Assembly: GCA_012523405.1 (NCBI GenBank)
Contig: JAAYIN010000064.1
Coordinates: 1 to 64,000, forward strand
Origin: Clostridiales bacterium
Lineage (GTDB): Bacteria; Bacillota; Clostridia; Christensenellales; Aristaeellaceae
DNA length: 64,000 nucleotides
Reading direction: 5' to 3'
In this document: piece by piece, positions 1 to 64,000 of the stretch
Position numbering within the stretch: the first letter of the stretch is position 1
Layout of the letters: the number at the start of each line of letters is the position of its first letter
The notes under the pieces: model-generated
Told to the model about the DNA's origin: nothing
Database searches by the model: none
What the model saw: only the letters and a program-made list of their open reading frames with translations
Made by a program: the position numbers and the translations under genes

Positions 1-90
1 CTTTGCCCCTCAACCCCACAAGGGCTTCACCCTTGACCCTTATTTGTCCGAACTTCGTCCGGACAAGGGAGACGTGATGAATAACACAAG

Positions 91-129
91 CCCTCACTGC
101 TATTTATTAAAGCACATGAGGGTTTTGTT
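91..129 (+). terminator. possible rho-independent terminator
   Basis: Inverted repeat CCCTCA (91-96) with TGAGGG (117-122), plus TGCT/AGCA pairing inside, followed by TTTTGTTT when read on the plus strand. It lies past the stop of era. The T-tract points to a plus-strand transcript entering from left of the window, but A-rich sequence on the other side could allow some bidirectional use. Confidence 0.4.
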
Positions 130-211
130 TATGTCATTACCATCCAAAATAATGGGTTCAGGGCAAAGTCCTGAGCAGGGTTTTAGGGACGGCAGTCCCT
201 AACGTCCCCCA

Positions 212-1102
212 TCACTCTTTGTTGTCGTATCCCAACGTCCGTAGGTCATCCATGCGGTTGCGCCAGTTTTCACGCACCTTGACCCATAGCTGCAAATGCA
301 CACGCATGCCAAGAAGCGCTTCGATATCGAGTCTTGCCTCTTGTCCGATGCGCTTGAGCATGCTGCCCTGCTTGCCAATGATGATGCCCTTATGGGTTGG
401 GCGTTCGCAATAAATCGTTGCGTTGATTTCCATCATATGATCGCTCATCTTACTCATGGAAAGCATTTCAACACCGATGCCATGCGGAACTTCTTCTTTA
501 AGGTGCAGCAATGCCTTTTCGCGGATTAGTTCTGCGCAAATCACACGCTCAGGCTGATCGGTGATCGCGTCGGAAGGGAAGTATTGCGGACCTTCGGGCA
601 AATAGCTAATGAGCAACTCGCGCAAAGGCTCGATGCCATCGCCCTTATAGGCACTGATTGGCACAATATCATCATAGCCCGATTCCGAGAACTCCGCGAT
701 GAGTGCCAGAAGATTTTCTTTAGGCAGCAAATCGATTTTATTGAGTACGAGTACTTTCTTGACCTTTTGTGCGCTCATGTCTGCAATGATTGAGCGATCG
801 TGCTTGCCAACCGCCGTCACATCCACCATCACGATGAGCACGTCAATACCCTTTAGTGATTCCTTGACGGAGTTGATCATGTACTCACCAAGGCGAGTGC
901 GGGGGGTATGAAGACCCGGGGTATCCAAAAACACAATCTGGCTGATGCCATCCTGCGTAGCCACACCCATAATTCTGTTGCGTGTGGTCTGAGGGCGATT
1001 GCTGACAATAGCAACTTTCTCCCCCACCATTGCGTTCATCAAAGTACTTTTACCCACATTGGGTCTTCCTGTAATGGCGATAAAGCCAGAATGAAATGCC
1101 AT
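212..1102 (-). CDS. era: GTPase Era
   Basis: Ribosome-assembly GTPase that binds the 3' end of 16S rRNA during 30S maturation, acting in the cytoplasm at the membrane face. The 296-residue protein has the P-loop GRPNVGKST at residues 12-20, the DTPG (G3), NKID (G4) and SAYKGD (G5) motifs, and a C-terminal KH domain containing GIIIGKQG. Length is normal for the family. It is the last gene of the yqfC-yqfD-phoH-pgpH-ybeY/cdd-era block, starting 18 nt after the fused ybeY-cdd gene. It ends in TGA, showing that TGA is a working stop codon here. Confidence 0.97.
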   Translation of the reverse strand: MAFHSGFIAITGRPNVGKSTLMNAMVGEKVAIVSNRPQTTRNRIMGVATQDGISQIVFLDTPGLHTPRTRLGEYMINSVKESLKGIDVLIVMVDVTAVGKHDRSIIADMSAQKVKKVLVLNKIDLLPKENLLALIAEFSESGYDDIVPISAYKGDGIEPLRELLISYLPEGPQYFPSDAITDQPERVICAELIREKALLHLKEEVPHGIGVEMLSMSKMSDHMMEINATIYCERPTHKGIIIGKQGSMLKRIGQEARLDIEALLGMRVHLQLWVKVRENWRNRMDDLRTLGYDNKE

Positions 1103-1120
1103 TCTTTAATCTCCTTTTGT

Positions 1121-2011
1121 TTATGGTAAATCTTTAGGACCAAATCCATGTGGCAGCAATGCGGACAAAGTTGTTTCATCCGTTTCATTGTCGCCCCATG
1201 TGATGAGAACTCGTAAGTTAGGAGCAAATTCGTTTAGTGCTTGGCGGCATGCGCCGCAGGGATACGGCGCAGAGCCGTTTGAGGCAATGGCGATCGCTGT
1301 AAACTCACGCGTACCTTCGCTCACCGCTTTGAACAATGCCGTGCGCTCTGCGCAGTTGCTGAGCCCAAAGCTCGCATTTTCAATATTACAGCCCTGATAT
1401 ACACGCCCATCAGCGCATAGTAATGCAGCGCCAACCGCGTATTTACTATAGGGACTATAGCTGTTCTTCGTCGCAATGCGCGCTAATTGAAGCAGCTCTT
1501 CATCCGAGATTGTAGAGGCCCGTTCATCCCTGGAAATCCCTGCCATCTTTAAAGCCTTCTCTTCCATTTTGCGCATCTCCTTTTGTTCGCTTTCTTCCAT
1601 GTGATCATAACCCATCAAGTGAAATAATCCATGGGCAAATAGGTAGCAAAGCTCGCGCTTCACGCTGTGACCATATTCTTGTGCCTGTGCCTTGGCATGA
1701 TCATAGGATATCAGAATGTCGCCAAGATGGCATGCGCCGATATCCGGATCGTATTCCCTGCGCAGGGCTTTGGGGCTCCGGCCTGCGGTCTGGCCGCCGC
1801 GGTAGTTGACTGTTGGAAAGCTCAGCACATCCGTTGGTCTGTCAACGCCGCGAGTTTCCGAATTCACTTCATGGATTCGTGCATCGTCAGTGATGCATAC
1901 ATGTACTGCACAAACAGCCGCTATCCCCTCCGCCGCCTCGCAGCAATCCGCCACCAGCGCAAAGGGAAGCATCAGGCGTTCGTCGATTTCCTGTTCCCAT
2001 TCAATTCTCAT
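1121..2011 (-). CDS. ybeY-cdd: YbeY endoribonuclease fused to cytidine deaminase
   Basis: One 296-residue open frame carries two enzymes. Residues 1-165 are YbeY, the zinc-dependent RNase of 16S rRNA maturation and ribosome quality control: VNSETRGVDRPTDVLSFP block and the metal motif with His127, His131 and His137 (AHGLFHLMGYDH). Residues 168-296 are a complete cytidine deaminase of pyrimidine salvage: CNIENASFG, Cys220-Ala-Glu222 with the catalytic Glu, and Pro-Cys252-x2-Cys255 zinc ligands. In Bacillus ybeY, dgkA and cdd are separate consecutive genes; here dgkA is absent and the flanking genes are joined with no stop or frameshift. The start overlaps the end of pgpH by 11 nt, suggesting coupled translation. 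Confidence 0.93.
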   Translation of the reverse strand: MRIEWEQEIDERLMLPFALVADCCEAAEGIAAVCAVHVCITDDARIHEVNSETRGVDRPTDVLSFPTVNYRGGQTAGRSPKALRREYDPDIGACHLGDILISYDHAKAQAQEYGHSVKRELCYLFAHGLFHLMGYDHMEESEQKEMRKMEEKALKMAGISRDERASTISDEELLQLARIATKNSYSPYSKYAVGAALLCADGRVYQGCNIENASFGLSNCAERTALFKAVSEGTREFTAIAIASNGSAPYPCGACRQALNEFAPNLRVLITWGDNETDETTLSALLPHGFGPKDLP

Positions 2012-4427
2012 TCTTCATGTCCTTATCATCTTCAGGCGCAGCCTTGACTGCTGTTTCGATCGCTTCTTCCTGGTGATTTTCAGCGTCGTCATCTGCTTGA
2101 GGTTCTTGTGTTTCTTTTGGTTCTACAGTCTCAACTTCAACAAGTGTCGGTTCTTCCAGCAAACTCTCATCTTCCCCGTCTTCGGCAGCTGGCTGTTGTT
2201 CATTCTCCTGTGCCGTGCTTTCTGTTAGCTGAGGCGTCTTTGCTGTCGTCAGTGCAGCCACATGAGCTGCTGCTGCCGGACTGATGGACGGATATTCGAT
2301 ACGTTCATGGAATACACCTCTGAGAACCGTAGCAAACGCTTCGCAAATGAGGCTGATGTCCTTTAGTGTAATCGGAGCTTCATCCAGCTGTCCGTCATCC
2401 AGTTTTCCGCGTACCAGCTTTCCGATGAACTCAGCAATCGCTTCGGGCGTGGGATCAGGCATACTGCGAACCGCTGCTTCCACCGTATCCGCCAGCATAA
2501 TGATTGCGCTTTCCTTGGATTGAGGACGCCTGCCATCATAGCGGAAATCCGCAATATCGATTGCCTGCCCATCGGCTTGTTGCAATGCCTTATGGTAGAA
2601 ATACATCACCGGCGTATCGCCATGGTGCTCAATAATGATGTCTTGGATTTCCTGAGGCAATTTATACTGCTGTGCCATGGAGAGCCCATCGCGCGTATGA
2701 GCAGTCAAAATAGCCGCAGACACATAGGGATTGGTGTGTTCATGGGGGTTGTCCCCGATTTGATTCTCCTTGAAGTAGAGCGGTCGCTTGAGCTTTCCAA
2801 TATCATGGAAATAAGCACCTGCGCGGGCGAGAAGCGGATTAGCACCGATAGCTTCTGCGGCTGCTTCTGCAAGGTTTGCCACAATAATACTATGGTGATA
2901 TGTGCCGGAGGCTTCAATGAGCAATCTGCGCAAAAGCGGATGATTTGGATTTGAAAGCTCAAGCAGCTTAGACGGCGTTGCCAAATGGAACGCCGATTCG
3001 ATCATCGGATCAAATGCAATGCAAAGAATCGATGCAACCACTGCACTTCCCGCACTCCAAAGGGCGTTTGTGAATACATCCGCAACTGATGTGTTGGTCA
3101 TAAACCCAATGGTCAGAATGATGATAATATTGGATAGCGCTGTCAAAATACCGCAGAGCAAAACCTGCTGACGATGCGGGCTCTTGCGGATGATGTTCAC
3201 CGCCAGCACACCGCTGATAAATGCAGTGAACAGCAGGTTTACCATTTCCGCATTATACGTGCTGTCGCCGCCAGCGATGAGCGCACTGACCAGCACGCTG
3301 ATAGAAAGCGCACCAGCAAGACCTGCCGTTGTGCTGATGAGACCTGTGATCATCATCGCGCCAAGCAGTGCAGGCGTAAAGTACGCATTGATAAACTGGC
3401 CCAAAATACAAATGCCGAGTGTCAGGCATAGGATGATCATGAGGATGACCAAACGTTTCGGGTTTCGAAGCGTCTGTTTGTCAAGCAGCAAGAGAAGCGC
3501 TACCAAAATAGCCATGCTCAAAATAACAAGCAAAATACCGCCGACATACATCATGATGTCCACATTGTCATCATCAAGCAAACCTAGGTTGCGAAGCATT
3601 TCCAATTGATTCGCTGTCACGCGTTCGCGGGCAAGCACGATGTTTTGCCCCTGCTTATAGATCACAGGATCAACCAGTGCACGCGCTTCGTCGCGCAGCT
3701 TTTCGGTTGCATCCTGATCGATAACCATATTGGGCTGAATAACCTTTCGCAAGATGGGCGTTACCACGTTTTGCAAAAGATCCATGTCCGTCTTATAGCC
3801 AACAATTTGCTGCAAATATTGAATGGACTCCGTTACGTACCCCTCGCGAATGGTGGTATTGAGCGTATTATCCACAGCCGCTGTCAGGTTCTCGCTCATA
3901 TCCTTCATCTGCTGATCGCTTGCCATCAGCACCGTTTTAAGCTGATAGGTAGCGAGGGATACTTGCGTGAGAAGTGAGTTGGCATATTCGATTTCAGCCT
4001 CAGCAAACACGTACTTATTCTGTGTCGCTACGTCATCAGGTGCATATTGCTCAAGCACTTTATGCCCATATTGCTGCACGGCGTTCACCTGCGCGAGCAC
4101 GGATGCAAGGTTATGGAGCACCTCTGTTGCAACACCATCTTTTAAGAGATAGCTAGGCTCCACCTGTTTTGCCGCTTCCTCGCGTTTGCGTGCTGTGCTG
4201 ATTTCATCCACAACATCCTTGCTTGCGGTGATGGTTGTATGCGATATCTCGCCCACTTTTAAATCATAACGCTGAGGCGTAATGGCAACTAAGAACATCG
4301 CACAAAGAACCACAGCGCCAATAGCCAGTACGTAAACACATCTGGCATTGCGCGAGCGAAGAGCTTGTCCTATTGATGTCCATGACATCTTACTTTTCTT
4401 ATGATTGTTTCTCTTGTTGGGCATCAT
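2001..4427 (-). CDS. pgpH: 7TM-HD cyclic-di-AMP phosphodiesterase PgpH
   Basis: Membrane phosphodiesterase that hydrolyses cyclic di-AMP (PgpH/YqfF family). The 808-residue protein has a short basic N-terminus and one membrane segment (about 30-50), an extracellular domain of about 230 residues, a seven-helix membrane region (about 290-480), then a cytosolic HD domain with HHSII, FHDIGKLKRP and EHHGD metal-site motifs. After the HD domain comes a tail of roughly 80 residues dominated by Glu, Asp, Gln and Ala, not usual for the family, which is normally nearer 700 residues. The start overlaps phoH by 29 nt. Confidence 0.93.
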   Translation of the reverse strand: MMPNKRNNHKKSKMSWTSIGQALRSRNARCVYVLAIGAVVLCAMFLVAITPQRYDLKVGEISHTTITASKDVVDEISTARKREEAAKQVEPSYLLKDGVATEVLHNLASVLAQVNAVQQYGHKVLEQYAPDDVATQNKYVFAEAEIEYANSLLTQVSLATYQLKTVLMASDQQMKDMSENLTAAVDNTLNTTIREGYVTESIQYLQQIVGYKTDMDLLQNVVTPILRKVIQPNMVIDQDATEKLRDEARALVDPVIYKQGQNIVLARERVTANQLEMLRNLGLLDDDNVDIMMYVGGILLVILSMAILVALLLLLDKQTLRNPKRLVILMIILCLTLGICILGQFINAYFTPALLGAMMITGLISTTAGLAGALSISVLVSALIAGGDSTYNAEMVNLLFTAFISGVLAVNIIRKSPHRQQVLLCGILTALSNIIIILTIGFMTNTSVADVFTNALWSAGSAVVASILCIAFDPMIESAFHLATPSKLLELSNPNHPLLRRLLIEASGTYHHSIIVANLAEAAAEAIGANPLLARAGAYFHDIGKLKRPLYFKENQIGDNPHEHTNPYVSAAILTAHTRDGLSMAQQYKLPQEIQDIIIEHHGDTPVMYFYHKALQQADGQAIDIADFRYDGRRPQSKESAIIMLADTVEAAVRSMPDPTPEAIAEFIGKLVRGKLDDGQLDEAPITLKDISLICEAFATVLRGVFHERIEYPSISPAAAAHVAALTTAKTPQLTESTAQENEQQPAAEDGEDESLLEEPTLVEVETVEPKETQEPQADDDAENHQEEAIETAVKAAPEDDKDMKNEN

Positions 4428-5403
4428 TGCCTACACCTCTTTTTGTCTTTTCGTATGTTTCATACGCCTTGACAACGGTTTGTACCAGATCATGCCGCAC
4501 AACATCAGATCTCCCAAGCCGCACAATACCGATCTCAGGAATATCCTTTAGTACATCCAAAGCCTGGAGAAGTCCGCTGACTTTACCATAGGGCAAATCC
4601 GTTTGGGTTACATCCCCCGTAACGACCACACGGCTGCCCGCACCAAAGCGAGTTAAGAACATTTTCATTTGCTCGGGTGTTGTGTTCTGTGCTTCATCCA
4701 GTATGATAAAGCTATCTGCAAGCGTACGTCCGCGCATATATGCCAGCGGTGCGACTTCCAGTGCACCTCGTTCCTGCAATCTCTGGTAGCTCTCCGCGCC
4801 CATCATATCATAGAGCGCATCAAAGAGCGGACGTAGATAGGGGTCGACCTTCTGGCTTAAGTCACCGGGCAAAAAACCCAGCTTTTCGCCCGCTTCAACC
4901 GCGGGACGAGTGAGGACAATACGCTCAACTTCTTTATTTCGCAGTGCCACCACCGCAAGTGCCATCGCAAGGTAGGTTTTACCCGTACCCGCAGGACCTA
5001 CCGCAAAGGTCAGCTCATGCTCGCGAATCTTCTTCACGTATTCATGCTGCCCAAGGGTTTTACAGCGAATGGGGCGTCCGCGATGCGTCACCGCTACAAC
5101 CTCAAATGCAATATCATCCAGCTGGTCCAGTCGATTCTCCTTCACAAGGCTGATCGCATAGCGAAGTGTAGTTCGATCCACATGAGCCTTGCGCTGATGC
5201 AAACTCATCAGCTTCTCCACCACAGCACTTGCCATGGCTGCATTTTCACTCTCGCCCGTGATCACCAAATCAGAGCCTCTTTGTGCGAGGCTCACATTAA
5301 GCTCATTTTCAATCATGGGTAAGTTGCGTTCATTTGCACCGAAAAGGGAAATATAAGCGTCCATGCTGGTGAGCGGAACTCGCTCTTGCGTAGTGGTTGT
5401 CAA
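4399..5403 (-). CDS. phoH: PhoH family ATPase
   Basis: Cytoplasmic PhoH/YbeZ-type ATPase, linked in many bacteria to YbeY and RNA metabolism. The 334-residue protein has an N-terminal KH-like region (about 20-75) and a RecA/helicase-like core with the P-loop GPAGTGKT at residues 136-143, Walker B IILDEAQN and the VVTGDVTQTDLP motif. Length is typical. It sits between yqfD and pgpH as in Bacillus. The ATG at 5403 is 16 nt beyond the yqfD stop. Confidence 0.95.
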   Translation of the reverse strand: MTTTTQERVPLTSMDAYISLFGANERNLPMIENELNVSLAQRGSDLVITGESENAAMASAVVEKLMSLHQRKAHVDRTTLRYAISLVKENRLDQLDDIAFEVVAVTHRGRPIRCKTLGQHEYVKKIREHELTFAVGPAGTGKTYLAMALAVVALRNKEVERIVLTRPAVEAGEKLGFLPGDLSQKVDPYLRPLFDALYDMMGAESYQRLQERGALEVAPLAYMRGRTLADSFIILDEAQNTTPEQMKMFLTRFGAGSRVVVTGDVTQTDLPYGKVSGLLQALDVLKDIPEIGIVRLGRSDVVRHDLVQTVVKAYETYEKTKRGVGNDAQQEKQS

Positions 5404-5419
5404 AAAAGCATGCCTCCGA

Positions 5420-6583
5420 TCACGGCGACTTTGTATCGCCGATGTCCATTTGCCATTCCACCGTTACAGTAGCGGCCAATGTAGTACCTTCTATCATACA
5501 ATAATCTGACCATTTGTCAATAATATCATATTTGTACAGCTTGGTTTTGAGTAATTGCAGGGCTGCATCAGAGGCTTCTGTCTTCACCTCTTCCACATCC
5601 CGTGCTTCATACTCCATGCTGACCTCTTTGTACTCAGTTTCTTTTAAGTACACAGGGAAGAAACTACCGCCGATTGGTATCTGGTCGATATAGGTATTAT
5701 ACGCGAGAAACTCAGGAATTAACGCTTCCTGCGGATATGTAATCCATGGGGTGCAAATCTGCGTAATGAGGCTGCTGTTGCCCGTCTCCTCGCTCATCGT
5801 GTCATGCATCGGCATCTGCACCGTCTGCGACTCCCAGCAACGCGCTATCACAACTCCTCTTGCCAGCACCGACGTCAGCTGTTCATCTCGCCCGCGTTCC
5901 GTGCCGCTGATCAGCACCTGCCCTTTTTGCACGATATCGCCCGCTTTGACCTGCGATGTCCCTGCAAAGACCTCCACCGACTGCACAATGCCGTTATGCG
6001 TTGCGATCACGTCGCCTATTTCGCCTGTTTGCAGCTGAGGCATCGGCACGCCTATGGATACATCCACCACCAGCGTGACGTTATAAACATAGACATGAAA
6101 CCATGCCACATCTGGATACCGATAGGTCAGTTCTCGCTCAATCCTTGTTGCATCAATTTGGTTTTTATACGTGCCGACACCGATGTTTTCCGCTTTGAGC
6201 CAGTTGCTGATATCCGCACTATACGAACCTGCATCATTGATGTCCACGAACCAAACATATTGAAGCAGCGTAACCACCATCACAACCGTTAACACCAAGC
6301 CTACAATCAGCCCAGGCCGCTTGATCAGACCTTTTATGAACGCAGAAAGCTTCAGCGGCTGCGCATCTGTCAGCCTCCACCCTTTCTCCTGCGCAATGCT
6401 TTGGATAGTCTGAAGGTCAGCAGAATAGCATTCGCATTCAAGCGTGCGCATATCCTTGCGCGTTACGCTCAGCAGCGGCACTTCTGATTTTTGCATGGTA
6501 TTCATGAAGCGTTCGAGGTTCAAGCCAGAAATCGTAAAACGATGAGTGCACAAGGGCAAGCGAACAGATTTCACGTTTTTCAT
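5420..6583 (-). CDS. yqfD: sporulation protein YqfD
   Basis: Homologue of Bacillus YqfD, a mother-cell sporulation membrane protein of unknown biochemistry. The 387-residue protein has an N-terminal globular part (1-85), a membrane helix at about 90-113 (VGLVLTVVMVVTLLQYVWF), and a long extracytoplasmic domain with the IGVGTYKN and GDIVQKGQVLISG stretches typical of the family. The start overlaps the yqfC stop by 4 nt, so the two are translationally coupled. Confidence 0.88.
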   Translation of the reverse strand: MKNVKSVRLPLCTHRFTISGLNLERFMNTMQKSEVPLLSVTRKDMRTLECECYSADLQTIQSIAQEKGWRLTDAQPLKLSAFIKGLIKRPGLIVGLVLTVVMVVTLLQYVWFVDINDAGSYSADISNWLKAENIGVGTYKNQIDATRIERELTYRYPDVAWFHVYVYNVTLVVDVSIGVPMPQLQTGEIGDVIATHNGIVQSVEVFAGTSQVKAGDIVQKGQVLISGTERGRDEQLTSVLARGVVIARCWESQTVQMPMHDTMSEETGNSSLITQICTPWITYPQEALIPEFLAYNTYIDQIPIGGSFFPVYLKETEYKEVSMEYEARDVEEVKTEASDAALQLLKTKLYKYDIIDKWSDYCMIEGTTLAATVTVEWQMDIGDTKSP

Positions 6584-6840
6584 CCTTTCGACCGATAGGA
6601 CAATTTTTCTATTTTCCCCAATATAACCAAACCATCCCGATCATAGCGTGATAATGAGAGCGTCTGCCCCGTAATGACTAAATGTCCGCAACTCGTTTTA
6701 AGAATGATTTCCGTTTCTGTACACGCATAAATCCCCTGATGCTGCTCAACAATCAGCTTTTCGTCCCCCACAAGCACCGAGCGAGGCCAGCCAAAAACCA
6801 ACTCCTGCGGTATATCCGCCCGCTTTAGCCTTTCAAACAT
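6580..6840 (-). CDS. yqfC: sporulation protein YqfC
   Basis: Small YabP/YqfC-family protein of 86 residues, found beside yqfD in spore formers; molecular role unknown. The family pattern is visible: VLVGDEKLIVEQHQGI, then CGHLVITGQTLSLSRYD near the middle. An AGGGAGG ribosome site lies at about 6848-6854, so the ATG at 6840 is well placed. First gene of the yqfC-to-era block. Confidence 0.85.
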   Translation of the reverse strand: MFERLKRADIPQELVFGWPRSVLVGDEKLIVEQHQGIYACTETEIILKTSCGHLVITGQTLSLSRYDRDGLVILGKIEKLSYRSKG

Positions 6841-6873
6841 GCTCCGGCCTCCCTATTTTTAGCAGTTTGTCAA

Positions 6874-6905
6874 AGCATATGCAAAACACTTCATTTCCAT
6901 GATTC
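6874..6905 (-). promoter_or_regulatory. possible sigma-E type promoter of yqfC
   Basis: On the minus strand CATATGCT (6874-6881) resembles the sigma-E -10 element CATACGMT and would start transcription about 27 nt before the yqfC ATG. The upstream TCATGG is only a partial -35 match. The proposal rests largely on yqfC-yqfD being sigma-E genes in Bacillus. Confidence 0.25.
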
Positions 6906-6919
6906 TATTCAATATCCTC

Positions 6920-6947
6920 TTGCAATTGAAAAATAAATCTGTATAAT
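6920..6947 (+). promoter_or_regulatory. sigma-A promoter of the symporter gene
   Basis: TTGCAA (6920-6925), 16-nt spacer, TATAAT (6942-6947) on the plus strand, about 75 nt upstream of the GTG start at 7020. Confidence 0.65.
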
Positions 6948-7019
6948 AATGATCATGTAGTTGTTTCCTAAGTGAATGGAAACAAATGTAGTATTGTAGT
7001 ATGGAAGGCGGTAATCCCT

Positions 7020-8531
7020 GTGAAAATGGTTATACTTGTAGCTTATGTAGTAATGATGATTGTCGTAATCGCCATGACGGCGAGAAAAAACCTATCCCTC
7101 AATGACTTCCTCTTAGGCGGACGAAATGTCGGTCCGTGGCTAAGTGCTTTTAGCTATGGCGCGAGTTACTTCAGTGCGGTCATCATTGTTGGCTACGCAG
7201 GATCAACGGGATGGACAAACGGAACATCTGCGGTATGGGGCGGCATCGGCAATGCCGTCATCGGTAGTTTACTCGCTTGGGGGTTTCTTGCAAAGCCCGC
7301 TCGCATGATGGCAGAGCGGCTGGATGTGGGAACGATCCCGAGTTTCTTTGAAAAGCGTTATGATAGCAAGTTCCTTAAAATATTCTCCAGCCTAATCATC
7401 TTTGTGTTCTTGCTCCCCTATTCCGCAAGCGTATACAAAGGTCTTGGGAATATGTTTGAAAAAGCATACGGCTTTGACTATACATGGTGTGTGATTATTA
7501 TTGCGCTGCTGTCTGCGGTCTACCTATTTGCCGGCGGATACAAAGCAACAGCCATTACAGACTTCATTCAGGGCTGTATTATGCTGGTTGGCATCACCAC
7601 AGTGGTGATCTATATTGTGCGGGCAGCCGGCGGAATCTCAGGCGGACTTGCGGCACTGGAAGACCCGGCGATTGGCGGAGTCGGTATGAGTTCGCTCTTC
7701 CCCACAAAGGATAAGGCAACTGCTTTGTATAGCAATGTGTTGCTCACATCCCTCGGTGTGCTTGGCATGCCTCAGATGATTCACAAGTTTTTTGCCATCA
7801 AAGATGCGACTTCCGTCAAGCGTGCAACGGTTATTTCGACCGCATTTGCATTCATCATTGCAGGCGGCGCGTACTTTGCCGGCAGCTTTGGCCGCGTGGT
7901 ACTCGCTAAGATCGCGTCGCCCACAGGCGGCACCATGGCTGACATGGTCAACAGCGGTGCCATGTCAATGGATCTAATTGTCCCCACCATGCTAACCGAC
8001 AGCACTGTTGTCGGCATTCCCGATGCACTCCAAGGGCTTTTTGTGGTACTGCTCCTGTCAGCCAGTATTTCCACATTAACCTCCCTCGTGCTTTCCTCCT
8101 CATCTGTTATCACCCTTGACCTCCTTGGGTCAATCGTCCCCAAACTCAAGCAGTCCTCTCAAACCCTCGTCATGCGTCTGCTATGTGTTGCGTTTGTCGC
8201 ATTCTCCTTGGTCATTAACTTCCTGCTCCAAGACACACCCATCGTGTCTCTGATGTCGCTGTCATGGGGCACTATTGCAGGCGCATTCCTTGCCCCTTAC
8301 CTATATGGGCTGCTGTGGCGCGGGGTGACCAAAACCGGTGCGATCACAGGTGCAATCTGCGGCGCGCTGATATCGCTCATTCCCCCGCTGGTAACAGGTG
8401 ATATGAGTCTTGCGCCTCTGAGCGGCTGTGCAGCCATGATTCTAGGGCTTGTCATCGTTCCTGTTGTGAGCATCGTGACAAAAGCCGCTCCCCTCGAACA
8501 AAAACACATCGTTGCTGCATTTGGTGAATAA
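7020..8531 (+). CDS. sodium:solute symporter (SSS family)
   Basis: Membrane transporter of the SSS family (PutP/PanF-like) coupling sodium entry to uptake of an organic solute; the substrate is not readable. It has about 13 hydrophobic helices and the family signatures FLLGGRNVGPWLSAFSYGA near the N-terminus and YKATAITDFIQGCIM in the middle. I chose the GTG at 7020, giving 503 residues, because GGAAGGCGG lies at 7003-7011. An earlier GTG at 6972 has no ribosome site. It has its own promoter and terminator and stands alone among minus-strand neighbours. Confidence 0.88.
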   Translation: MKMVILVAYVVMMIVVIAMTARKNLSLNDFLLGGRNVGPWLSAFSYGASYFSAVIIVGYAGSTGWTNGTSAVWGGIGNAVIGSLLAWGFLAKPARMMAERLDVGTIPSFFEKRYDSKFLKIFSSLIIFVFLLPYSASVYKGLGNMFEKAYGFDYTWCVIIIALLSAVYLFAGGYKATAITDFIQGCIMLVGITTVVIYIVRAAGGISGGLAALEDPAIGGVGMSSLFPTKDKATALYSNVLLTSLGVLGMPQMIHKFFAIKDATSVKRATVISTAFAFIIAGGAYFAGSFGRVVLAKIASPTGGTMADMVNSGAMSMDLIVPTMLTDSTVVGIPDALQGLFVVLLLSASISTLTSLVLSSSSVITLDLLGSIVPKLKQSSQTLVMRLLCVAFVAFSLVINFLLQDTPIVSLMSLSWGTIAGAFLAPYLYGLLWRGVTKTGAITGAICGALISLIPPLVTGDMSLAPLSGCAAMILGLVIVPVVSIVTKAAPLEQKHIVAAFGE

Positions 8532-8545
8532 TCCATAAAACGATC

Positions 8546-8585
8546 AACACCCGCTTTTCAAAGCTAGAAAAGCGGGTGTTTTTGT
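8546..8585. terminator. terminator between convergent genes
   Basis: Perfect 14-bp inverted repeat AACACCCGCTTTTC (8546-8559) / GAAAAGCGGGTGTT (8567-8580), 7-nt loop, then T-rich sequence on the plus strand. It serves the symporter gene and possibly the convergent spoIID-like gene, although the minus side has a poor T-run. Confidence 0.8.
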
Positions 8586-8601
8586 ATTCATTCATCGGTT
8601 A

Positions 8602-9636
8602 TCACCAGATCTTTACAACGCTCACGTCCTTGAAGTAATGCGTAACAATTTCCTCAGCAGTTTTTCCTTCCTCTGCCATACCGTATGCGCCCCACTGGCT
8701 CATACCGACGCCATGACCATAGCCTTTGCCTTCCATCACTACCTTGCCGTTTTCCATGCGAAGACTGGTTAGAAGTGTGCTGCGCATCTTCATGCTGCCC
8801 AGTGCCATACGGAGCTCCGCGGCATTGATTTCTTTGCCGCCTACGCCAATAGTGACAGCGCGTCCGCTTTCACCGCGCTGCTCAATGGTCAGCTGTGTTC
8901 CGCTGGTAACGCTTACCTCTGCCCCCTGCTTCTTGCATGCAGCAGCAAACTCGTTCACGCTAAAGCTCGCTTCCCATGCATGCGCCGCCAAAAGCGTTTT
9001 GGCATCCTTTTCGTTGCTTACCGTTTCAGGTTCGCCGCTGTCAACCGCTTGCGTATAGGCAGGCTCGTCCTTATTCCAGTTAAGCCCTGCCTTGGCAAGC
9101 TCCGTCATGCCGCCGCTATGCGCATGAAACCACGCATAGGGCAAATCGCCGCCTGCGGTGATAACAAGGCCGCGCGTATCATTCACCGCCTGCTTAATGC
9201 GGTCGTTGATTGCACTTGCATCATATGCCTGAGCTTCCTTAATATCAGTGGAGATATCCGCGCCTTCATACTGGCTTGTTTTTTCCTCTATGAACTTAAG
9301 CACAAAGGTACGCGCAAGGATTGCCTGCGCCTTGAGCGCTTCCAGCGGCCAATCATTCTTCATTTCGCCCGCAAGCACACCCTGTACATACGTTTCGATG
9401 TCAACATCCTCGACCTTTTTATCATCCACTACATAGACCGAAAGCTTTGGAACACCGCCGCTTGCCATCTCAAGCTTGTCCTTGGGCCAGTTCACATCCT
9501 CCGCATTCATCGGCACAGCAGTCGGTTTAACCTCAGGTCTGTTTGTTGGCGCAGGCGCACCTTCCGCAACCGTAGCACAGCTCTGCATCAATATCATCGC
9601 TGCCAGTAAAATTCCACACACTCGTAATTTCTTCAT
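8602..9636 (-). CDS. spoIID: SpoIID/LytB domain protein
   Basis: Exported SpoIID-family protein of 344 residues. SpoIID is a lytic transglycosylase that trims denuded glycan during engulfment, and other members modify spore or cell wall. A signal sequence covers residues 1-19 and ends in MQSC, which could be a weak lipobox at Cys20. The catalytic-Glu block GVLAGEMKNDWPLEALKAQA and the C-terminal GYGHGVGMSQWGAYGMA motif are both present. It is not in the usual spoIID neighbourhood, so it could be a SpoIID-like paralogue. Its ribosome site lies inside a hairpin (see 9638-9678). Confidence 0.82.
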   Translation of the reverse strand: MKKLRVCGILLAAMILMQSCATVAEGAPAPTNRPEVKPTAVPMNAEDVNWPKDKLEMASGGVPKLSVYVVDDKKVEDVDIETYVQGVLAGEMKNDWPLEALKAQAILARTFVLKFIEEKTSQYEGADISTDIKEAQAYDASAINDRIKQAVNDTRGLVITAGGDLPYAWFHAHSGGMTELAKAGLNWNKDEPAYTQAVDSGEPETVSNEKDAKTLLAAHAWEASFSVNEFAAACKKQGAEVSVTSGTQLTIEQRGESGRAVTIGVGGKEINAAELRMALGSMKMRSTLLTSLRMENGKVVMEGKGYGHGVGMSQWGAYGMAEEGKTAEEIVTHYFKDVSVVKIW

Positions 9637-9637
9637 G

Positions 9638-9678
9638 AAAAAACCTCCTTGGGACTATTCTGCCCGAAAGGAGGTTTT
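9638..9678 (-). terminator. hairpin and T-run overlapping the spoIID-like ribosome site
   Basis: Perfect 11-bp inverted repeat, plus strand AAAACCTCCTT (9640-9650) and AAGGAGGTTTT (9668-9678), with GGG/CCC pairing inside the 17-nt loop. Read on the minus strand the 3' arm is AAGGAGG followed by TTTTTT and then the ATG of the next gene. The structure can act as a terminator for the gene at 9721-10305, and in any read-through RNA it would bury the Shine-Dalgarno sequence. Confidence 0.7.
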
Positions 9679-9720
9679 ATGTCGCTTGAAAATTGCGGTA
9701 GTTTTAAACGGTTATGCCGC

Positions 9721-10305
9721 TTATGACTTTGCATAGAGTTTCATTTCCATTCCGCTATCCTGCACCAGCACATCGCTTGGCATCTTCAGTATACGAATGG
9801 ATACATATAAATCGCCTGCCGCACCCGAAAGATTAAGGATCTGGATCAAATAGACAATCCAAAACCAATCGCGCGGCACAAGAACGCACAATGCACCTAG
9901 CACAACGCCCCAAAACAAGAGAGGCACAAGCGCAACGATCAAATAAGGAGTTTTGGCAAAATAAGCTGTACTGCCTGCGAAGGCATTGCCATTGCGTATG
10001 CTAAAACCAAATGTAGGCTTTACATGGGATAACTGCCACATCACAATGCCATGCACTGCTTCGTGTCCGATGATATACAGTATCGCGCCAATGGAAACCG
10101 TTAGGGTTTTTATGGCCAAAAGCATTAGATTATCCACATTAAATGTCTGCGTAAAGGGTGGTGCAAGCAAAATACCAAGCACAGTCGGCACCAATCCCAG
10201 CACCAAATGAATGAGCCTCACAATGCGTTGCTCAGCTTTGTTCAGGTCAATCTGTCCATGAAAGGCATAGCCCTCCGGCAAAGATTTTACTGTTCTCAAA
10301 CTCAT
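9721..10305 (-). CDS. DUF3267-type zincin-like membrane protein
   Basis: Membrane protein of 194 residues with four or five predicted helices (about 30-50, 60-80, 125-150, 155-175) and the zinc-protease-like motif HEAVH in GHEAVHGIVMW, followed by FGFSIRNGNAF. This fits the DUF3267 family of putative integral-membrane metallopeptidases; no substrate is known. GAGG lies about 14 nt before the ATG. It is followed by the hairpin that overlaps the next gene's ribosome site. Confidence 0.7.
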   Translation of the reverse strand: MSLRTVKSLPEGYAFHGQIDLNKAEQRIVRLIHLVLGLVPTVLGILLAPPFTQTFNVDNLMLLAIKTLTVSIGAILYIIGHEAVHGIVMWQLSHVKPTFGFSIRNGNAFAGSTAYFAKTPYLIVALVPLLFWGVVLGALCVLVPRDWFWIVYLIQILNLSGAAGDLYVSIRILKMPSDVLVQDSGMEMKLYAKS

Positions 10306-10332
10306 TGGTAGCTAATCCTCTTTTCAAAGGTT

Positions 10333-10707
10333 TTACGCTTGTATGCCGGTTTCATAGCCATGCTTTTGACTCATGCCGTCTTGACGCATGTGGTTTTCCT
10401 TATTCTTGCCCACATAGACGTTGTACAGGTCATCCGCACTCATGCCCGATTCGATGCACATGCTGATGAAGAAATGGAGAATATCGCTGAGCTCTTCGTG
10501 GATGTTCTGCGAATTTAGCTCATGGGGATTCTTCCACCATTTGAAGTTCACTTCTTCCAAAAGCTCCGCAAGCTCTGAAATCATTGCAAGCGTCTGCTTT
10601 TGAATCCATTCGTGCATGGGGATATCGTGAAGATCGCGCTCATCCTTGAGTTTATCTTGAAATCCTTTTTGAAGTTCAAAGATTCTTTCAAGCTTATCCA
10701 AGAGCAA
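10333..10707 (-). CDS. dimeric dUTPase-type nucleotide pyrophosphatase
   Basis: All-alpha NTP pyrophosphatase, most like dimeric dUTPases, which hydrolyse dUTP to dUMP and keep uracil out of DNA. The 124-residue protein shows the acidic metal-binding helices ELAELLEEVNFKWWK and EELSDILHF and the C-terminal GKNKENHMRQDG signature. The start overlaps the M16 peptidase gene by 14 nt. A MazG-like role on another nucleotide is possible. Confidence 0.8.
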   Translation of the reverse strand: MLLDKLERIFELQKGFQDKLKDERDLHDIPMHEWIQKQTLAMISELAELLEEVNFKWWKNPHELNSQNIHEELSDILHFFISMCIESGMSADDLYNVYVGKNKENHMRQDGMSQKHGYETGIQA

Positions 10708-11953
10708 CGCCCCCGATCATTTCCAGATAGCGAGGTGCATCCTTGCCAACGATAGCAGCACTGGGCTTGGATGAAAGAATACGAGCTGCAATTGCACTGA
10801 CATCCTCCATCGTAACCGCATCAATCTTCTTGAGGGCTTCTTCTGGGTCTTGTACCTTATCGCGAAGAAGCAATGCGCGGCCGATGCTCTGCATGCGTCC
10901 GCTGGAGCTCTCAAGCGCCAGAACAAAGCCGCTTCGCAGCTGTGCCTTCGCACTGATGAATTCCTTCTCTGTCATGCCCTCATCAAGCAAAATCTTCATC
11001 TGCTCCTGGATCTCGCGAATCACAACTTCACCATTTTCAGGGGTTGTGCCCGCATAGATGTTGAACACCCCAAGACCTGTGTAGGAGCTAGAGTAGCTAT
11101 ATACGCTATATGCCATACCAAGTTCCTCGCGGATACGCTGGAACAGCCTGCTGCTCATGCCGCCGCCAAGAATGTTGTTAAACACGGACAGCGCATAGAT
11201 TTCATCATCACCTGCCGGTACGCCCGGGAAGCCCATGCAGATATGGAGCTGCTCGGTGTCCTTCTCGCGAGCCTTTCGGCCAGGGAGGAAGACTTGCGGC
11301 TCGGAGGCTTTTTCCTCGCCTTTTTGATTGGGAAATTCATCAAAATACTCATTGACCATCTGAATGAATTCATCCCAGTCATAGTTACCCGAAATGGCGA
11401 GCACCATGTTTTGCGGGACATAGTGGCGTTTCCAATAGGTCACCATATCATCACGGCTATAGCCGCGAATCAAATCGTTTGTGCCCAAAATCGGCTCTTT
11501 AAGCGAACCCGAATATTGAACATCGGCCAGCAGTTCATGAACGAGATCTTCGGGGGTATCCTCCACCATCGCGATCTCTTCCATTACTACGCCGCGTTCC
11601 TTGTTGAGTTCACCTTCGTCAAAGACAGGACGCAAGGACAGATCGGCTAAGATATCCACCGCAAGGCGCAAATCCTCGTCGATGACCTTTGCGTAAAAGC
11701 AGGTGCATTCCTTGCTTGTAAAAGCATTGAGCTGACCGCCTACCATGTCCATTTCCTCAGCAATATCCCTTGCTGAGCGGTTCTTTGTGCCTTTAAAAAC
11801 CATGTGCTCAATGAAGTGGGATAGGCCGTTTTCGCTTGAAAGCTCGTTCATGCTGCCAACCTTCACCCACACACCAACCGTACAGCTGCGCACATGGGTC
11901 AGCTTCTGCCCAATGACGCGAAGCCCGTTCGCTAGCGTTATCTGATCAAACAT
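10694..11953 (-). CDS. M16 family zinc peptidase (YmxG/MlpA-like)
   Basis: Insulinase/mitochondrial-processing-peptidase family protein of 419 residues. It has the inverted zinc motif HxxEH at residues 46-50 (GLSHFIEHMVFKGT), NAFTSKECTCFYAKV, and a second-half non-catalytic M16 domain. In Bacillus the equivalent gene (ymxG/mlpA) also follows pnp. I start at the ATG at 11953, preceded by GAAAGGGA. An upstream extension of 22 residues to 12019 lacks a ribosome site and does not resemble the family. Confidence 0.88.
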   Translation of the reverse strand: MFDQITLANGLRVIGQKLTHVRSCTVGVWVKVGSMNELSSENGLSHFIEHMVFKGTKNRSARDIAEEMDMVGGQLNAFTSKECTCFYAKVIDEDLRLAVDILADLSLRPVFDEGELNKERGVVMEEIAMVEDTPEDLVHELLADVQYSGSLKEPILGTNDLIRGYSRDDMVTYWKRHYVPQNMVLAISGNYDWDEFIQMVNEYFDEFPNQKGEEKASEPQVFLPGRKAREKDTEQLHICMGFPGVPAGDDEIYALSVFNNILGGGMSSRLFQRIREELGMAYSVYSYSSSYTGLGVFNIYAGTTPENGEVVIREIQEQMKILLDEGMTEKEFISAKAQLRSGFVLALESSSGRMQSIGRALLLRDKVQDPEEALKKIDAVTMEDVSAIAARILSSKPSAAIVGKDAPRYLEMIGGVALG

Positions 11954-12023
11954 TTCATACTCCCTTTCTCGATTGCAAAACCATTGAATACTTGAAGATC
12001 GAGGAAATCTAAGGGCCAAAGAG

Positions 12024-12075
12024 CAAAGAGCCGCCTATTGCTTGGCGAATTTGCCTAACAATCAGCGGCTCTTTG
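12024..12075 (-). terminator. probable terminator after pnp
   Basis: Perfect 11-bp repeat CAAAGAGCCGC (12024-12034) / GCGGCTCTTTG (12065-12075), with a smaller GGC/GCC hairpin in the loop. The minus-strand sequence after the stem is only moderately T-rich, so read-through to the M16 gene is likely. Confidence 0.5.
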
Positions 12076-12089
12076 GTTAAGCTCGTCCC

Positions 12090-14273
12090 TTAGTTGCGGT
12101 CATTGCCGCCAGTAGGACGTCCATCCCTACGCGGGGGGCGACGACGGTCTGCACCGGCATTGCCCTTGAAGCCGCCTTCTGGGGAGGAAGCATAGGTGAT
12201 ATCGTTACGGATCAAGTTAACGCGTCCCTGAGAATCAATCTCGTTGACCTTAACCTGAATCTCATCGCCAATGTTCATCACATCTTCGACCTTCTCAACG
12301 CGGTGGTCGGCCATCTTGCTGATGTGCAGCATGCCGTCCTTACCAGGTGTGAGTTCAATGAAGGCACCGAAGTTCATGATGCGCACAACTTTGCCTAAAT
12401 ATACGCCACCGACTTCAACATCTTTTGCAATGCCTTCGATGATGCGCTGTGCCTTGAGGGCCGCTGCTTCATCAGGGGTGGAGATATATACGCGTCCGTC
12501 ATCCTCGATGTCAATCTTGACACCGGTCTCAGCGATGATCTTGTTAATCATCTTTCCTCCTGGTCCAATCACCTCACGGATCTTCTCAGGATTGATCATG
12601 AAACGAATAATCTTAGGCGCGTACTTGCTCATGTGCTCACGAGGCTGCGGCAAGGACTCAAGCATTACCTTGAGGATATGCAGACGACCGGCAAGTGCCT
12701 GGCTGAGTGCTTTTTCAAGAATGGGCTTGTCAATGCCAGCGATTTTAATATCCATCTGGATGGCTGTGATACCCTTCACAGTACCTGCAACCTTGAAGTC
12801 CATGTCGCCAAGGAAGTCTTCAAGACCCTGGATATCGGTCAAAACTGCTACGTTGTCGCTCTGCTGATCCTTGATCAGACCCATTGCAACGCCAGCTACA
12901 GGGCGTACAATCGGGACACCTGCATCCATCATAGCAAGGGTGCTGCCGCAAACAGAAGCCATGGAGCTTGAGCCGTTTGAAGACAGGATTTCGCTGACCA
13001 AACGCAGTACGTAGGGGAAATCCTCTTCGGTAGGCACAACGGGCTCAAGAGCGCGCTCTGCCAATGCACCGTGACCGATTTCGCGGCGGCCGGGTGCTCT
13101 CATGCGTCCTGCTTCGCCTGTTGCATACGGCGGCATGTTGTAGTGGTGGATATAACGCTTGCGATCCTCGCTGCCGATGCCGTCAAGAATCTGCACTTCG
13201 CTCATGCTGCCAAGTGTCAGCACGGTAAGAGCCTGCGTTTCGCCGCGGGTGAAGATTGCGCTGCCGTGTGCACGGGGCAATACGCCCTCTTCGCACCAAA
13301 TGTTACGAACGTCTGTGAGGCCGCGGCCATCAGGACGAACGCCGTCATTCAAAATCTTGCCGCGCATGATCTCTTTGTTCAATGCATAGATTGCATCGCC
13401 GACTTCGCCAAGGCGGCCTTCGAACTGCTCTGCAAAATGCTCTGCACAATCTGCCTTCACTGCGTTCTCGCGAATGCCGCGCTCGTGACGGTCAGGGGTT
13501 TCAAAAACGTATGCGCATTTGTCGTATGCATACTCGCGAACAGCTGCTTTCACATCATCGCCGGTCACAACCAGATTGACTTCGACTTTTTCTTTGCCGA
13601 TTTCCTTGGTGATGCCTTCGATGAAAACAACGATTTCTTTGATTGCTTCATGTGCAAACAGGATAGCGCCGAGCATGAGCTCTTCGCTCACTTCGTCTGC
13701 ACCAGCTTCAACCATCATAACAGCTTCTTTTGTGCCGCTAACAGTTAGATGAAGGCTGCTCTTTGCACGCTGCTCTTCGTTGGGACAAAGGACGTACTCG
13801 CCATCCACATAGCCAACGGTAGCAGTACCAGTAGGACCATTCCACGGAATTTCGCTCACGCAAAGTGCTGCGGAAGAACCGATCATCGCCAATAGTTCTG
13901 GCTGAATATCCTTATCCACTGACAGGCAGGTTGCAACAACCTGCACGTCGTTGCGCATTCCCTTGGGGAACAAGGGGCGCAGTGGGCGGTCAATCAGGCG
14001 GCAGGTGAGGGTTGCCTTTTCAGACAGACGTCCTTCACGCTTGATAAAGCCACCGGGGATCTTGCCCACGGAGTATTGCTTTTCTTCAAAATCTACGCTC
14101 AGGGGGAAGAAATCCACGCCATCGCGAGCTTTTTCGCTCATGGTTACATTGACCATGATTGCTGATTCGCCGTAGCGAACGAATGCAGACCCAGCTGCCT
14201 GCTGTGCATACTTACCGAATTCGATTGTTAGCGGACGACCCGCTAGTTCCATTGTAAATGCCTTGTAATCCAT
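12090..14273 (-). CDS. pnp: polyribonucleotide nucleotidyltransferase (PNPase)
   Basis: 3'-5' phosphorolytic exoribonuclease and RNA-tailing enzyme. The 727-residue protein has two RNase PH-like domains (about 10-230 and 310-530) separated by the helical linker, with the active-site RREIGHGALAERAL stretch, a KH domain (about 550-615, REVIGPGGKMINKI) and an S1 domain (about 620-690, VGGVYLGKVVRIMNFGAFIEL). A short basic, Gly/Arg-rich tail ends the protein. It follows rpsO, the standard order. Confidence 0.97.
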   Translation of the reverse strand: MDYKAFTMELAGRPLTIEFGKYAQQAAGSAFVRYGESAIMVNVTMSEKARDGVDFFPLSVDFEEKQYSVGKIPGGFIKREGRLSEKATLTCRLIDRPLRPLFPKGMRNDVQVVATCLSVDKDIQPELLAMIGSSAALCVSEIPWNGPTGTATVGYVDGEYVLCPNEEQRAKSSLHLTVSGTKEAVMMVEAGADEVSEELMLGAILFAHEAIKEIVVFIEGITKEIGKEKVEVNLVVTGDDVKAAVREYAYDKCAYVFETPDRHERGIRENAVKADCAEHFAEQFEGRLGEVGDAIYALNKEIMRGKILNDGVRPDGRGLTDVRNIWCEEGVLPRAHGSAIFTRGETQALTVLTLGSMSEVQILDGIGSEDRKRYIHHYNMPPYATGEAGRMRAPGRREIGHGALAERALEPVVPTEEDFPYVLRLVSEILSSNGSSSMASVCGSTLAMMDAGVPIVRPVAGVAMGLIKDQQSDNVAVLTDIQGLEDFLGDMDFKVAGTVKGITAIQMDIKIAGIDKPILEKALSQALAGRLHILKVMLESLPQPREHMSKYAPKIIRFMINPEKIREVIGPGGKMINKIIAETGVKIDIEDDGRVYISTPDEAAALKAQRIIEGIAKDVEVGGVYLGKVVRIMNFGAFIELTPGKDGMLHISKMADHRVEKVEDVMNIGDEIQVKVNEIDSQGRVNLIRNDITYASSPEGGFKGNAGADRRRPPRRDGRPTGGNDRN

Positions 14274-14372
14274 CTACTTCTCCTCTTTCTGCGTTCAGAC
14301 CCTTGCCTGCCGCACTCCACTGTCTTGCATAAGAACCGACCAAATGTGGTTCTCATCAATTTCACTTCTCGT

Positions 14373-14413
14373 AAAAACAGCCGTGCTTGGCGGGTTGCCC
14401 CGCCAAGGCACGG
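14373..14413 (-). terminator. terminator or attenuator after rpsO
   Basis: Strong stem: CCGTGCTTGGCGGG (14381-14394) pairs with CCCGCCAAGGCACGG (14399-14413) with one bulge. Read on the minus strand it is followed by GCTGTTTTTAC. It sits in the rpsO-pnp gap, where it would reduce read-through from rpsO into pnp. Confidence 0.75.
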
Positions 14414-14429
14414 TTGCCTGCCTTGTATA

Positions 14430-14702
14430 TTACTTTCTGAGTGAAAGTGCTACTAGCAATTCACGATAGCTCTCGATGTCAGTCTTCTTGAGATAATCCA
14501 AAAGACCACGACGCTTACCAACCATCAGTAGTAGACCGCGACGGCTGTGGTGATCCTTCTTGTTGATCTTAAGATGCTCATTAAGGTGGTTGATGCGCTG
14601 GGTTAGCAGTGCGATCTGAACCTCAGGTGAACCGGTGTCACCCTCGTGACGAGCGAACTTCTCAATGATCTCGGATTTTTGCATAAGAACTGTTTGTGCC
14701 AT
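14430..14702 (-). CDS. rpsO: 30S ribosomal protein S15
   Basis: Primary 16S-binding ribosomal protein of 90 residues, the normal length. The signatures [32 protein letters not shown] and LLDYLKKTD are all present. A good TAGGAGGC ribosome site precedes the ATG. It has its own promoter and a leader of about 115 nt, long enough for S15 autoregulation, although I could not confirm a known leader fold. Confidence 0.98.
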
Positions 14703-14824
14703 AATTGTTGCCTCCTAATTCATGTACGGCTAAGCCGTCATTAGTAATCGCCGTATCCATAGCATTGCGTTGGCTTTCACAAAGCTGCGAACACGGTTCA
14801 TTCATGTGCTCAACGCACTTTTTT

Positions 14825-14853
14825 ATTGTATCATGCAAGGCATGGTTTGTAAA
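14825..14853 (-). promoter_or_regulatory. sigma-A promoter of rpsO
   Basis: Minus strand TTTACA (14848-14853), 17-nt spacer, TACAAT (14825-14830). Transcription would start near 14818, giving a leader of about 115 nt. Within it the palindrome ACGGCTAAGCCGT could fold next to the ribosome site. Confidence 0.75.
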
Positions 14854-14905
14854 TGTTTTTTTGTAAAGAAATCCAGCAATTTAATGGTTTTCAACAAAAA
14901 ATCCT

Positions 14906-15721
14906 TTACATCTGCTCTTTTGTGCATGCATGACCATCTGCTCTTGAAACAAACTGTACGATTCCTTCGCCGCTTATCTCAAGGTCACTTGGAAGTCGCA
15001 TGATGCCGTGCTTTTCATCCTGCAAGAGTTCAAGCACAGCAGGATAAGTATGTCCTTTTTGCTTCCAAAGCATACGATACAAACCAAAAGCAATGTCCTG
15101 CTTTCCGTTTTCCAAAAGCGCAATGCTAATGCCGTTTTCATCGCGGCTTTCCATCTTTGCGCCTCTTGCATACGGCCGTGCAAGCAAAGCCCGCGCATGG
15201 GTTACATCTCCGCGCCGAAGAGCGCCGCGAACCACGGTGGAACTGACATCATGTCCGTCCAGCATGATTTTGGGCACGATTTCGGTAGAATACCCGAGTG
15301 CATCGCCAATAGCAGCCAGCAGCGCAGGTGATCCCCCGCCTTTTTTGCCAAAGCTGTGATTGTACCCGCAAACCACCGCCATTGGATGAAAACGCCTGAT
15401 CAATTCGCCAATATACTCTTCAGGGAGCATGTCCATTGTTTCACTGTCAAAAGGCATGGCATAAAGCACATCAACCCCTTGCTCCCTCAAAAGCTCCGCC
15501 CGTTCATCAAATGTGCTGAGCATCGGCGGACATTTCTCCGGCGCAATCGTCATCATGGGGTGGCTTGCAAAGGTGCATACCACCATGGGTACGTTTTGCT
15601 GCAAAGCAAGCGCTTTGGCGCGCTTGAGCAACACGCGATGCCCAATATGAACCCCATCAAACATCCCCAGCGCAAGCACTGAGCCTTCCAGTTTGATGCG
15701 TCCATTAAGTACAATCTGCAT
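14906..15721 (-). CDS. ribF: RibF-like FMN adenylyltransferase with degenerate flavokinase half
   Basis: Bifunctional riboflavin kinase/FAD synthetase family by its N-terminal half: GMFDGVHIGH at residues 19-28 and the VVRGALRRGDVTHARALLARPY block before the kinase domain. The rest is only about 75-80 residues, shorter than a normal flavokinase domain, and the GFPTAN-type motif is missing. It may only make FAD from FMN or be regulatory. The ATG at 15721 is preceded by GAGGAGA; the 20 codons upstream, inside truB, are unlikely to be used. Flanked by truB and rpsO as usual. Confidence 0.82.
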   Translation of the reverse strand: MQIVLNGRIKLEGSVLALGMFDGVHIGHRVLLKRAKALALQQNVPMVVCTFASHPMMTIAPEKCPPMLSTFDERAELLREQGVDVLYAMPFDSETMDMLPEEYIGELIRRFHPMAVVCGYNHSFGKKGGGSPALLAAIGDALGYSTEIVPKIMLDGHDVSSTVVRGALRRGDVTHARALLARPYARGAKMESRDENGISIALLENGKQDIAFGLYRMLWKQKGHTYPAVLELLQDEKHGIMRLPSDLEISGEGIVQFVSRADGHACTKEQM

Positions 15722-15743
15722 TCGTGAATCTCTCCTCATTCTC

Positions 15744-16667
15744 TCACTGACCAAGCCAGCTTCTGACCTTGATGACATCACCTACGCGCTCTCCAATCGC
15801 ACTGAGCTTGCCATCCATCCAAAGACAGAATGGTGCGCCGTCATCGGCCTTCGTACCATGCAAAGCAGGGAAACGCTCCCATGGCAGCTTGCCGCCATTT
15901 CGCAGGGGCTTATATAGCGCTTTGGGAACATCGCAGCTCGGCAAATGAGGAAGCGCAATACTTGGCTCCAAGATCACATCTTCCAGCCGTCCTGCATCCG
16001 CCGCTTCCTTGAGCTGCTCAAGCGTATAAGCTGTATCCAGCGTAAACACACCGCTTTGAATGCGAAGCAAGAATCGCATATGCGCAGGGCACCCAAGCGT
16101 TTCGCCCAGATCGTGGCAAAGGGTTCTCACGTAAAAGCCTTTGGAGCAGCGAACATGTAAAAGCGCACCGCGCTTGTGCGTCATCCCATGATAATCCAGC
16201 CGATTCACCGTTACTTCACGAGTCGGGATATCCGCTTCAATCCCCTTTCGTGCCAGATCATAAAGACGTTGACCGTCCTTTTTGATCGCACTGAACATCG
16301 GCGGTCTTTGCTGAATCGTTCCTGTGAAGCTTGGGATCACGCCCTGAATTTGCTGCTCAGTTGGGTACGCATCCCCTACCCGAATAGCCGTTCCCTGCGC
16401 GTCCTGCGTATCGGTCGCGCTGCCAAAGGCAATCTCCGCAACATACGCTTTTTCTTTGTCCTGCATATAGTCAAATAGCCTTGCAGCTTTTCCAACCATC
16501 AGCGGCAATACGCCCGATGCCTCGGGGTCCAGTGTTCCCGCATGACCAATCTTCTCCCCGCCAAGCAGCCTGCGAACAAAACCGACCACCTGCGCAGAAG
16601 TCATGCCCGGAGGTTTGAGTACATTGATAAATCCGCACAGCGGCTCCTTTGGTTCTTCCATCGTCAT
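15744..16667 (-). CDS. truB: tRNA pseudouridine-55 synthase TruB
   Basis: Makes pseudouridine at U55 in the T-loop of tRNAs. The 307-residue protein has the catalytic motif GHAGTLDPEASGVLPL with the nucleophile Asp, the KAYVAEIAFGSATDTQD block, RPPMFSAIKKDGQRLY, and a short PUA-like C-terminus. The start overlaps the end of nrnA by 4 nt, and ribF follows 22 nt downstream. Confidence 0.96.
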   Translation of the reverse strand: MTMEEPKEPLCGFINVLKPPGMTSAQVVGFVRRLLGGEKIGHAGTLDPEASGVLPLMVGKAARLFDYMQDKEKAYVAEIAFGSATDTQDAQGTAIRVGDAYPTEQQIQGVIPSFTGTIQQRPPMFSAIKKDGQRLYDLARKGIEADIPTREVTVNRLDYHGMTHKRGALLHVRCSKGFYVRTLCHDLGETLGCPAHMRFLLRIQSGVFTLDTAYTLEQLKEAADAGRLEDVILEPSIALPHLPSCDVPKALYKPLRNGGKLPWERFPALHGTKADDGAPFCLWMDGKLSAIGERVGDVIKVRSWLGQ

Positions 16668-17662
16668 ACCTCAGTACTCCTATAAGCCTCTATGAGTGCT
16701 TTTTCGATTGCTGTCTGCGCTTCATCAAGCGTCATATCCAGACCACAGCCCGCCGCAAGCCGATGTCCCCCGCCGCCAAATTGCATCGCTGCTTCATCAA
16801 CGCGGTAGGGAGCAATCGCGCGAAGGCTCGCCTTAACCCTGCCCTCAGGTGTTTCCCTCACAAAGTACGCAACCTTAACGCCCGTCACATCTATGGCATA
16901 ATCAATCAATCCGTCTGTATGTCCTGCCTTTGCATCGACCTGCTCCATATCGCTTTGCGAGAGCCGCAAGCCTGCGCCTACGCCATCTGCAAACATATGC
17001 AGTGAGGGCAGCGCCTTGCCAAGCAATCTCACAAAGGCATGTTCTTTTTGTCTGAAAAGAATTCGACTATACTTAGCAAGCGGTAACCCAGAACACATCA
17101 GCATCGCCATCATCTCAAAGCATTCTGCATTTGTAGACTCGTAAATGAAGTTGCCCGTATCCGTTGACAGCGCTGTGTACAGGCAAATGCTCTCCTGCAA
17201 GGTTGGCCGCTGATCTTGATCCATGAACATTCGGTAAATCAGCACCGCAGTAGCAGGTGCTTGTCCATCAATGAAGTTAATCTGCGCATAGCCATCATTG
17301 GTTTGATGATGATCGATTTGTGCTGTCATCTTCGTGCGCTTGAATATTGCCTCGCCGCCGCCCATGCGATCAGAGCAGCTCACATCCACTGCAATGGCTA
17401 GGTCAAACAAACTCGGATCAGGTGCGTTTTCCGGCTTTACAATCCCGTCACTTGGCAGAAAATCCAAATAGGTTGGAATATCACCGTCAAGAATCAGCAC
17501 CACCTGCTTATTTATGCTCTCAAGCCGAAGCTTAAGCGCAATCGCACTGCCTAGCGTATCGCCGTCAGGCGATATATGCGCGAACAGCAAGATGCTGTCC
17601 GATGCAAAAATAGCGGACAGCAATTGATTCATTTGATTTTGATTATTCATCGTCTTGCTCAT
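16664..17662 (-). CDS. nrnA: DHH-family oligoribonuclease NrnA
   Basis: DHH/DHHA1 phosphoesterase that degrades short RNA oligomers and, in the family, converts pAp to AMP. Motifs in order: SPDGDTLGSAIALK, the Asp in AVDVSCSDRMGG, the DHH signature in IDHHQTNDGYAQ, and the C-terminal GGGGHRLAAGCG of DHHA1. The ATG at 17662 has AGGAGA at a good distance and overlaps rbfA by 20 nt. A longer reading to 17758 runs entirely through rbfA and is rejected. 332 residues, normal length. Confidence 0.93.
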   Translation of the reverse strand: MSKTMNNQNQMNQLLSAIFASDSILLFAHISPDGDTLGSAIALKLRLESINKQVVLILDGDIPTYLDFLPSDGIVKPENAPDPSLFDLAIAVDVSCSDRMGGGEAIFKRTKMTAQIDHHQTNDGYAQINFIDGQAPATAVLIYRMFMDQDQRPTLQESICLYTALSTDTGNFIYESTNAECFEMMAMLMCSGLPLAKYSRILFRQKEHAFVRLLGKALPSLHMFADGVGAGLRLSQSDMEQVDAKAGHTDGLIDYAIDVTGVKVAYFVRETPEGRVKASLRAIAPYRVDEAAMQFGGGGHRLAAGCGLDMTLDEAQTAIEKALIEAYRSTEV

Positions 17663-18014
17663 CTGTGTTCTCCTGTGCCTGCACCTTCTTAAGCACAGAC
17701 GCAATATGCAGACCATACTCAATGTTGTTATCCTGTTCAAAGATGATCTGGGGGGCATAGCGAATGATCATTCGATTACCCAATTCATGGCGCACAAAGC
17801 CCGCCGCCTTCTTCAGTGCCTCCATCATGGGTGCGCGATTTTCCTCTTCGAAAATGCTGATGTAGATCTTTGCAAAGCTTAAATCCCGTGTCACCTCTGC
17901 CCGTGTGACGCTAAAGGTACCCTGAATGCGGGGGTCTGATAGATCCTCGCGGATGATCTGATCCACTTCTCGCCGTACCTGCTCGCTAATGCGATCAATG
18001 CGTTGATAACTCAC
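17643..18014 (-). CDS. rbfA: ribosome-binding factor A
   Basis: 30S maturation factor with a KH-like fold. The 123-residue protein has RIDRISEQVRREVDQII, DLSDPRIQGTFSVTRAEVTRDL and a charged tail after the core. I start at the GTG at 18014, preceded by AAGGAGA. Further upstream codons would run into the infB-rbfA hairpin. Confidence 0.93.
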   Translation of the reverse strand: MSYQRIDRISEQVRREVDQIIREDLSDPRIQGTFSVTRAEVTRDLSFAKIYISIFEEENRAPMMEALKKAAGFVRHELGNRMIIRYAPQIIFEQDNNIEYGLHIASVLKKVQAQENTDEQDDE

Positions 18015-18043
18015 TTGTTTTCTCCTTATTATATAGGCTTCTA

Positions 18044-18084
18044 AGAATCCCACTGTCATTCTTCATAAACGACAGTGGGATTCT
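18044..18084 (-). other. 14-bp stem-loop between infB and rbfA
   Basis: Perfect repeat AGAATCCCACTGTC (18044-18057) / GACAGTGGGATTCT (18071-18084), 13-nt loop. No T-run follows on the minus strand, so it is more likely a processing or stability element than a full terminator. Confidence 0.6.
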
Positions 18085-18120
18085 CATCATATGATTTCCC
18101 TTATCGCAAGGGTTTAAACC

Positions 18121-21100
18121 TTACCGTTCAATCTCTTCCATGACGAAGCACTCAACGATGTCGCCTTCCTTCATGTCGTTGTGGCCATCTAGGCTACAAC
18201 CGCACTCATAACCGGTTGCGACTTCCTTAGCATCATCCTTGAAGCGCTTGAGGCTGCTCAGCTTGCCTGTGAAGACAACGACGTTATCACGAAGCAGGCG
18301 AACCTCGGCATTACGCTGGAGTTTACCATCGGTGATATAGCAACCTGCGATCATACCGGAACCTGTAATGCGGAATACGCTGCGAACCTCGGCATGGCCA
18401 AGGAGAACTTCCTTGTACTCAGGCTCAAGCATACCCTTCATTGCCTTTTGAATGTCCTCAATCGCCTGATAGATGACAGTGTAGAGGCGAACATCGACGC
18501 CTTCACGCTCAGCGGACTCGCGTGCGTTGGCATCGGGACGGATGTTAAAGCCGATGATGATTGCATCAAAAGCGGATGCGAGGTTGACGTCATCCTTGGT
18601 GATTGCACCAACTGCGCTATGCAAAATGCGCACGCGAACCTCATCATTGCTCATCTTCTCAAGTGCCTGCTTCACAGCTTCTACGCTACCCTGAACGTCA
18701 GCTTTGATAATGAGGTTGAGGTTGGTGATCTTGCTTTGATCAATATGGCTGAACAGGTTGTCAAGGGTTACCTTGGAAGCAGCAGCTACGCGAGCAGCCT
18801 TATACTTATCACGGCGTTCCTGTACAACCTGACGACCGAGGTGATCGTCCGCCAAAACCATCATGTCATCGCCTGCGCTAGGCACATCGTTGAAACCTGA
18901 TACTTCCACAGGCATTGATGGACCTGCTTCCTGTACGCGCTCGCCACGGTCATTGACCATCGCACGCACACGGCCGCTAGCCATACCCGCAACGATATTG
19001 TCTCCAACGTGGAGTGTACCATTCTGAAGAAGAACGGTTGCGACAGGACCGCGTGCCTTATCCAGCTTTGCTTCGATGATAACGCCCTTTGCCAAACGGT
19101 TGGGGTTAGCACGGAGCTGTAGCATTTCGGATTGCAATAGAATCATTTCAAGCAAGGTTTCAACGCCTTCGCCTGTTGCGGCGCTAACGGGAACCATGAT
19201 GATATCGCCGCCCCACTCTTCGGGAACCATTTCGTGTGCGGTTAGATCCTGCTTGATGCGCTCGGGGTTCGCTGTGTCTTTATCCATCTTGTTGATGGCG
19301 ACAATAATCGGAACGCCCGCTGCTTTTGCGTGGTTGATAGCTTCAACGGTCTGGGGCATAACGCCGTCATCCGCTGCAACGACCAAGATCGCAATATCTG
19401 TGGACTGTGCGCCGCGGGCACGCATAGCAGTGAACGCTTCGTGACCAGGGGTGTCCAAGAATGTAATCACTTCTCCATTGACAGTTGCGGTATATGCACC
19501 GATGTGCTGGGTGATACCGCCCGCTTCGCCCGTGGTGACATGTGCCTCACGGATGCGGTCAAGCAGCGAAGTCTTACCATGGTCAACGTGACCCATGATA
19601 GTAACGACCGGAGGACGTGTTTCCAAATCTTCCTCGCCGTCTTCATAGTCACTATCGGTCATGACATCCTCTGCTGTCTTAGCAAGGTTCATCTCAAGCT
19701 CGACATCAAAGTCTGCGCAGACAAGGCTTGCCGTATCAAAATCCAACTCGCTGTTGATGTTTGCCATCACGCCAAGGAGCAGGAGCTTCTTGAGGATATC
19801 ACCTGCTGGCTTACCGATACGCTCGGTAAGATCCTTAACAGTGATCGTTTCAGCGGTCATATACGCCTTTTCAATCTTGATGGGTGCCATCATCATCTGC
19901 GCGCTAGGCTTGCGGTTGCGAGCCTTACGGTTGCGGAAGCTATCGTCCTCGTAGGCGCCATTGCGGAAATTAGACCTCGCATTTTGTCTGCTGCGGTTTC
20001 TGCTTGCACGCTCGGGATCATGCTGACGAAGATAGCTCTTCTTATTAGGATCGTAATTGCTGACGCGCTCTTTTTCCACCGCGGGCGTGATTTCAGTTGT
20101 TGGCTTACGTGCACCGCCACCCATCGGAGGTCTGCCGCCGCCAGCACCGCCTGCGGGACGACCATAGCCGCCACCCTGAGCACCTGCGGGACGACCGTAG
20201 CCGCCTGCACCCTGAGCGCCTGCAGGACGGCCGTAAGGGCCGCCGCCGCCTTGCTGAGGATTCGCGGGACGACCGTAAGGGCCGCCAGCGTTCTGTGCTT
20301 GTGGATTAGCAGGACGTCCATAAGGACCCTGCGGATTTGCGGGACGGCCGTAGGGACCCTGCGGATTTGCAGGGCGTCCATAAGGACCACCAGCATTTTG
20401 TGCTTGTGGATTAGCAGGACGTCCATAAGGACCGCCTGCGTTTTGTGCTTGTGGATTTGCAGGGCGCCCATAAGGACCCTGCGGATTTGCGGGACGGCCA
20501 TACGGTCCGCGAGGTGCACCGCCCTGAACTGGGGGGCGACCGCCTTGAACCGGACGAGCGTTTTGTGCGCCTTGAGCAGGTCTTGCTTGAGGTGCCTGAA
20601 CAGGCCTGCCCTGTTGGGGGCGTACGGCTTGCGCAGAAGCTGCTTGAGGCTGAGCGGCCATAGCAGGCGCTGCCTGAGCTTCCGCTGCTTCTGCCTTAGG
20701 TGCTGCTTCCTTTACAGGTGCTGGTGCAGGCTGGGAAGCCTCTGCCTTCGCAGGAGCCGCTTCCTTCTTTTCAGGCGCTTGCACATTTACCGGAGCAGCT
20801 TCCTTCACAGTTGCTGCCGCCTTAACGGGCTGTTTTTCCTGCGCCGTATTTTCTGTCACGGTCTTCACCGCTTCCTTTAGAATCTCCACCTGCTTCTCCC
20901 CCTCCGCTGCCTTTACCGGAGCAGCTGCCACAGCTTCAGCTTTGCTTTGGACTTTTTCTGCCGGCTTAGCAGCATCCGCCGCCTTTACCGTTGCCTTCTG
21001 CGCCGCGTCCTTTGCGGCAGATTTTTTCTCTGCCACAGGCTCGTTCTCCTGCACTGCTTTTACCGTCTGTGCCTCCGCTGGCTCATCTGTATCAGGCATG

Positions 21101-21318
21101 GTAAATGCCTTGGTATGCTGGCGTACCAAGCGATCCTGCTCGGCCTGTTTCTCTTCCGCTCGGCGCTGCTCCTCTTGGCGTACAAACTGCGCCTCCAGCT
21201 TTCTCGCCGCCTGCGCCAGTTCATCCGTTTGTTTGCGCATGGAAGAAACGCTACCCAGCGTATTCTCCGCGCCCTTAAGCAGTTCCTTCATAGCATCCTT
21301 GAGTTTAACTTTGGTCAT
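18121..21318 (-). CDS. infB: translation initiation factor IF-2
   Basis: GTPase that brings initiator tRNA to the 30S subunit. The 1065-residue protein is long for the family. It has an N-terminal IF2 helix domain (1-50), then about 450 residues of low complexity: an Ala/Lys/Glu/Pro-rich stretch followed by ten copies of a [10 protein letters not shown]-type repeat (about residues 263-400). A second IF2_N motif, [20 protein letters not shown], follows. The G domain has GHVDHGKTS (about residue 570), DTPGHEAF and NKMDKD, and domains II-IV follow to the end. No strong ribosome site lies directly before the ATG, but the N-terminal sequence fits family starts. Confidence 0.96.
20110..20530 (-). 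repeat. tandem repeat inside infB
   Basis: Direct repeats of about 30-45 bp, each encoding [10 protein letters not shown], some extended by AQNAG or shortened to GYGRPAGAQ; ten units in total. The reading frame is kept throughout, so this is a coding repeat that could expand or contract by recombination. Confidence 0.85.
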
Positions 21319-21369
21319 TGTACCGCTTGCACCCCCGCATATTTTTGCAATGTATTATATGTATTGGCT

Positions 21370-21693
21370 TTACAGCCGTGGTTCACCATCCAATTGAGTG
21401 AGCAATTTGGTTGCCATGTTTCCCTCGGGAAGCGTGATCACCATTCGCCCGCTCTTGCCGATACACCATCCGAGTGTACCTTCACTGAGTGTGTACAGCG
21501 CAACCTCATGCGCATCGCATGCATCCTGTACGCGTTTCTTTGTATTATCCGAAGCGCCTTCATCCAAAAATACAATTTTTGCATTCCCGCGCCTAATGGC
21601 ATCCACGCAGGCTTCTTGGCCGCTTGTCAGCTGCCCAGCACGCATGCATAATCCCAAAAATCCTGCCACGCGATTTTCTACCGCTTCTGTCAT
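21370..21693 (-). CDS. ylxQ: L7Ae-family ribosome-associated protein YlxQ
   Basis: Small L7Ae/L30e/Gadd45-family RNA-binding protein of 107 residues, found between ylxR and infB in Firmicutes. Seen: FLGLCMRAGQLTSGQEACVDAIRRGNAKIVFLDEGAS, with Gly and Asp residues typical of kink-turn binders. The start overlaps the ylxR stop by 4 nt. Its exact role is unknown; family members bind kink-turn RNAs. Confidence 0.88.
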   Translation of the reverse strand: MTEAVENRVAGFLGLCMRAGQLTSGQEACVDAIRRGNAKIVFLDEGASDNTKKRVQDACDAHEVALYTLSEGTLGWCIGKSGRMVITLPEGNMATKLLTQLDGEPRL

Positions 21694-21986
21694 ACTGTTT
21701 TCTCCTGCTCCAATAGCAAACGGCTCATGGTTTCTGTTAGCTCTGCGTTTACTTCCGCTGAGAGCTTCACCTCAAGCTGCCTATCGAGCTGTCCCTGTTT
21801 TAGTGCACGACGCAAGCATTCAGCTTGGAAACAGCAGTATGCACCTCGTCCAGACTTTTTGCCCGTTGTATCAATGCTAACTTCACCCTCAGGTGAACGA
21901 ACCACGCGAAGAAGTTCCTTCTTGGGTTTCATTTCGCGGCAACCAACACACATGCGCATTGGTGTTTTACGCGGTTTTGGCGACAC
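21690..21986 (-). CDS. ylxR: YlxR/RnpM RNA-binding protein
   Basis: Small basic nucleic-acid-binding protein of 98 residues; in Bacillus, YlxR (RnpM) modulates RNase P. Family motifs: MRMCVGCREMKPKKELLRVVR near the N-terminus and KKSGRGAYCCFQAECLRRAL. Sits between nusA and ylxQ, the usual location. Confidence 0.92.
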   Translation of the reverse strand: MSPKPRKTPMRMCVGCREMKPKKELLRVVRSPEGEVSIDTTGKKSGRGAYCCFQAECLRRALKQGQLDRQLEVKLSAEVNAELTETMSRLLLEQEKTV

Positions 21987-22033
21987 TTATGTACACCTCT
22001 TTCGCTCTGCTTACGCCCGTGTGCATTTCTGCA

Positions 22034-23290
22034 TTAAAGCGTATCGTCCTCGTTATCACCATAAGGCATTTCAAGCTCGATATCACGCAGATCAGGAAGT
22101 CCCGATTCCACATCATCACTCACTTGAATTTCATCTCCGAAATACTCTTGGAATCCAAGGGGTTCCTCAGGCATTTCTTCCATGGGCAGATCAAACATCT
22201 CAACCGCTTGGCTCTGGCTCTTGATATCAATGCGCCAGCCTGTAAGCTTTGCAGCTAGGCGAGCATTCTGACCTTCCTTGCCAATGGCAAGACTGAGCTG
22301 GTTATCAGGAACAACCACGCGGCAAGCCTTCTCGTTTTCTGCAACGAATACGCTTAGCACATGCGCAGGGTTGAGTGCGTTTGCAATGAATTCAGCAGGA
22401 TCAGATGACCACTTAATGATATCAATTTTCTCGTTCTTAAGCTCGGTCACAACCCTTTCCACACGGTTTCCGCGAGGACCAACACATGCACCAACGGGAT
22501 CGATCATGACCTCGGTGGAATGTACAGCCATCTTTGTACGGCTACCGGCTTCACGTGCAATGGATTTAATCTGCACGATACCCGCTGCGATTTCAGGCAC
22601 TTCCATCTCAAAGAGACGCTTGACAAGGCCTGTATGAATACGGCTGACGCGAACCTGTGGACCGCGAAGCATTTCGCGGCCGCTGCGATTCACCTCAAGC
22701 ACATAAACCTTAATGTGATCGTCGATTTGATACTCTTCGCCAGGCATGAACTCGCTCGTTTCCATAATGCCTTCGGTGCGGCCAAGTTCTACATATACGC
22801 CTCTTGGTTCAACGCGCTGGACAATAGCGGTTAAGATTTCGTTTTCCTTTTCGGAATACTCATCATAGATCTTGCCCTGCTCTGCCTCGCGAATGCGCTG
22901 CATAATGACCTGCTTTGCGGTCTGTGCGGCGGTTCTGAGGAATCCGCTTGGCGTTACATCGATCTCTGCAATGTCGCCCATACGGTAATCGGAGCGAATA
23001 GCAAGCGCATCCTCCAAGGTGATCTGGTTAGCAGGCTCTTCCACCTCTTCAATGATCATCTTGCGAGCGAATACATGCGCTACTCCCGATGCCCGATCCA
23101 GCGTAACGCTGAGATTGCTCGGTGCATTTTCATCGCGGGATACGTTCTTTTTATAGGCAGCCTTCAGCGCTTCTTCAATAGCACTAAAGAGCATATCTTC
23201 ACTGATGTCTTTCTCACTTGCCAAGGCTTTGACAGCCGCGACGATTTCTGCCTGTCCGCCGCTTTGCTGATTTTTCTTTGTTGCCCTCAT
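22034..23290 (-). CDS. nusA: transcription termination/antitermination factor NusA
   Basis: RNA-polymerase-binding factor controlling pausing, termination and antitermination. The 418-residue protein has the N-terminal domain (1-125), an S1 domain (about 135-200), then KH1 and KH2 with GACVGPRGNRVERVV and LAIGKEGQNARLAA. It ends in an acidic tail of about 50 residues with no AR repeats. Follows rimP by 18 nt. Confidence 0.96.
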   Translation of the reverse strand: MRATKKNQQSGGQAEIVAAVKALASEKDISEDMLFSAIEEALKAAYKKNVSRDENAPSNLSVTLDRASGVAHVFARKMIIEEVEEPANQITLEDALAIRSDYRMGDIAEIDVTPSGFLRTAAQTAKQVIMQRIREAEQGKIYDEYSEKENEILTAIVQRVEPRGVYVELGRTEGIMETSEFMPGEEYQIDDHIKVYVLEVNRSGREMLRGPQVRVSRIHTGLVKRLFEMEVPEIAAGIVQIKSIAREAGSRTKMAVHSTEVMIDPVGACVGPRGNRVERVVTELKNEKIDIIKWSSDPAEFIANALNPAHVLSVFVAENEKACRVVVPDNQLSLAIGKEGQNARLAAKLTGWRIDIKSQSQAVEMFDLPMEEMPEEPLGFQEYFGDEIQVSDDVESGLPDLRDIELEMPYGDNEDDTL

Positions 23291-23308
23291 CTTTATTCCC
23301 TGCTTTCA

Positions 23309-23818
23309 TCATTCTACTTCTAGATCTGAAAAATCTTCATTTTCCACATCAATTACGGGCTTTACAATCGCCACAGCTTTTCTGCTAAAGGAGACTTCTG
23401 CTTCGCTAGCATCCAGTATGGTTAGCGTTTCATCATCCATCTCATGCAAAGTGCCTTGGAACTGTTTGCTGCCATCCATTGGCGCAAAGAGCTTGACCTC
23501 CACCATCTGTCCGCGATTCTTCTGGAAATCACGCATGGTTTTGATTGGACGGTCAATTCCCGGGCTGGACACTTCTAAGAAATCGTAATCTATATCATCC
23601 AAAAGCGGCTGCACCGCCTTGTGATAGTGCTCGCAATCGTCAAGCGTGATGCCGTCTTCTTTATCAATATAAATGCATAGGCATTTACCGCGGCTTTCCT
23701 TTTGCAATACGACCTCCACAAGCTCAAAGGATAGATCCTGCGCAACCTTTGCCGCGCGTTCCTCAGCCGCCTGTACAGAGGACATCTTGGCACTGTTTGT
23801 GCCCTTATTCTTTGCCAT
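23309..23818 (-). CDS. rimP: ribosome maturation factor RimP
   Basis: 30S assembly factor of 169 residues. The family motifs ISSPGIDRPI (here VSSPGIDRPIKTMRDF) and the N-terminal LVEVVLQKESRGKCLCIYIDKEDGITLDDC are present, with an acidic C-terminus. First gene of the large rimP-nusA-ylxR-ylxQ-infB series; AAGGAGC precedes the ATG. Confidence 0.94.
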   Translation of the reverse strand: MAKNKGTNSAKMSSVQAAEERAAKVAQDLSFELVEVVLQKESRGKCLCIYIDKEDGITLDDCEHYHKAVQPLLDDIDYDFLEVSSPGIDRPIKTMRDFQKNRGQMVEVKLFAPMDGSKQFQGTLHEMDDETLTILDASEAEVSFSRKAVAIVKPVIDVENEDFSDLEVE

Positions 23819-24078
23819 AATAGCTCCTTCATGTCATCTTTGATCTTATGGTTAAAAAGCAATCAAAAAGAGCGGCATGCTATCGCTTTTCGCATCTTAC
23901 ATGCAAGCTTAGGCTGATGCCAAAGCACGGCTACCACAGCATCGCTGCAACAGTCGTTTGTGCACCCATCTAGGTGCACCGCACGTAAAACAAAAAGCGA
24001 TATCCACTCTTTCGAAAAACCCTTCTTTCAAACAACTTACGCTGAATACACAATATTAAATCGCCCACAAATGTAAGC
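23819..24078 (-). promoter_or_regulatory. structured 5' leader of the rimP-nusA operon
   Basis: About 260 nt of untranslated RNA between the promoter and rimP. It contains a GTGCACC/GGTGCAC hairpin (23960-23966 with 23973-23979) and a perfect 10-nt complementarity between TATCGCTTTT (23881-23890) and AAAAGCGATA (23993-24002). The same GCGA segment can instead pair with CGCT just before a T-rich tract at about 23861-23874. I recognise no known riboswitch class. With the divergent gene's promoter this accounts for the gene-free stretch 23819-24241. Confidence 0.5.
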
Positions 24079-24085
24079 AAATAGA

Positions 24086-24114
24086 AGTATACCACAATCA
24101 ATTTCGAAATACAA
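24086..24114 (-). promoter_or_regulatory. sigma-A promoter of the rimP-nusA-infB series
   Basis: Minus strand TTGTAT (24109-24114), 17-nt spacer, TATACT (24086-24091). Drives the RNA-metabolism gene series. Confidence 0.7.
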
Positions 24115-24160
24115 GCGTTTTGCGGATTGTGTCTATGAATTATTGGCTTTTGAGCCAATC

Positions 24161-24189
24161 TTTACACATTTAATATCATGTGCTAAACT
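24161..24189 (+). promoter_or_regulatory. sigma-A promoter of the radical SAM gene
   Basis: TTTACA (24161-24166), 17-nt spacer, TAAACT (24184-24189) on the plus strand. Its position fixes the downstream start at 24242 rather than at earlier in-frame codons. Confidence 0.6.
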
Positions 24190-24241
24190 GACTGGATTCA
24201 AGGAAGATTCAATCTTATTAGCCATATCGATGGGAGATGTG

Positions 24242-25141
24242 ATGCCAATGCTATGTAACCTCTGTCCGCGTAATTGTCATGCCGAACGCACAAGCGATTT
24301 CGGTCTTGGTTTTTGCCGCATGGGCACCACGCCAATCGTTTCAAGAGCAGCTGCTCACATGTGGGAGGAACCACCCATCAGCGGCACTCGCGGAAGCGGG
24401 ACCATTTTCTTTAGCGGCTGTTCGCTAGGGTGTGTCTTTTGCCAAAACGAGCCCATTAGCCGCCACCAGCTTGGCAAGGCCATGGACGCTCCTGCGCTCG
24501 CCAAGCTCTTTAGGCGCGTGGAATCCCTTGGCGTGCACAACATCAACCTTGTCAATCCCACTCACTTCGCCTCCGAAATTCTTCATGCACTGCGCATCTA
24601 CAAACCCACTATTCCCGTGGTTTGGAACACGAGCGGCTATGAGCGTGTGGAAATGATCAACGCCGCCAAGGGGCTTGTGGATATCTATTTGCCCGACTTT
24701 AAATACGCCACTGAAAAGACCTCTCTGTCCCTTGCTAATGCACCCGATTATTTCGGCGTGACACTTCGCGCCATCAAAGCCATGTGCGAGCAGACAGGCG
24801 CTCCAGTCTACGATGACCAAGGCATCATGCAAAGCGGAACCCTTGTACGCCATTTGATTCTTCCCCTGCGCACTCGGGAGAGCATGATCATCCTTGATAG
24901 CATTGCATCGCAGCTACCCAGCGGCACGCCCGTGAGCCTCATGCGCCAGTATACGCCCATCAACGGCGTTGATGCCCCTGGACTTGATCGCCGATTGACA
25001 TCTCGCGAGTATCATCGCGTTCTCGATCATATGATGTCCCTTGGTCTTGAAGGTTATTTGCAGGACAAGGACTCTGCCAACAGCGCATTTACCCCCGCCT
25101 TTATGGACGAGGAGAGCGTTAGCTTGTTTGAGGGAACGTAA
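24242..25141 (+). CDS. radical SAM protein, PflX/COG1313 type
   Basis: Radical SAM enzyme of 299 residues, of the type annotated as pyruvate formate-lyase-activating-like (PflX, COG1313); its true substrate is unknown. It begins with a Cys cluster CNLCPRNC, then the iron-sulfur motif C-x3-C-x2-C in FSGCSLGCVFCQN, followed by LVNPTHFASEI and VWNTSGYE. ATG 24242 has GGGAG upstream; the frame is open back to 24143, but that lies before the promoter. Monocistronic, followed by terminators. Confidence 0.85.
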   Translation: MPMLCNLCPRNCHAERTSDFGLGFCRMGTTPIVSRAAAHMWEEPPISGTRGSGTIFFSGCSLGCVFCQNEPISRHQLGKAMDAPALAKLFRRVESLGVHNINLVNPTHFASEILHALRIYKPTIPVVWNTSGYERVEMINAAKGLVDIYLPDFKYATEKTSLSLANAPDYFGVTLRAIKAMCEQTGAPVYDDQGIMQSGTLVRHLILPLRTRESMIILDSIASQLPSGTPVSLMRQYTPINGVDAPGLDRRLTSREYHRVLDHMMSLGLEGYLQDKDSANSAFTPAFMDEESVSLFEGT

Positions 25142-25180
25142 GGAACGTTGGGAGGCTGCTTTTATGATAAAAGCACGCAT

Positions 25181-25220
25181 GGGAGGGCAACAGCCCCAAA
25201 CCCTCCCGAAAGCCCTTTTT
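25181..25220 (+). terminator. terminator 1 after the radical SAM gene
   Basis: GGGAGGG (25181-25187) / CCCTCCC (25201-25207), then TTTTT at 25216-25220. Confidence 0.5.
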
Positions 25221-25234
25221 GTGTTCAGCATAGG

Positions 25235-25272
25235 CTGTGTGATGAGATTCTTTTCATCACGCAGTCTTTTTT
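25235..25272 (+). terminator. terminator 2 after the radical SAM gene
   Basis: CTG-GTGATGA (25235-25245) pairs with TCATCAC-CAG (25254-25264), with small bulges, followed by six T residues at 25267-25272. A tandem backup to the weaker structure just upstream. Confidence 0.75.
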
Positions 25273-25408
25273 GTTGTCCTCCTGTTTACTCTTCCAATTG
25301 CATCATAATCATTCGGCTATCCATCTCGCGAATGAAACCGTCCGCCTCTAGCACGCCCTCCATATATCGCTGGATAATTGACAAGCTTTCCATCGATCCC
25401 TCGCCCTG

Positions 25409-27547
25409 CTATATGCCAGCCAATTCACTTGAAACATAGAAATAAGGCGTTGCCGCTTCGCGATAGGTACGGATCATCTCTTCGCTTACAGACCACAATC
25501 CATCATCGACAATATCAATCGTTTCCTTTGCATCCGCCATATCATATCGCAATTTTGCTTTGTCTGCTTCCTCTGCCGTTTCAAGCTGCAATTCAATTCG
25601 TGCGATATCATCTTCAAGTCTCCCAATATGCGCAGCAACGCTAGCATTGATCAAAGGCTCGTTATCATCAGGGAAGAACGCGTACGATTCAAACGCTAGA
25701 TAATTCTGTACATACGATGCGAGGTACTCGGCCGCTTGCTCCATTCGCTTCGTATGGGGATTAATAAACATTATCGTGACGCGAAGATCCAAAAGCGGTG
25801 AAACACCTACATCCAGCGGCAATATCATGGGTACGCTGTATGCTTGATCGCTAAATTTTTCCGCATCCCAATAGGGTGTGTCCAAGGTGAAAAGTGCATT
25901 CTCACCGCTGTTTTGTGAATGGGGCACAAACCCTGCAAAATCAATCGCTTCAAATGCCGCGATGAGCTTGCGGAAAAGCAGCGTATCAAAACGGATCTCC
26001 TCCCCCGCTCTGGCTTGCACCGCAATATAGTTGTCCAGCAACTCCCTAAATAGCAAATTCTCAACGTCCTCCTCGGCAAACAGATTGATGCTATCCGCCT
26101 TATCTTCATAATCCATTTGGTAATTGGCAGCAAACGCCAAAAACTCAAGATAGGTTTTAGGCAGATCATCGGGCGAAAGACCGAGCCTTTTCAAGGCGGC
26201 TGTTCGGTAGCCCAAACCACTTCCCTGAACGTCGATGGGGATGCCGTAAAGCGTCCCGTCTCGCATCAGAACATCCGTGATAACAGGGTCCATTTGCATG
26301 ACGATATCCGTGATCTCGGGATAGCCGCTCAAATCCGCAGCATACCCCTTGTCAATCACGCGCGTGATGGGATTCACCTGCGTATCCAGCATAATCACGT
26401 CCAGCGAATCGTCCCCATTGATCAACGCATTGGCGATCTGCTGAAAATCGGCGCAGGTCAGTGCGGATATCGCAATGCCCTGATCCGGATGTTTTTGGGA
26501 ATACGCCATATGCGCATTGCTATATTGCTCACCCATCACCGTCAAGACATTGCCCTGCAAGTCTGGCTGGTCAAGCTCACGCACATACAGCGTTTGACCC
26601 TCTACAACCACAAACAGATCGCCGCATAATGACGCAGGAATCCATTCAAACCAAATCTCCATAGGCAAATATGCGCTTAATTTCAAAGGCTCCTGCATAT
26701 TGGGAAAGGAATAGACCGCTCCCCCTGAAATAAAATAGGCGCTGTTATTCTCCTCCCGATAGACAACATTATGATCCCCAAAGGCTTTGGTTTCCCCAAT
26801 CCGCGTGGATTCGAAACTAACAGGATCGAAAATATTAAGCAGATAGGGGGTTGCTTCGCTTGGATCTTGGGCATCGTCCGCGTCACCATCAACAGTAAGC
26901 GTCAATAGTTTTCCGTCGCGATAAGGGTATATCCCCTTGATATCGCTCGCTCTGATCACATCAATTCGCTCGCCTGTTTCCAGACCGTACATGATGCAAA
27001 CCTGACTGGTTCGGTTGTTTGAACGATCATATTTGCATACGTACAGCACCCCGTCCTGCGTGAAGATACGCTGTGCATATTCGTCGATCTGCTCACCGTC
27101 TTTGCCTTCTATCATGTCATCTATTTGGAAAATCATATCATTGGGCGTTAGGTTTCCATTTGCATCTACCAGCATTCTAACGCTTTTGTCCTCATCATCA
27201 AAGAGATAAATAGCCTTACCAGCGCTAAAAAGCTTTGAGGTATTCGTAGCCATTAGCGAAGTCTCTTGATCATCGTCCAAGCGGTAGGCGTTCCCAATGA
27301 GCAGTACCTCAGACTTCTCCATCCCTGCCTGCCAATACTCAAAAGACATTTTCATCTCTCTTTCGTCAAATACCAAGAGATAGACCGTATCGTCATTCGC
27401 TGCGACAGAAATAATCTCCATATCCTCTTCCCCTGTTCCACTTTCGTATCTGAGGTTGATGCTCTGATTTTCGCTTGCAAGCGCCGACGTACATAGCATT
27501 CCGATTGCCAAAAGTATGAACAGGTATGATCGAATGATTTTCTTCAT
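25409..27547 (-). CDS. large secreted protein with C-terminal solute-binding-protein fold
   Basis: Exported protein of 712 residues with a signal peptide at 1-24 (cleavage likely after SALA) and no lipobox. The N-terminal 340 or so residues are rich in short beta-strand repeats (YLLVFDE, YLFDDEDKSV, YVCKYDRS, YFISGG) like a beta-propeller. The C-terminal half resembles extracellular solute-binding proteins: DVIMLDTQVNPI, GYAADLSGY, DGTLYGIPIDVQG. No transporter genes adjoin it in this orientation, so it may act as a sensor or orphan binding protein. The ATG at 27547 has GGAGGAAGC upstream; the ORF extension to 27619 is unlikely. Confidence 0.65.
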   Translation of the reverse strand: MKKIIRSYLFILLAIGMLCTSALASENQSINLRYESGTGEEDMEIISVAANDDTVYLLVFDEREMKMSFEYWQAGMEKSEVLLIGNAYRLDDDQETSLMATNTSKLFSAGKAIYLFDDEDKSVRMLVDANGNLTPNDMIFQIDDMIEGKDGEQIDEYAQRIFTQDGVLYVCKYDRSNNRTSQVCIMYGLETGERIDVIRASDIKGIYPYRDGKLLTLTVDGDADDAQDPSEATPYLLNIFDPVSFESTRIGETKAFGDHNVVYREENNSAYFISGGAVYSFPNMQEPLKLSAYLPMEIWFEWIPASLCGDLFVVVEGQTLYVRELDQPDLQGNVLTVMGEQYSNAHMAYSQKHPDQGIAISALTCADFQQIANALINGDDSLDVIMLDTQVNPITRVIDKGYAADLSGYPEITDIVMQMDPVITDVLMRDGTLYGIPIDVQGSGLGYRTAALKRLGLSPDDLPKTYLEFLAFAANYQMDYEDKADSINLFAEEDVENLLFRELLDNYIAVQARAGEEIRFDTLLFRKLIAAFEAIDFAGFVPHSQNSGENALFTLDTPYWDAEKFSDQAYSVPMILPLDVGVSPLLDLRVTIMFINPHTKRMEQAAEYLASYVQNYLAFESYAFFPDDNEPLINASVAAHIGRLEDDIARIELQLETAEEADKAKLRYDMADAKETIDIVDDGLWSVSEEMIRTYREAATPYFYVSSELAGI

Positions 27548-27648
27548 GTCGCTTCCTCCATTTACATTGGTTAAATAATCCATAATCATAAAACGGGTTG
27601 CGGATGGAAAATCTTGCATATCAATGCGCTGCGATTGAGCGCATACGA

Positions 27649-27694
27649 AAGAAGCCTTGCAGGCGGCATATCCGCTTCACCCGCAAGGCTTCTT
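27649..27694 (-). terminator. terminator after the sugar 1-kinase operon
   Basis: Perfect 12-bp stem AAGAAGCCTTGC (27649-27660) / GCAAGGCTTCTT (27683-27694), with a GCGG/CCGC hairpin in the loop. The T-run is short, so efficiency is uncertain. A second palindrome, ATGCGCT/AGCGCAT (27624-27644), lies just beyond. Confidence 0.6.
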
Positions 27695-27715
27695 CTATCT
27701 ATCCGACTAGCTGCA

Positions 27716-28783
27716 TTAACTACCCATCACGCGCCGAATCACTTGATGCATCTGATCCCATTTGCGTTCCATGTCCTTTACCAGTTCCATTTGCGTACGG
27801 CAGCGATCCAAATTATGCTCAGGCCTTGCAATATGGAAGTATACATCTCCGCTCAGGTAATCCGTTAGAAAGCGCGATCCGCATTCCAGCGTCATGAGTT
27901 TCGCACCCAATGGGAGCGTTTCAATTTCTCGCTCTGTCAGGCGATTCTTGCACGCCATTAAAAAGCCTGTTGTATACGCCTCAAACAGTTCAATGGACAT
28001 GTGAACCTTGCTTAAATCCAACTCATCCTCCGATGCGGTGCTAGCACCAAAGCGTATGCTGTCGCCAAAATCATGCGCAGCCAAACCAGGCATCACCGTG
28101 TCCAAATCGATTACGCATAGAGGGGTACGAGTACGCTTATCAAGCATGACATTGTTGAGCTTTGTGTCGTTGTGCGTAACGCGAAGCGGGATCTCTCCGC
28201 TTGCCGACATTTGCATCAGCAGCCCCGCCTCCTTGTCGCGCGACAGATAAAACTCAATCTCAGGCATAGCATTCTTAACGCGGCCAAGCTTGTCCTTTGC
28301 AATTGCTTCACGAAGCTGCCGATACCGCGCAGGCGTATCATGAAATTGCGGTATCGTCTCAGATAGCGTATGGGCAGGAAAGCTGGCAAGCTGATTTTGG
28401 AAAGTACCAAACGCTACGCCGCTTTGGAGCAAGTCATGAATGGACTGCGGTTTTTCCAAGCATAGGCTATCGGTGACAAATTCATAGAGCCGCCAGAACT
28501 CCGCGTCCTCCGTCCTTAGATAATCATCGCCATCCACTGTTTGAACAAGGGTCAGTACATGGCGCGGATTATCATCATCTTTGCGGAGATGTGCGGTCAC
28601 ATCGATGATGTTTTGCATCAATGCAGGTACATCGCGGAATACATGTGAGTTGATCTTTTGAAGAATATAAAGGTGCGGGCGATCCGTCACCAGCAGATAG
28701 GTTTCATTGATATGTCCATTACCGTAGCGAGTACAGCTAATCGCATCGCCATCAAGCACAAAACGCTCGTAGATGTTTTTCAT
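27716..28783 (-). CDS. NahK-like sugar 1-kinase (APH fold)
   Basis: Phosphotransferase of the aminoglycoside-kinase fold, 355 residues, closest in pattern to N-acetylhexosamine 1-kinase (NahK/LnpB, about 359 residues), which makes GlcNAc-1-P or GalNAc-1-P. The catalytic loop THNDTKLNNVML has Asp206, and CVIDLDTVMPG has the metal Asp, followed by HDFGDSIRFGAST, a NahK hallmark. Last gene of an operon with sugar ABC transporter genes and a nucleotidyltransferase, 6 nt downstream of the latter. The precise hexose is inferred from family only. Confidence 0.8.
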   Translation of the reverse strand: MKNIYERFVLDGDAISCTRYGNGHINETYLLVTDRPHLYILQKINSHVFRDVPALMQNIIDVTAHLRKDDDNPRHVLTLVQTVDGDDYLRTEDAEFWRLYEFVTDSLCLEKPQSIHDLLQSGVAFGTFQNQLASFPAHTLSETIPQFHDTPARYRQLREAIAKDKLGRVKNAMPEIEFYLSRDKEAGLLMQMSASGEIPLRVTHNDTKLNNVMLDKRTRTPLCVIDLDTVMPGLAAHDFGDSIRFGASTASEDELDLSKVHMSIELFEAYTTGFLMACKNRLTEREIETLPLGAKLMTLECGSRFLTDYLSGDVYFHIARPEHNLDRCRTQMELVKDMERKWDQMHQVIRRVMGS

Positions 28784-28789
28784 CTTTGA

Positions 28790-29701
28790 TTACCCCCAAA
28801 GCTCTTTTGGATAAATTCCATCATCGCGCATCCTCTGGAGCGCTGCACGTACCTTCAGCATGTCGTCCGCATAGGTCACGCCATACCATTTTTCATTTGT
28901 CGGCAAAACCTGTACCGTTGCTTTTTTCTCCTGCAAGAGCTGATTTGGAATGAGCGGCAGGAAATACTCGCATTTCATGGGATTCACGGGCAAGTTCTCA
29001 TCAAGCCACGGAGCGAAACGGGCCTCAATCTCCCCCATGATCGACTCATGAAAACCCCACAGATTCATGCTGACAAATGTTCCGCTTGGTACAAAGGTGA
29101 AGTCTGTGCCATTTTCCGTGAACGCCGCGCCGCCTTCGCGCGGCTCAATATGCGTGCGCTCCACAATACTCCGCAGCATGGCGCTTTCGTCTGTATCGCA
29201 AACCCCGCGCGCAACGTGACCGTTTTCTGTTAGGGTGTTTTCGACCTTGTAGCCAACCATCGCATGTTTGCTTGGGTCATCCAATTTTCCAAGAAACTGT
29301 GCGCAGCTCTCAAAGGCCGAACGCCCGTAGAAATCATCTGCATTGATCACGCATAGCGGTGCATCAATCAAATCCTTTGCGCATAACACTGCATGCGCTG
29401 TTCCCCATGGCTTGGTGCGCCCCTGCGGGATCTCATAACCCTCTGGCAGACAGTCAAGTCTTTGGTATGCGAATTCAATCTCCACATGGGTTTTAATGCG
29501 GTCGCTGATCACTTCACGAAACTCCGCTTCCAGCTCACGCTTGATAATGCAGACCACACGCTCAAAGCCAGCCTGCAACGCATCATAAATCGAATAATCA
29601 ATCAAGATATGTCCCCCGTCATCCACAGGCGCTATCTGCTTAAGCCCACCGTAGCGGCTGCCAAGACCCGCAGCCATAATCACAAGAATCGGTTTTTTCA
29701 T
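28790..29701 (-). CDS. sugar-phosphate nucleotidyltransferase
   Basis: Enzyme of 303 residues that activates a sugar 1-phosphate with an NTP. Motifs: MAAGLGSRYGGLKQIAPV (nucleotide-binding signature), INADDFYG with the metal Asp, and NLWGFHESIM. Paired with the NahK-like kinase, it would turn an imported N-acetylhexosamine or similar sugar into an NDP-sugar. ATG 29701 has AAGGAAA upstream; the 15 extra codons to 29746 are unlikely. Confidence 0.82.
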   Translation of the reverse strand: MKKPILVIMAAGLGSRYGGLKQIAPVDDGGHILIDYSIYDALQAGFERVVCIIKRELEAEFREVISDRIKTHVEIEFAYQRLDCLPEGYEIPQGRTKPWGTAHAVLCAKDLIDAPLCVINADDFYGRSAFESCAQFLGKLDDPSKHAMVGYKVENTLTENGHVARGVCDTDESAMLRSIVERTHIEPREGGAAFTENGTDFTFVPSGTFVSMNLWGFHESIMGEIEARFAPWLDENLPVNPMKCEYFLPLIPNQLLQEKKATVQVLPTNEKWYGVTYADDMLKVRAALQRMRDDGIYPKELWG

Positions 29702-29789
29702 TGCTGCTTTTCCTTTCCATGCTTCCGTTTGGACACAGCAAAGCACGAGGCAGAAGATTATGCCCTACTTTGTCATTGATTATATTAAA

Positions 29790-30551
29790 TTAGCCTTTAA
29801 CGCCTCCGCCTGTAACGCCTTGAATAATGCGTTCAGACAGGAAGATAAACAGTATAAACGTAGGCAAGAACACGATAATAACCGCTGCAAACATGCCTGC
29901 CCAATCACCTGTGTACTTCATGGAGTTGATCATGGAGTATAGACCTACCGCAACTGGACGCTGCTGGTCACCGCTTGCAAAGATCAATGAGATGAAGTAC
30001 TCATTCCAGATGTTAATGAAGTTAAAGATGCTCACTGTCACGATACCGGGCTGTGCCAGCGGAAGCATAATCCTCCAAAAGGTCGCGATCGGCGAGCAGC
30101 CGTCAATCGCAGCCGCTTCCTCATACGATCTGGATAGGTTAGAGAAGAATGATAACAGAAAGATCGTCGTATACGGGACATTGATGCCCACGTACAGGAA
30201 GATCAGCAGCATTCGAATGGTGATGTCCTGCTTTAAAAGTTCGAGCTGCGTGACGACGCCAAAGAGCGGCAAAATAATCATCACAACCGGAACACCCATT
30301 GCAGCCACAAAGCCACTTTGAATCGTGCGATTTAGGAAGAACTTGAAGCGTGAAAGCGCATAAGCAGCAGGTGCACAGACCAGAATCAGCACCACTGCAG
30401 ATATGGACGCATACATCAGTGAGTTCATGAAGAACACCGATACATTCTGACTCGTCCATGCCTTCACGTAGTTCTCAAAGTGCAGCCCTGTGGGGAATGA
30501 CAAGGAGGTACCTTTGAATATTTCTCTGGTGGTTGCAAGGCTTGCAGCCAC
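29790..30551 (-). CDS. sugar ABC permease, MalG type, truncated by an in-frame stop
   Basis: CUT1-family inner-membrane permease (MalG/UgpE type). The open part shows five membrane helices and the EAA loop EEAAAIDGCSPIATFWRIMLP that docks on the ATPase. It begins at a GTG with no ribosome site because a TGA at 30555-30557 interrupts the natural frame; the missing 39 residues plus start lie upstream in the same frame (see next entry). Without them helix 1 is cut, so the product is probably non-functional unless TGA is read through or the base is an error. Second permease of the binding-protein operon. No ATPase gene is linked, as is common when a shared MsmK-type ATPase serves several importers. 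Confidence 0.78.
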   Translation of the reverse strand: MAASLATTREIFKGTSLSFPTGLHFENYVKAWTSQNVSVFFMNSLMYASISAVVLILVCAPAAYALSRFKFFLNRTIQSGFVAAMGVPVVMIILPLFGVVTQLELLKQDITIRMLLIFLYVGINVPYTTIFLLSFFSNLSRSYEEAAAIDGCSPIATFWRIMLPLAQPGIVTVSIFNFINIWNEYFISLIFASGDQQRPVAVGLYSMINSMKYTGDWAGMFAAVIIVFLPTFILFIFLSERIIQGVTGGGVKG

Positions 30552-30554
30552 AAT

Positions 30555-30674
30555 TCAGCCGAGAAGCACAAAGGTGAAGATAACCCACAGCGTCAGGATA
30601 ATATAGCCGGGCGCAAGCCTGAGCTCGTTTTTCCAAATAATTTTATTGCGAATTTGCTTTTCTTTCTTAGCCAT
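30555..30674 (-). pseudogene. N-terminal fragment of the MalG-type permease
   Basis: Minus-strand frame from ATG 30674 encodes MAKKEKQIRNKIIWK, then a hydrophobic stretch ending FVLLG, followed by TGA (30555-30557) and, in the same frame, IVAASLATTREIF of the downstream part. Changing the TGA to TGG (Trp) would restore a continuous permease of 294 residues. This is a single nonsense change, not a frameshift. Confidence 0.8.
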
Positions 30675-30692
30675 CGGTCATATCTCCCTTCG

Positions 30693-31598
30693 TTAAAATT
30701 CATAATCATCTTTCTTGATGACAACATTCGTGATCATGAAGACGCATACTACGCAAACGCCCATCAGCACACCAACTGCTGCACCAAGACCAGCATTTCG
30801 TTCAGTTACCGCATTACCTGCGCCAAACACCTGCAGGTAGAGGTAGACCATCGGGGTAATCGTCTGATTGCTGGCGGTAACGGTTGAAAAGAGCTGTGAC
30901 CAGACAAAAAAACCGACCGATGTAATCGACCACATCGTAATATTGGTTTTAAACACCCCGCGAAGCAGCGGCAGTGTGATATGCCTGAATTGCCGTATTT
31001 TGTTTGCGCCATCAATGGTAGATGCTTCAAACAGATCCGTCGGAATTTTTTCAATGCCGCTGGAGAAAATCAGCATATGATAGCCAACCATACCAAAGCA
31101 ATACGCAAAGAGGAGTGACCAGAACATATGCGTCGGGTCCGTCCATTGGATGGCAGCAAGCTTTTCCCACCCGAGAAATTTAAAGAGACTGGTTAAAAGA
31201 CCATACCTTGTGTTGTACACGTATTGCAGCCACATGGTAGCGAGTGCAACTGCGCTAACGATATTAGGCATATAGATTACTGCGCGGAAGAATCGCTTGA
31301 AGCGAATACCGCTGTTGAGAATCACGGCAAATAGCAGCGCAATCGACATAACCACAACGCCGCCTACCGCCCAAATGCGGAACAAGTTCCACATGGATGT
31401 GCGAAAGAGCTGGGTGCCGTATAAGCTCGCATAGTTTTCTAGCCCTGTAAACGTCCACTCTGAGGAGGGTGCTGTTACGCTTTCCACCTTATAGAAGCTC
31501 ATGAAGACTGTACGGATAATGGGATAGAGAAAAACCAAAACGAAAAAGATCAAGGCGGGCGTAAGGAAAGTCACGATCATTCCTCGATTTTTTTTCAT
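30693..31598 (-). CDS. sugar ABC permease, MalF/UgpA type
   Basis: CUT1-family permease of 301 residues with six membrane helices and the EAA-loop sequence FEASTIDGANKIRQFRHITLP. It would form the channel with the MalG-type partner encoded just downstream. GAGGAGGG precedes the ATG. The start lies about 95 nt after the binding-protein gene, with a stem-loop between. Confidence 0.9.
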   Translation of the reverse strand: MKKNRGMIVTFLTPALIFFVLVFLYPIIRTVFMSFYKVESVTAPSSEWTFTGLENYASLYGTQLFRTSMWNLFRIWAVGGVVVMSIALLFAVILNSGIRFKRFFRAVIYMPNIVSAVALATMWLQYVYNTRYGLLTSLFKFLGWEKLAAIQWTDPTHMFWSLLFAYCFGMVGYHMLIFSSGIEKIPTDLFEASTIDGANKIRQFRHITLPLLRGVFKTNITMWSITSVGFFVWSQLFSTVTASNQTITPMVYLYLQVFGAGNAVTERNAGLGAAVGVLMGVCVVCVFMITNVVIKKDDYEF

Positions 31599-31629
31599 GC
31601 CATTCCCTCCTCTTTATTCATAATGAAAT

Positions 31630-31675
31630 GGAGCAGCGAAGCAACAAGCTTGATCGCTTCATGCAACGCTGCTCC
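31630..31675 (-). other. intercistronic stem-loop after the binding-protein gene
   Basis: GGAGCAGCG (31630-31638) / CGCTGCTCC (31667-31675), 9-bp perfect stem with an inner GAAGC/GCTTC pairing, no real T-run after it. Such stem-loops typically raise binding-protein expression over the permeases. Confidence 0.55.
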
Positions 31676-31715
31676 AAAAAGAGATTTTACTGATTAGGAG
31701 TCAGTGGTTTTGATA

Positions 31716-32951
31716 TTACTTTGTTGCAGCTTCCATCGCATCCACAAAGCCCTGTGCGTCGATTGTGCCGCTAACGAGCTTCTGGAAGTTTTCCTTGATG
31801 ATGGGGGTTACGTTTGCATTGTCTTCAATGCCTGCTGCCCAGCTGTAACGAGTGGTGAGGCTTTCCATAACGGGCTGAACGGCCGCGAGCATTGTGGGCC
31901 ATTCGGTGTTGGTTGTGTCAGAAGGAATACCAACGGACTCAATGCTCAAAAGAAGGTCAAATTCGCCCTGGGTGATATACTTAATGATGTCAAAAGCTTC
32001 TGCAGCAACTTCGGTCTTTGCATTGATTGCAAGGGTCTGTGCGCCAAAGTTTGCAGCTTCTACGCCGTCAACGCCGCCTTCAAGTGCGGGATATGCGAAG
32101 CAGCCCCATACAAAGTCAGGACCGGTCATTGCTTTGACTTCGTTGGGTAGCCAAGAGCCGTTTAGGTACATTGCAGCATCGCCAAGTGCGAGCTCGCCAT
32201 TCTGGTTTGCGGGCCATACGGAAGAGCCGATGGTGGGGCTTAGGTAGCCCTTCTCATACAATTCCTGATAGTCCTGTGCTGCCTGCAATACTGCAGGGGT
32301 TTCTGCCCATAGGCCATTCATCACAACGTCATGAGTGCCTGCTTCGCCGAGCAAATGGGAGAGATGATAGCCGATCATGCATTGGATGTAAGCATCGTCG
32401 CATGTGATCGGGATATAACCAGCAGCCTTGACTTTTTCGCAAACATCAAGCAGTTCCGCCCATGTGGTGGGGTTTGCTGTGATGCCGGCTTCGTCAAAGA
32501 TCTCTTGGTTGTAGAACATGTTAAATACGTTGGGCTGATAAGGGATGGACATGAGTTTTCCGTTGCCAGCTTCGCGGCAAGCGCCGATCAGGCTAGCGAT
32601 TGCTGTTGCTTCATAATCGTTTGCAGCAGACAATTCTTCAAGGTCAAGAAGATATTTGCCCCATGTTTTATTCACACGGTCGATATCCTCGTCAAACAGG
32701 TCAATGACTGTGCCGGCTTCCAGCGCAGGCTCGAGTCCTTCGCGGATGCCTGTGCGGCCTTTGAACTGAAGATCAACAGTGTTGCCGCTTGCTGCCACAT
32801 AAGCATCAACGGCTTTCTGGATGACCTGACCCTGAGGTTCGGTACTCTCCCACATCGACCAATAGACAATCGTTTTGCCCTCAGCGGATGCAAATGCACA
32901 CAATGATAGAACCATCGATAAGACCAACAGGAACGACAAGACCTTTTTCAC
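31716..32951 (-). CDS. sugar ABC transporter substrate-binding protein
   Basis: CUT1-type extracellular binding protein of 411 residues. Signal peptide at 1-22, likely cut after ASA; no clear lipobox, although a Cys is at LSLC. Family features: VYWSMWESTEPQGQ, NMFYNQEIFDEAGI, PTTWAELLDVCEKVKAAGYIPI. GTG start at 32951 with AAAGGAGG upstream. First gene of the five-gene sugar operon, divergent from the PocR-AraC regulator. Confidence 0.9.
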   Translation of the reverse strand: MKKVLSFLLVLSMVLSLCAFASAEGKTIVYWSMWESTEPQGQVIQKAVDAYVAASGNTVDLQFKGRTGIREGLEPALEAGTVIDLFDEDIDRVNKTWGKYLLDLEELSAANDYEATAIASLIGACREAGNGKLMSIPYQPNVFNMFYNQEIFDEAGITANPTTWAELLDVCEKVKAAGYIPITCDDAYIQCMIGYHLSHLLGEAGTHDVVMNGLWAETPAVLQAAQDYQELYEKGYLSPTIGSSVWPANQNGELALGDAAMYLNGSWLPNEVKAMTGPDFVWGCFAYPALEGGVDGVEAANFGAQTLAINAKTEVAAEAFDIIKYITQGEFDLLLSIESVGIPSDTTNTEWPTMLAAVQPVMESLTTRYSWAAGIEDNANVTPIIKENFQKLVSGTIDAQGFVDAMEAATK

Positions 32952-33024
32952 AGAAAGTTCCTCCTTTAAGATATTTAATTGAACAGGTTGAACGACTCAC
33001 CCGTCATTCTTTACCAAAATACTA

Positions 33025-33045
33025 TCATGTTTATGTGCAACATGA
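33025..33045. promoter_or_regulatory. inverted repeat in the divergent control region
   Basis: TCATGTT (33025-33031) / AACATGA (33039-33045), 7-nt spacer, between the binding-protein operon and its likely regulator. It lies where a weak minus-strand -10 (TAGTAT) is found. Candidate operator for the PocR-AraC protein. Confidence 0.35.
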
Positions 33046-33077
33046 CAGAGAATAACGTCCGAAAAAATAGTAATATC

Positions 33078-33106
33078 TTCCGTTTATCTGCAAAACATGC
33101 TATAAT
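33078..33106 (+). promoter_or_regulatory. extended -10 promoter of the PocR-AraC regulator
   Basis: TTCCGT (33078-33083), 17-nt spacer, TGC-TATAAT (-10 at 33101-33106). The weak -35 is offset by the TG extension. Confidence 0.55.
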
Positions 33107-33147
33107 GTAAAAAATCTATCGAAAATGGATAACGAGGAGGCCTCCCT

Positions 33148-34014
33148 ATGCTTAACCATGATTATCTCCAGCGGCTAGGCGGTTTGCTTGATAATCTCTA
33201 TCTTTGCACAGGCATAAAATTCGCGCTTCTTGATCACAACGCAAAAGAGGTCTATGCAAGCAGCTTTAAAACAAAATTTTGCAGCTTAATTGAGAATTCC
33301 GAAGGCGGATATCAACGCTGCGTAGCATGCGACGATCTCGCCCTGGTAGATGTACGCAAGCACGGCAAACGAAAAAAATATCTTTGCCACGCCGGGCTTT
33401 TTGAGCTTGCAATGCCCGTCGTTGAAAACGGCGAAACCATCGCCATCATTCTATATGGTCAAGTTCTAGACGACACCCCACGCACCGAGCAATGGAAGCG
33501 AGTATCCGATGCATGCGCTTGGTATCCCGACCAAGCCGAGCTATATCAAGCCTTTCTGAAATTGAGCCGCATGTCCGCCCAGCAAATGTCCGCATGCATG
33601 GAAATCGTCCGCGCATGCTTAAGCGAAGCGCGCATTGCAAGCCTCATGCCCAGCCAACGCGATGACGCCCAGCTACTCAAAAGCTATATCGATGCCCATT
33701 TTAATGACACGCTCACCACCGAATCCCTATGCAATGCCCTCAATGTCGGCAAAACCAAGCTCTACGAGCTTTGCGACAAGCATTTTCAACAAACGCCAAT
33801 GCAAATTGTTGCCAATCGACGCATTGAAGCTGCATGCGATATGCTCGAAAACAGCAAACAAAGCATCCGCGCCATCGCCAGCGCCGTAGGCATCCCCGAC
33901 GAAAATTACTTCACCAAAGTATTTAAAAAACACGAAGGCACGACCCCCAGCCAATATCGAAAAGCCAACGAGGTCGTGCCTTATATCCTGCGCGAGCAAG
34001 CAATGCAGAGGTAA
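33148..34014 (+). CDS. PocR-domain AraC-family regulator
   Basis: Transcription factor of 288 residues. The N-terminal PocR sensory domain (about 5-160) has the Cys-rich YQRCVACDDLALVDVRK and YLCHAGLFELAMPV patterns of that family, which bind small ligands. The C-terminal AraC DNA-binding domain (about 185-282) has two helix-turn-helix units, including AVGIPDENYFTKVFKKHEGTTPSQYRK. Divergent from the sugar operon at 27.7-33.0 kb, which it most likely controls. GAGGAGG precedes the ATG. Confidence 0.88.
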   Translation: MLNHDYLQRLGGLLDNLYLCTGIKFALLDHNAKEVYASSFKTKFCSLIENSEGGYQRCVACDDLALVDVRKHGKRKKYLCHAGLFELAMPVVENGETIAIILYGQVLDDTPRTEQWKRVSDACAWYPDQAELYQAFLKLSRMSAQQMSACMEIVRACLSEARIASLMPSQRDDAQLLKSYIDAHFNDTLTTESLCNALNVGKTKLYELCDKHFQQTPMQIVANRRIEAACDMLENSKQSIRAIASAVGIPDENYFTKVFKKHEGTTPSQYRKANEVVPYILREQAMQR

Positions 34015-34116
34015 TGGCGTACGGCAAGCGCCCCATCGTGCCTTGCCGCCTCCCCACGTATAGCCCTTTTTTGAGGGATCGCGGAAAGAAATTATTTATT
34101 CCTGCCCACTTACCCA

Positions 34117-34145
34117 TTGACATAGTAGGTTAATTGGTTTATTAT
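34117..34145 (+). promoter_or_regulatory. sigma-A promoter of metY
   Basis: TTGACA (34117-34122), 17-nt spacer, TATTAT (34140-34145), a near-consensus promoter. Transcription would begin about 25 nt before the leader ORF. Confidence 0.8.
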
Positions 34146-34177
34146 GCTACTAATCAAGTTAAAGGAGTGATGCTACG

Positions 34178-34219
34178 ATGACTAGCTGCAATAATTTTCG
34201 AATGTGTGGTTTCTACTAA
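34178..34219 (+). CDS. 13-codon leader peptide upstream of metY
   Basis: ATG-to-TAA frame encoding MTSCNNFRMCGFY, with AAAGGAG ending about 11 nt upstream. It contains two Cys and an internal Met codon and lies between the metY promoter and the metY ribosome site. Its position and content suggest a regulatory leader whose translation senses sulfur amino acid supply. No terminator hairpin separates it from metY, so control would have to be by Rho, RNA stability or ribosome access. Too short to confirm by composition. Confidence 0.5.
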   Translation: MTSCNNFRMCGFY

Positions 34220-34262
34220 AATAAAGCGTAAGCAAATTATAAAATTTTAGGAGGAACTACTC

Positions 34263-35555
34263 ATGTCAAATAAAGATTATAAATTTGAAACACTCCAACT
34301 TCATGTCGGGCAGGAAACCGCAGATAGCGCCACCGATGCACGCGCAGTCCCTATTTACGCCACAACCTCTTATGTGTTCCCCGATAGTGCTGCCGCGGCA
34401 GGGCGTTTCGCGCTGACTCAGCCCGGAAATATATATACCAGACTGATGAACCCCACCAACGATGTGTTTGAAAAGAGGATTGCAGCACTTGAGGGCGGCA
34501 TTGCGGCGCTCTCAGTTGCCAGCGGTTCAGCGGCTGTAACCTATGCAGTGCAGAACATCACCCGTGCAGGTGACCATATTGTTTCCGCACGCAATGTATA
34601 CGGTGGTACCTATAATCTATTTGCCAACACCTTGCAGGAGCAAGGAATCGAAACTACCTTTGTTGATCAAACCAACCCCGATAATTTCCAAGCTGCCATC
34701 AAGGACAATACCAAACTCATCTTTGCCGAGACCTTGGGCAATCCCAATTCCGATGTGATTGACTTGAAGGCTATTGCAGACATCGCCCATCAAAACGGGA
34801 TTCCCTTTATTGTTGATAGCACCTTCGCAACGCCCTATCTATTGCGCCCCATTGAGTATGGCGTGGATGTGGTAGTTCACTCTGCAACGAAATTTATCGG
34901 TGGACACGGCTCGGTAATGGGCGGAGTCATTGTAGACGGCGGGCAGTTTGACTGGGCACAAAACGATAAGTTCCCAGGTCTTTCAAAGCCGAATCCATCC
35001 TATCATGGCGTGGTGTTTTCCGAGGCAGTAGGCGCGGCAGCCTATGTGACCAAAATCCGCACGACCCTCCTGCGTGACCAAGGAGCTGCGCTTTCGCCCT
35101 TCAACTCCTTCTTGCTATTGCAGGGCTTGGAGACACTCTCCCTCAGGCTGGAACGTCATGTGGAAAACGCATTGAAAGTAGTAGCATTTCTGGAAAAACA
35201 TCCTCTTGTGAAGCGAGTCAATCACCCATCACAGGCAACAGGGCGCGCACTGGAACTGTATCGCAAATATTTCCCAAAAGGAGCAGCGTCTATCTTCACG
35301 TTCGAGTTAAAGGGCGATAAGGCTTTGGCGCAGAAGTTTACCGAGAGCCTCGAACTATTTTCACTCCTTGCTAATGTGGCTGATGTGAAATCGCTGGTGA
35401 TTCACCCAGCATCCACAACCCACTCACAGCTTTCCGAGGAAGAACTTTTGGCAGGAGGCATTACGCCAACCACCATCCGCTTGTCCATAGGTACAGAACA
35501 TATCGACGACATTCTAGCTGACTTGGATCACGGCTTCCAGGCAGTAAGCCAATAA
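34263..35555 (+). CDS. metY: O-acetylhomoserine sulfhydrylase
   Basis: PLP-dependent Cys/Met metabolism enzyme of 430 residues that makes homocysteine from O-acetylhomoserine and sulfide. Motifs: [50 protein letters not shown], and the PLP-lysine motif in [18 protein letters not shown]. The C-terminus has [19 protein letters not shown], typical of MetY. AGGAGG precedes the ATG. Monocistronic. Confidence 0.95.
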
Positions 35556-35569
35556 ATCCAATATAAACC

Positions 35570-35704
35570 CATGGGGCTGTTGCAAAACAGCCGTTATCTT
35601 ACAGAATAGTAGTAAATACACAAAAATCCACCTGCGAATCAAGTAATTCGCAGGTGGATTTTGTTGTTATTGTCTTTTGAAAAGACTTCTGCAACAGCCC
35701 CATG
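35570..35704 (+). mobile_element. 135-bp inverted-repeat element (MITE-like) carrying a terminator
   Basis: Perfect 15-bp terminal inverted repeats, CATGGGGCTGTTGCA (35570-35584) and TGCAACAGCCCCATG (35690-35704), enclose a 17-bp terminator hairpin. The CTGTTGCA core resembles IS6/IS240-type insertion-sequence ends. No transposase is inside and no convincing target duplication flanks it. It may be a non-autonomous element that has become the metY terminator, or an unusually large terminator. Confidence 0.5.
35623..35665. terminator. strong terminator downstream of metY
   Basis: Perfect 17-bp stem AAAATCCACCTGCGAAT (35623-35639) / ATTCGCAGGTGGATTTT (35646-35662), 6-nt loop, then GTTGTT. A/T tracts on both sides make it potentially bidirectional. 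Confidence 0.85.
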
Positions 35705-35956
35705 TCTATACAGAACGGCTCAAAAAGGAATAGTAAAGCATTTTTTGCTGCTTTGCATGTTTAGTCTGGGAGCTTCGCTCTTTTCATAGCCCTAAGCCCA
35801 TTATATGTCCTATCCCCAACATAAGCCGTTTTTCAGGGGAGATACGGCAAGGGCTGCCGCCCCTACACCCCGCTCAGGGTTTCACCGTGAACCCATTTAC
35901 AGGCTTCGCCCTCCTCCTATCCCCAACACAACCCTCCAGTCTCCCCCCACCTCGCA
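35705..35956. other. non-coding stretch with short degenerate repeats
   Basis: No supported gene. It contains two copies of CCTATCCCCAACA (about 35811-35823 and 35918-35930) and a GC-rich segment whose style (CAGGGTTTCACCGTGAACCC) recalls the segment at 1-45. Nothing else is recognisable. Confidence 0.4.
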
Positions 35957-35988
35957 AAAACGGAGAGCCTTGCTCGGCTCTCCGTTTT
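35957..35988 (-). terminator. terminator of the ABC exporter operon
   Basis: AAAACGGAGAGCC (35957-35969) / GGCTCTCCGTTTT (35976-35988), 13-bp stem immediately after the exporter stop codon, followed on the minus strand by a short T-run. Confidence 0.8.
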
Positions 35989-35990
35989 GA

Positions 35991-37829
35991 TTATGCACTT
36001 TTCTCAAACTGCGCTTGATAAAGCTCCTTGTAGAACCCTCCACGGGCTAGAAGCTCTTCATGCTTGCCCTGCTCTACGATATCGCCATCCTTCATGACCA
36101 GAATCAGGTCTGCATCTCGGATGGTGGAAAGTCTGTGAGCGATGATGAAGCTTGTGCGCCCCTTCATCAGTTCATTCATTCCCTTTTGGATCAAGGCTTC
36201 GGTTCTGGTATCAACTGAGCTTGTCGCCTCATCAAGAATCATGATCTTAGGATCGGCGAGGATAGCGCGTGCAATGGTCAAAAGCTGCTTTTGTCCTTGC
36301 GAGATATTACTGCTTTCTTCGTTCAGCTCCATTTGATATCCATTGGGCTGCGTCTTGATAAAGTGATGCGCATGCGCTGCTCTTGCAGCCTTTACCACTT
36401 CTTCATCCGTTGCATCAAGGCGGCCATAGCGAATGTTTTCTTCAATCGTGCCATTAAATAGCCAAGTATCTTGAAGCACCATACCAAAGAGCAAACGAAG
36501 CTCATTTCTGTCAAAGTCACGAATATCGTGCCCATCGACCTTGATGCTGCCGTCTGTCACGTCGTAAAAACGCATGAGCAGGCGCACCATCGTTGTTTTA
36601 CCTGCGCCCGTAGGTCCGGCAATCGCAATCCGCTGCCCAGGCATTGCATCGGCGCTAAAGTCATTGATGATCGTGTGATCGGGCGCATAGCCGAACTTCA
36701 CATGGTCAAAGCTGACCTCGCCTTTGATGTCTTTAATGGAAACAGGATTCTCGATCTTTTGTACTTCTTCCTCTTCTTCGAGGAATTCAAATACGCGTTC
36801 ACCAGCCGCAACGGTGCTCTGGATTACGTTTGCAATCTGCGCCACCTGCGCGATCGGCTGATTAAAGGAGCGTACATACTGAATGAAGCTCTGGATATCG
36901 CCGACCGTAATCAAGCCGGATGCTGCATATGCGCTACCCAGCACAACAGAGGCAACATAGCCGAGGTTACCGATCAAGCCCATCACAGGGTTCATCAGAC
37001 CGGAGAGAAACTGCGATTTCCAAGCGGAGTTAAATAGCTTGTTATTGGTGCGGTCAAACTCTTCCGTCATTTCGTTTTGCGCATTAAACGCCTTTACGAC
37101 CACATGACCGCTGAATACTTCCTCTACCTGTCCGTTCACTTCGCCAAGGTATTTCTGCTGACCAACGAAGTATTTCTGGCTCTTTTTAACGATGATGCTT
37201 ACGAGTATTGCTCCGATTGGCAATATGCACAGTGCAACAAGCGTCATCTGCCAACTGATCGATAGCATCATCACCAGCACACCGATGAGTGTTGTGGCGG
37301 AGCTTACGATCTGGGTTAGGCTCTGGTTCAGGCTTTGCCCGAGTGTGTCAACGTCGTTTGTAACGCGGCTTAGCACCTCGCCATGTGTGACGCGATCAAA
37401 ATAGCTCATGGGCATGCGGTGTACTTTTGCAGCAAGATCCTTGCGCAAATTATAACTGACCTTCTGGGAAATTTGCGCCATGATCATCCCTTGAATCAAG
37501 CTCAGCAATGAAGAGATTGCATACAGACCAAGCAGCCACAAAAGAAGCTCTGCCAGCTTTGTAAAATCGACGCCTGTACCGCCGCCTAGCTTGCTCATGA
37601 GTCCATTGAAGATCACTGTCGTAATTTCACCCATCTTCTTAGGCCCTACGATGCTAAAGAGTGCACTGCCCATGCTGAGTAAAACGACCAGCAAAAGCCC
37701 CCATTTATACTTGGACATAAGCGTCGTCAGCTTCTTAAACGTTCCTTTAAAATCCTTGGGTTTCTCCCCCGCGCCCATACCGCCGTGAGGGCCGCCGCGA
37801 CCGGCGGGACGATTACGCTTTCTTTCCAT
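35991..37829 (-). CDS. ABC exporter half, consensus ATP site
   Basis: Membrane-fused ABC transporter of 612 residues: six helices (about 40-340), then an ATPase domain with Walker A GPTGAGKTT, signature ISQGQKQLL, Walker B ILDEATSS with the catalytic Glu, and the switch His in AHRLST. The N-terminal 30 residues are basic and Gly-rich. The start overlaps the partner gene at 37813 by 17 nt. Together they form a heterodimeric multidrug-type exporter like BmrCD or LmrCD. Confidence 0.92.
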   Translation of the reverse strand: MERKRNRPAGRGGPHGGMGAGEKPKDFKGTFKKLTTLMSKYKWGLLLVVLLSMGSALFSIVGPKKMGEITTVIFNGLMSKLGGGTGVDFTKLAELLLWLLGLYAISSLLSLIQGMIMAQISQKVSYNLRKDLAAKVHRMPMSYFDRVTHGEVLSRVTNDVDTLGQSLNQSLTQIVSSATTLIGVLVMMLSISWQMTLVALCILPIGAILVSIIVKKSQKYFVGQQKYLGEVNGQVEEVFSGHVVVKAFNAQNEMTEEFDRTNNKLFNSAWKSQFLSGLMNPVMGLIGNLGYVASVVLGSAYAASGLITVGDIQSFIQYVRSFNQPIAQVAQIANVIQSTVAAGERVFEFLEEEEEVQKIENPVSIKDIKGEVSFDHVKFGYAPDHTIINDFSADAMPGQRIAIAGPTGAGKTTMVRLLMRFYDVTDGSIKVDGHDIRDFDRNELRLLFGMVLQDTWLFNGTIEENIRYGRLDATDEEVVKAARAAHAHHFIKTQPNGYQMELNEESSNISQGQKQLLTIARAILADPKIMILDEATSSVDTRTEALIQKGMNELMKGRTSFIIAHRLSTIRDADLILVMKDGDIVEQGKHEELLARGGFYKELYQAQFEKSA

Positions 37830-40062
37830 CTTCCAATTCCTCCTTTGAAAGCTGGCTCAATGCGATCTGGCGATATACGTCGCAGCTCTGCATTAATTCC
37901 TGATGATTGCCTACGCCTACCAGTTTGCCCTCGTCCAGCACCAAAATCTGGTCAGCACTAAGCACTGTGGAGATACGCTGCGCCACAACGATGATCGTTG
38001 CATCCTTCGCAGCCTCTGAGAGCGCACGCCTCACAGCGACATCTGTCTTAAAGTCAAGGGCTGAAAAGCTATCATCAAAGACAAAGATATCGGGATTCTT
38101 CGCAACCGCACGCGCAATTGACAGACGCTGCCGCTGACCGCCCGATACATTCGTGCCGCCCTGCGCAATTTCATCGTCAAATCCATCCTGACGCTGCATG
38201 ATAAAATCTTCAGCCTGCGCAACCTGCGCTGCTTTTTGGATTTGCTCGGGCGAGATATCCGTTGAGCCAAAGGTGATATTCTCGCTGATTGTTCCTGTGA
38301 AAAGCGTGCCCTGCTGCGGTACATAGCCGATGCGATCACGCAGGTTCTCCAGCGTAACATTTCTCACGTCAGTCCCGCCGATCTCTACGCTGCCCGATGT
38401 CACATCATAAAACCGCGGGATCAGGTTGATCAACGTGCTCTTACCTGAGCCGGTGCCGCCAAGAACAGCAGTTGTCTGTCCGCGCCGAGCAGTGAAGGAA
38501 ACATGGCTTAGCATATCCTCATCTGCACCCGGATAGCGGAAGGACACATCTTTAAACTCAATGATGCCGCGCTTCGCTTCATCAAAAGACCGCGCGGTTT
38601 CAGGGTCAATCACACTGATATCTGTATCCAGCACTTCCTGAATACGCGCTGCTGACACGCTTGCACGCGGGAGCATAACGCTCATCATGGAGATCATGAG
38701 GAACGCCATGATAATTTGCATGGTGTACTGAATGAACGCCATCATGTCGCCAACCTGCATGGTGCCCGCTTCGATGCCCTGCGCACCTACCCACATAATC
38801 AAAATGGATACGCCATTCATCACAAGCATCATCAGCGGCATCATACCGCTCATCAGCCGCCCAACAAAGAGCTGTGTTTTTGTCAGTGTCATGGATGCAT
38901 CGTCAAAGCGCTCTTCTTCGCGCTTCTGCGTGCAGAACGCGCGAATGACGGGAAGTCCCGTGAGGGTTTCGCGCATTACGAGGTTGACCTTATCAAGCTG
39001 GATCTGCATGCGCTTAAACTTGGGCATGCCAAAGGTGAAGAGCACCAGCACGATGCACAGCACTGCGAGCACGCCAACAAAAATCACCCATGTCATAGAC
39101 GAGTTGGTGCTTCTCACACGAAGGATACCGCCAATACCGATGATCGGCGCATAAATCACCATGCGAAGAAGCATGACCATTACGCCTTGCACCTGCTGGA
39201 TATCGTTTGTCGTGCGTGTGATCAAGGACGCAGTAGAAAAACCGTCCATCTCTCGCTGACTAAAGCCTATTACCTTGTGGAATACCTTGCCGCGAAGGTC
39301 ACGGCCAAGCTTTGCAGCCGTTGTGCTGCCAAAATAGCCAACCGCGATCGATACCACGCAGCTGATCAATGCGATCAGTAGCATCCGCAAGCCGTTTTGC
39401 CAAATGGATTGGCTTTGAATCGTGCGAAGATCCATGCCAAGCGCGGTATACTCCGCCTTGACAGCAACGATAGCCGCCTGCTGGAGCATGCTGTCGGGGA
39501 GAATTGAAAAAAGCTTCTCTTCGATTTGAATAAGCATTTCCTCGCGCTGCTCTTGAGGCATGGCGATCATCCCCGCCCTAACTTCAAGGGGGTCCATCTG
39601 CTGCGCGGTTTCCAGCGATACATCGCTGCCCACAGCTGCAAGCATCGCGCCGACATCAATGGAACTATCGCCATTGAGCATGCTGTTGATCATAAAAGCT
39701 CGATCAAACAACTCGCTCATAGCTTCTAGCTGCTCATCGCTGGTTTTTTCCAGAACAAGTACCTCTGCAGCCACCGTTACGCCTAGCTTTTCAGCTTCCT
39801 GTGCTGTCGCTTCGCGAAAAAACGGTTTGACATCTGTCTCTATGCTCTCCTGCGGCATCCACATGAGCAGCTCATCCATTGTGCTCTTGCTAATGACCTC
39901 GGGCACACTGCTTTCAATACCGCCTTGCTGAAGACCTGTGTCCACAATGGCTGCGGTATAGGTTGGAAGGGTCAAATCGCATGTCGCCTGCACCGCAAGC
40001 AAAACAACAATAGCAACGATTGACCAAATGTATTTTTTTAAGTGTTTGAATATTTTATGCAT
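37813..40062 (-). CDS. ABC exporter half, degenerate ATP site, extracellular insert
   Basis: ABC exporter of 749 residues. An insert of about 170 residues lies between helices 1 and 2 (about 40-215), then come the remaining membrane helices and the ATPase domain with GGTGSGKST and signature VSGGQRQRL. The residue after the Walker B Asp is Asp instead of Glu (VFDDSFSALD) and the switch His is Gln (AQRIST). These changes mark the catalytically weak half of heterodimeric exporters. The start overlaps the marR gene by 25 nt. Confidence 0.92.
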   Translation of the reverse strand: MHKIFKHLKKYIWSIVAIVVLLAVQATCDLTLPTYTAAIVDTGLQQGGIESSVPEVISKSTMDELLMWMPQESIETDVKPFFREATAQEAEKLGVTVAAEVLVLEKTSDEQLEAMSELFDRAFMINSMLNGDSSIDVGAMLAAVGSDVSLETAQQMDPLEVRAGMIAMPQEQREEMLIQIEEKLFSILPDSMLQQAAIVAVKAEYTALGMDLRTIQSQSIWQNGLRMLLIALISCVVSIAVGYFGSTTAAKLGRDLRGKVFHKVIGFSQREMDGFSTASLITRTTNDIQQVQGVMVMLLRMVIYAPIIGIGGILRVRSTNSSMTWVIFVGVLAVLCIVLVLFTFGMPKFKRMQIQLDKVNLVMRETLTGLPVIRAFCTQKREEERFDDASMTLTKTQLFVGRLMSGMMPLMMLVMNGVSILIMWVGAQGIEAGTMQVGDMMAFIQYTMQIIMAFLMISMMSVMLPRASVSAARIQEVLDTDISVIDPETARSFDEAKRGIIEFKDVSFRYPGADEDMLSHVSFTARRGQTTAVLGGTGSGKSTLINLIPRFYDVTSGSVEIGGTDVRNVTLENLRDRIGYVPQQGTLFTGTISENITFGSTDISPEQIQKAAQVAQAEDFIMQRQDGFDDEIAQGGTNVSGGQRQRLSIARAVAKNPDIFVFDDSFSALDFKTDVAVRRALSEAAKDATIIVVAQRISTVLSADQILVLDEGKLVGVGNHQELMQSCDVYRQIALSQLSKEELEDGKKA

Positions 40063-40502
40063 ATATCCGTCTTGACCTCCTCATGTTGAAAGCTGCTTTG
40101 CATATTGTCAATCATCCGGCTGCAAAGCAATCCCACCAACTCGATATCCTTTTCATCAATATTCTTAATTGCCGCCTTACTTACAGCTTTGAAATTCATT
40201 TCCATTTGCTGCGCTACCGTTTCGCCTGCTTCCGTTAGTGCAAGGATATTCGCTCGCTGATTTAATTCATTGCGCTTGCGCTTCACCAGCTCCATCTTTT
40301 CCAGCCTTGAAATGGAAACCGCGATCGTCGCAGCCGATACCTTCATCATTCTAACCAAATCCGCTTGACTTAGCCCCTTGCAATGCTTTAGAATCAACAA
40401 AATAGGGCCTTGCCTCGGATGTATTTTCACATCATCCTGCTCTGTTCGTATGCATTCAAAAAAACATCTTTGCATATGGAACATATTGGCGAATAATTTC
40501 AT
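40038..40502 (-). CDS. MarR-family repressor of the ABC exporter operon
   Basis: Winged-helix regulator of 154 residues. Visible: PRQGPILLILKHCKGLSQADLVRMMKVSAATIAVSI (recognition helix) and RLEKMELVKRKRNELNQR (wing), with LTEAGETVAQQM after. First gene of a three-gene operon with the two exporter halves, which it most likely represses until a drug-like ligand binds. A palindromic operator overlaps its promoter. Confidence 0.92.
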   Translation of the reverse strand: MKLFANMFHMQRCFFECIRTEQDDVKIHPRQGPILLILKHCKGLSQADLVRMMKVSAATIAVSISRLEKMELVKRKRNELNQRANILALTEAGETVAQQMEMNFKAVSKAAIKNIDEKDIELVGLLCSRMIDNMQSSFQHEEVKTDICIKYSNT

Positions 40503-40550
40503 CTCTTTGCTTGTTTCTCTACCGCTAAAAATTTTACTCTCCCCCTAATG

Positions 40551-40605
40551 TTAGTCGACTAATTAAGGCTCAGTCATTGTACCTGATTACCCTATGTAAA
40601 GTCAA
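40551..40605 (-). promoter_or_regulatory. promoter and MarR operator of the exporter operon
   Basis: Minus strand TTGACT (40600-40605), 18-nt spacer, TACAAT (40576-40581). The perfect 12-bp palindrome TTAGTCGACTAA (40551-40562) sits just after the predicted start of transcription, a typical MarR autoregulatory site. Confidence 0.7.
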
Positions 40606-40652
40606 CGAAATCCTATGTTATTAACAGTATATTCATACCCCTTTGAGCGCAT

Positions 40653-40683
40653 AAAAAAGCACCTGACCAGTGATCAGATGCTT
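40653..40683 (-). terminator. terminator of lepB
   Basis: Minus strand AGCATCTGA/TCAGGTGCT stem (40657-40683) followed by TTTTTTA. 9 bp with one G-T pair. Confidence 0.75.
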
Positions 40684-40699
40684 CTAATTTGTGCGATTT

Positions 40700-41290
40700 T
40701 TAGTCGATTTCGCGTATCGATTTGAATGGGAACATGACCAGTTTTACATGTCCAACCACCATATCGCGCGTAATCGCAGCAGGTGAACCGTAGCCATAAT
40801 AGTTACGGCTGTCATGGCTATTATCGCGGTTATCGCCCATCACGAAATATTCATCCGCACCGAGCGTAAACGCCTCCATGCTAAAGCCATTGTTGTTCTT
40901 TTCATCATCCAAATAAGGTTCGGGAATCAGTTCGCCATTGATATATACTGCATTGTGATCCACTTGCACAGTCTCCCCGGGAAGCCCCATCACTCGCTTG
41001 ACGAAATACTCTGTGCGTCCCGGATAGCGGCAGATAATGACATCCCCGCGGCTTGGATCACCAAGCAGATATTCCGGCTTTGACACATACATCAACTCAC
41101 CATTTTGCAATGTGCTCTGCATGCTTTCGCCCTTGACAACGATGGGCTGAAAGAGCAAAAATGAAATGAGCTGCGCAAGAAGTAACGCTGCTGCAATATG
41201 AAGAAGCCAGCTGCCAGCTTCCTTTGCAATGCGCTTTGTACGGCTGGGTTTTTGCGGCGGAAGCTGCTGGTCCATTATCGTTTCTTCCAC
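40700..41290 (-). CDS. lepB: signal peptidase I
   Basis: Membrane protease that removes signal peptides from exported proteins. The 196-residue protein has one N-terminal membrane anchor (about 27-48), catalytic Ser56 in GESMQSTL, catalytic Lys98 in FVKRVMGLPGE, and GDNRDNSHDSRNYG-type box D/E sequences (FVMGDNRDNSHDSR). GTG start with GGGAGG 7 nt upstream. Monocistronic with its own terminator. Confidence 0.95.
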   Translation of the reverse strand: MEETIMDQQLPPQKPSRTKRIAKEAGSWLLHIAAALLLAQLISFLLFQPIVVKGESMQSTLQNGELMYVSKPEYLLGDPSRGDVIICRYPGRTEYFVKRVMGLPGETVQVDHNAVYINGELIPEPYLDDEKNNNGFSMEAFTLGADEYFVMGDNRDNSHDSRNYYGYGSPAAITRDMVVGHVKLVMFPFKSIREID

Positions 41291-41400
41291 ACGATATCCT
41301 CCCTTCGATCATTGCTCATATGAACAATGTGTTTCTACCATATAGATATGATTTTATCACTATTATTTGCATAAATCAAACGGTATTATTTTCAATCAAA

Positions 41401-42108
41401 TCAAGTATAGTCATTTGTTGCATTCCCATCGCCAAGGATTGGGATTGGTTCACCCAAGTAAGTGGGCTTTGGCTTGACTGTACAAAACACGAAATCCTTC
41501 GCGCGTGCCACGGTTTCTCTCAAATCGTAAAACCACTGGTCGCGGTATATGATTCTTTGCGCCTTAATCCCCGTGGCCTCCATGCCCATCGCGCGGGCAT
41601 TATAAATGCCGCGATACAGGTGATATTCCTGAGTGACAACAACGACTTTTTCGCATTTGAAGATATCCTTTGCGCGATACATGCTTTCATAGGTTGAGAA
41701 CCCTGCATGATCCATGAAGATATGCTCGGAAGGCACGCCTTTTGACATGGCGTAATTCTTCATCGCATTGACTTCATCATAGTTTTCGCGCCCATGATCC
41801 CCGCTCATCAGCAATCGATCCGAAACGCCCATAAAATAAGCTGCGATGCCTGTATCCAAGCGCTCTGTTAGCATCGTGCCCGGCGTACCATCCTGCCGAA
41901 TGCCGCATCCAAGCACCAAAATGCAATCGGCTTTCAATTCGTTTGCCTCATCAATTGCATAAACCGAGTCCTCGGTGCTTGCCTGTATTCCTTCGCTAAG
42001 CGCGACCACACATAGGCTGGAAATCAAACCCAGCAACATCGTCCATATCACAAGTTTTTTGCACCATTTCAAGATTCTTTTTCCTTTATATATGGCTTTC
42101 AAAATCAT
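41401..42108 (-). CDS. SanA/YdcF-like DUF218 membrane protein
   Basis: DUF218-family protein of 235 residues with one N-terminal membrane helix (about 20-42). Motifs: CILVLGCGIRQDGTPGTMLTERLD, LLMSGDHG, EHIFMDHAGFSTYESMYRAKDIF and VVVTQEYHLYRGIYNARAMG, as in SanA (linked to envelope integrity and vancomycin tolerance in enterics). ATG 42108 has AGAGAGG upstream; an ORF extension to 42195 lacks one. A 19-bp palindrome overlaps its likely promoter. Confidence 0.85.
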   Translation of the reverse strand: MILKAIYKGKRILKWCKKLVIWTMLLGLISSLCVVALSEGIQASTEDSVYAIDEANELKADCILVLGCGIRQDGTPGTMLTERLDTGIAAYFMGVSDRLLMSGDHGRENYDEVNAMKNYAMSKGVPSEHIFMDHAGFSTYESMYRAKDIFKCEKVVVVTQEYHLYRGIYNARAMGMEATGIKAQRIIYRDQWFYDLRETVARAKDFVFCTVKPKPTYLGEPIPILGDGNATNDYT

Positions 42109-42198
42109 CTGTACCTCTCTTTTGTATATCGTCTTCAATATATCAACGATCTGCCGCGCCATTTTCTTGCCATATACGACCAAATTCCGACACAATGA

Positions 42199-42233
42199 AA
42201 CAATATCGTATATTGTTAGGCATTCTTCATCAA
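42199..42233 (-). promoter_or_regulatory. promoter and 19-bp palindromic operator of the SanA-like gene
   Basis: Minus strand TTGATG (42228-42233), 17-nt spacer, TACGAT (42205-42210). The perfect repeat AACAATAT-cgt-ATATTGTT (42199-42217) covers the -10, so a bound repressor would block polymerase. The regulator is unknown. Confidence 0.5.
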
Positions 42234-42260
42234 AACTTCATACAATAGTGAAATAATGCC

Positions 42261-42289
42261 TTTCATTATGGCTCTGAATATGCTATTCT
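42261..42289 (+). promoter_or_regulatory. probable promoter of the uracil permease gene
   Basis: TTTCAT (42261-42266), 17-nt spacer, TGC-TATTCT (-10 at 42284-42289), an extended -10 form. Gives a leader of about 190 nt. Confidence 0.4.
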
Positions 42290-42326
42290 ACTAGACGGTT
42301 AAAATATCGTTAAGAACTCTGAAAGG

Positions 42327-42362
42327 ATGATTGATCAAATGATCTTTGCAGTGAATGAATGA
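42327..42362 (+). CDS. 11-residue leader ORF upstream of the permease terminator
   Basis: ATG-to-TGA frame MIDQMIFAVNE. The stop codon ends 2 nt before the terminator stem at 42365. GAAAGG abuts the first ATG, a poor distance, but a second in-frame ATG 12 nt on has better spacing. The arrangement is like pyrBI-type coupling of leader translation to attenuation. May be chance. Confidence 0.35.
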   Translation: MIDQMIFAVNE

Positions 42363-42364
42363 GC

Positions 42365-42398
42365 CTTGTCGCACAATAATCGACAAGACTATTTTTTT
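42365..42398 (+). terminator. leader terminator/attenuator of the uracil permease gene
   Basis: CTTGTCG (42365-42371) / CGACAAG (42381-42387), 9-nt loop, then seven T residues at 42392-42398. It lies about 90 nt before the permease start, downstream of the candidate promoter, and so could be an attenuator. No convincing PyrR-binding loop or known riboswitch was seen. With the divergent promoters this accounts for the gene-free stretch 42109-42488. Confidence 0.75.
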
Positions 42399-42488
42399 GA
42401 AAAAATCGCTGCCATCCATTATACCGATGACACACCGCACCCTGCGGTTTGTACATACAACAGATAGTTAATAGGAGGATTGGCCAAC

Positions 42489-43940
42489 ATGCAACAGTCA
42501 ATGAAACACGCATACTTGCCAGACGAGCGACCGACCCTAGGCAAACTGCTCCTGTATGCTCTGCAACAAGTGATCGTTATGTTCCCAGCAACCGTAACGG
42601 TAGCACTCATCACAGGCTTTCAGGTCTCCACAACAATCTTCGCCAGCGGTTTGGCAACATTGTGCTTCATTCTCATCACAGGCAAGAAAGTCCCTCTGTA
42701 TTACGGTTCAAGCTTTGCGTATCTGACAGCGATCTCAAGCCTCATGGCTACAGAATCGATCATCAGCCAGTTAAGCCCCGAAGCTGCTATCCAGCTTGAG
42801 GCATGGCGTGCAGGCACAGTCGCAGTACTGCCCGGCGAAGCAATTTCCTTTGCACAGTTCGGTATTATCATGTCAGGTTTCGTTTCCATCGCGGCAGGCC
42901 TGCTCATCAAGTTCTCAGGCATTGAAGCGGTTGAAAAGATTCTGCCTCCTTCCATCACAGGCTCGATCGCTATGATCATTGGTCTGACATTGGCTGGTAA
43001 TGCACTCTCCGACGCTGCTCCTGCAGCTGCCGCAGCAGGCACAATCGCAGGCTCAAGTTGGGTGTGGGTTGTATCTCTTGCAACGCTCCTATCCACCATC
43101 CTGTTCTCACGCTATCTCAAGGGCTTCCTTGGACAGCTTCCGCTCCTTCTGGGCGCAGCCGTCGGCTGCATCACCGCTGCTCTTCTCGCACTGATCGGCG
43201 GCCCTGAAATGAGCCTTTTCCGCACAATTCCCCCTGAAGCGCTTTCCGCATCACTTTGGTCAAGCGGCATCTTCGCAGTTCCTGCGTTCACGCTGCCTAA
43301 AGCCTCCCTTCAGGCAGTGCTTGCGATTATGCCTATCGCTATCGCAACCATTCCCGAGTCCACCGCGCATGTATATCAGCTTGACATCTACGTCAACGAT
43401 ATCGCAAAGAAAAAGGGCAAGGGCAAGTACAACCTCGTTCAGTACCTTGACCGCAACCTTATCGGTGATGGCATCTGCGACATGATCTCCGGCTTTGTCG
43501 GCGGTCCTGCAGGAACCAACTACGGCGAAAACATCTCGACAATGGCGATCACAAAGGTTTTCTCCGTATCAGTGCTCGCAGTTGCAGCGATCTTTGCAAT
43601 GGTTCTCTCCTTCTTCACTCCCCTCGTCTCCGCGATCTACTCCATCCCGCTGGCAGTTATCGGCGGTCTGGAAGTATACCTCTTCGGTGCAATCGCAGCA
43701 CAGGGTATCGCGATCATGATCGATAAGAAGGTTGACATGTTCTCCTCCAAGAACATTGCAGTTATCGCAACCATCATGGTCATCGGCATCGGCGGCCAGT
43801 ACGCATTCGGCGGCAACATCAACTTCTTCGGCCTTGACATCCCCTGCATCGCAGGCGCTGCCATCTTCGGCATCATCCTCAACGCTCTCCTGAGCGTTGG
43901 CGAAAAGAAAGAAACCGCATCCGAAGCAGACGCTGAGTAA
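42489..43940 (+). CDS. uraA: uracil/xanthine permease (NCS2 family)
   Basis: Nucleobase:cation symporter-2 family permease of 483 residues with about 14 helices. N-terminal signature LLYALQQVIVMFPATVTVALIT, the helix-3 stretch VPLYYGSSFAYLTAI, the PESTAHVYQL motif and GGPAGTNYGENISTMAITKV are all typical of uracil permeases. ATG 42489 has AGGAGG 10 nt upstream; a TTG at 42480 is too close to it. Preceded by a terminator-containing leader. Confidence 0.93.
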   Translation: MQQSMKHAYLPDERPTLGKLLLYALQQVIVMFPATVTVALITGFQVSTTIFASGLATLCFILITGKKVPLYYGSSFAYLTAISSLMATESIISQLSPEAAIQLEAWRAGTVAVLPGEAISFAQFGIIMSGFVSIAAGLLIKFSGIEAVEKILPPSITGSIAMIIGLTLAGNALSDAAPAAAAAGTIAGSSWVWVVSLATLLSTILFSRYLKGFLGQLPLLLGAAVGCITAALLALIGGPEMSLFRTIPPEALSASLWSSGIFAVPAFTLPKASLQAVLAIMPIAIATIPESTAHVYQLDIYVNDIAKKKGKGKYNLVQYLDRNLIGDGICDMISGFVGGPAGTNYGENISTMAITKVFSVSVLAVAAIFAMVLSFFTPLVSAIYSIPLAVIGGLEVYLFGAIAAQGIAIMIDKKVDMFSSKNIAVIATIMVIGIGGQYAFGGNINFFGLDIPCIAGAAIFGIILNALLSVGEKKETASEADAE

Positions 43941-43964
43941 TATCCGTACAGCATAAAAACATTT

Positions 43965-44005
43965 AAGGGCCCGCATTTCACCAGTTGAAATGCGGGCCCT
44001 TTTAT
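43965..44005. terminator. terminator between uraA and the SIS cluster
   Basis: Perfect 16-bp stem AAGGGCCCGCATTTCA (43965-43980) / TGAAATGCGGGCCCTT (43986-44001), 5-nt loop, T-rich after. A minus-strand T-run 4 nt beyond the stem suggests it also ends the 20-kb operon from the right. Confidence 0.85.
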
Positions 44006-44060
44006 TGTACAAACGAAGGGATTGACAGCGACATACTGCCAACCCCTTTAGTTTTTTTCC

Positions 44061-45224
44061 TTAGTCGATATATACCACCTTGCTAGTCTTAATCGTATTG
44101 ATGCCGCCCTCTTGGCTAAACAGGAGGTTGCTTGCACTCATGCCGCCAAAGTACTCATAACCACGAAGAATGGCGATATAATTGCCGAGCATGAATAAGG
44201 GCATGAAGTTCGCAATTGGATTCACATGATCATGGGCTGTGGCAGGCAACTGGCAAACTTCAACGCCATCGATGAAGACATCTGGCTGCGTGTCTGTGAC
44301 GACCAAGACATTTCGATCAGATTTTTTCATAGAACCGACCGTCTCCACCGTACGCGAGAAGGACGCGCAATTTTGAGAAGCAACCGCCACCGTGCCGAGC
44401 TGGTCACGCTTGGTCTGGAAGTAGTCGATATGACACCAGTCCTCGCTGTCATTTAAGCAGTTCAGGCTTCCGCACAATTCAAAGAACTTTGCAGTTCCAA
44501 AATAAGCCGTTGCAAAATCGCTTCCGCTGCCTACAAAATCATATCCCAAATAGTCCTTCCATGTTTCTGCCAACGCATACATTTGATCGTCCACACGACT
44601 TAGTACATCCTCGCTGCAGACCTTTGCAACATATTCAGAAATCTCGCTGCGCAGCTCTGCCGCATCTCGGGCCGCTGCGTTACCCAAAAGCTGTCCCGCA
44701 TGGAGGCTCAAAAGAATTGTCGTGCAGACCGCTGCCACATAGGTCATTGCCTGAAAGGCGGGAGAGAATTCTTTGGCTTTGGGGATCTCAATTTTTAGTA
44801 TATGCTGTGCTTCCTTGGCCATGGGAGAATCCGGCGTTCCCGTAATTGCCAGCGTTGTGCAGCCTTTTGTAGTTGCGCGTTTCATTGCTTCGGTCACGCG
44901 TGAACCGCCGCCTGAAACGCTGATGACCATCACCAATGTTTGCTCGGGATGTTCAGTGCTGAAAACGTGGTGACGGCTTACATCAATGCAACGCAGAACC
45001 TGATAATCCATATTTTTAAACATTCGGCTGCCAAATTCCTTTGTCGCTAAAGAAGCCGCATAGGAATCACCATTGCCTGTAACTACAATATGCCGAATGT
45101 TCTTCAGCTTCTCATCCGGAATAGCTTGAGCAATGGCTTCATCTGTCAACTTGCTCAGCAAACCATCCACAAAAGCAGGATATTGGGAAAACCCTTTTTT
45201 AACGTTATTATCTCTTCCGATCAC
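44061..45224 (-). CDS. double SIS-domain protein 1
   Basis: Two SIS (sugar isomerase) domains in 387 residues, about 40-185 and 205-350. The first has GNGDSYAAS and ISVSGGGSRVTEAMKRA, the phosphosugar-binding Ser-rich loops. The second has NDSEDWCHIDYF, where Glu and His match the catalytic E-x-x-H region of GlmS/FrlB-type enzymes. Such proteins isomerise or deglycate aminated sugar phosphates. Last gene of the right-hand operon, after an MFS permease. GTG 45224 has AAGGAG at a good distance; ATG 45242 lacks a site but is possible. Substrate unknown. Confidence 0.8.
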   Translation of the reverse strand: MIGRDNNVKKGFSQYPAFVDGLLSKLTDEAIAQAIPDEKLKNIRHIVVTGNGDSYAASLATKEFGSRMFKNMDYQVLRCIDVSRHHVFSTEHPEQTLVMVISVSGGGSRVTEAMKRATTKGCTTLAITGTPDSPMAKEAQHILKIEIPKAKEFSPAFQAMTYVAAVCTTILLSLHAGQLLGNAAARDAAELRSEISEYVAKVCSEDVLSRVDDQMYALAETWKDYLGYDFVGSGSDFATAYFGTAKFFELCGSLNCLNDSEDWCHIDYFQTKRDQLGTVAVASQNCASFSRTVETVGSMKKSDRNVLVVTDTQPDVFIDGVEVCQLPATAHDHVNPIANFMPLFMLGNYIAILRGYEYFGGMSASNLLFSQEGGINTIKTSKVVYID

Positions 45225-45245
45225 TTTTACATTCTCCTTCATCTG

Positions 45246-46523
45246 TTATACAGTTACACTTTGCTGATTTGTACGCCTCTTCTTGCTCAGTGCAATGGAA
45301 ATCGAGCCTAAAATAGCTGCTGCTGCATATAGTGCGATTCCCATCACAAATGCGCCGCGGTAAGAGCCGAGTTTGTCATAGAACAGGCCAATGGAAGCAT
45401 ATAGACCGCCGCCAATTAGACTGTTGATCATCATCATCAGCGACCAGATCTGTGAATAATGCTTTGTTCCCACGATGTTGCGCGCCAGCAGCGGACACTG
45501 CACCATATACATGCTGCTGCCCAATCCAACAATGAAAATAGCCACATATACAAAGATGGGGTTGCGGTAGCTCAGGAACATCAACATGTAGCCAAGCCCT
45601 GTGGTAACAGTACCCCACAGAAGACCTGCCTTGATGCCAAACTTGTCGTTGATCCTACCCACAGCCAAGCTGCCAAGCGTGCCGCCAAGGCTTGAGATCA
45701 CGCCTACAAGGGCGCCAAAGTTGATGGTCTGTTTGAGTTCCATGGTTGCAAAGGAAGTCGAATAGCCCGCAATTCCGCTGCCATAGCTGTACAGCACACA
45801 GGCTGCCCATGCAATATATAGTAGCGGCATACGGAAGGCCTGCTTACGGGTCAAATCATACGCTGAATCCTGAGCAGCCGCCGCGACGGCGACATGATCG
45901 TCTGCCTCTTCATCCGCACCATAGGGCTTGCAACCGACCTCTTCAGGGCTCTTGATCAGGATGAATACGCCTGGGATCGTAATAACGGTTGCCATAGCCG
46001 CCATAATGAGGTATGCATTGCGCCATCCAACGGCTGTAATCAGTTGAACAGACAGCAAGGTATACAGCATGGTTGCGGCAGTTCCGATTGCGGTCACAAT
46101 ACCCAGCACCGTTCCGTTCTTCTTTCGAAACCACATGTTGAGGATAATGGGTGTAGTGACAAAGCCGGTAAAGGCTTGCGCGATACCGATCATCGCACCC
46201 GAAATATAAAACATCTCCACAGTTCGATAGGTTGACATCAGTGCCAGACCTATCACTTCAAGCACCGACGCGAATCCAATCACCAAACCAATCCGTTTGG
46301 TTATTAGAAAACGCGCCGCTGTAGTATACAGCAGAGCCATTGAAACAGCCTGAATGCTTGTGAACATTGTGAACTGGCTAACCTGGCATCCAAGTTCCGA
46401 TGTAATCGGTGCAATAAAATTACCGATAGCCGCCATACAGGCTCCGCCCGTACCCACCTTCATCAAAATACAAGCAATAACAATTTTCCATGCATAATGC
46501 ATTTGTGGCTTATCTTTTTTCAT
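45246..46523 (-). CDS. MFS transporter, OFA-like
   Basis: Twelve-helix major facilitator of 425 residues, with the inter-domain loop at about 195-225 and a pattern like the oxalate/formate antiporter or monocarboxylate group (ISGAMIGIAQAFTGFVTTPIILNMWF; GRINDKFGIKAGLL). The substrate is unknown; its place between the BtpA-like and SIS genes suggests it imports the compound they process or exports a product. GAGGATAAT precedes the ATG. Confidence 0.85.
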   Translation of the reverse strand: MKKDKPQMHYAWKIVIACILMKVGTGGACMAAIGNFIAPITSELGCQVSQFTMFTSIQAVSMALLYTTAARFLITKRIGLVIGFASVLEVIGLALMSTYRTVEMFYISGAMIGIAQAFTGFVTTPIILNMWFRKKNGTVLGIVTAIGTAATMLYTLLSVQLITAVGWRNAYLIMAAMATVITIPGVFILIKSPEEVGCKPYGADEEADDHVAVAAAAQDSAYDLTRKQAFRMPLLYIAWAACVLYSYGSGIAGYSTSFATMELKQTINFGALVGVISSLGGTLGSLAVGRINDKFGIKAGLLWGTVTTGLGYMLMFLSYRNPIFVYVAIFIVGLGSSMYMVQCPLLARNIVGTKHYSQIWSLMMMINSLIGGGLYASIGLFYDKLGSYRGAFVMGIALYAAAAILGSISIALSKKRRTNQQSVTV

Positions 46524-46560
46524 ATTATCCTCACTTCATCTGCGCATAAAAGGCATCGTA

Positions 46561-47382
46561 TCAGACTTTTGCAGATTCCTCTTCCAATTCTCTCACGTTG
46601 CGCACATAGTCCGCTACAATAGAACCAATGATCGGACCGCCCCATTTTCCGCCTTCAAAAGCTGTACCTACCAAAGCACCGTCAGCGTAGCGCAGACGTT
46701 CTTTACAGTTTTCCGCTGTGGTAGCGCCGCCCAGAATAACGGGGAAGTTGCCCGCCGACTTCACATCCTTCACCAAACGCTCGTTTTGCTTAAAGTCGCG
46801 ATCACATACTTCAATCGCGTCCGCACCAAGGCGCATGGAGGTTTGAGCAAGATTGCGGATATTGTCGGCGTTATATTCGCCCACACGGTGATAGCCATAA
46901 ATTTCTGAAAGCATTCCGATCTCTAAGGCTTCGATCTTTTTGCGATACTCTGCCACCTTGAGCGGCTGAGCGGAAACCGTGCCGTATGCGGATTCGGTGC
47001 TGCCTACCAGAGCGGAGCAACGCGTAAAATCAGCCCCAGCAGCCTTGCATACTGCCAAAGACGGCGTAATGCAGTTCCACATGATCTGAGCGCCCAGAAT
47101 AAAGTCGGGACCCACCGCATCCCTAACGCGGGCAGTCACCGCAGCCAAGCCTGCTACGCGGCCATAGTCCGTGTCATCTGTTGTGGGATAGAATACATCC
47201 ACAGTTTGGATCAGTCCGCCATCAGCGCCATTTGCTTTGAGGGTTAGGCAGTCCTCAATAGCCTTCTTGGTCATTTTCTCCAAATTTCCCTCTTGATACA
47301 GGGGCGTGCCAAGCATTGGCAACAAATGCACCAGACCGATTACTAGTTTTTTACCGTTCAGTTCGTTGAAACAAGTTTTCAT
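46561..47382 (-). CDS. BtpA/SgcQ family TIM-barrel protein
   Basis: TIM-barrel protein of 273 residues of the BtpA/SgcQ family. Patterns: LVIGLVHLLPMLGTPLY, IEDCLTLKANGADGGLIQ, IMWNCITPSLAVCKAAGADF and LGGATTAENCKERL near the phosphate-binding end. SgcQ lies in an E. coli sugar operon of unknown substrate, and BtpA was linked to photosystem I; no activity is established. Here it sits in a SIS/PfkB operon, supporting a sugar-metabolic role. ATGAGGAGA precedes the ATG. Confidence 0.82.
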   Translation of the reverse strand: MKTCFNELNGKKLVIGLVHLLPMLGTPLYQEGNLEKMTKKAIEDCLTLKANGADGGLIQTVDVFYPTTDDTDYGRVAGLAAVTARVRDAVGPDFILGAQIMWNCITPSLAVCKAAGADFTRCSALVGSTESAYGTVSAQPLKVAEYRKKIEALEIGMLSEIYGYHRVGEYNADNIRNLAQTSMRLGADAIEVCDRDFKQNERLVKDVKSAGNFPVILGGATTAENCKERLRYADGALVGTAFEGGKWGGPIIGSIVADYVRNVRELEEESAKV

Positions 47383-47517
47383 TATTTTCTCCTCATATGA
47401 TCAATACGGAAGCCAAAATCATACTGTCCTTTCATCATTAATTGCCCAGCGACCATTCTATATTCGCTACATATGTGAGTGTACCGGTAAGCCGTTTATG
47501 AGCACTGATGTCAATCG

Positions 47518-47541
47518 GGTATGCGGTGATGATCGCATACC
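47518..47541. other. hairpin beside the transposase remnant
   Basis: GGTATGCG (47518-47525) / CGCATACC (47534-47541), 8-bp perfect stem, 8-nt loop, no T-run. Between btpA-like and the IS110-type fragment; could be part of the element's non-coding end. Confidence 0.4.
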
Positions 47542-47579
47542 GATATTGCAGCATCAGCAACAATAAGGCCTAGACTTCC

Positions 47580-47795
47580 ATGATTTACGTCGGCATTGAT
47601 CATACCAAGCACAATCATTTCACATCTGCCCCTGCAGCCGATGGCGAAGTGCCCGTGGAATCTTTGAAATTCTCAAACAACGGTGATAGCTTCCGTTTGC
47701 TATCCTCTAGGCCTTATGAGCTTTGGGAGGATAGCCTCATCACCGGTATTGAATCAACGGTTCACTACGGCAATAACCTTGTGAAGTTATGCGTT
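47580..47795 (+). pseudogene. IS110-family transposase N-terminal remnant
   Basis: Plus-strand frame beginning MIYVGIDHTKHNHF, with ADGEVPVESLKFSNNGDSF and GIESTVHYGNN, the N-terminal DEDD (RuvC-like) half of IS110 transposases with its first Asp and Glu still present. The similarity stops after about 70 residues; the ORF continues to 47888 as unrelated sequence running into the HAD gene on the other strand. A relic of an insertion inside the minus-strand operon, between the btpA-like and HAD genes. Confidence 0.75.
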
Positions 47796-47840
47796 TTCGG
47801 GTGCTTTTGGTCTGTGCCATTCATCAGCACGTACTGTTTA

Positions 47841-48500
47841 TTACGCATCGGGTGCCTGTTTTTTCAGAATCCCGATTACATCATTTAAATCCCGCACGTG
47901 GTAGTCACATTGCTGTAGCATTTCTTGGGGGACAGCGGAAATGCCATGCATATGTGCCACTGATATACCTGCCCTCAAAGCAGCGGTAATCCCGCTAGCG
48001 GAGTCTTCCACAGCAAGGCATTCCGCGGGGTTTACCCCCAGCTCCCTGCAGGCATGCAGGTAAAGATCTGGCGCAGGCTTGCGATTGACAACCAAATCTC
48101 CAGTATAAACGCCATCAAAACGCTCGCGAAGTCTAAACAGCTGGGCATAACCCTCCATCCATGCACTGCCATTGGATGTGACCACGGCTTTTTTGCCCGA
48201 ATAACCAGCTAAGAATCGAAGTAAATTCTCGAATCCAGGTAAGGTACGTACCTCACCCAAATCAATCAGCCTCTGCGTTTCTTCGCCCCAGTATCTGCGC
48301 AGCCCATCCGGATCACATGGCAAATGCTCTGCCATGAATCGATCAAACTCATCAGGAGGCGAACCGCCAACCTGCGCATACAGTTCTCGATCCAAATCGT
48401 AAGCAGCATTCTTCTGTAAATAGTCTCGCCAGATTTCATAGGCTTGCTCCTCTGTATCCAGCAATACACCATCCATATCAAACAATATGGCTTTATACAT
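47841..48500 (-). CDS. HAD-superfamily phosphatase/phosphoglucomutase-like
   Basis: HAD hydrolase of 219 residues with motif I FDMDGVLLDTEE, the cap domain, motif II VVTSNGSAW, motif III Lys in NRKPAPDLYL and motif IV VEDSASGI. Resembles beta-phosphoglucomutase and small sugar-phosphate phosphatases; DxDG with a following VLLD is common to both. ATG 48500 has AGGAAGGAGAGG upstream and overlaps the MFS gene by 8 nt. Probably dephosphorylates or isomerises a sugar phosphate from the SIS/PfkB pathway. Confidence 0.82.
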   Translation of the reverse strand: MYKAILFDMDGVLLDTEEQAYEIWRDYLQKNAAYDLDRELYAQVGGSPPDEFDRFMAEHLPCDPDGLRRYWGEETQRLIDLGEVRTLPGFENLLRFLAGYSGKKAVVTSNGSAWMEGYAQLFRLRERFDGVYTGDLVVNRKPAPDLYLHACRELGVNPAECLAVEDSASGITAALRAGISVAHMHGISAVPQEMLQQCDYHVRDLNDVIGILKKQAPDA

Positions 48501-49701
48501 GTTCCCCTCTCCTTCCTGTGTTTCGCCAGCCTGCGCCAATGATGAAAATCAGGGCACCTGCAAAAGCAAAATAAGCGGTGAGGTGAAACACTGTGCGTAA
48601 ATCCGTTACTGTTACCAACCATGATGAGAGCGCATTTGCCGCAATCATTCCAAGACCGCCCACCGAGAATGCTGCCGCTTGCGCAGTAGCGCTATATTCT
48701 GCCGGAACATTCTTTGCGACGAAGCTTTGGCAAGCGGGGATGGACAAGCCCAAGCCAAACATCTGCAAAAGCAGGCAGACGATTGCCCAGCCGGGAGAGG
48801 ATGCCATGCTCAGGCATATGTTTTTCACACCAAACCCGCACATAGCAATAGCTGTCAAGCAAGTTACGCCGAACTTTTTCTCAAGCCGTGTATAAAACAG
48901 CATCACCGGAACCTCTACCACTGCCAGCACAAACATCGCAATTCCCAGCAGACCTTCCGCTCCTCCCAGCTGCGTAAAATAGACTGAAAAGAATGTGAAA
49001 AACACGCCAGAAGGAATGTTGTAAAGTACGCTGCCAAGCAGCAGGGCGACGAATTTTCTGTTTTTCAGCAACGCCTTCATCGCCGCACGAAAACCAGCAC
49101 CGTCACGAGACCGTGATTGAGGCTTTGGCTGATTGGGCAGCAACAAGGCAAATATTGCGATGAACATCCCAAAGAAAGCCAATAGCAGCGGCAAGCATTT
49201 CATGCCAAAATGCTCCACCGCCACGCCAATCACTATGGAAACCAATGCAAAGCTCAACGAGCCAAACGATCTGGTGAATGCGTAATTGATCTTGGCTCTA
49301 TCGGCGTTCAGCGCAGAAATCCATCCGCCGGGCAAAGACTGTACGCCAACGCAAACGCAGCAGAATACAATGGCGCAAATTGTCACGCCAGCGGTGCTTT
49401 GCGTACGCTGGATGATATAGTAGGAAATAGGCGCAAGCACTGCCGCCAGCACAAATAGCATTCGATTTAACTGCCAACGATCACATAGATTTCCCAGCAC
49501 CATAGGTGCAAACAAGGAAGCAATGCTCGTTGCGGTTGCCACTCGTGCAATCGCGTCATACGCTAGCCCCTGCCTTGATAGCATCAACGAAAAAAAGCCT
49601 GTATGGACAGCCATCAGACAATAATAGCTGACATGAAGCAGGCAGAAATACCGAGTCAACTTCCGATTCTCGGGAGCAGTCATTTGCATTCTTGTATCCA
49701 T
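48493..49701 (-). CDS. MFS transporter, sugar-type (MFS_1-like)
   Basis: Twelve-helix permease of 402 residues. Early helices contain YYCLMAVHTGFFSLMLSRQGL and NLCDRWQLNR, with GGWISALNADRAKINYAFTRSFGS later, like nucleoside or sugar proton symporters of the LacY/NHS type. Coupled to the HAD gene. ATG 49701 follows AGGCAGGA; the ORF start at 49719 is a TTG lacking a site. Substrate unknown. Confidence 0.8.
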   Translation of the reverse strand: MDTRMQMTAPENRKLTRYFCLLHVSYYCLMAVHTGFFSLMLSRQGLAYDAIARVATATSIASLFAPMVLGNLCDRWQLNRMLFVLAAVLAPISYYIIQRTQSTAGVTICAIVFCCVCVGVQSLPGGWISALNADRAKINYAFTRSFGSLSFALVSIVIGVAVEHFGMKCLPLLLAFFGMFIAIFALLLPNQPKPQSRSRDGAGFRAAMKALLKNRKFVALLLGSVLYNIPSGVFFTFFSVYFTQLGGAEGLLGIAMFVLAVVEVPVMLFYTRLEKKFGVTCLTAIAMCGFGVKNICLSMASSPGWAIVCLLLQMFGLGLSIPACQSFVAKNVPAEYSATAQAAAFSVGGLGMIAANALSSWLVTVTDLRTVFHLTAYFAFAGALIFIIGAGWRNTGRRGEHV

Positions 49702-49730
49702 CGGTATCCTGCCTTTCAAATTATGCCGTC

Positions 49731-49774
49731 TTCCCCTCCGGGCGAAAAACGAAACGCTGCCGCTCGGAGGGGAA
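49731..49774 (-). other. stem-loop between yjbQ-like and MFS genes
   Basis: TTCCCCTCCG (49731-49740) / CGGAGGGGAA (49765-49774), a 10-bp stem flanked by CCG/CGG pairing; no T-run after it on the minus strand. Likely an RNA stability or processing element in the operon. Confidence 0.5.
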
Positions 49775-49784
49775 AGGCGGTCAT

Positions 49785-50189
49785 TTATGCACCAAGCAAG
49801 GTGACTGTATATTCGCGCTTAGATGGCTCACAGTATTCTGCAAAGAAAATACCCTGAGACCCACCCAACTTCAATTCTCCGTCCTCCACAATGAAATCCA
49901 TGCTCTGCTTTCCTACGGCAGCCTTGCTATGCGCTGCACACCGTACTGCATCGCTCTTGCAATGGAAATCATTTCGAGCAGGCCAAATGCGATTGAAGTC
50001 ATCTATGATATCTTCATGACCCTTAGGATCATAGAAAGAGGTGCACAGAATTCCAGCATCATCGTAGGGAGTATTGATGACTGCAATTCCACTCTTCACA
50101 CCACTTAAAGCCACAATTTCCTTGACACGCTCGGTGATTTCAACCAATGTGCCCGCTTTATCAGCCTGAATCGTTTCGACTGTATACAT
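49785..50189 (-). CDS. degenerate single-domain YjbQ (UPF0047) protein
   Basis: UPF0047/YjbQ-fold protein of 134 residues. The usual first active-site motif PHTTAG is PYDDAG here (residues 41-46), losing the His, while the second His region (His87) and the C-terminal LGGSQGIFFAEY are kept. Family members have a weak thiamine-phosphate synthase activity, but the physiological role is uncertain. Probably a non-catalytic partner of the tandem YjbQ protein encoded nearby, or of the SIS proteins that alternate with it. Confidence 0.78.
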   Translation of the reverse strand: MYTVETIQADKAGTLVEITERVKEIVALSGVKSGIAVINTPYDDAGILCTSFYDPKGHEDIIDDFNRIWPARNDFHCKSDAVRCAAHSKAAVGKQSMDFIVEDGELKLGGSQGIFFAEYCEPSKREYTVTLLGA

Positions 50190-50201
50190 GTTCGTCCCTC
50201 C

Positions 50202-51359
50202 TCAAATGATTTCGATTTTACTGCTGCGAATGGTGCCGTTACCGGGTTGCGCCCAAACGCCGCCGCCGCGGAAAAAGGGCTCGGATGTCAGCGTGGAAAC
50301 ATACCCCGCTAAAATAGCACCCGGAACATAGTTCATCATCGCCAGCAAGAACTCAAAGCCTTCCGGTGCATCAGGCACCTGGCAGATTTCAATATCTGCA
50401 CTGATTCCAAAATCGTCCTTATTACCATTAGCGATCAGCAGTACCGGTCGTCCAATGCCAGCAGCCTGACCAACGGTCTCGCCGATTCGAGTACGATCAG
50501 TGGCTTTTTTATCCGCTGCAATCACCGTGCCGATATTCTGGGGACATTTTTGGAAGAAGCCGATATGGCACCAGTCCTCGGCATCATCGGTAGCCGTCAT
50601 TTTTCCTGCAACCTCTACCATTTTAGCGCCCATAAAGAAGGCAGATGCAAACTGAATATCATCGCCAATGTAGTCGTAAACACTGAAATCTTTCCAGGTC
50701 TCAGCAAGGCGGTACATATGGTCGTCAATTCTCTCCAGCTCGCCAGCCCATGCGGCGGTATTTTCCGTGATTGCTGCAGCCATCGCGTCCATAGAACCCT
50801 GCGCGCAGCAGCCTGTCACTTCGCCTAGCTTTGCCGCCAGCATATACAGACCTGTTAAGGATGCGTAGTAATTGCGCAAACCGGGATTGGAATTCTCAAA
50901 GGCAGGGGTGTTGACAATCAATCTGTAGGCTGCTTCCTCAGCAACAGGAGAAGAAGGATTGTTCGTCAGTGCCAAGGTTACGCATCCGTAATGGTTGGCA
51001 CGGCGGAGTACTTCCTGTACGCGTGCAGGACCGCCTGAGCAGCTGATGCCGATCACCATGGTGTTTTCGCCGCCGATTTTATCAAAGGGCATATAGCGCG
51101 CTACATCAATGGCTCTTTCATAGGAAAAATCATTTCCAAACCTGCCTGCAAACTTACGAAAGGCAGGAATGGCTGCCATAGCGGCTACATAGGAATCACC
51201 GCAGCCGGTGATAATGACCCTGCGAACTTTCTTTAGCATATCATCGGGCACGCCTTGCTCGATTCCTTTACGTACACCCGCAATCTGGTCTGCGCAAAGC
51301 TCAGGCAGACTCATACACTGCAGTCGCAGAGGATTGTTAAACGCATTTTTATCCATCAT
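50202..51359 (-). CDS. double SIS-domain protein 2
   Basis: 385 residues, two SIS domains. The first contains GCGDSYVAAMAA, ISCSGGPARVQEVLRRA and the conserved NPGLRNYYASL. The second contains YIGDDIQFASAFFMGAKMVE, TDDAEDWCHIGFF and RIGETVGQA. Conserved Glu/His as in the other paralogues. ATG 51359 has GGGAGG 7 nt upstream. Lies between the single and tandem YjbQ genes with 12- and 18-nt gaps. Confidence 0.82.
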   Translation of the reverse strand: MMDKNAFNNPLRLQCMSLPELCADQIAGVRKGIEQGVPDDMLKKVRRVIITGCGDSYVAAMAAIPAFRKFAGRFGNDFSYERAIDVARYMPFDKIGGENTMVIGISCSGGPARVQEVLRRANHYGCVTLALTNNPSSPVAEEAAYRLIVNTPAFENSNPGLRNYYASLTGLYMLAAKLGEVTGCCAQGSMDAMAAAITENTAAWAGELERIDDHMYRLAETWKDFSVYDYIGDDIQFASAFFMGAKMVEVAGKMTATDDAEDWCHIGFFQKCPQNIGTVIAADKKATDRTRIGETVGQAAGIGRPVLLIANGNKDDFGISADIEICQVPDAPEGFEFLLAMMNYVPGAILAGYVSTLTSEPFFRGGGVWAQPGNGTIRSSKIEII

Positions 51360-51377
51360 CAATTTACCTCCCTCAAT

Positions 51378-52181
51378 TTACTGTGCATATACCGCAACAT
51401 AATAGCTGCGGGGGCGCGGTCCGTCATATTCTGCAAAAACCACCGCTTGCTCTGTTCCAAGCATCGGCTTACCATCCCTGACGGGAAGGGTAAACTGAGA
51501 GTCGGTTAATGCTGTCTTGACATGGCCGCCTGCGTCCGAGGCAGTCTCTCTGTGTTTAAAGTCCACGCGGGTGGGAATCATACGCTCGATATCCTCCATC
51601 ACATCGCGAGCAGCCAAAGGATCGCGAGGGGCCACGATCAGCCCTGCTGTGGAGTGGAGCATGGACACATGGCAAATGCCATCGCGTACACCGCTTCTGG
51701 TTACGATCTGTTCGATCGATTCGGTCAAATCGTGCATTCCCATATAGGTCGTCTCCACATTTCCCTTTTCCAGATACAGCTCCTTGCTGATGATCTGAAC
51801 ATAGAACTCTCTGGGACGCGGACCATCAAATTCCACGAACACCAGTCCTTGTGAAGAACCCAACACTGTTTTTCCTTCATGAATAATCAGCGTTGCAGAA
51901 GTACCCATCATCGCGGATTTCACATGACCGGAGGCATCGTAGGGGGAGTCTTGATGTTTGTAGCTCACCCGCGTTGGAATATTTCGATCTATTTCATCCA
52001 GTAGATCATCCAATCCACGGGGGTCCCAAAAAGAAGTAATCGCTAAACCTGCTGTTGTGTGCGGAATAGATACCAAACACACGCCCTCTTGAACGCCGCT
52101 CTCAGCCACAATTTCATTGACTTGGGCAGTGATGGAGGTACAGGATCGAAATTCTGTCGTCAGCTTTCTATGATAAAACAT
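51378..52181 (-). CDS. tandem YjbQ-YjbQ protein
   Basis: Two complete UPF0047/YjbQ domains in 267 residues: 1-133 and about 143-267. Each keeps the active-site motifs, IPHTTAG with His41 and GHVKSA with His86 in domain 1, and LHSTAG with His176 and GHVKTA with His220 in domain 2. The C-terminal EFDGPRPR/EYDGPRPR signatures are doubled too. YjbQ proteins are usually single-domain trimers of about 130-140 residues, so a fused pair is unusual. AAAGGAGGAA precedes the ATG. Confidence 0.85.
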   Translation of the reverse strand: MFYHRKLTTEFRSCTSITAQVNEIVAESGVQEGVCLVSIPHTTAGLAITSFWDPRGLDDLLDEIDRNIPTRVSYKHQDSPYDASGHVKSAMMGTSATLIIHEGKTVLGSSQGLVFVEFDGPRPREFYVQIISKELYLEKGNVETTYMGMHDLTESIEQIVTRSGVRDGICHVSMLHSTAGLIVAPRDPLAARDVMEDIERMIPTRVDFKHRETASDAGGHVKTALTDSQFTLPVRDGKPMLGTEQAVVFAEYDGPRPRSYYVAVYAQ

Positions 52182-52194
52182 GATGGTTCCTCCT

Positions 52195-53367
52195 TTAACC
52201 GATAATTTCGATTTTACTTGTGCTCAACGTATAGCAGTCTCTGTTTGCAAATGGATTGTTTGCTTCATTTTCATTGTGCCTAAAGAAGGCCTCGCCTTGC
52301 AGCTCAGAGAGATATCCAGCTAGCAAAGAAGCAGGGATATAGTCCATCAATGGAAGCATCCACTCATAGCCCTGCGGTGCATGCGGCAAAGTGCAGACTT
52401 CTGCACCAGCTTCAAAATCGCTTTTCTCTGCATTGGTAACAACAAGCACTGGCCGCCCAATCTTGACTGCCGATCCAACGGTTTCCTGAATTCTCCCAAA
52501 AGAAGGCGAATTCTTATCTGCCATCACCACAGTGCCGATCGTAGCGGGGTCTTTAATGAAATAGTTGATATGGCACCAATCTTCGCTATCATCCACCGAT
52601 ACGCTGCAGCCATTGCACTCTACGAATTTAGCTGCGCCAAAGAAAGCTGAGCCATAGCCGACGTCATCACCGATAAAATCGAACTTCTGAATGTCCTTCC
52701 ATTTTTGTGCCAAGGCAAACATCTGATCATCGATCTGCTCCATCACATCAGCATAGCTGTCGACATAAGTCTGGATCGCCTTACGAAAATCTGACGGCCC
52801 TGTTGGCGGCAGCGTACCGCGCACATGACCCAGACGGGTAGCAAAGGCAATCAAGCCCACCAATGAGCCAAAGTAAGAACGCAGCCCCGGAGAGTCGTTG
52901 GGGAACGCAGGCGTACCCACTGTATACACTCGCTTGGCAATCTTTGCTGCACGAGATGAAGGATTATTGGTCAGCAGAATTGAAAAAGCGCCTACATGAT
53001 TGGCTTTTTCCAACGCTTCGCATACTCTGGCGCTGCCGCCGCTTGCACTGATGGCAATCGCCAACGGGCTGTTTGGTTCTCCAATTCCAATCTCTGCGCG
53101 AGACAGGAATCGGGTAAACTCAATTGCGCGCATTACCCTAACCCCAAAGCAGTCACAATAGCGTTCGATCACAGGAGCCATTGCAATTGCTGCCGCATAT
53201 GAATCCCCGCAGCCTGTGAGAATGATTTTTCTGGCATCAAAGATTTCCGCCATGGTCATCAAGTCCCTCAGCCCCGGGCCGAAGCAGCCCTCAAGCTGTT
53301 GCTCCGCCAGTTCCGGCAGACTTAACACCTGCTGACGGATAAAGTTGTCACGTTCCGATTTATTCAC
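52195..53367 (-). CDS. double SIS-domain protein 3
   Basis: 390 residues, two SIS domains: GCGDSYAAAIAMAP, ISASGGSARVCEALEKA and SPGLRSYFGSL in the first; FIGDDVGYGSAFFGAAKFVE, VDDSEDWCHINYF and RIQETVGSAVKIGRPVLVV in the second. Closest in pattern to SIS protein 2. GTG 53367 has GGAGG 8 nt upstream; the ORF extension to 53391 lacks a site. Followed by the tandem YjbQ gene after 13 nt. Confidence 0.82.
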   Translation of the reverse strand: MNKSERDNFIRQQVLSLPELAEQQLEGCFGPGLRDLMTMAEIFDARKIILTGCGDSYAAAIAMAPVIERYCDCFGVRVMRAIEFTRFLSRAEIGIGEPNSPLAIAISASGGSARVCEALEKANHVGAFSILLTNNPSSRAAKIAKRVYTVGTPAFPNDSPGLRSYFGSLVGLIAFATRLGHVRGTLPPTGPSDFRKAIQTYVDSYADVMEQIDDQMFALAQKWKDIQKFDFIGDDVGYGSAFFGAAKFVECNGCSVSVDDSEDWCHINYFIKDPATIGTVVMADKNSPSFGRIQETVGSAVKIGRPVLVVTNAEKSDFEAGAEVCTLPHAPQGYEWMLPLMDYIPASLLAGYLSELQGEAFFRHNENEANNPFANRDCYTLSTSKIEIIG

Positions 53368-53411
53368 GCATACTTCCTCCTTTATCATCATTCAATATAG
53401 TTATCATCATA

Positions 53412-54419
53412 TCAACCGAAGTTGTAGAAGAACAACAAAGCGAGCCCCGCAAAATAAAGCGCTAAACCAGCAAACAGCACCACCATGGTCTTTTTCTTTG
53501 CGCCTTGGAACTCCTTATAGTAAAAACCCCATGAGTAGGTCCATATGCTGGACGTCTTGCCAAACAAAAATGACAGTGTGGCGCTGATGGCCGGCATCGC
53601 ATAGATCGAGAGCACATTACCGCCGTAATGGCATACGGCAGAGATCGCGCTGAGTAACAGTGGTTTTTTACTGGAACCAATGCAGAGCACGGTTTTCCAC
53701 TGACGATTGCGCGTAAAGATGATCATTCCTGCCACCAACATGGATATCGCAGATCCAGTCACCATAAACGCACATGTGAGAATAGGCTGAATTCCTGCGG
53801 CAGTACCGCTAGCAGTGCCGCTCGCCCAACCATTCATCAAAATACAATCCAGCAAAATCAGCGCAATAACCTTAAAGCTTACCTTGCCACGAGGCTTGTC
53901 CCCATTCACTGTCCCCTCTGCTGCTGCCTGATCCATAGAGCACATTTGAGAAGCTCTGTTACAAACATAGCTTGCCAGCAGGAAGATGACCGAAGTCATC
54001 ACAATCAATGGAAGTGCCTTGGGATCATCAGGCAGTCCTTCTTTGGAAATAGAGGTGATAATTCCTAAAATGCTAGTGACGGCACCTGATAGCGTGGTAG
54101 CCAGCATCAACCCCAAATCATTCATGATAGAAAGGCTGATCAATAGACCGATAGACATCATCGCGCCGCCAATCATAATTTCCCACATCACATCCGTATG
54201 TTGAGAAATAGCAACGATCAATCCCTCAGGCAGCAGCACCGGTGACAGAACCAGCGTAATTGCCCACACCAGCACAAAAGAAAACATATAAAGCATGAAA
54301 GCGATGCCCGAAATCGGGTAATCCTTTTTCAGCTTCACCACCTGCATCCAACTGCCCCACATACCCGCCGCTAAGAGCGTTAAGAAAATAGCTAGCGGTG
54401 TTGAGAAATATTGCGTCAA
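53412..54419 (-). CDS. RhaT/GRP-like sugar permease
   Basis: Integral membrane protein of 335 residues with about ten helices, of the drug/metabolite superfamily and like the RhaT or glucose/ribose uptake group: AAGMWGSWMQVVKLKKDYPI near the N-terminus and FGKTSSIWTYSWGFYYKEFQG near the C-terminus. The TTG start at 54419 has AGGAGGA upstream; extra codons to 54476 are unlikely. A third kind of transporter in the SIS operon; substrate unknown. Confidence 0.7.
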   Translation of the reverse strand: MTQYFSTPLAIFLTLLAAGMWGSWMQVVKLKKDYPISGIAFMLYMFSFVLVWAITLVLSPVLLPEGLIVAISQHTDVMWEIMIGGAMMSIGLLISLSIMNDLGLMLATTLSGAVTSILGIITSISKEGLPDDPKALPLIVMTSVIFLLASYVCNRASQMCSMDQAAAEGTVNGDKPRGKVSFKVIALILLDCILMNGWASGTASGTAAGIQPILTCAFMVTGSAISMLVAGMIIFTRNRQWKTVLCIGSSKKPLLLSAISAVCHYGGNVLSIYAMPAISATLSFLFGKTSSIWTYSWGFYYKEFQGAKKKTMVVLFAGLALYFAGLALLFFYNFG

Positions 54420-54479
54420 GAAAACTCCTCCTACGTCTGTATATCTAGCACTGCCACAGTATGAAAAACGAAACATTCG

Positions 54480-54905
54480 CTATGGCGTACTGTTACCCTC
54501 TACATCCACAACGGTTTGATACGCAGCTTCGCTGTAAGTTGCTAACGCCTGCTTATACTGATCAGTATGCAGGCTGTCAACCGCTGCAAATAAATAAGCA
54601 AAAAAGATAAAAACCACCATCAGCCCCGCTAAAGAGCTCAGTAGGGTTTGATTGCGAAAAAAAGGAATTCCCTGACGCAAAAATGTATCCGACATAAAAA
54701 TAGCAGGGCTGATCATCCATAGACAAATGATGAGCGCAGTAAGATAATAGATACCTGTATCATAGGGTCCCGCCGCAACAGGCGGCGGTGTGCCTAACGC
54801 AAGGATCAGCACCGCCAATGATAGGAGGTACCATATTACCGCAACAATCATTTTCCACGGTTTTTGAGATCGAAACCCCAGTAGTTTACGAAGCGCCTTT
54901 TTCAT
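54480..54905 (-). CDS. unknown small membrane protein
   Basis: 141 residues with a basic N-terminus (MKKALRKLLG) and three hydrophobic helices at about 18-38, 50-70 and 85-110, and an acidic C-terminus. I do not recognise a family. It lies between the RhaT-like permease and the first PfkB gene with a good ribosome site (AGGGGAG), and could be an accessory subunit of that permease. Confidence 0.55.
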   Translation of the reverse strand: MKKALRKLLGFRSQKPWKMIVAVIWYLLSLAVLILALGTPPPVAAGPYDTGIYYLTALIICLWMISPAIFMSDTFLRQGIPFFRNQTLLSSLAGLMVVFIFFAYLFAAVDSLHTDQYKQALATYSEAAYQTVVDVEGNSTP

Positions 54906-54931
54906 AGGTTCACTCCCCTTTTCGCACCGTG

Positions 54932-55909
54932 TTAGCTCAGTTGAAATTTCTGTTCTGCCCGCATTTTTTCAAAGCTATCCTGTGCCAATTTCCTCGCCAA
55001 CAACATTTTTTCCGATGTATAGAGAGGATAAGGCCCTCTTTGCGCTGCATTAAAGCCAGCAGCTACATTTGCCATTACAGCAACCATAGCAGGATGCTCA
55101 CCAGCGAAATGCGCATATGCAGCCGAACCTGTCGAGCAGTTGCCGCAGCCCGTAGGATCGACCGATGGGCCAAAGGGCTCCATCACAGGGCAAAAATATG
55201 CGTTGGTCGGGGTTACGGCGTAGGAGCCTCTGCTGCCTACCCGATAGAAGGTAAATGCCGTGGGAAGCTTTTGCAGTTCATTAATAATGCCTGCGTCGTC
55301 ATCCTTGGGCAACTTAAACATATCTCCGGCTTCGTTGCTGTTAATGGACCAGGCATCTGCTACTTCCAATACCTTGTGTACCTTGTCCAGCACTCTTTCA
55401 TGCGAGTAGCCCATTGCCCGATAAAACGAGCCTATATATTCAATTTCCCACATGATTTTCAGCCCATTTTTTTCCTTCATCTTGCTCAGATTATTCCACA
55501 CTACCTCGTCCATATTCTGAGCCATATACATGCCCTTCATCTGATAACCCGCAGCCGATTCATCGATATCATCGGCATGGGTCTTAAGGTAGCCAAGATG
55601 TTCCATGGAAAAGCTGGGCGTAGCCATGAAGGAGCCATCGTGATTGTACTTCAGTGTGTAGCGGGTGTGCTCTTCCAGCTCCTCGCGGACAGATTCACGG
55701 GTTACGCTGTTAGCATCCATCCATTTTCCATAGGTGTCTTTGTAGTCAGCGCCAGTTTTGCACACCAGCTTGCAGTTTTCCGTCCAAATACGCATACCGG
55801 ACAGCGCATAGAATGCAGGACCGCCCATATTCCATTCAGATAGATTTCCATCTTTATCTTCGATTCGATCAGACATAATGTTGCCACAGGCTAGGTATTC
55901 AATCGACAT
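54932..55909 (-). CDS. PfkB-family protein with Asn in place of the catalytic Asp (1)
   Basis: Ribokinase/PfkB fold, 325 residues: N-terminal GGPAFYALSGM (residues 29-39) with the glycine pair, the NSNEAGDMF motif (190-198), and the C-terminal signature DPTGCGNCSTG at 251-261. In active kinases of this family the last motif is DTxGAGD with the catalytic base Asp; here position 257 is Asn. It may therefore be inactive, use another base, or have changed chemistry. A paralogue at 58354 has the same change. AAGGAGG precedes the ATG; 12 nt after SIS protein 4. Confidence 0.83.
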   Translation of the reverse strand: MSIEYLACGNIMSDRIEDKDGNLSEWNMGGPAFYALSGMRIWTENCKLVCKTGADYKDTYGKWMDANSVTRESVREELEEHTRYTLKYNHDGSFMATPSFSMEHLGYLKTHADDIDESAAGYQMKGMYMAQNMDEVVWNNLSKMKEKNGLKIMWEIEYIGSFYRAMGYSHERVLDKVHKVLEVADAWSINSNEAGDMFKLPKDDDAGIINELQKLPTAFTFYRVGSRGSYAVTPTNAYFCPVMEPFGPSVDPTGCGNCSTGSAAYAHFAGEHPAMVAVMANVAAGFNAAQRGPYPLYTSEKMLLARKLAQDSFEKMRAEQKFQLS

Positions 55910-55921
55910 ATCGTTTCCTCC

Positions 55922-57085
55922 TTACGGAACATCAATTGGGGAGAAATAGGTTGGAATAAAGATTGTCGGATCCATTCCTCCTCGGAACATTGGCTCTCCA
56001 ATAGTGGTATGACGGAATCCAGCAAAGATAGCGCCTGGCAGATAGGCATACAACTGCGAAAGGAAAGCAAATTGTTCGCTTGGCATAGGGAATGGGCAGT
56101 AGCGGACCTTTTCCGTGATTCCGATTTCTTCAGGTGTTTTATCGCAGAACACAAGCACATCCCGCTTTGCATTTGCGACCATGGCATTAACCGCGCGAGC
56201 AATATTCGGCACATTCGCATCGCTGCTGCGTACCAGCACCAGCTCGCCGCATTCATCCGCAGTGCCCATCATGGCATTCACATGCTGATAGTTTTCGCTG
56301 TCAATCACCGTACAAGCGTCGCCCGACAGTTCAATCACTTTGGCTTGAATGAATTTTCCCGCCCAGAACATGGAGCCGTCCCCAACAATCTCCAGATACT
56401 TCTTATCCATCCACGCAATCGCGGTGGTGAAGCAGGCGTCATCAATCACATTGAGCTGTGCGAAGAAAGCATCGTGGTATGCGGATACCTGTTCGCGCAG
56501 TTGGTCAACCTCTGGCTCGCCCGTACGGCTCTGAGCCATTGCAGCGGCTAATATGGTCAAACTAACCACATTGATGTAGTAGGTACGCAAGCCTGCATTA
56601 TTGTCGCCCGCAGGGCAATTGAGATAGTAAAGGATATCCGCCTCCTGCGCCGTGCGGGATTTGGGACTTCCTGTAGACGCAATGGTTGTCACGCCATGAC
56701 GCTTACATTGTTCCAGCGCCTCATTCGTTCGGAAAATTCCGCCCGATACGCTGATGAACAAAGCGATCGTATCGGAGCAGTCCTCTGCAAACTCATAATG
56801 ACGGCTCAGTTCGATGGCTTCCACTGCTTCAAACTCCACATCAGGCAGGTAATGGGCAAAGGCGTCTTTGATAGCAAAAGCAGCTATGTTGGAGTCGCCG
56901 CATCCGGTAGCGATGATGTGCTTTGCTCGGCGAACGGCAGGGATTTTGACAATCGCACGTACCTGCGCCGCCGCTCGGTCAAACTGTTCCATACTCAAGG
57001 GATCTACATCCATACATTGCGCATGAAAGCTATCTTGAAAATAGAATTTTCTGTAATATTTTTTGTCATTAAGCCTTTGGTACAT
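55922..57085 (-). CDS. double SIS-domain protein 4
   Basis: 387 residues, two SIS domains: GCGDSNIAAFAI and ISVSGGIFRTNEALEQC in the first, NNAGLRTYYIN replacing the NPGLRxYY pattern. In the second the common EDWCH is ENYQH (in IDSENYQHVNAM), still with Glu and His but otherwise diverged. AAAGGAG precedes the ATG. Between SIS protein 5 and the first PfkB gene. Confidence 0.8.
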   Translation of the reverse strand: MYQRLNDKKYYRKFYFQDSFHAQCMDVDPLSMEQFDRAAAQVRAIVKIPAVRRAKHIIATGCGDSNIAAFAIKDAFAHYLPDVEFEAVEAIELSRHYEFAEDCSDTIALFISVSGGIFRTNEALEQCKRHGVTTIASTGSPKSRTAQEADILYYLNCPAGDNNAGLRTYYINVVSLTILAAAMAQSRTGEPEVDQLREQVSAYHDAFFAQLNVIDDACFTTAIAWMDKKYLEIVGDGSMFWAGKFIQAKVIELSGDACTVIDSENYQHVNAMMGTADECGELVLVRSSDANVPNIARAVNAMVANAKRDVLVFCDKTPEEIGITEKVRYCPFPMPSEQFAFLSQLYAYLPGAIFAGFRHTTIGEPMFRGGMDPTIFIPTYFSPIDVP

Positions 57086-57100
57086 ATCACTGCTCCTTTA

Positions 57101-58306
57101 TTATTCCATGCTCCACGTCTGCTTGCGGAAATCATATCGGCCGCAAAAAAAGTTATGCTCATTTACCGCCGCCTGATAGCCCGCGAGCAGGCTTCCTGGG
57201 ATAAAACTCACAAAGGGCGACATCCATTGCTTTGGTGCCTTGGCAATGCGGCATACAAATGCTTTGCCTGCAGAAGCCATGGAATTATAGCCCACTGCGC
57301 TTTTGCCGTAAAAGTTCAAGGAAGGATCAAGCTCTGTATTTGAGTTTTCAAACACAGATGGATCTGCATCACTAACGACCTCAGTGGGACGATGCTGCGC
57401 CAGACAGCCAAAAACGGTGTCGCGCATACGGCTAAGGCTGGGATCAACTTCATTGATCATAATCACCATGCCAAAGCTGCTTGGCTCACGATGAAAAAAG
57501 CCGATATGTGCAAACTCTTCGGACGTGGTGTGATCACAGAACACGCCGCCGCATTCGATGAATTTCTGCTCCACAAACTGAGCGGAATATCCTTCGTTCC
57601 AGTCAGCAATGATTTCAAACCTCGTAAGATCCTTCATAAGCAATGCCTGAGAAAACATTTGATCATCAATGCGATCAAAATCTTCCATAAAGGTCATTGT
57701 ATAGTCTGCGATCTGTTTGCCGATCTCTTCAAATTGCTGAACCGTGGTATGTCCATTGCAAATGCCAAGATAAGCGCCCAGCGCTGCAATCCCGACCATG
57801 CTTGCATAATAGGAACGCAGACCGGGTGTATTGCATCCGTCCGGCGTTTCTACATTGAGGATATGTTTAGCTACTTTACCGGCCTTGGAATCCGAATTGC
57901 GAGTAATTAATACAGATTCCAAGCCTAATGCATTCGCCTTTTCCAAGGCATCTGCCACTCGCTCTGAACCGCCGCTGAAACTGATAGCTACCACCAGAAC
58001 CTCTTGCGGACGAAAACCTTTACGGATTTTTTCATCGGTGTAAAAGCAGCAGAAATCCATAATATCTGGGCTGTTACTTTTTTGTATGCCGCTAAGCTTC
58101 TTAAAACCAGACAGCATCGCGCCTACAGCAGAATAGGAATCACCGCATCCCGTAAGGAGTACGCGTCGAATTCTTCCAGCGGTTTGATCGTTTAATACGC
58201 CGTGCAGCTTGTCCAAATCAAAGCATTTCTCCCGCTGAACCTCAGCCATGGTTTGAAGTGCTAAAACTTGGTCCCTCACGGAGTTATCATATATTTTTTT
58301 ATCCAC
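57101..58306 (-). CDS. double SIS-domain protein 5
   Basis: 401 residues, two SIS domains: GCGDSYSAVGAM, ISFSGGSERVADALEKA and TPGLRSYYASM in the first. In the second SEEFAHIGFF, the version closest to the E-F-x-H motif of AgaS/FrlB-type deaminase or deglycase SIS enzymes, so this copy is a good candidate for the catalytic one. GTG 58306 with GGGAGGA upstream; the ORF extension to 58354 lacks a site. Confidence 0.82.
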   Translation of the reverse strand: MDKKIYDNSVRDQVLALQTMAEVQREKCFDLDKLHGVLNDQTAGRIRRVLLTGCGDSYSAVGAMLSGFKKLSGIQKSNSPDIMDFCCFYTDEKIRKGFRPQEVLVVAISFSGGSERVADALEKANALGLESVLITRNSDSKAGKVAKHILNVETPDGCNTPGLRSYYASMVGIAALGAYLGICNGHTTVQQFEEIGKQIADYTMTFMEDFDRIDDQMFSQALLMKDLTRFEIIADWNEGYSAQFVEQKFIECGGVFCDHTTSEEFAHIGFFHREPSSFGMVIMINEVDPSLSRMRDTVFGCLAQHRPTEVVSDADPSVFENSNTELDPSLNFYGKSAVGYNSMASAGKAFVCRIAKAPKQWMSPFVSFIPGSLLAGYQAAVNEHNFFCGRYDFRKQTWSME

Positions 58307-58353
58307 CGATGATCCTCCCTGTTTTCTCATTGTACTGATGGGCAAACTATCCA

Positions 58354-59307
58354 TTACAACGCAAATTCTTTGCGATATTGATCATACAGTTCCTTCACCT
58401 GAGCCATGGCCTCATCCCTTACAGCCGCAAAGTCCTGTATTACGCCAAACTGGCGAATGTTGAATGCGGAGGCTACGTTGGCGACAATACCAATCATCAA
58501 CGGGTCATAGCCCTCAACGTATGCATACAGGGCAGCGCCTGTGGAGGTGTTGCCGCAGCCCGTAGGATCCACAAATGGACCCGGTGCAGGCGGGAGATAA
58601 TATGCATGATCCTTTGTAACAGCATACAGACCTCTCTCGCCCACACGGAACAACGTGAAATCCACAGGCAGCGTTTGCAGCTTCTGAATGCATGCTTCAT
58701 CACCCTGGACATCAAAAAGGTTTTGAGCCTCTTCGATGTTCAACGAGAAGATATCGACATATTGGCACGCATAAATCACCTTATCCAGATATTTGTTCTG
58801 AGAGCTTGGTCCTTCGATCTCCCACATGACTTTGAAACCATCACGGTTCTTAATAGCGCCAAGCTGATCCCAAAAAACGCGATCATAATTCTGCGCTAAA
58901 TAAATGCCTTTTGTATCACCCTCACAGGTGAAATCGCCAAAATCCGCGGGAGACGTTTTCATATAGCCCTGATTCTGTGTCCACTCGGACAGAAATGACA
59001 AATCACCAATTATGGTTTTATCAAACGAATAAGTGGTATCTTCATTGTAGACTAGATAGCTGTGATTGCAGCTTTCAGAGACAATCCTGAAGCCCTTGCT
59101 TTCTACTCCGTTTTTCTCCATCCATGGGTCAAAAAGCGGATGGTAATCCTCGCCTACTCTGCTACACTGCATTACGTCGTCCGTAAACAGCTTCACGCCG
59201 CTGTATGCGAAGGTAGCGGGTCCTCCAATGCTCTCCTGTGTATGCTCGGTTCCGTCCGCAAAGCGAACTGTATCCAACATAACATTGCCGCCAATTACAT
59301 ATTTCAT
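58354..59307 (-). CDS. PfkB-family protein with Asn in place of the catalytic Asp (2)
   Basis: 317 residues, ribokinase/PfkB fold: GGPATFAYSGV (28-38), SLNIEEAQNLF (188-198) with the N-x-x-E motif, and DPTGCGNTSTG at 247-257. Asn253 stands where the catalytic Asp is expected, as in the paralogue at 54932. Directly downstream of the ABC importer and upstream of SIS proteins 5 and 4, so both copies are embedded in the same pathway. Confidence 0.83.
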   Translation of the reverse strand: MKYVIGGNVMLDTVRFADGTEHTQESIGGPATFAYSGVKLFTDDVMQCSRVGEDYHPLFDPWMEKNGVESKGFRIVSESCNHSYLVYNEDTTYSFDKTIIGDLSFLSEWTQNQGYMKTSPADFGDFTCEGDTKGIYLAQNYDRVFWDQLGAIKNRDGFKVMWEIEGPSSQNKYLDKVIYACQYVDIFSLNIEEAQNLFDVQGDEACIQKLQTLPVDFTLFRVGERGLYAVTKDHAYYLPPAPGPFVDPTGCGNTSTGAALYAYVEGYDPLMIGIVANVASAFNIRQFGVIQDFAAVRDEAMAQVKELYDQYRKEFAL

Positions 59308-59355
59308 TTCGATGGCACCTCTTCGATTTTGGATTTAAGGTGAGACAATCTCACG

Positions 59356-60315
59356 TTACAGCTGCGACTCCGCAGCTTCTGCTTGCATCAGCTTCTTCTT
59401 TGCCTCAAGCAAACGCCGCTTTTCCTGCGTAGAGCGATAAGCGCTTACAATGAAGTAGAAAATGATGATTAATAGGAATGGAAGCGCTGACAGGAAGTAA
59501 GAGTCAACGATATAGGGCTTTAGGTAATTGGTAATTGCATACGCGAGGCCAAATACAAAGCTCATGATCGTCGCGCCCACAGGCATTCCGTTTCCGATGG
59601 TTGCCGCTGCCATACCGATGAATCCACGGTTTGCGGTAATGTTTCGGATGAAGAAGTTGTTGTAGCCCATAGATAAGTACATACCGCCAAGGCTTCCGAC
59701 AGCTGCCGACAGCACAAAAGCAAGTGTGTAGATCTTTCTGGGGTTAATACCAACGGATTCTACCGCATGAGGATTCTGACCGGATGCGCGGATACGCAAA
59801 CCGATTTTCGTGCGAAACAGCAGGAACCAGACCAAAAACACCATGACCAACGCGATGTAAGTAAACAGGTTATGCCCCGATAGAATGGCCCCTAGTATGG
59901 GGATGTCCTTAATCAGCGGTATATCAATCGAACCCAGCGACAGGCTTTGAACCACGCCTGCGGTCGTGTTCTTTGTTCCAGTTACAAGGTAAACCACGAA
60001 TACCGTTCCCGCAACCAGCGACATATTCAGTGAAATGGACATCAGATATAGGTCCGCCTTCATCACGAAGGATGCAAAACACAGGAATAGCGCCAATATT
60101 ACGGAGCAGGCCATACCGCATAGAATACCCAGCCATACATTCTGGAACATTGCGCTGAACATAACACCAGCAAGAGCTGAGGTCAGCATCATGGCCTCAG
60201 CAGCCATGTTCAGCAGTCCGGCTTGCTGCGAAATGGTAGAGCACAGCGCCACAAAAATAATAGGTGTGGAAATACGGATTAGGGAGTAGATAAAATTCGT
60301 GATGTAATCAACCAT
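59356..60315 (-). CDS. BMP-type ABC permease (NupQ-like)
   Basis: Inner-membrane permease of the BMP/nucleoside ABC family (RbsC-like fold), 319 residues with about nine helices. Motifs: LLNMAAEAMMLTSALAGVMFS, RASGQNPHAVESVGINPRKIY (the ATPase-docking loop) and MAAATIGNGMPVGATIMS. The ATG overlaps the last base of the upstream permease stop. Pairs with the permease at 60315. Confidence 0.9.
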   Translation of the reverse strand: MVDYITNFIYSLIRISTPIIFVALCSTISQQAGLLNMAAEAMMLTSALAGVMFSAMFQNVWLGILCGMACSVILALFLCFASFVMKADLYLMSISLNMSLVAGTVFVVYLVTGTKNTTAGVVQSLSLGSIDIPLIKDIPILGAILSGHNLFTYIALVMVFLVWFLLFRTKIGLRIRASGQNPHAVESVGINPRKIYTLAFVLSAAVGSLGGMYLSMGYNNFFIRNITANRGFIGMAAATIGNGMPVGATIMSFVFGLAYAITNYLKPYIVDSYFLSALPFLLIIIFYFIVSAYRSTQEKRRLLEAKKKLMQAEAAESQL

Positions 60316-61430
60316 TATGCTACTTCTCCTTTCTTCTCCGCCAGCTCAGCACGACGAGAAATCCTGAAGATGACCTTCCGACGAGTGCCGCCCAAGAATT
60401 CTTCTGCAGCAACAAACAGGATGATGACTGCCGATAGCATGGTGACCATCTCAACAGGAATGTTGGTGTTGGCATTCAGAACAGCCGCAGCCTGGCGAAT
60501 GTAAGCCATAACAAAGGCTGTAATGGGCACAAATATGGGTTTCTTCTTTGCCATAACGGCCACCAATAGACCATCCATACCAACATTGGTCAGCAGGGAC
60601 AGATAGTAGCTATTGTACAAGCCAAATACCTCTACCGCTGCAGCAGCGCCTGCGAACAGACCGCCGATTAACTGCGCAATAAAAATAATCCGCTTGGCAT
60701 TGATGCCAGAGTAAATTGCAAATTGCAGGTTATCGCCGCAAAGGCGGATTCTCATACCCAACGGCGTGCGGTAGAACACAATCAAGCCGATAATCACGCC
60801 GATGATTGCTACCCATATACCGCCCGTAAAGTTACTGCCATTCCAGTAACGAGTGAAGCGCGCGGCATCAGGATAGTTTGGAGTACCAAGGAAGGAAAGG
60901 CTGCGGTCTGCAATGGTTCCCTTGATGAGCCAAAGCGCAGCATAAAGACAGAACATGTTCATGATTGTGGACGTAACCATTTCATGGGCGCCCAAGCGTT
61001 CACGTCCAAAGGCGGGAATCATCAAAATAGCCGCACCCGTGAGCATGCAACCCCCAGTGATGATGATCATGTTAACAATCTTAGGAAGAGTGGGCATAAC
61101 ATTCAGACCGAAGGTTGTGCCAAACATGATAAGCAACACGGGAATTGGCGCCAAGTTGATAGCACCCTCACCAGCCATGTTCAAACGTCCCGCAGAGTAA
61201 ATGTAGCACATGCCCATACCGGTAAGCATATAGGAGGCATATTTGGCTAACACCTGACCAAAGCGGCGTTTCGTCATGAACGGACCGAGCATAAAGGTAC
61301 GAACAGCTTCGCCTGCGTCGGCGTCGCTCATTAGGATAATGACTACAATGCAGATCAGAAATGCGATAACGATTCCCAGAAGCACCCGGAGGAACTCAAA
61401 TACGGAATCAATAAATTCTACTTTTTTCAA
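60315..61430 (-). CDS. BMP-type ABC permease (NupP-like)
   Basis: 371 residues, about ten helices: LNMAGEGAINLAPIPVLL, LRMRIRLCGDNL-type docking loop (seen as GMRIRLCGDNLQFAIYSGIN) and VGMDGLLVAVMAKKKPIF. The TTG start at 61430 overlaps the ATPase stop TGA. Forms the translocation channel with the NupQ-like protein. Confidence 0.9.
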   Translation of the reverse strand: MKKVEFIDSVFEFLRVLLGIVIAFLICIVVIILMSDADAGEAVRTFMLGPFMTKRRFGQVLAKYASYMLTGMGMCYIYSAGRLNMAGEGAINLAPIPVLLIMFGTTFGLNVMPTLPKIVNMIIITGGCMLTGAAILMIPAFGRERLGAHEMVTSTIMNMFCLYAALWLIKGTIADRSLSFLGTPNYPDAARFTRYWNGSNFTGGIWVAIIGVIIGLIVFYRTPLGMRIRLCGDNLQFAIYSGINAKRIIFIAQLIGGLFAGAAAAVEVFGLYNSYYLSLLTNVGMDGLLVAVMAKKKPIFVPITAFVMAYIRQAAAVLNANTNIPVEMVTMLSAVIILFVAAEEFLGGTRRKVIFRISRRAELAEKKGEVA

Positions 61431-62977
61431 AACAGATCCCCCATTTCATCAGGCGTCATACTTTTAACGCCAAGCATATATTCGCCAAGCTCGTTGGCTG
61501 TCAGGGATTTAAGGTCTGTGAACTGCGCTACAAAGCCACCGTCTTTCATGACAAGCAAGCGATCTGAAACCTCCATGATTTCGTTGAGGTCGGAGGAAAT
61601 CAGCAATACACCATAGTTCTTCTCGCGGGTGTATTTGACCAGCAGGCGGCGAATCAGATCGGTGGTACCAACGTCGATACCACGGGTGGGCTGATTAGCC
61701 AGAATGACGTTTGCACCGCTGCAAAACTCGCGTGCAATAATAACCTTTTGAATATTACCGCCGGAAAGGAAGCGTATAGCGGAGTTACCGCTGGTACAGG
61801 CAATTTCGAATTCCTCTATGCATTGATCCACAAACTTGTTCAGTTCTTTGACATTGAGGAACGGACCCTTCTTAAACTGAGGGCTATCTAGGTAAATAGA
61901 GGCAATATTGTCTCGAATCGACAGGTTTTGAGCAACCCCGTACTTCATCCGGTCCTCAGAAATATGAGCGAGTCCCATTTGACGGATTTGCTTGATATTC
62001 TTTCTGTCTGTCTCCTTGCCATTGAGCACAATACTGCCCTCCGTACGCGTAACCAAACCTGAAATGATCTCAGACAGCTCGGTTTGACCATTGCCTTCAA
62101 CGCCTGCAATACCCACAACCTCACCTGCGCGAACGCCAAAGGAGAGATTCTTCAAAACGCGTTTGCCGATGTCGTTCACATAGTTTAACTTTTCAACATG
62201 CAAGGTTACATTCGACGGAGTCGCCTTTTCTTTATCGATTTTTAGAATTACGTCCCGTTCTACCATCATGCGGGACAGCATGGTAGCATTCAGATCCTTA
62301 ATTTCGCCATGACCAACCACGCGTCCATGACGAATAACCGTGCAACGATCGCACAGTTCCATTACCTCTTCCAGTTTGTGAGAAATGAAAATAATGCCAT
62401 AGCCTTTTTCCCGCAGCAATTTCAGCTGTACAAAGAGCTCGCGGGTCTCCTGGGGCGTAAGCACAGCGGTAGGCTCGTCCAGAATCAGGACTTGAACGCC
62501 GCGGATCAGCGCCTTTAGCAGTTCTACCTTCTGCTTGTAACCAACGCTCAAATCACGAATTAGGCTGTTAGGGTCCACAGCCAACTGGTACTTCTTTGCC
62601 GCATCGCTTACTAGCTGTACGGCCTTTTGAGAATCATAGAGTTGTCCTCTGCCAGGCTCTGCGCCAAGCATGATGTTATCTGCTACGGTCAGATTAGGTA
62701 CCAACATAAAGTGTTGGTGAACCATACCAATGCCCTTATCAATTGCGTCCAAAGGATTGGCGATTTTTACTTCTTGGCCGCGGATGTAAATCTTTCCCTC
62801 TTGACTGGTTTCATGTCCAAAGAGGACTTTCATCAAAGTTGTTTTTCCTGCGCCATTTTCACCGATAAGGGCATGAATCTCGCCTTTGTTAACCGTCAGC
62901 GATATGTCCTTATTGGCCATAAACCCGTTTGGATATACCTTCGTAATTCCTTCGATTCTAAGAAGTTCATTCGGCAT
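61427..62977 (-). CDS. BMP-type ABC ATPase (NupO-like)
   Basis: Double ATPase of 516 residues powering the importer. First half: Walker A GENGAGKTT (about 37-45), signature LSVGYKQKV, Walker B ILDEPTAVL. Second half: GVEGNGQTEL in place of a standard Walker A, signature LSGGNIQKVIIAREF. This is the organisation of nucleoside and ribose family importers. AAGGAG precedes the ATG. Confidence 0.93.
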   Translation of the reverse strand: MPNELLRIEGITKVYPNGFMANKDISLTVNKGEIHALIGENGAGKTTLMKVLFGHETSQEGKIYIRGQEVKIANPLDAIDKGIGMVHQHFMLVPNLTVADNIMLGAEPGRGQLYDSQKAVQLVSDAAKKYQLAVDPNSLIRDLSVGYKQKVELLKALIRGVQVLILDEPTAVLTPQETRELFVQLKLLREKGYGIIFISHKLEEVMELCDRCTVIRHGRVVGHGEIKDLNATMLSRMMVERDVILKIDKEKATPSNVTLHVEKLNYVNDIGKRVLKNLSFGVRAGEVVGIAGVEGNGQTELSEIISGLVTRTEGSIVLNGKETDRKNIKQIRQMGLAHISEDRMKYGVAQNLSIRDNIASIYLDSPQFKKGPFLNVKELNKFVDQCIEEFEIACTSGNSAIRFLSGGNIQKVIIAREFCSGANVILANQPTRGIDVGTTDLIRRLLVKYTREKNYGVLLISSDLNEIMEVSDRLLVMKDGGFVAQFTDLKSLTANELGEYMLGVKSMTPDEMGDLF

Positions 62978-63000
62978 TCGTTTCTACTCCTTAATGAAGT

Positions 63001-63030
63001 GAGGCAAGTGGCGGCTTCGCCACTCGCCTC
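63001..63030 (-). other. stem-loop after the BMP gene
   Basis: GAGGCAAGTGGCG (63001-63013) / CGCCACTCGCCTC (63018-63030), 13 bp with one A-C mismatch and a 4-nt loop; no T-run. Lies between binding-protein and ATPase genes, a usual place for expression-balancing stem-loops. Confidence 0.55.
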
Positions 63031-63062
63031 TTTAAATCATGTGTAATAAGCTGCCTTAAAAA

Positions 63063-64000
63063 TTATTTTACGAATTCAGCATCCTTATTGTCGCGATAGG
63101 TTGCAAAAGCATCGTAAGATTCAAAGTCAAAGTACGAAACTACTTTGATTTCGCCGTTAGCGATCTTTTCGGAAATTTCAGTAATCTGCTTCTGAACGTC
63201 TTCAGGGGTGTTTTCCTTATACCAGTCGTTCTCAGCCAGACCAGTGCCGCCTACAGCAATACCGTAGAGGTTGTTGCCAGCCTCGATGCCGGTAGCTTCG
63301 CCGTTAATGTTTGCAAGAATCAACTCTACGCAAGGCTCAATGTTCTTAAGCATGGAAGTAACCATGGTATCATAGCCCTGTACGTCACCAACGGACTTGA
63401 AGTACCCATACTGATCATAATCTGTGCCAATAATGAACTTGCCGCCTGCAACGCCGCCCTTTTCATCAGCCGCCTGCATAGCGCCCAGTGCTACAGAACC
63501 ACCTACATTGTAAACATAGTCGCATCCGTTATCCATTAAAACGTTTACGGATTCGTAGTCACCTTGTACGGTAAGCTCGCCCATGTAGGTATACATCATA
63601 TCTACATCCAAGCCCATTTCTTTAACGGCATATTTGTAGCCGCAAAGCCAACCGGTTCCAAAGTCATTGGTGATCGGAACGTCCAGATTGATAACAGCAC
63701 CAATCTTGCCCGTCTTGCTCATCAAAGCAGAGTACACGCCTGCCAAGAAAGAACCTTCATTCTGAGCAAAAGAAATACCATAGATATTACCCGTGTCGCC
63801 AAAGTCAGTGGAAGGAGCGCTATCATACAGGATGAACGTGGTGTCTGCCCATTCGCCGTTCTGGGACATTTCAATGATGGTGTCGGAGATGTACCAGCTC
63901 ATGGCCATAACGTAGTCATAATGCTTGGTATCCAGAGCATCGACTAAGGAGTTTACAGCCTGCGCCGAGTCTGCACCATATTCAACCAGAGTTACATCAT
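63063..64000 (-). CDS. BMP-family substrate-binding protein, 5' end beyond the window
   Basis: Binding protein of the BmpA/PnrA family that serves nucleoside-type ABC importers. The frame is open to the window edge, so the signal peptide and start are not visible; the visible part is about 312 residues. Seen: ILYDSAPSTDFGDTGNIYGISFAQNEGSFLAGVYSALMSK, the GxVxxLDVPI-type pattern in IGAVINLDVPITNDF, YVYNVGGSVALGAMQAADEKGG and IGTDYDQYGY. This is a periplasmic-binding-protein type I fold with ligand contacts typical of purine nucleosides, although the ligand here is unproved. Confidence 0.88.
   Translation of the reverse strand, partial: DVTLVEYGADSAQAVNSLVDALDTKHYDYVMAMSWYISDTIIEMSQNGEWADTTFILYDSAPSTDFGDTGNIYGISFAQNEGSFLAGVYSALMSKTGKIGAVINLDVPITNDFGTGWLCGYKYAVKEMGLDVDMMYTYMGELTVQGDYESVNVLMDNGCDYVYNVGGSVALGAMQAADEKGGVAGGKFIIGTDYDQYGYFKSVGDVQGYDTMVTSMLKNIEPCVELILANINGEATGIEAGNNLYGIAVGGTGLAENDWYKENTPEDVQKQITEISEKIANGEIKVVSYFDFESYDAFATYRDNKDAEFVK

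Follow-up and report, generated by a model that had tools for sequence, protein, structure and literature searches.

The pairing of a SIS protein with a PfkB protein is known from the frl/fra operons for Amadori products, and SIS proteins of the GlmS type usually act on amino sugars. YjbQ (UPF0047) and BtpA/SgcQ are, to our knowledge, old and widespread families without a settled function, and we know of no accepted physiological role for YjbQ. Members of these families are brought together in an operon of ~20 kb on contig JAAYIN010000064.1 of a Clostridiales bacterium, in the stretch of 64,000 nucleotides that was analyzed (the window). The operon resembles frl/fra in combining SIS with PfkB. 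Unlike frl/fra, it adds YjbQ and BtpA and has up to five SIS proteins, its SIS proteins score far under the deglycase model, and its PfkB proteins lack the catalytic Asp.

The operon comprises 19 intact genes, all on the minus strand. The original prediction of an intact co-directional operon with five SIS proteins, two PfkB proteins and YjbQ domains is confirmed by translations and Pfam matches; its count of about 18 genes becomes 19, and Pfam likewise confirms BtpA, HAD, two MFS proteins, Bmp and the ABC parts. All 20 translations (18 genes in the window; BMP and DeoR were translated from the contig) lack internal stops. An ABC importer comes first, consisting of a BMP/PnrA-type substrate-binding protein (63063–64000, cut by the window edge, with the full ORF at contig positions 63063–64187; PF02608, 105.6 bits against a cut-off of 24.1) whose solved relatives in the PDB are BmpA, TmpC and BmpD, an ATPase with two nucleotide-binding domains (61427–62977; PF00005, two stretches), and two permeases (60315–61430 and 59356–60315; PF02653). 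A DeoR-type regulator lies beyond the BMP gene in divergent orientation (64651–65472). The importer is followed by PfkB1 (58354–59307), SIS1 (57101–58354; PF01380, 34.4 bits), SIS2 (55922–57085; 49.8 bits), PfkB2 (54932–55909), a 141-residue membrane protein that Pfam assigns to no family (54480–54905; relatives in 5 of the 71 loci described below), a permease predicted to be RhaT-like (53412–54476; no Pfam match, relatives in 14 of the 71 loci), and SIS3 (52195–53391; 40.4 bits). Then come a tandem YjbQ-YjbQ protein (51378–52181), SIS4 (50202–51362; 44.4 bits), a single YjbQ (49785–50189; PF01894, 72.3 bits), MFS transporter 1 (48493–49719; PF12832/PF07690), a HAD hydrolase that may start at an internal ATG (47841–48539; PF13419, 103.6 bits), a BtpA/SgcQ family protein (46561–47382; PF03437, 92.2 bits; TIGR00259, 95.3 bits, under the cut-off of 153.4), MFS transporter 2 (45246–46523; PF07690), and SIS5 (44061–45242; 44.7 bits).

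The gaps, predicted to be mostly 1–60 nt, range by the coordinates from small overlaps to 85 nt, and there is one exceptional interval of 458 nt between HAD and BtpA. Inside this interval, on the plus strand, lies an N-terminal fragment of an IS110 transposase (47580–47888; PF01548, E 5e-6), which agrees with the predicted IS110 relic at a score (26.8 bits) under the curated 29-bit cut-off. Promoter-like sites (25 found, 27.1 expected) and terminator-like sites (22 found, 20.8 expected) are at chance level, making a single transcript plausible. No Rfam match was found in 40000–64000, and the window has no tRNA gene. Base composition was rejected as evidence of transfer, the operon having a GC content of 0.484 and the remaining window one of 0.496. 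A Xan_ur_permease gene is convergent to the operon (42480–43940).

The five SIS proteins (386–417 residues) consist of the SIS part only. The Lys/Glu/His of the GlmS active site are present in 132 of the 132 SIS sequences in the alignment (from which length excluded 7 of 134 cluster members) and in 7 of 7 distant SIS proteins; the phosphate-loop serines are likewise found in the operon proteins, and the predicted structure of SIS3 (pLDDT 91.8) has the GlmS isomerase domain as its closest fold among the 50 chains listed. On the other hand, the operon proteins lack the glutaminase domain, score under the GlmS cut-offs, and carry Arg122 and Glu270 where the GlmS of the same genome has Asp and Gly. 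A GlmS-like C-terminal Schiff-base Lys occurs in SIS3, SIS4 and SIS5, but was rejected as a family trait because [TSA]SK is present in only 16 of 127 SIS relatives. When four SIS proteins as complete queries, SIS5 and both PfkB proteins were compared with NCBIfam, no SIS or PfkB protein reached a curated cut-off. GlmS models gave SIS5 66.9 of 381 bits at best and 65.7 of 418 bits, and NagB-II matched the operon SIS proteins weakly (20 to 27 bits against 430). The predicted parallel with frl-type operons thus turned out to be weak, since the model of the fructoselysine-6-phosphate deglycase FrlB gave SIS1 22.5 bits against a cut-off of 430 and did not appear in the results for the remaining SIS proteins, and the SIS3 model is closest to GlmS. 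The list of the 50 folds nearest to SIS3 contains no entry labelled as a deglycase. A plasmid search with SIS3 returned seven records, every one below 60% identity (three of the seven were inspected). Elsewhere in this genome, a further SIS protein adjoins an amidohydrolase-like and a RidA-like gene, as judged by eye.

Both PfkB proteins pass the PF00294 profile (PfkB1, 49 bits; PfkB2, 38.9 bits; cut-off 25.8). The predicted structure of PfkB2 (pLDDT 94.8) is nearest to the nucleoside kinase 3kd6, with a best query TM-score of 0.74 among the 50 chains listed, and ribokinases are also among its closest folds. In fold, the proteins are therefore like PfkB nucleoside kinases and ribokinases (3kd6, MJ0406, BthNK), but three aligned solved relatives keep the Asp of GAGD or GCGD, whereas the operon clade has Asn. 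The DPTGCGN motif of PfkB1 was rightly singled out by the original prediction, because its final residue replaces the catalytic Asp; in PfkB2 this position is Asn257. The substitution is found in all 62 operon-type PfkBs of the alignment, and in the tree these form one clade (Asn, 63 of 63) apart from the other PfkBs included (Asp, 21 of 21). Up to five copies occur per locus (L043). No fructosamine kinase model matched PfkB1 or PfkB2. The Asn-type PfkB may not be an ordinary sugar kinase, or its acceptor may require no general base.

The tandem YjbQ protein is well above the cut-off of the family model TIGR00149 (196.5 against 67.75 bits), which is classed as "hypoth_equivalog"; in this operon, two domains are fused. 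The Asn-Glu after HTTAG is missing in all 71 YjbQ domains that were scored by pattern among 107. It is also missing in the window domains, unlike the solved 1xbf, 1vmh and 1vmf, and like 2p6c. Among solved structures, no clear relative of BtpA was found (best E 0.035).

Related loci were gathered through SIS similarity alone: 236 pattern-matched stretches yielded 116 with relatives, and the best 80 of these gave 71 loci, which are not independent, as several share one genome or come from close species. By the original prediction, absence of the gene association from every other genome would have spoken against it, but the association does recur, in other gut bacteria. In Parablautia (L036 and L120), all gene types of the operon are present apart from MFS1 and HAD; most of the set is found on a cut-off contig of an Oscillospiraceae MAG, and about two thirds of it in six Lachnospiraceae loci. 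The neighbourhood search for at least three SIS proteins with a tandem YjbQ and an operon-type PfkB, which the original prediction had proposed, found the combination in 8 of the 71 loci, so the gene association is beyond chance. SIS2 usually comes immediately after SIS1 in close relatives. YjbQ immediately follows SIS in 51 of 71 loci and this pair also occurs alone elsewhere, as does a PfkB-SIS-BtpA triad; the operon seems to be assembled from these two modules. The full set is rare. In a 398-genome sample of the phylum the PfkB profile matched only the window's own genome, a PfkB2 search did not find the set in any of 296 further genomes belonging to the order, and in an evenly drawn phylum sample SIS matches occurred in four genomes besides the window's own, all in PfkB-SIS-BtpA triads.

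We lean towards reading the operon as one that breaks down ribosides or similar nucleoside-like compounds, a substrate that appears probable because simpler relatives often adjoin nucleoside-degrading enzymes. One or more of four enzymes (nucleoside hydrolase, PNP/uridine phosphorylase, ADP-ribosylglycohydrolase and deoxyribosyltransferase) are present in 36 of the 71 loci and a BMP-type ABC system in 28, one or the other being found in 55. At distances of up to 4 kb from SIS/YjbQ, nucleoside hydrolase occurs in 24 loci, PNP in 12, a 700-residue ADP-ribosylglycohydrolase in 13 and deoxyribosyltransferase in 11, neighbour families being named from one representative each; the background in seven such genomes is 32 nucleoside hydrolases in 34.9 Mb, ~0.9 per Mb (the expanded Neobittarella excluded). 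One triad locus continues with deoC, FdrA, AllG and a hydantoinase-like gene, and another has BMP-ABC, a purine/pyrimidine permease, xanthine-dehydrogenase-like subunits and dihydropyrimidinase. The importer family (predicted from PF02608) and the neighbours in relatives thus recall BMP-ABC uptake coupled to nucleoside catabolism by hydrolases or phosphorylases. The Xan_ur_permease gene, the nearness of PfkB2 to 3kd6 and the conserved Lys/Glu/His of the SIS proteins were also counted in favour. Against this reading, the window operon contains no nucleoside hydrolase or phosphorylase by Pfam, and no N-glycosidase gene (the single PF01156 match of the genome lies elsewhere); 16 of 71 loci, some on short contigs, have neither a nucleoside-type enzyme nor BMP; no nucleobase genes were seen in two of the four triads (L126 and L127); many minimal SIS-YjbQ loci carry sugar-type ABC importers in place of BMP; and the usual action of GlmS-type SIS proteins on amino sugars also counts against it.

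In the proposed pathway, whose riboside substrate and order of steps we infer rather than read from the sequence, the BMP-ABC system would import a riboside compound, which would give rise to a pentose phosphate, possibly an amino one; on this the SIS proteins would work as aldose-ketose isomerases or deaminases of the GlmS type. HAD would take off phosphate, transport of bases or co-substrates would fall to the MFS proteins and the second permease, and the presence of several SIS and PfkB copies probably reflects a range of related substrates; that YjbQ and BtpA take neighbouring steps is guesswork. An unlikely variant dispenses with a glycosidase: SIS and YjbQ would act on a riboside phosphate whose sugar has been opened, in glycosylamine or ketosamine form (e.g., ring-opened or ureido-type nucleosides), and the Asp-less PfkB would be a non-kinase or perform an unusual phosphoryl transfer.

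The original prediction had named Amadori products, amino sugars and unusual nucleosides as candidates, and of these the neighbourhoods speak for nucleosides or ribosides rather than for Amadori products. For the latter, PfkB would phosphorylate a ketosamine and SIS deglycases would free sugar phosphate and amine, many SIS proteins serving many amines. The SIS-PfkB pairing and the Glu/His acid-base pair suit such a route, as does a TIM barrel that weakly matches fructoselysine 3-epimerase (20.6 bits, cut-off 305). The PRAI-like genes in 7 of the 71 loci and the xylose-isomerase-like TIM barrels in 5 would fit Amadori or ketose chemistry and count against nucleosides, and the extra SIS protein beside amidohydrolase-like and RidA-like genes points the same way. 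The FrlB scores, the fold list of SIS3 and the lack of fructosamine kinase matches argue otherwise, and with nucleoside hydrolase, PNP, deoxyribosyltransferase and deoC left unexplained as neighbours, we regard degradation of Amadori products as doubtful. That the SIS proteins are GlcN6P-deaminase-like isomerases supplied by kinases in amino sugar degradation is distinctly improbable: the GlmS-like fold of SIS3 and the weak NagB-II matches fit, but no NCBIfam cut-off is reached, no deacetylase or hexosaminidase is among the neighbour families identified (those in at least four loci), and most loci have a nucleoside-type importer or neighbours. It is also quite unlikely that the operon is a mosaic whose modules were acquired separately, serve different compounds and form no single pathway. 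The two modules found apart, a gene order unlike that of L034/L036, the IS110 fragment preceding BtpA-MFS2-SIS5 and the absence of the set, by PfkB2, from the 296 order genomes searched would all be expected of a mosaic, but the same parts are united in other orders in Parablautia and the Oscillospiraceae MAG, which suggests joint use.

The earlier interpretation is therefore partly supported. Its "undescribed catabolic system" agrees with the NCBIfam results and with open-access full-text searches, in whose listings and abstract openings no description of the operon was found; the breakdown route is probably not yet described. The uniform loss of Asp across a PfkB clade with up to five copies per locus poses a sharp enzymological puzzle. 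If breakdown without a glycosidase were true, it would give YjbQ a physiological role. With YjbQ and BtpA tied by a conserved context to one SIS family, one unusual PfkB clade and nucleoside enzymes, what the two do can be tested directly in bacteria that can be cultured.

The operon occupies 44061-64000 on the minus strand of a 75,426-base contig, whose first 64,000 bases make up the window, and its 19 genes have no internal stops in translation. In the 5' to 3' direction, BMP, ABC ATPase and two permease genes are followed by PfkB1, SIS1, SIS2 and PfkB2, then by a membrane protein of 141 aa, a permease with no Pfam match, SIS3, a tandem YjbQ protein, SIS4 and YjbQ, and finally by MFS1, HAD (then an IS110 fragment), BtpA, MFS2 and SIS5. 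A divergent DeoR-type regulator is situated upstream, with a cluster recognised only by eye as hexuronate-type beyond it, and a convergent Xan_ur_permease gene lies downstream. Identity to SIS1 across the five SIS proteins is 22-36%, and PfkB1 and PfkB2 are 39% identical. The same genome has a second SIS cluster (contig C47, 5035-17651) encoding a 365-aa SIS protein; judged by eye, its neighbours resemble genes for RidA-type, D-aminoacylase-like amidohydrolase and D-amino-acid racemase/dehydratase-like proteins, together with a sugar kinase and a sugar ABC importer.

Scanning 84,980 species genomes with an SIS alignment gave 71 loci from the best 80 of 116 relatives, and their gene content was assigned by BLAST with the window proteins. 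The original prediction called for a search for this gene association in other genomes; at least three SIS genes, a tandem YjbQ gene and a PfkB with Asn at the catalytic position occur together in 8 of the 71 loci. In Parablautia (L036 with its upstream stretch L120), BLAST matched BMP, ATPase, both permeases, PfkB1, PfkB2, BtpA, SIS1 to SIS5, the 141-aa protein, the Pfam-less permease, tandem YjbQ, YjbQ and MFS2 types, leaving MFS1 and HAD unmatched; a nucleoside hydrolase gene follows the set. An Oscillospiraceae MAG has the same set from the second permease on, with its SIS5 truncated at the contig end. Six Lachnospiraceae loci (L028-L033) share both permeases, PfkB1, SIS1 to SIS4, tandem YjbQ, YjbQ, the Pfam-less permease and two MFS2 types; upstream of L028, the only one extended, are DeoR, BtpA, BMP and ATPase.

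Distant relatives have two simple units, SIS-YjbQ and PfkB-SIS-BtpA. YjbQ immediately follows SIS in 51/71 loci, often with the Asn-type PfkB, whose clade is found within 4 kb of SIS/YjbQ in 51/71. PfkB-SIS-BtpA, with an Asp-type PfkB, is present in four other genomes of the phylum and, with a BMP-ABC system, on a Mesorhizobium plasmid. The operon resembles these two units merged and multiplied.

Searches with a loose first step, which can overlook remote copies, found no tandem YjbQ protein in 16/16 same-genus genomes (E 1e-3), matches to it in 5/40 relatives including the host, PfkB2 in the host only (297 genomes of the order, 1e-20), the PfkB profile in the host only (398 genomes of the phylum, 1e-30) and the SIS profile in the host and four others (same 398, 1e-40). 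This distribution suggests transfer, to which base composition lends no support.

Alignment with the host's own GlmS shows that the isomerase-site Lys, Glu and His (K485, E488 and H504 of E. coli GlmS) are kept in 132/132 SIS proteins. Arg122 (127/132) and Glu270 (132/132) further mark the family, and all five residues are present in 7/7 distant members. The closest folds to the SIS3 model (pLDDT 91.8) among the matches listed are GlmS isomerase domains (49 GlmS/GFAT and one Lmo0035 in 50 chains); those to PfkB2 (94.8) are ribokinases and nucleoside kinases. In 62/62 PfkB cluster members, Asn replaces the catalytic-position Asp, the general base; the solved relatives 3kd6, 2c49 and 3b1r retain Asp. 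The Asn type forms one clade (63 Asn inside, 21 Asp outside, support 0.994). Five consecutive Asn-type PfkB genes are found in L043 (13892-18714). The window's YjbQ domains carry TSFWDP or similar, in contrast to INENADP or VNENADP in 1xbf, 1vmh and 1vmf; 2p6c likewise lacks Asn-Glu.

A single representative of each BLAST cluster of neighbours supplied its family name. Nucleoside hydrolase lies within 4 kb of SIS/YjbQ in 24/71 loci, far above the background of 32 per 34.9 Mb in seven genomes with the system, although the loci are not independent. PNP/uridine phosphorylase (12/71), 700-aa ADP-ribosylglycohydrolase (13), deoxyribosyltransferase (11), BtpA (11) and PRAI-like genes (7) are also found there. 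At least one of the four nucleoside-type enzymes occurs anywhere in 36/71 loci and a BMP-type ABC system in 28/71; 16/71 have neither. In L084 and related loci, PfkB-PNP-SIS-YjbQ is repeatedly preceded by a pair of ADP-ribosylglycohydrolase-family proteins, each of roughly 700 aa. Neobittarella massiliensis has 58 PF01156 nucleoside hydrolase matches in 3.2 Mb, versus 2-7 in seven other SIS-system genomes; several are in tandem runs, and one pair adjoins PRAI-like and ordinary PfkB genes without SIS.

Among the PfkB-SIS-BtpA triads of the four other phylum genomes, L124 continues into deoC (274 bits, cut-off 117), FdrA (529, cut-off 433) and AllG (318, cut-off 27). L125 combines a cytosine/purine permease (127, cut-off 23.5) and a dihydropyrimidinase (498.5, cut-off 393) with a BMP-ABC system and with xanthine-dehydrogenase-like subunits scoring under their cut-offs; no such nucleobase-type genes were seen at L126 and L127. 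ECF-type importer genes (CbiQ family, PF02361) adjoin L124 and L127, where the BMP system is absent. On a Streptosporangium sp. NBC_01495 plasmid (653-9029), BtpA (40% identical to the window's) and SIS are near folE, queE and 6-carboxytetrahydropterin synthase genes, and the cluster may make a deazapurine nucleoside.

Because of the company kept by the relatives, rather than from assay, we infer a riboside as the source. The window operon itself has no nucleoside hydrolase (one match lies elsewhere in its genome), and many minimal loci have sugar-type importers. The original prediction had also offered Amadori products; their degradation, which the PRAI-like genes would suit as well, seems unlikely. 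Searches of open-access full texts brought up no paper with such a system in its title or abstract opening; a description under another name may have been missed. Riboside catabolism is the function to which we lean slightly: the BMP-ABC system, judging by its family, would import the compound, and the SIS proteins, because of their fold and active-site residues, would carry out reactions of the GlmS type on a sugar phosphate, at C1-C2.
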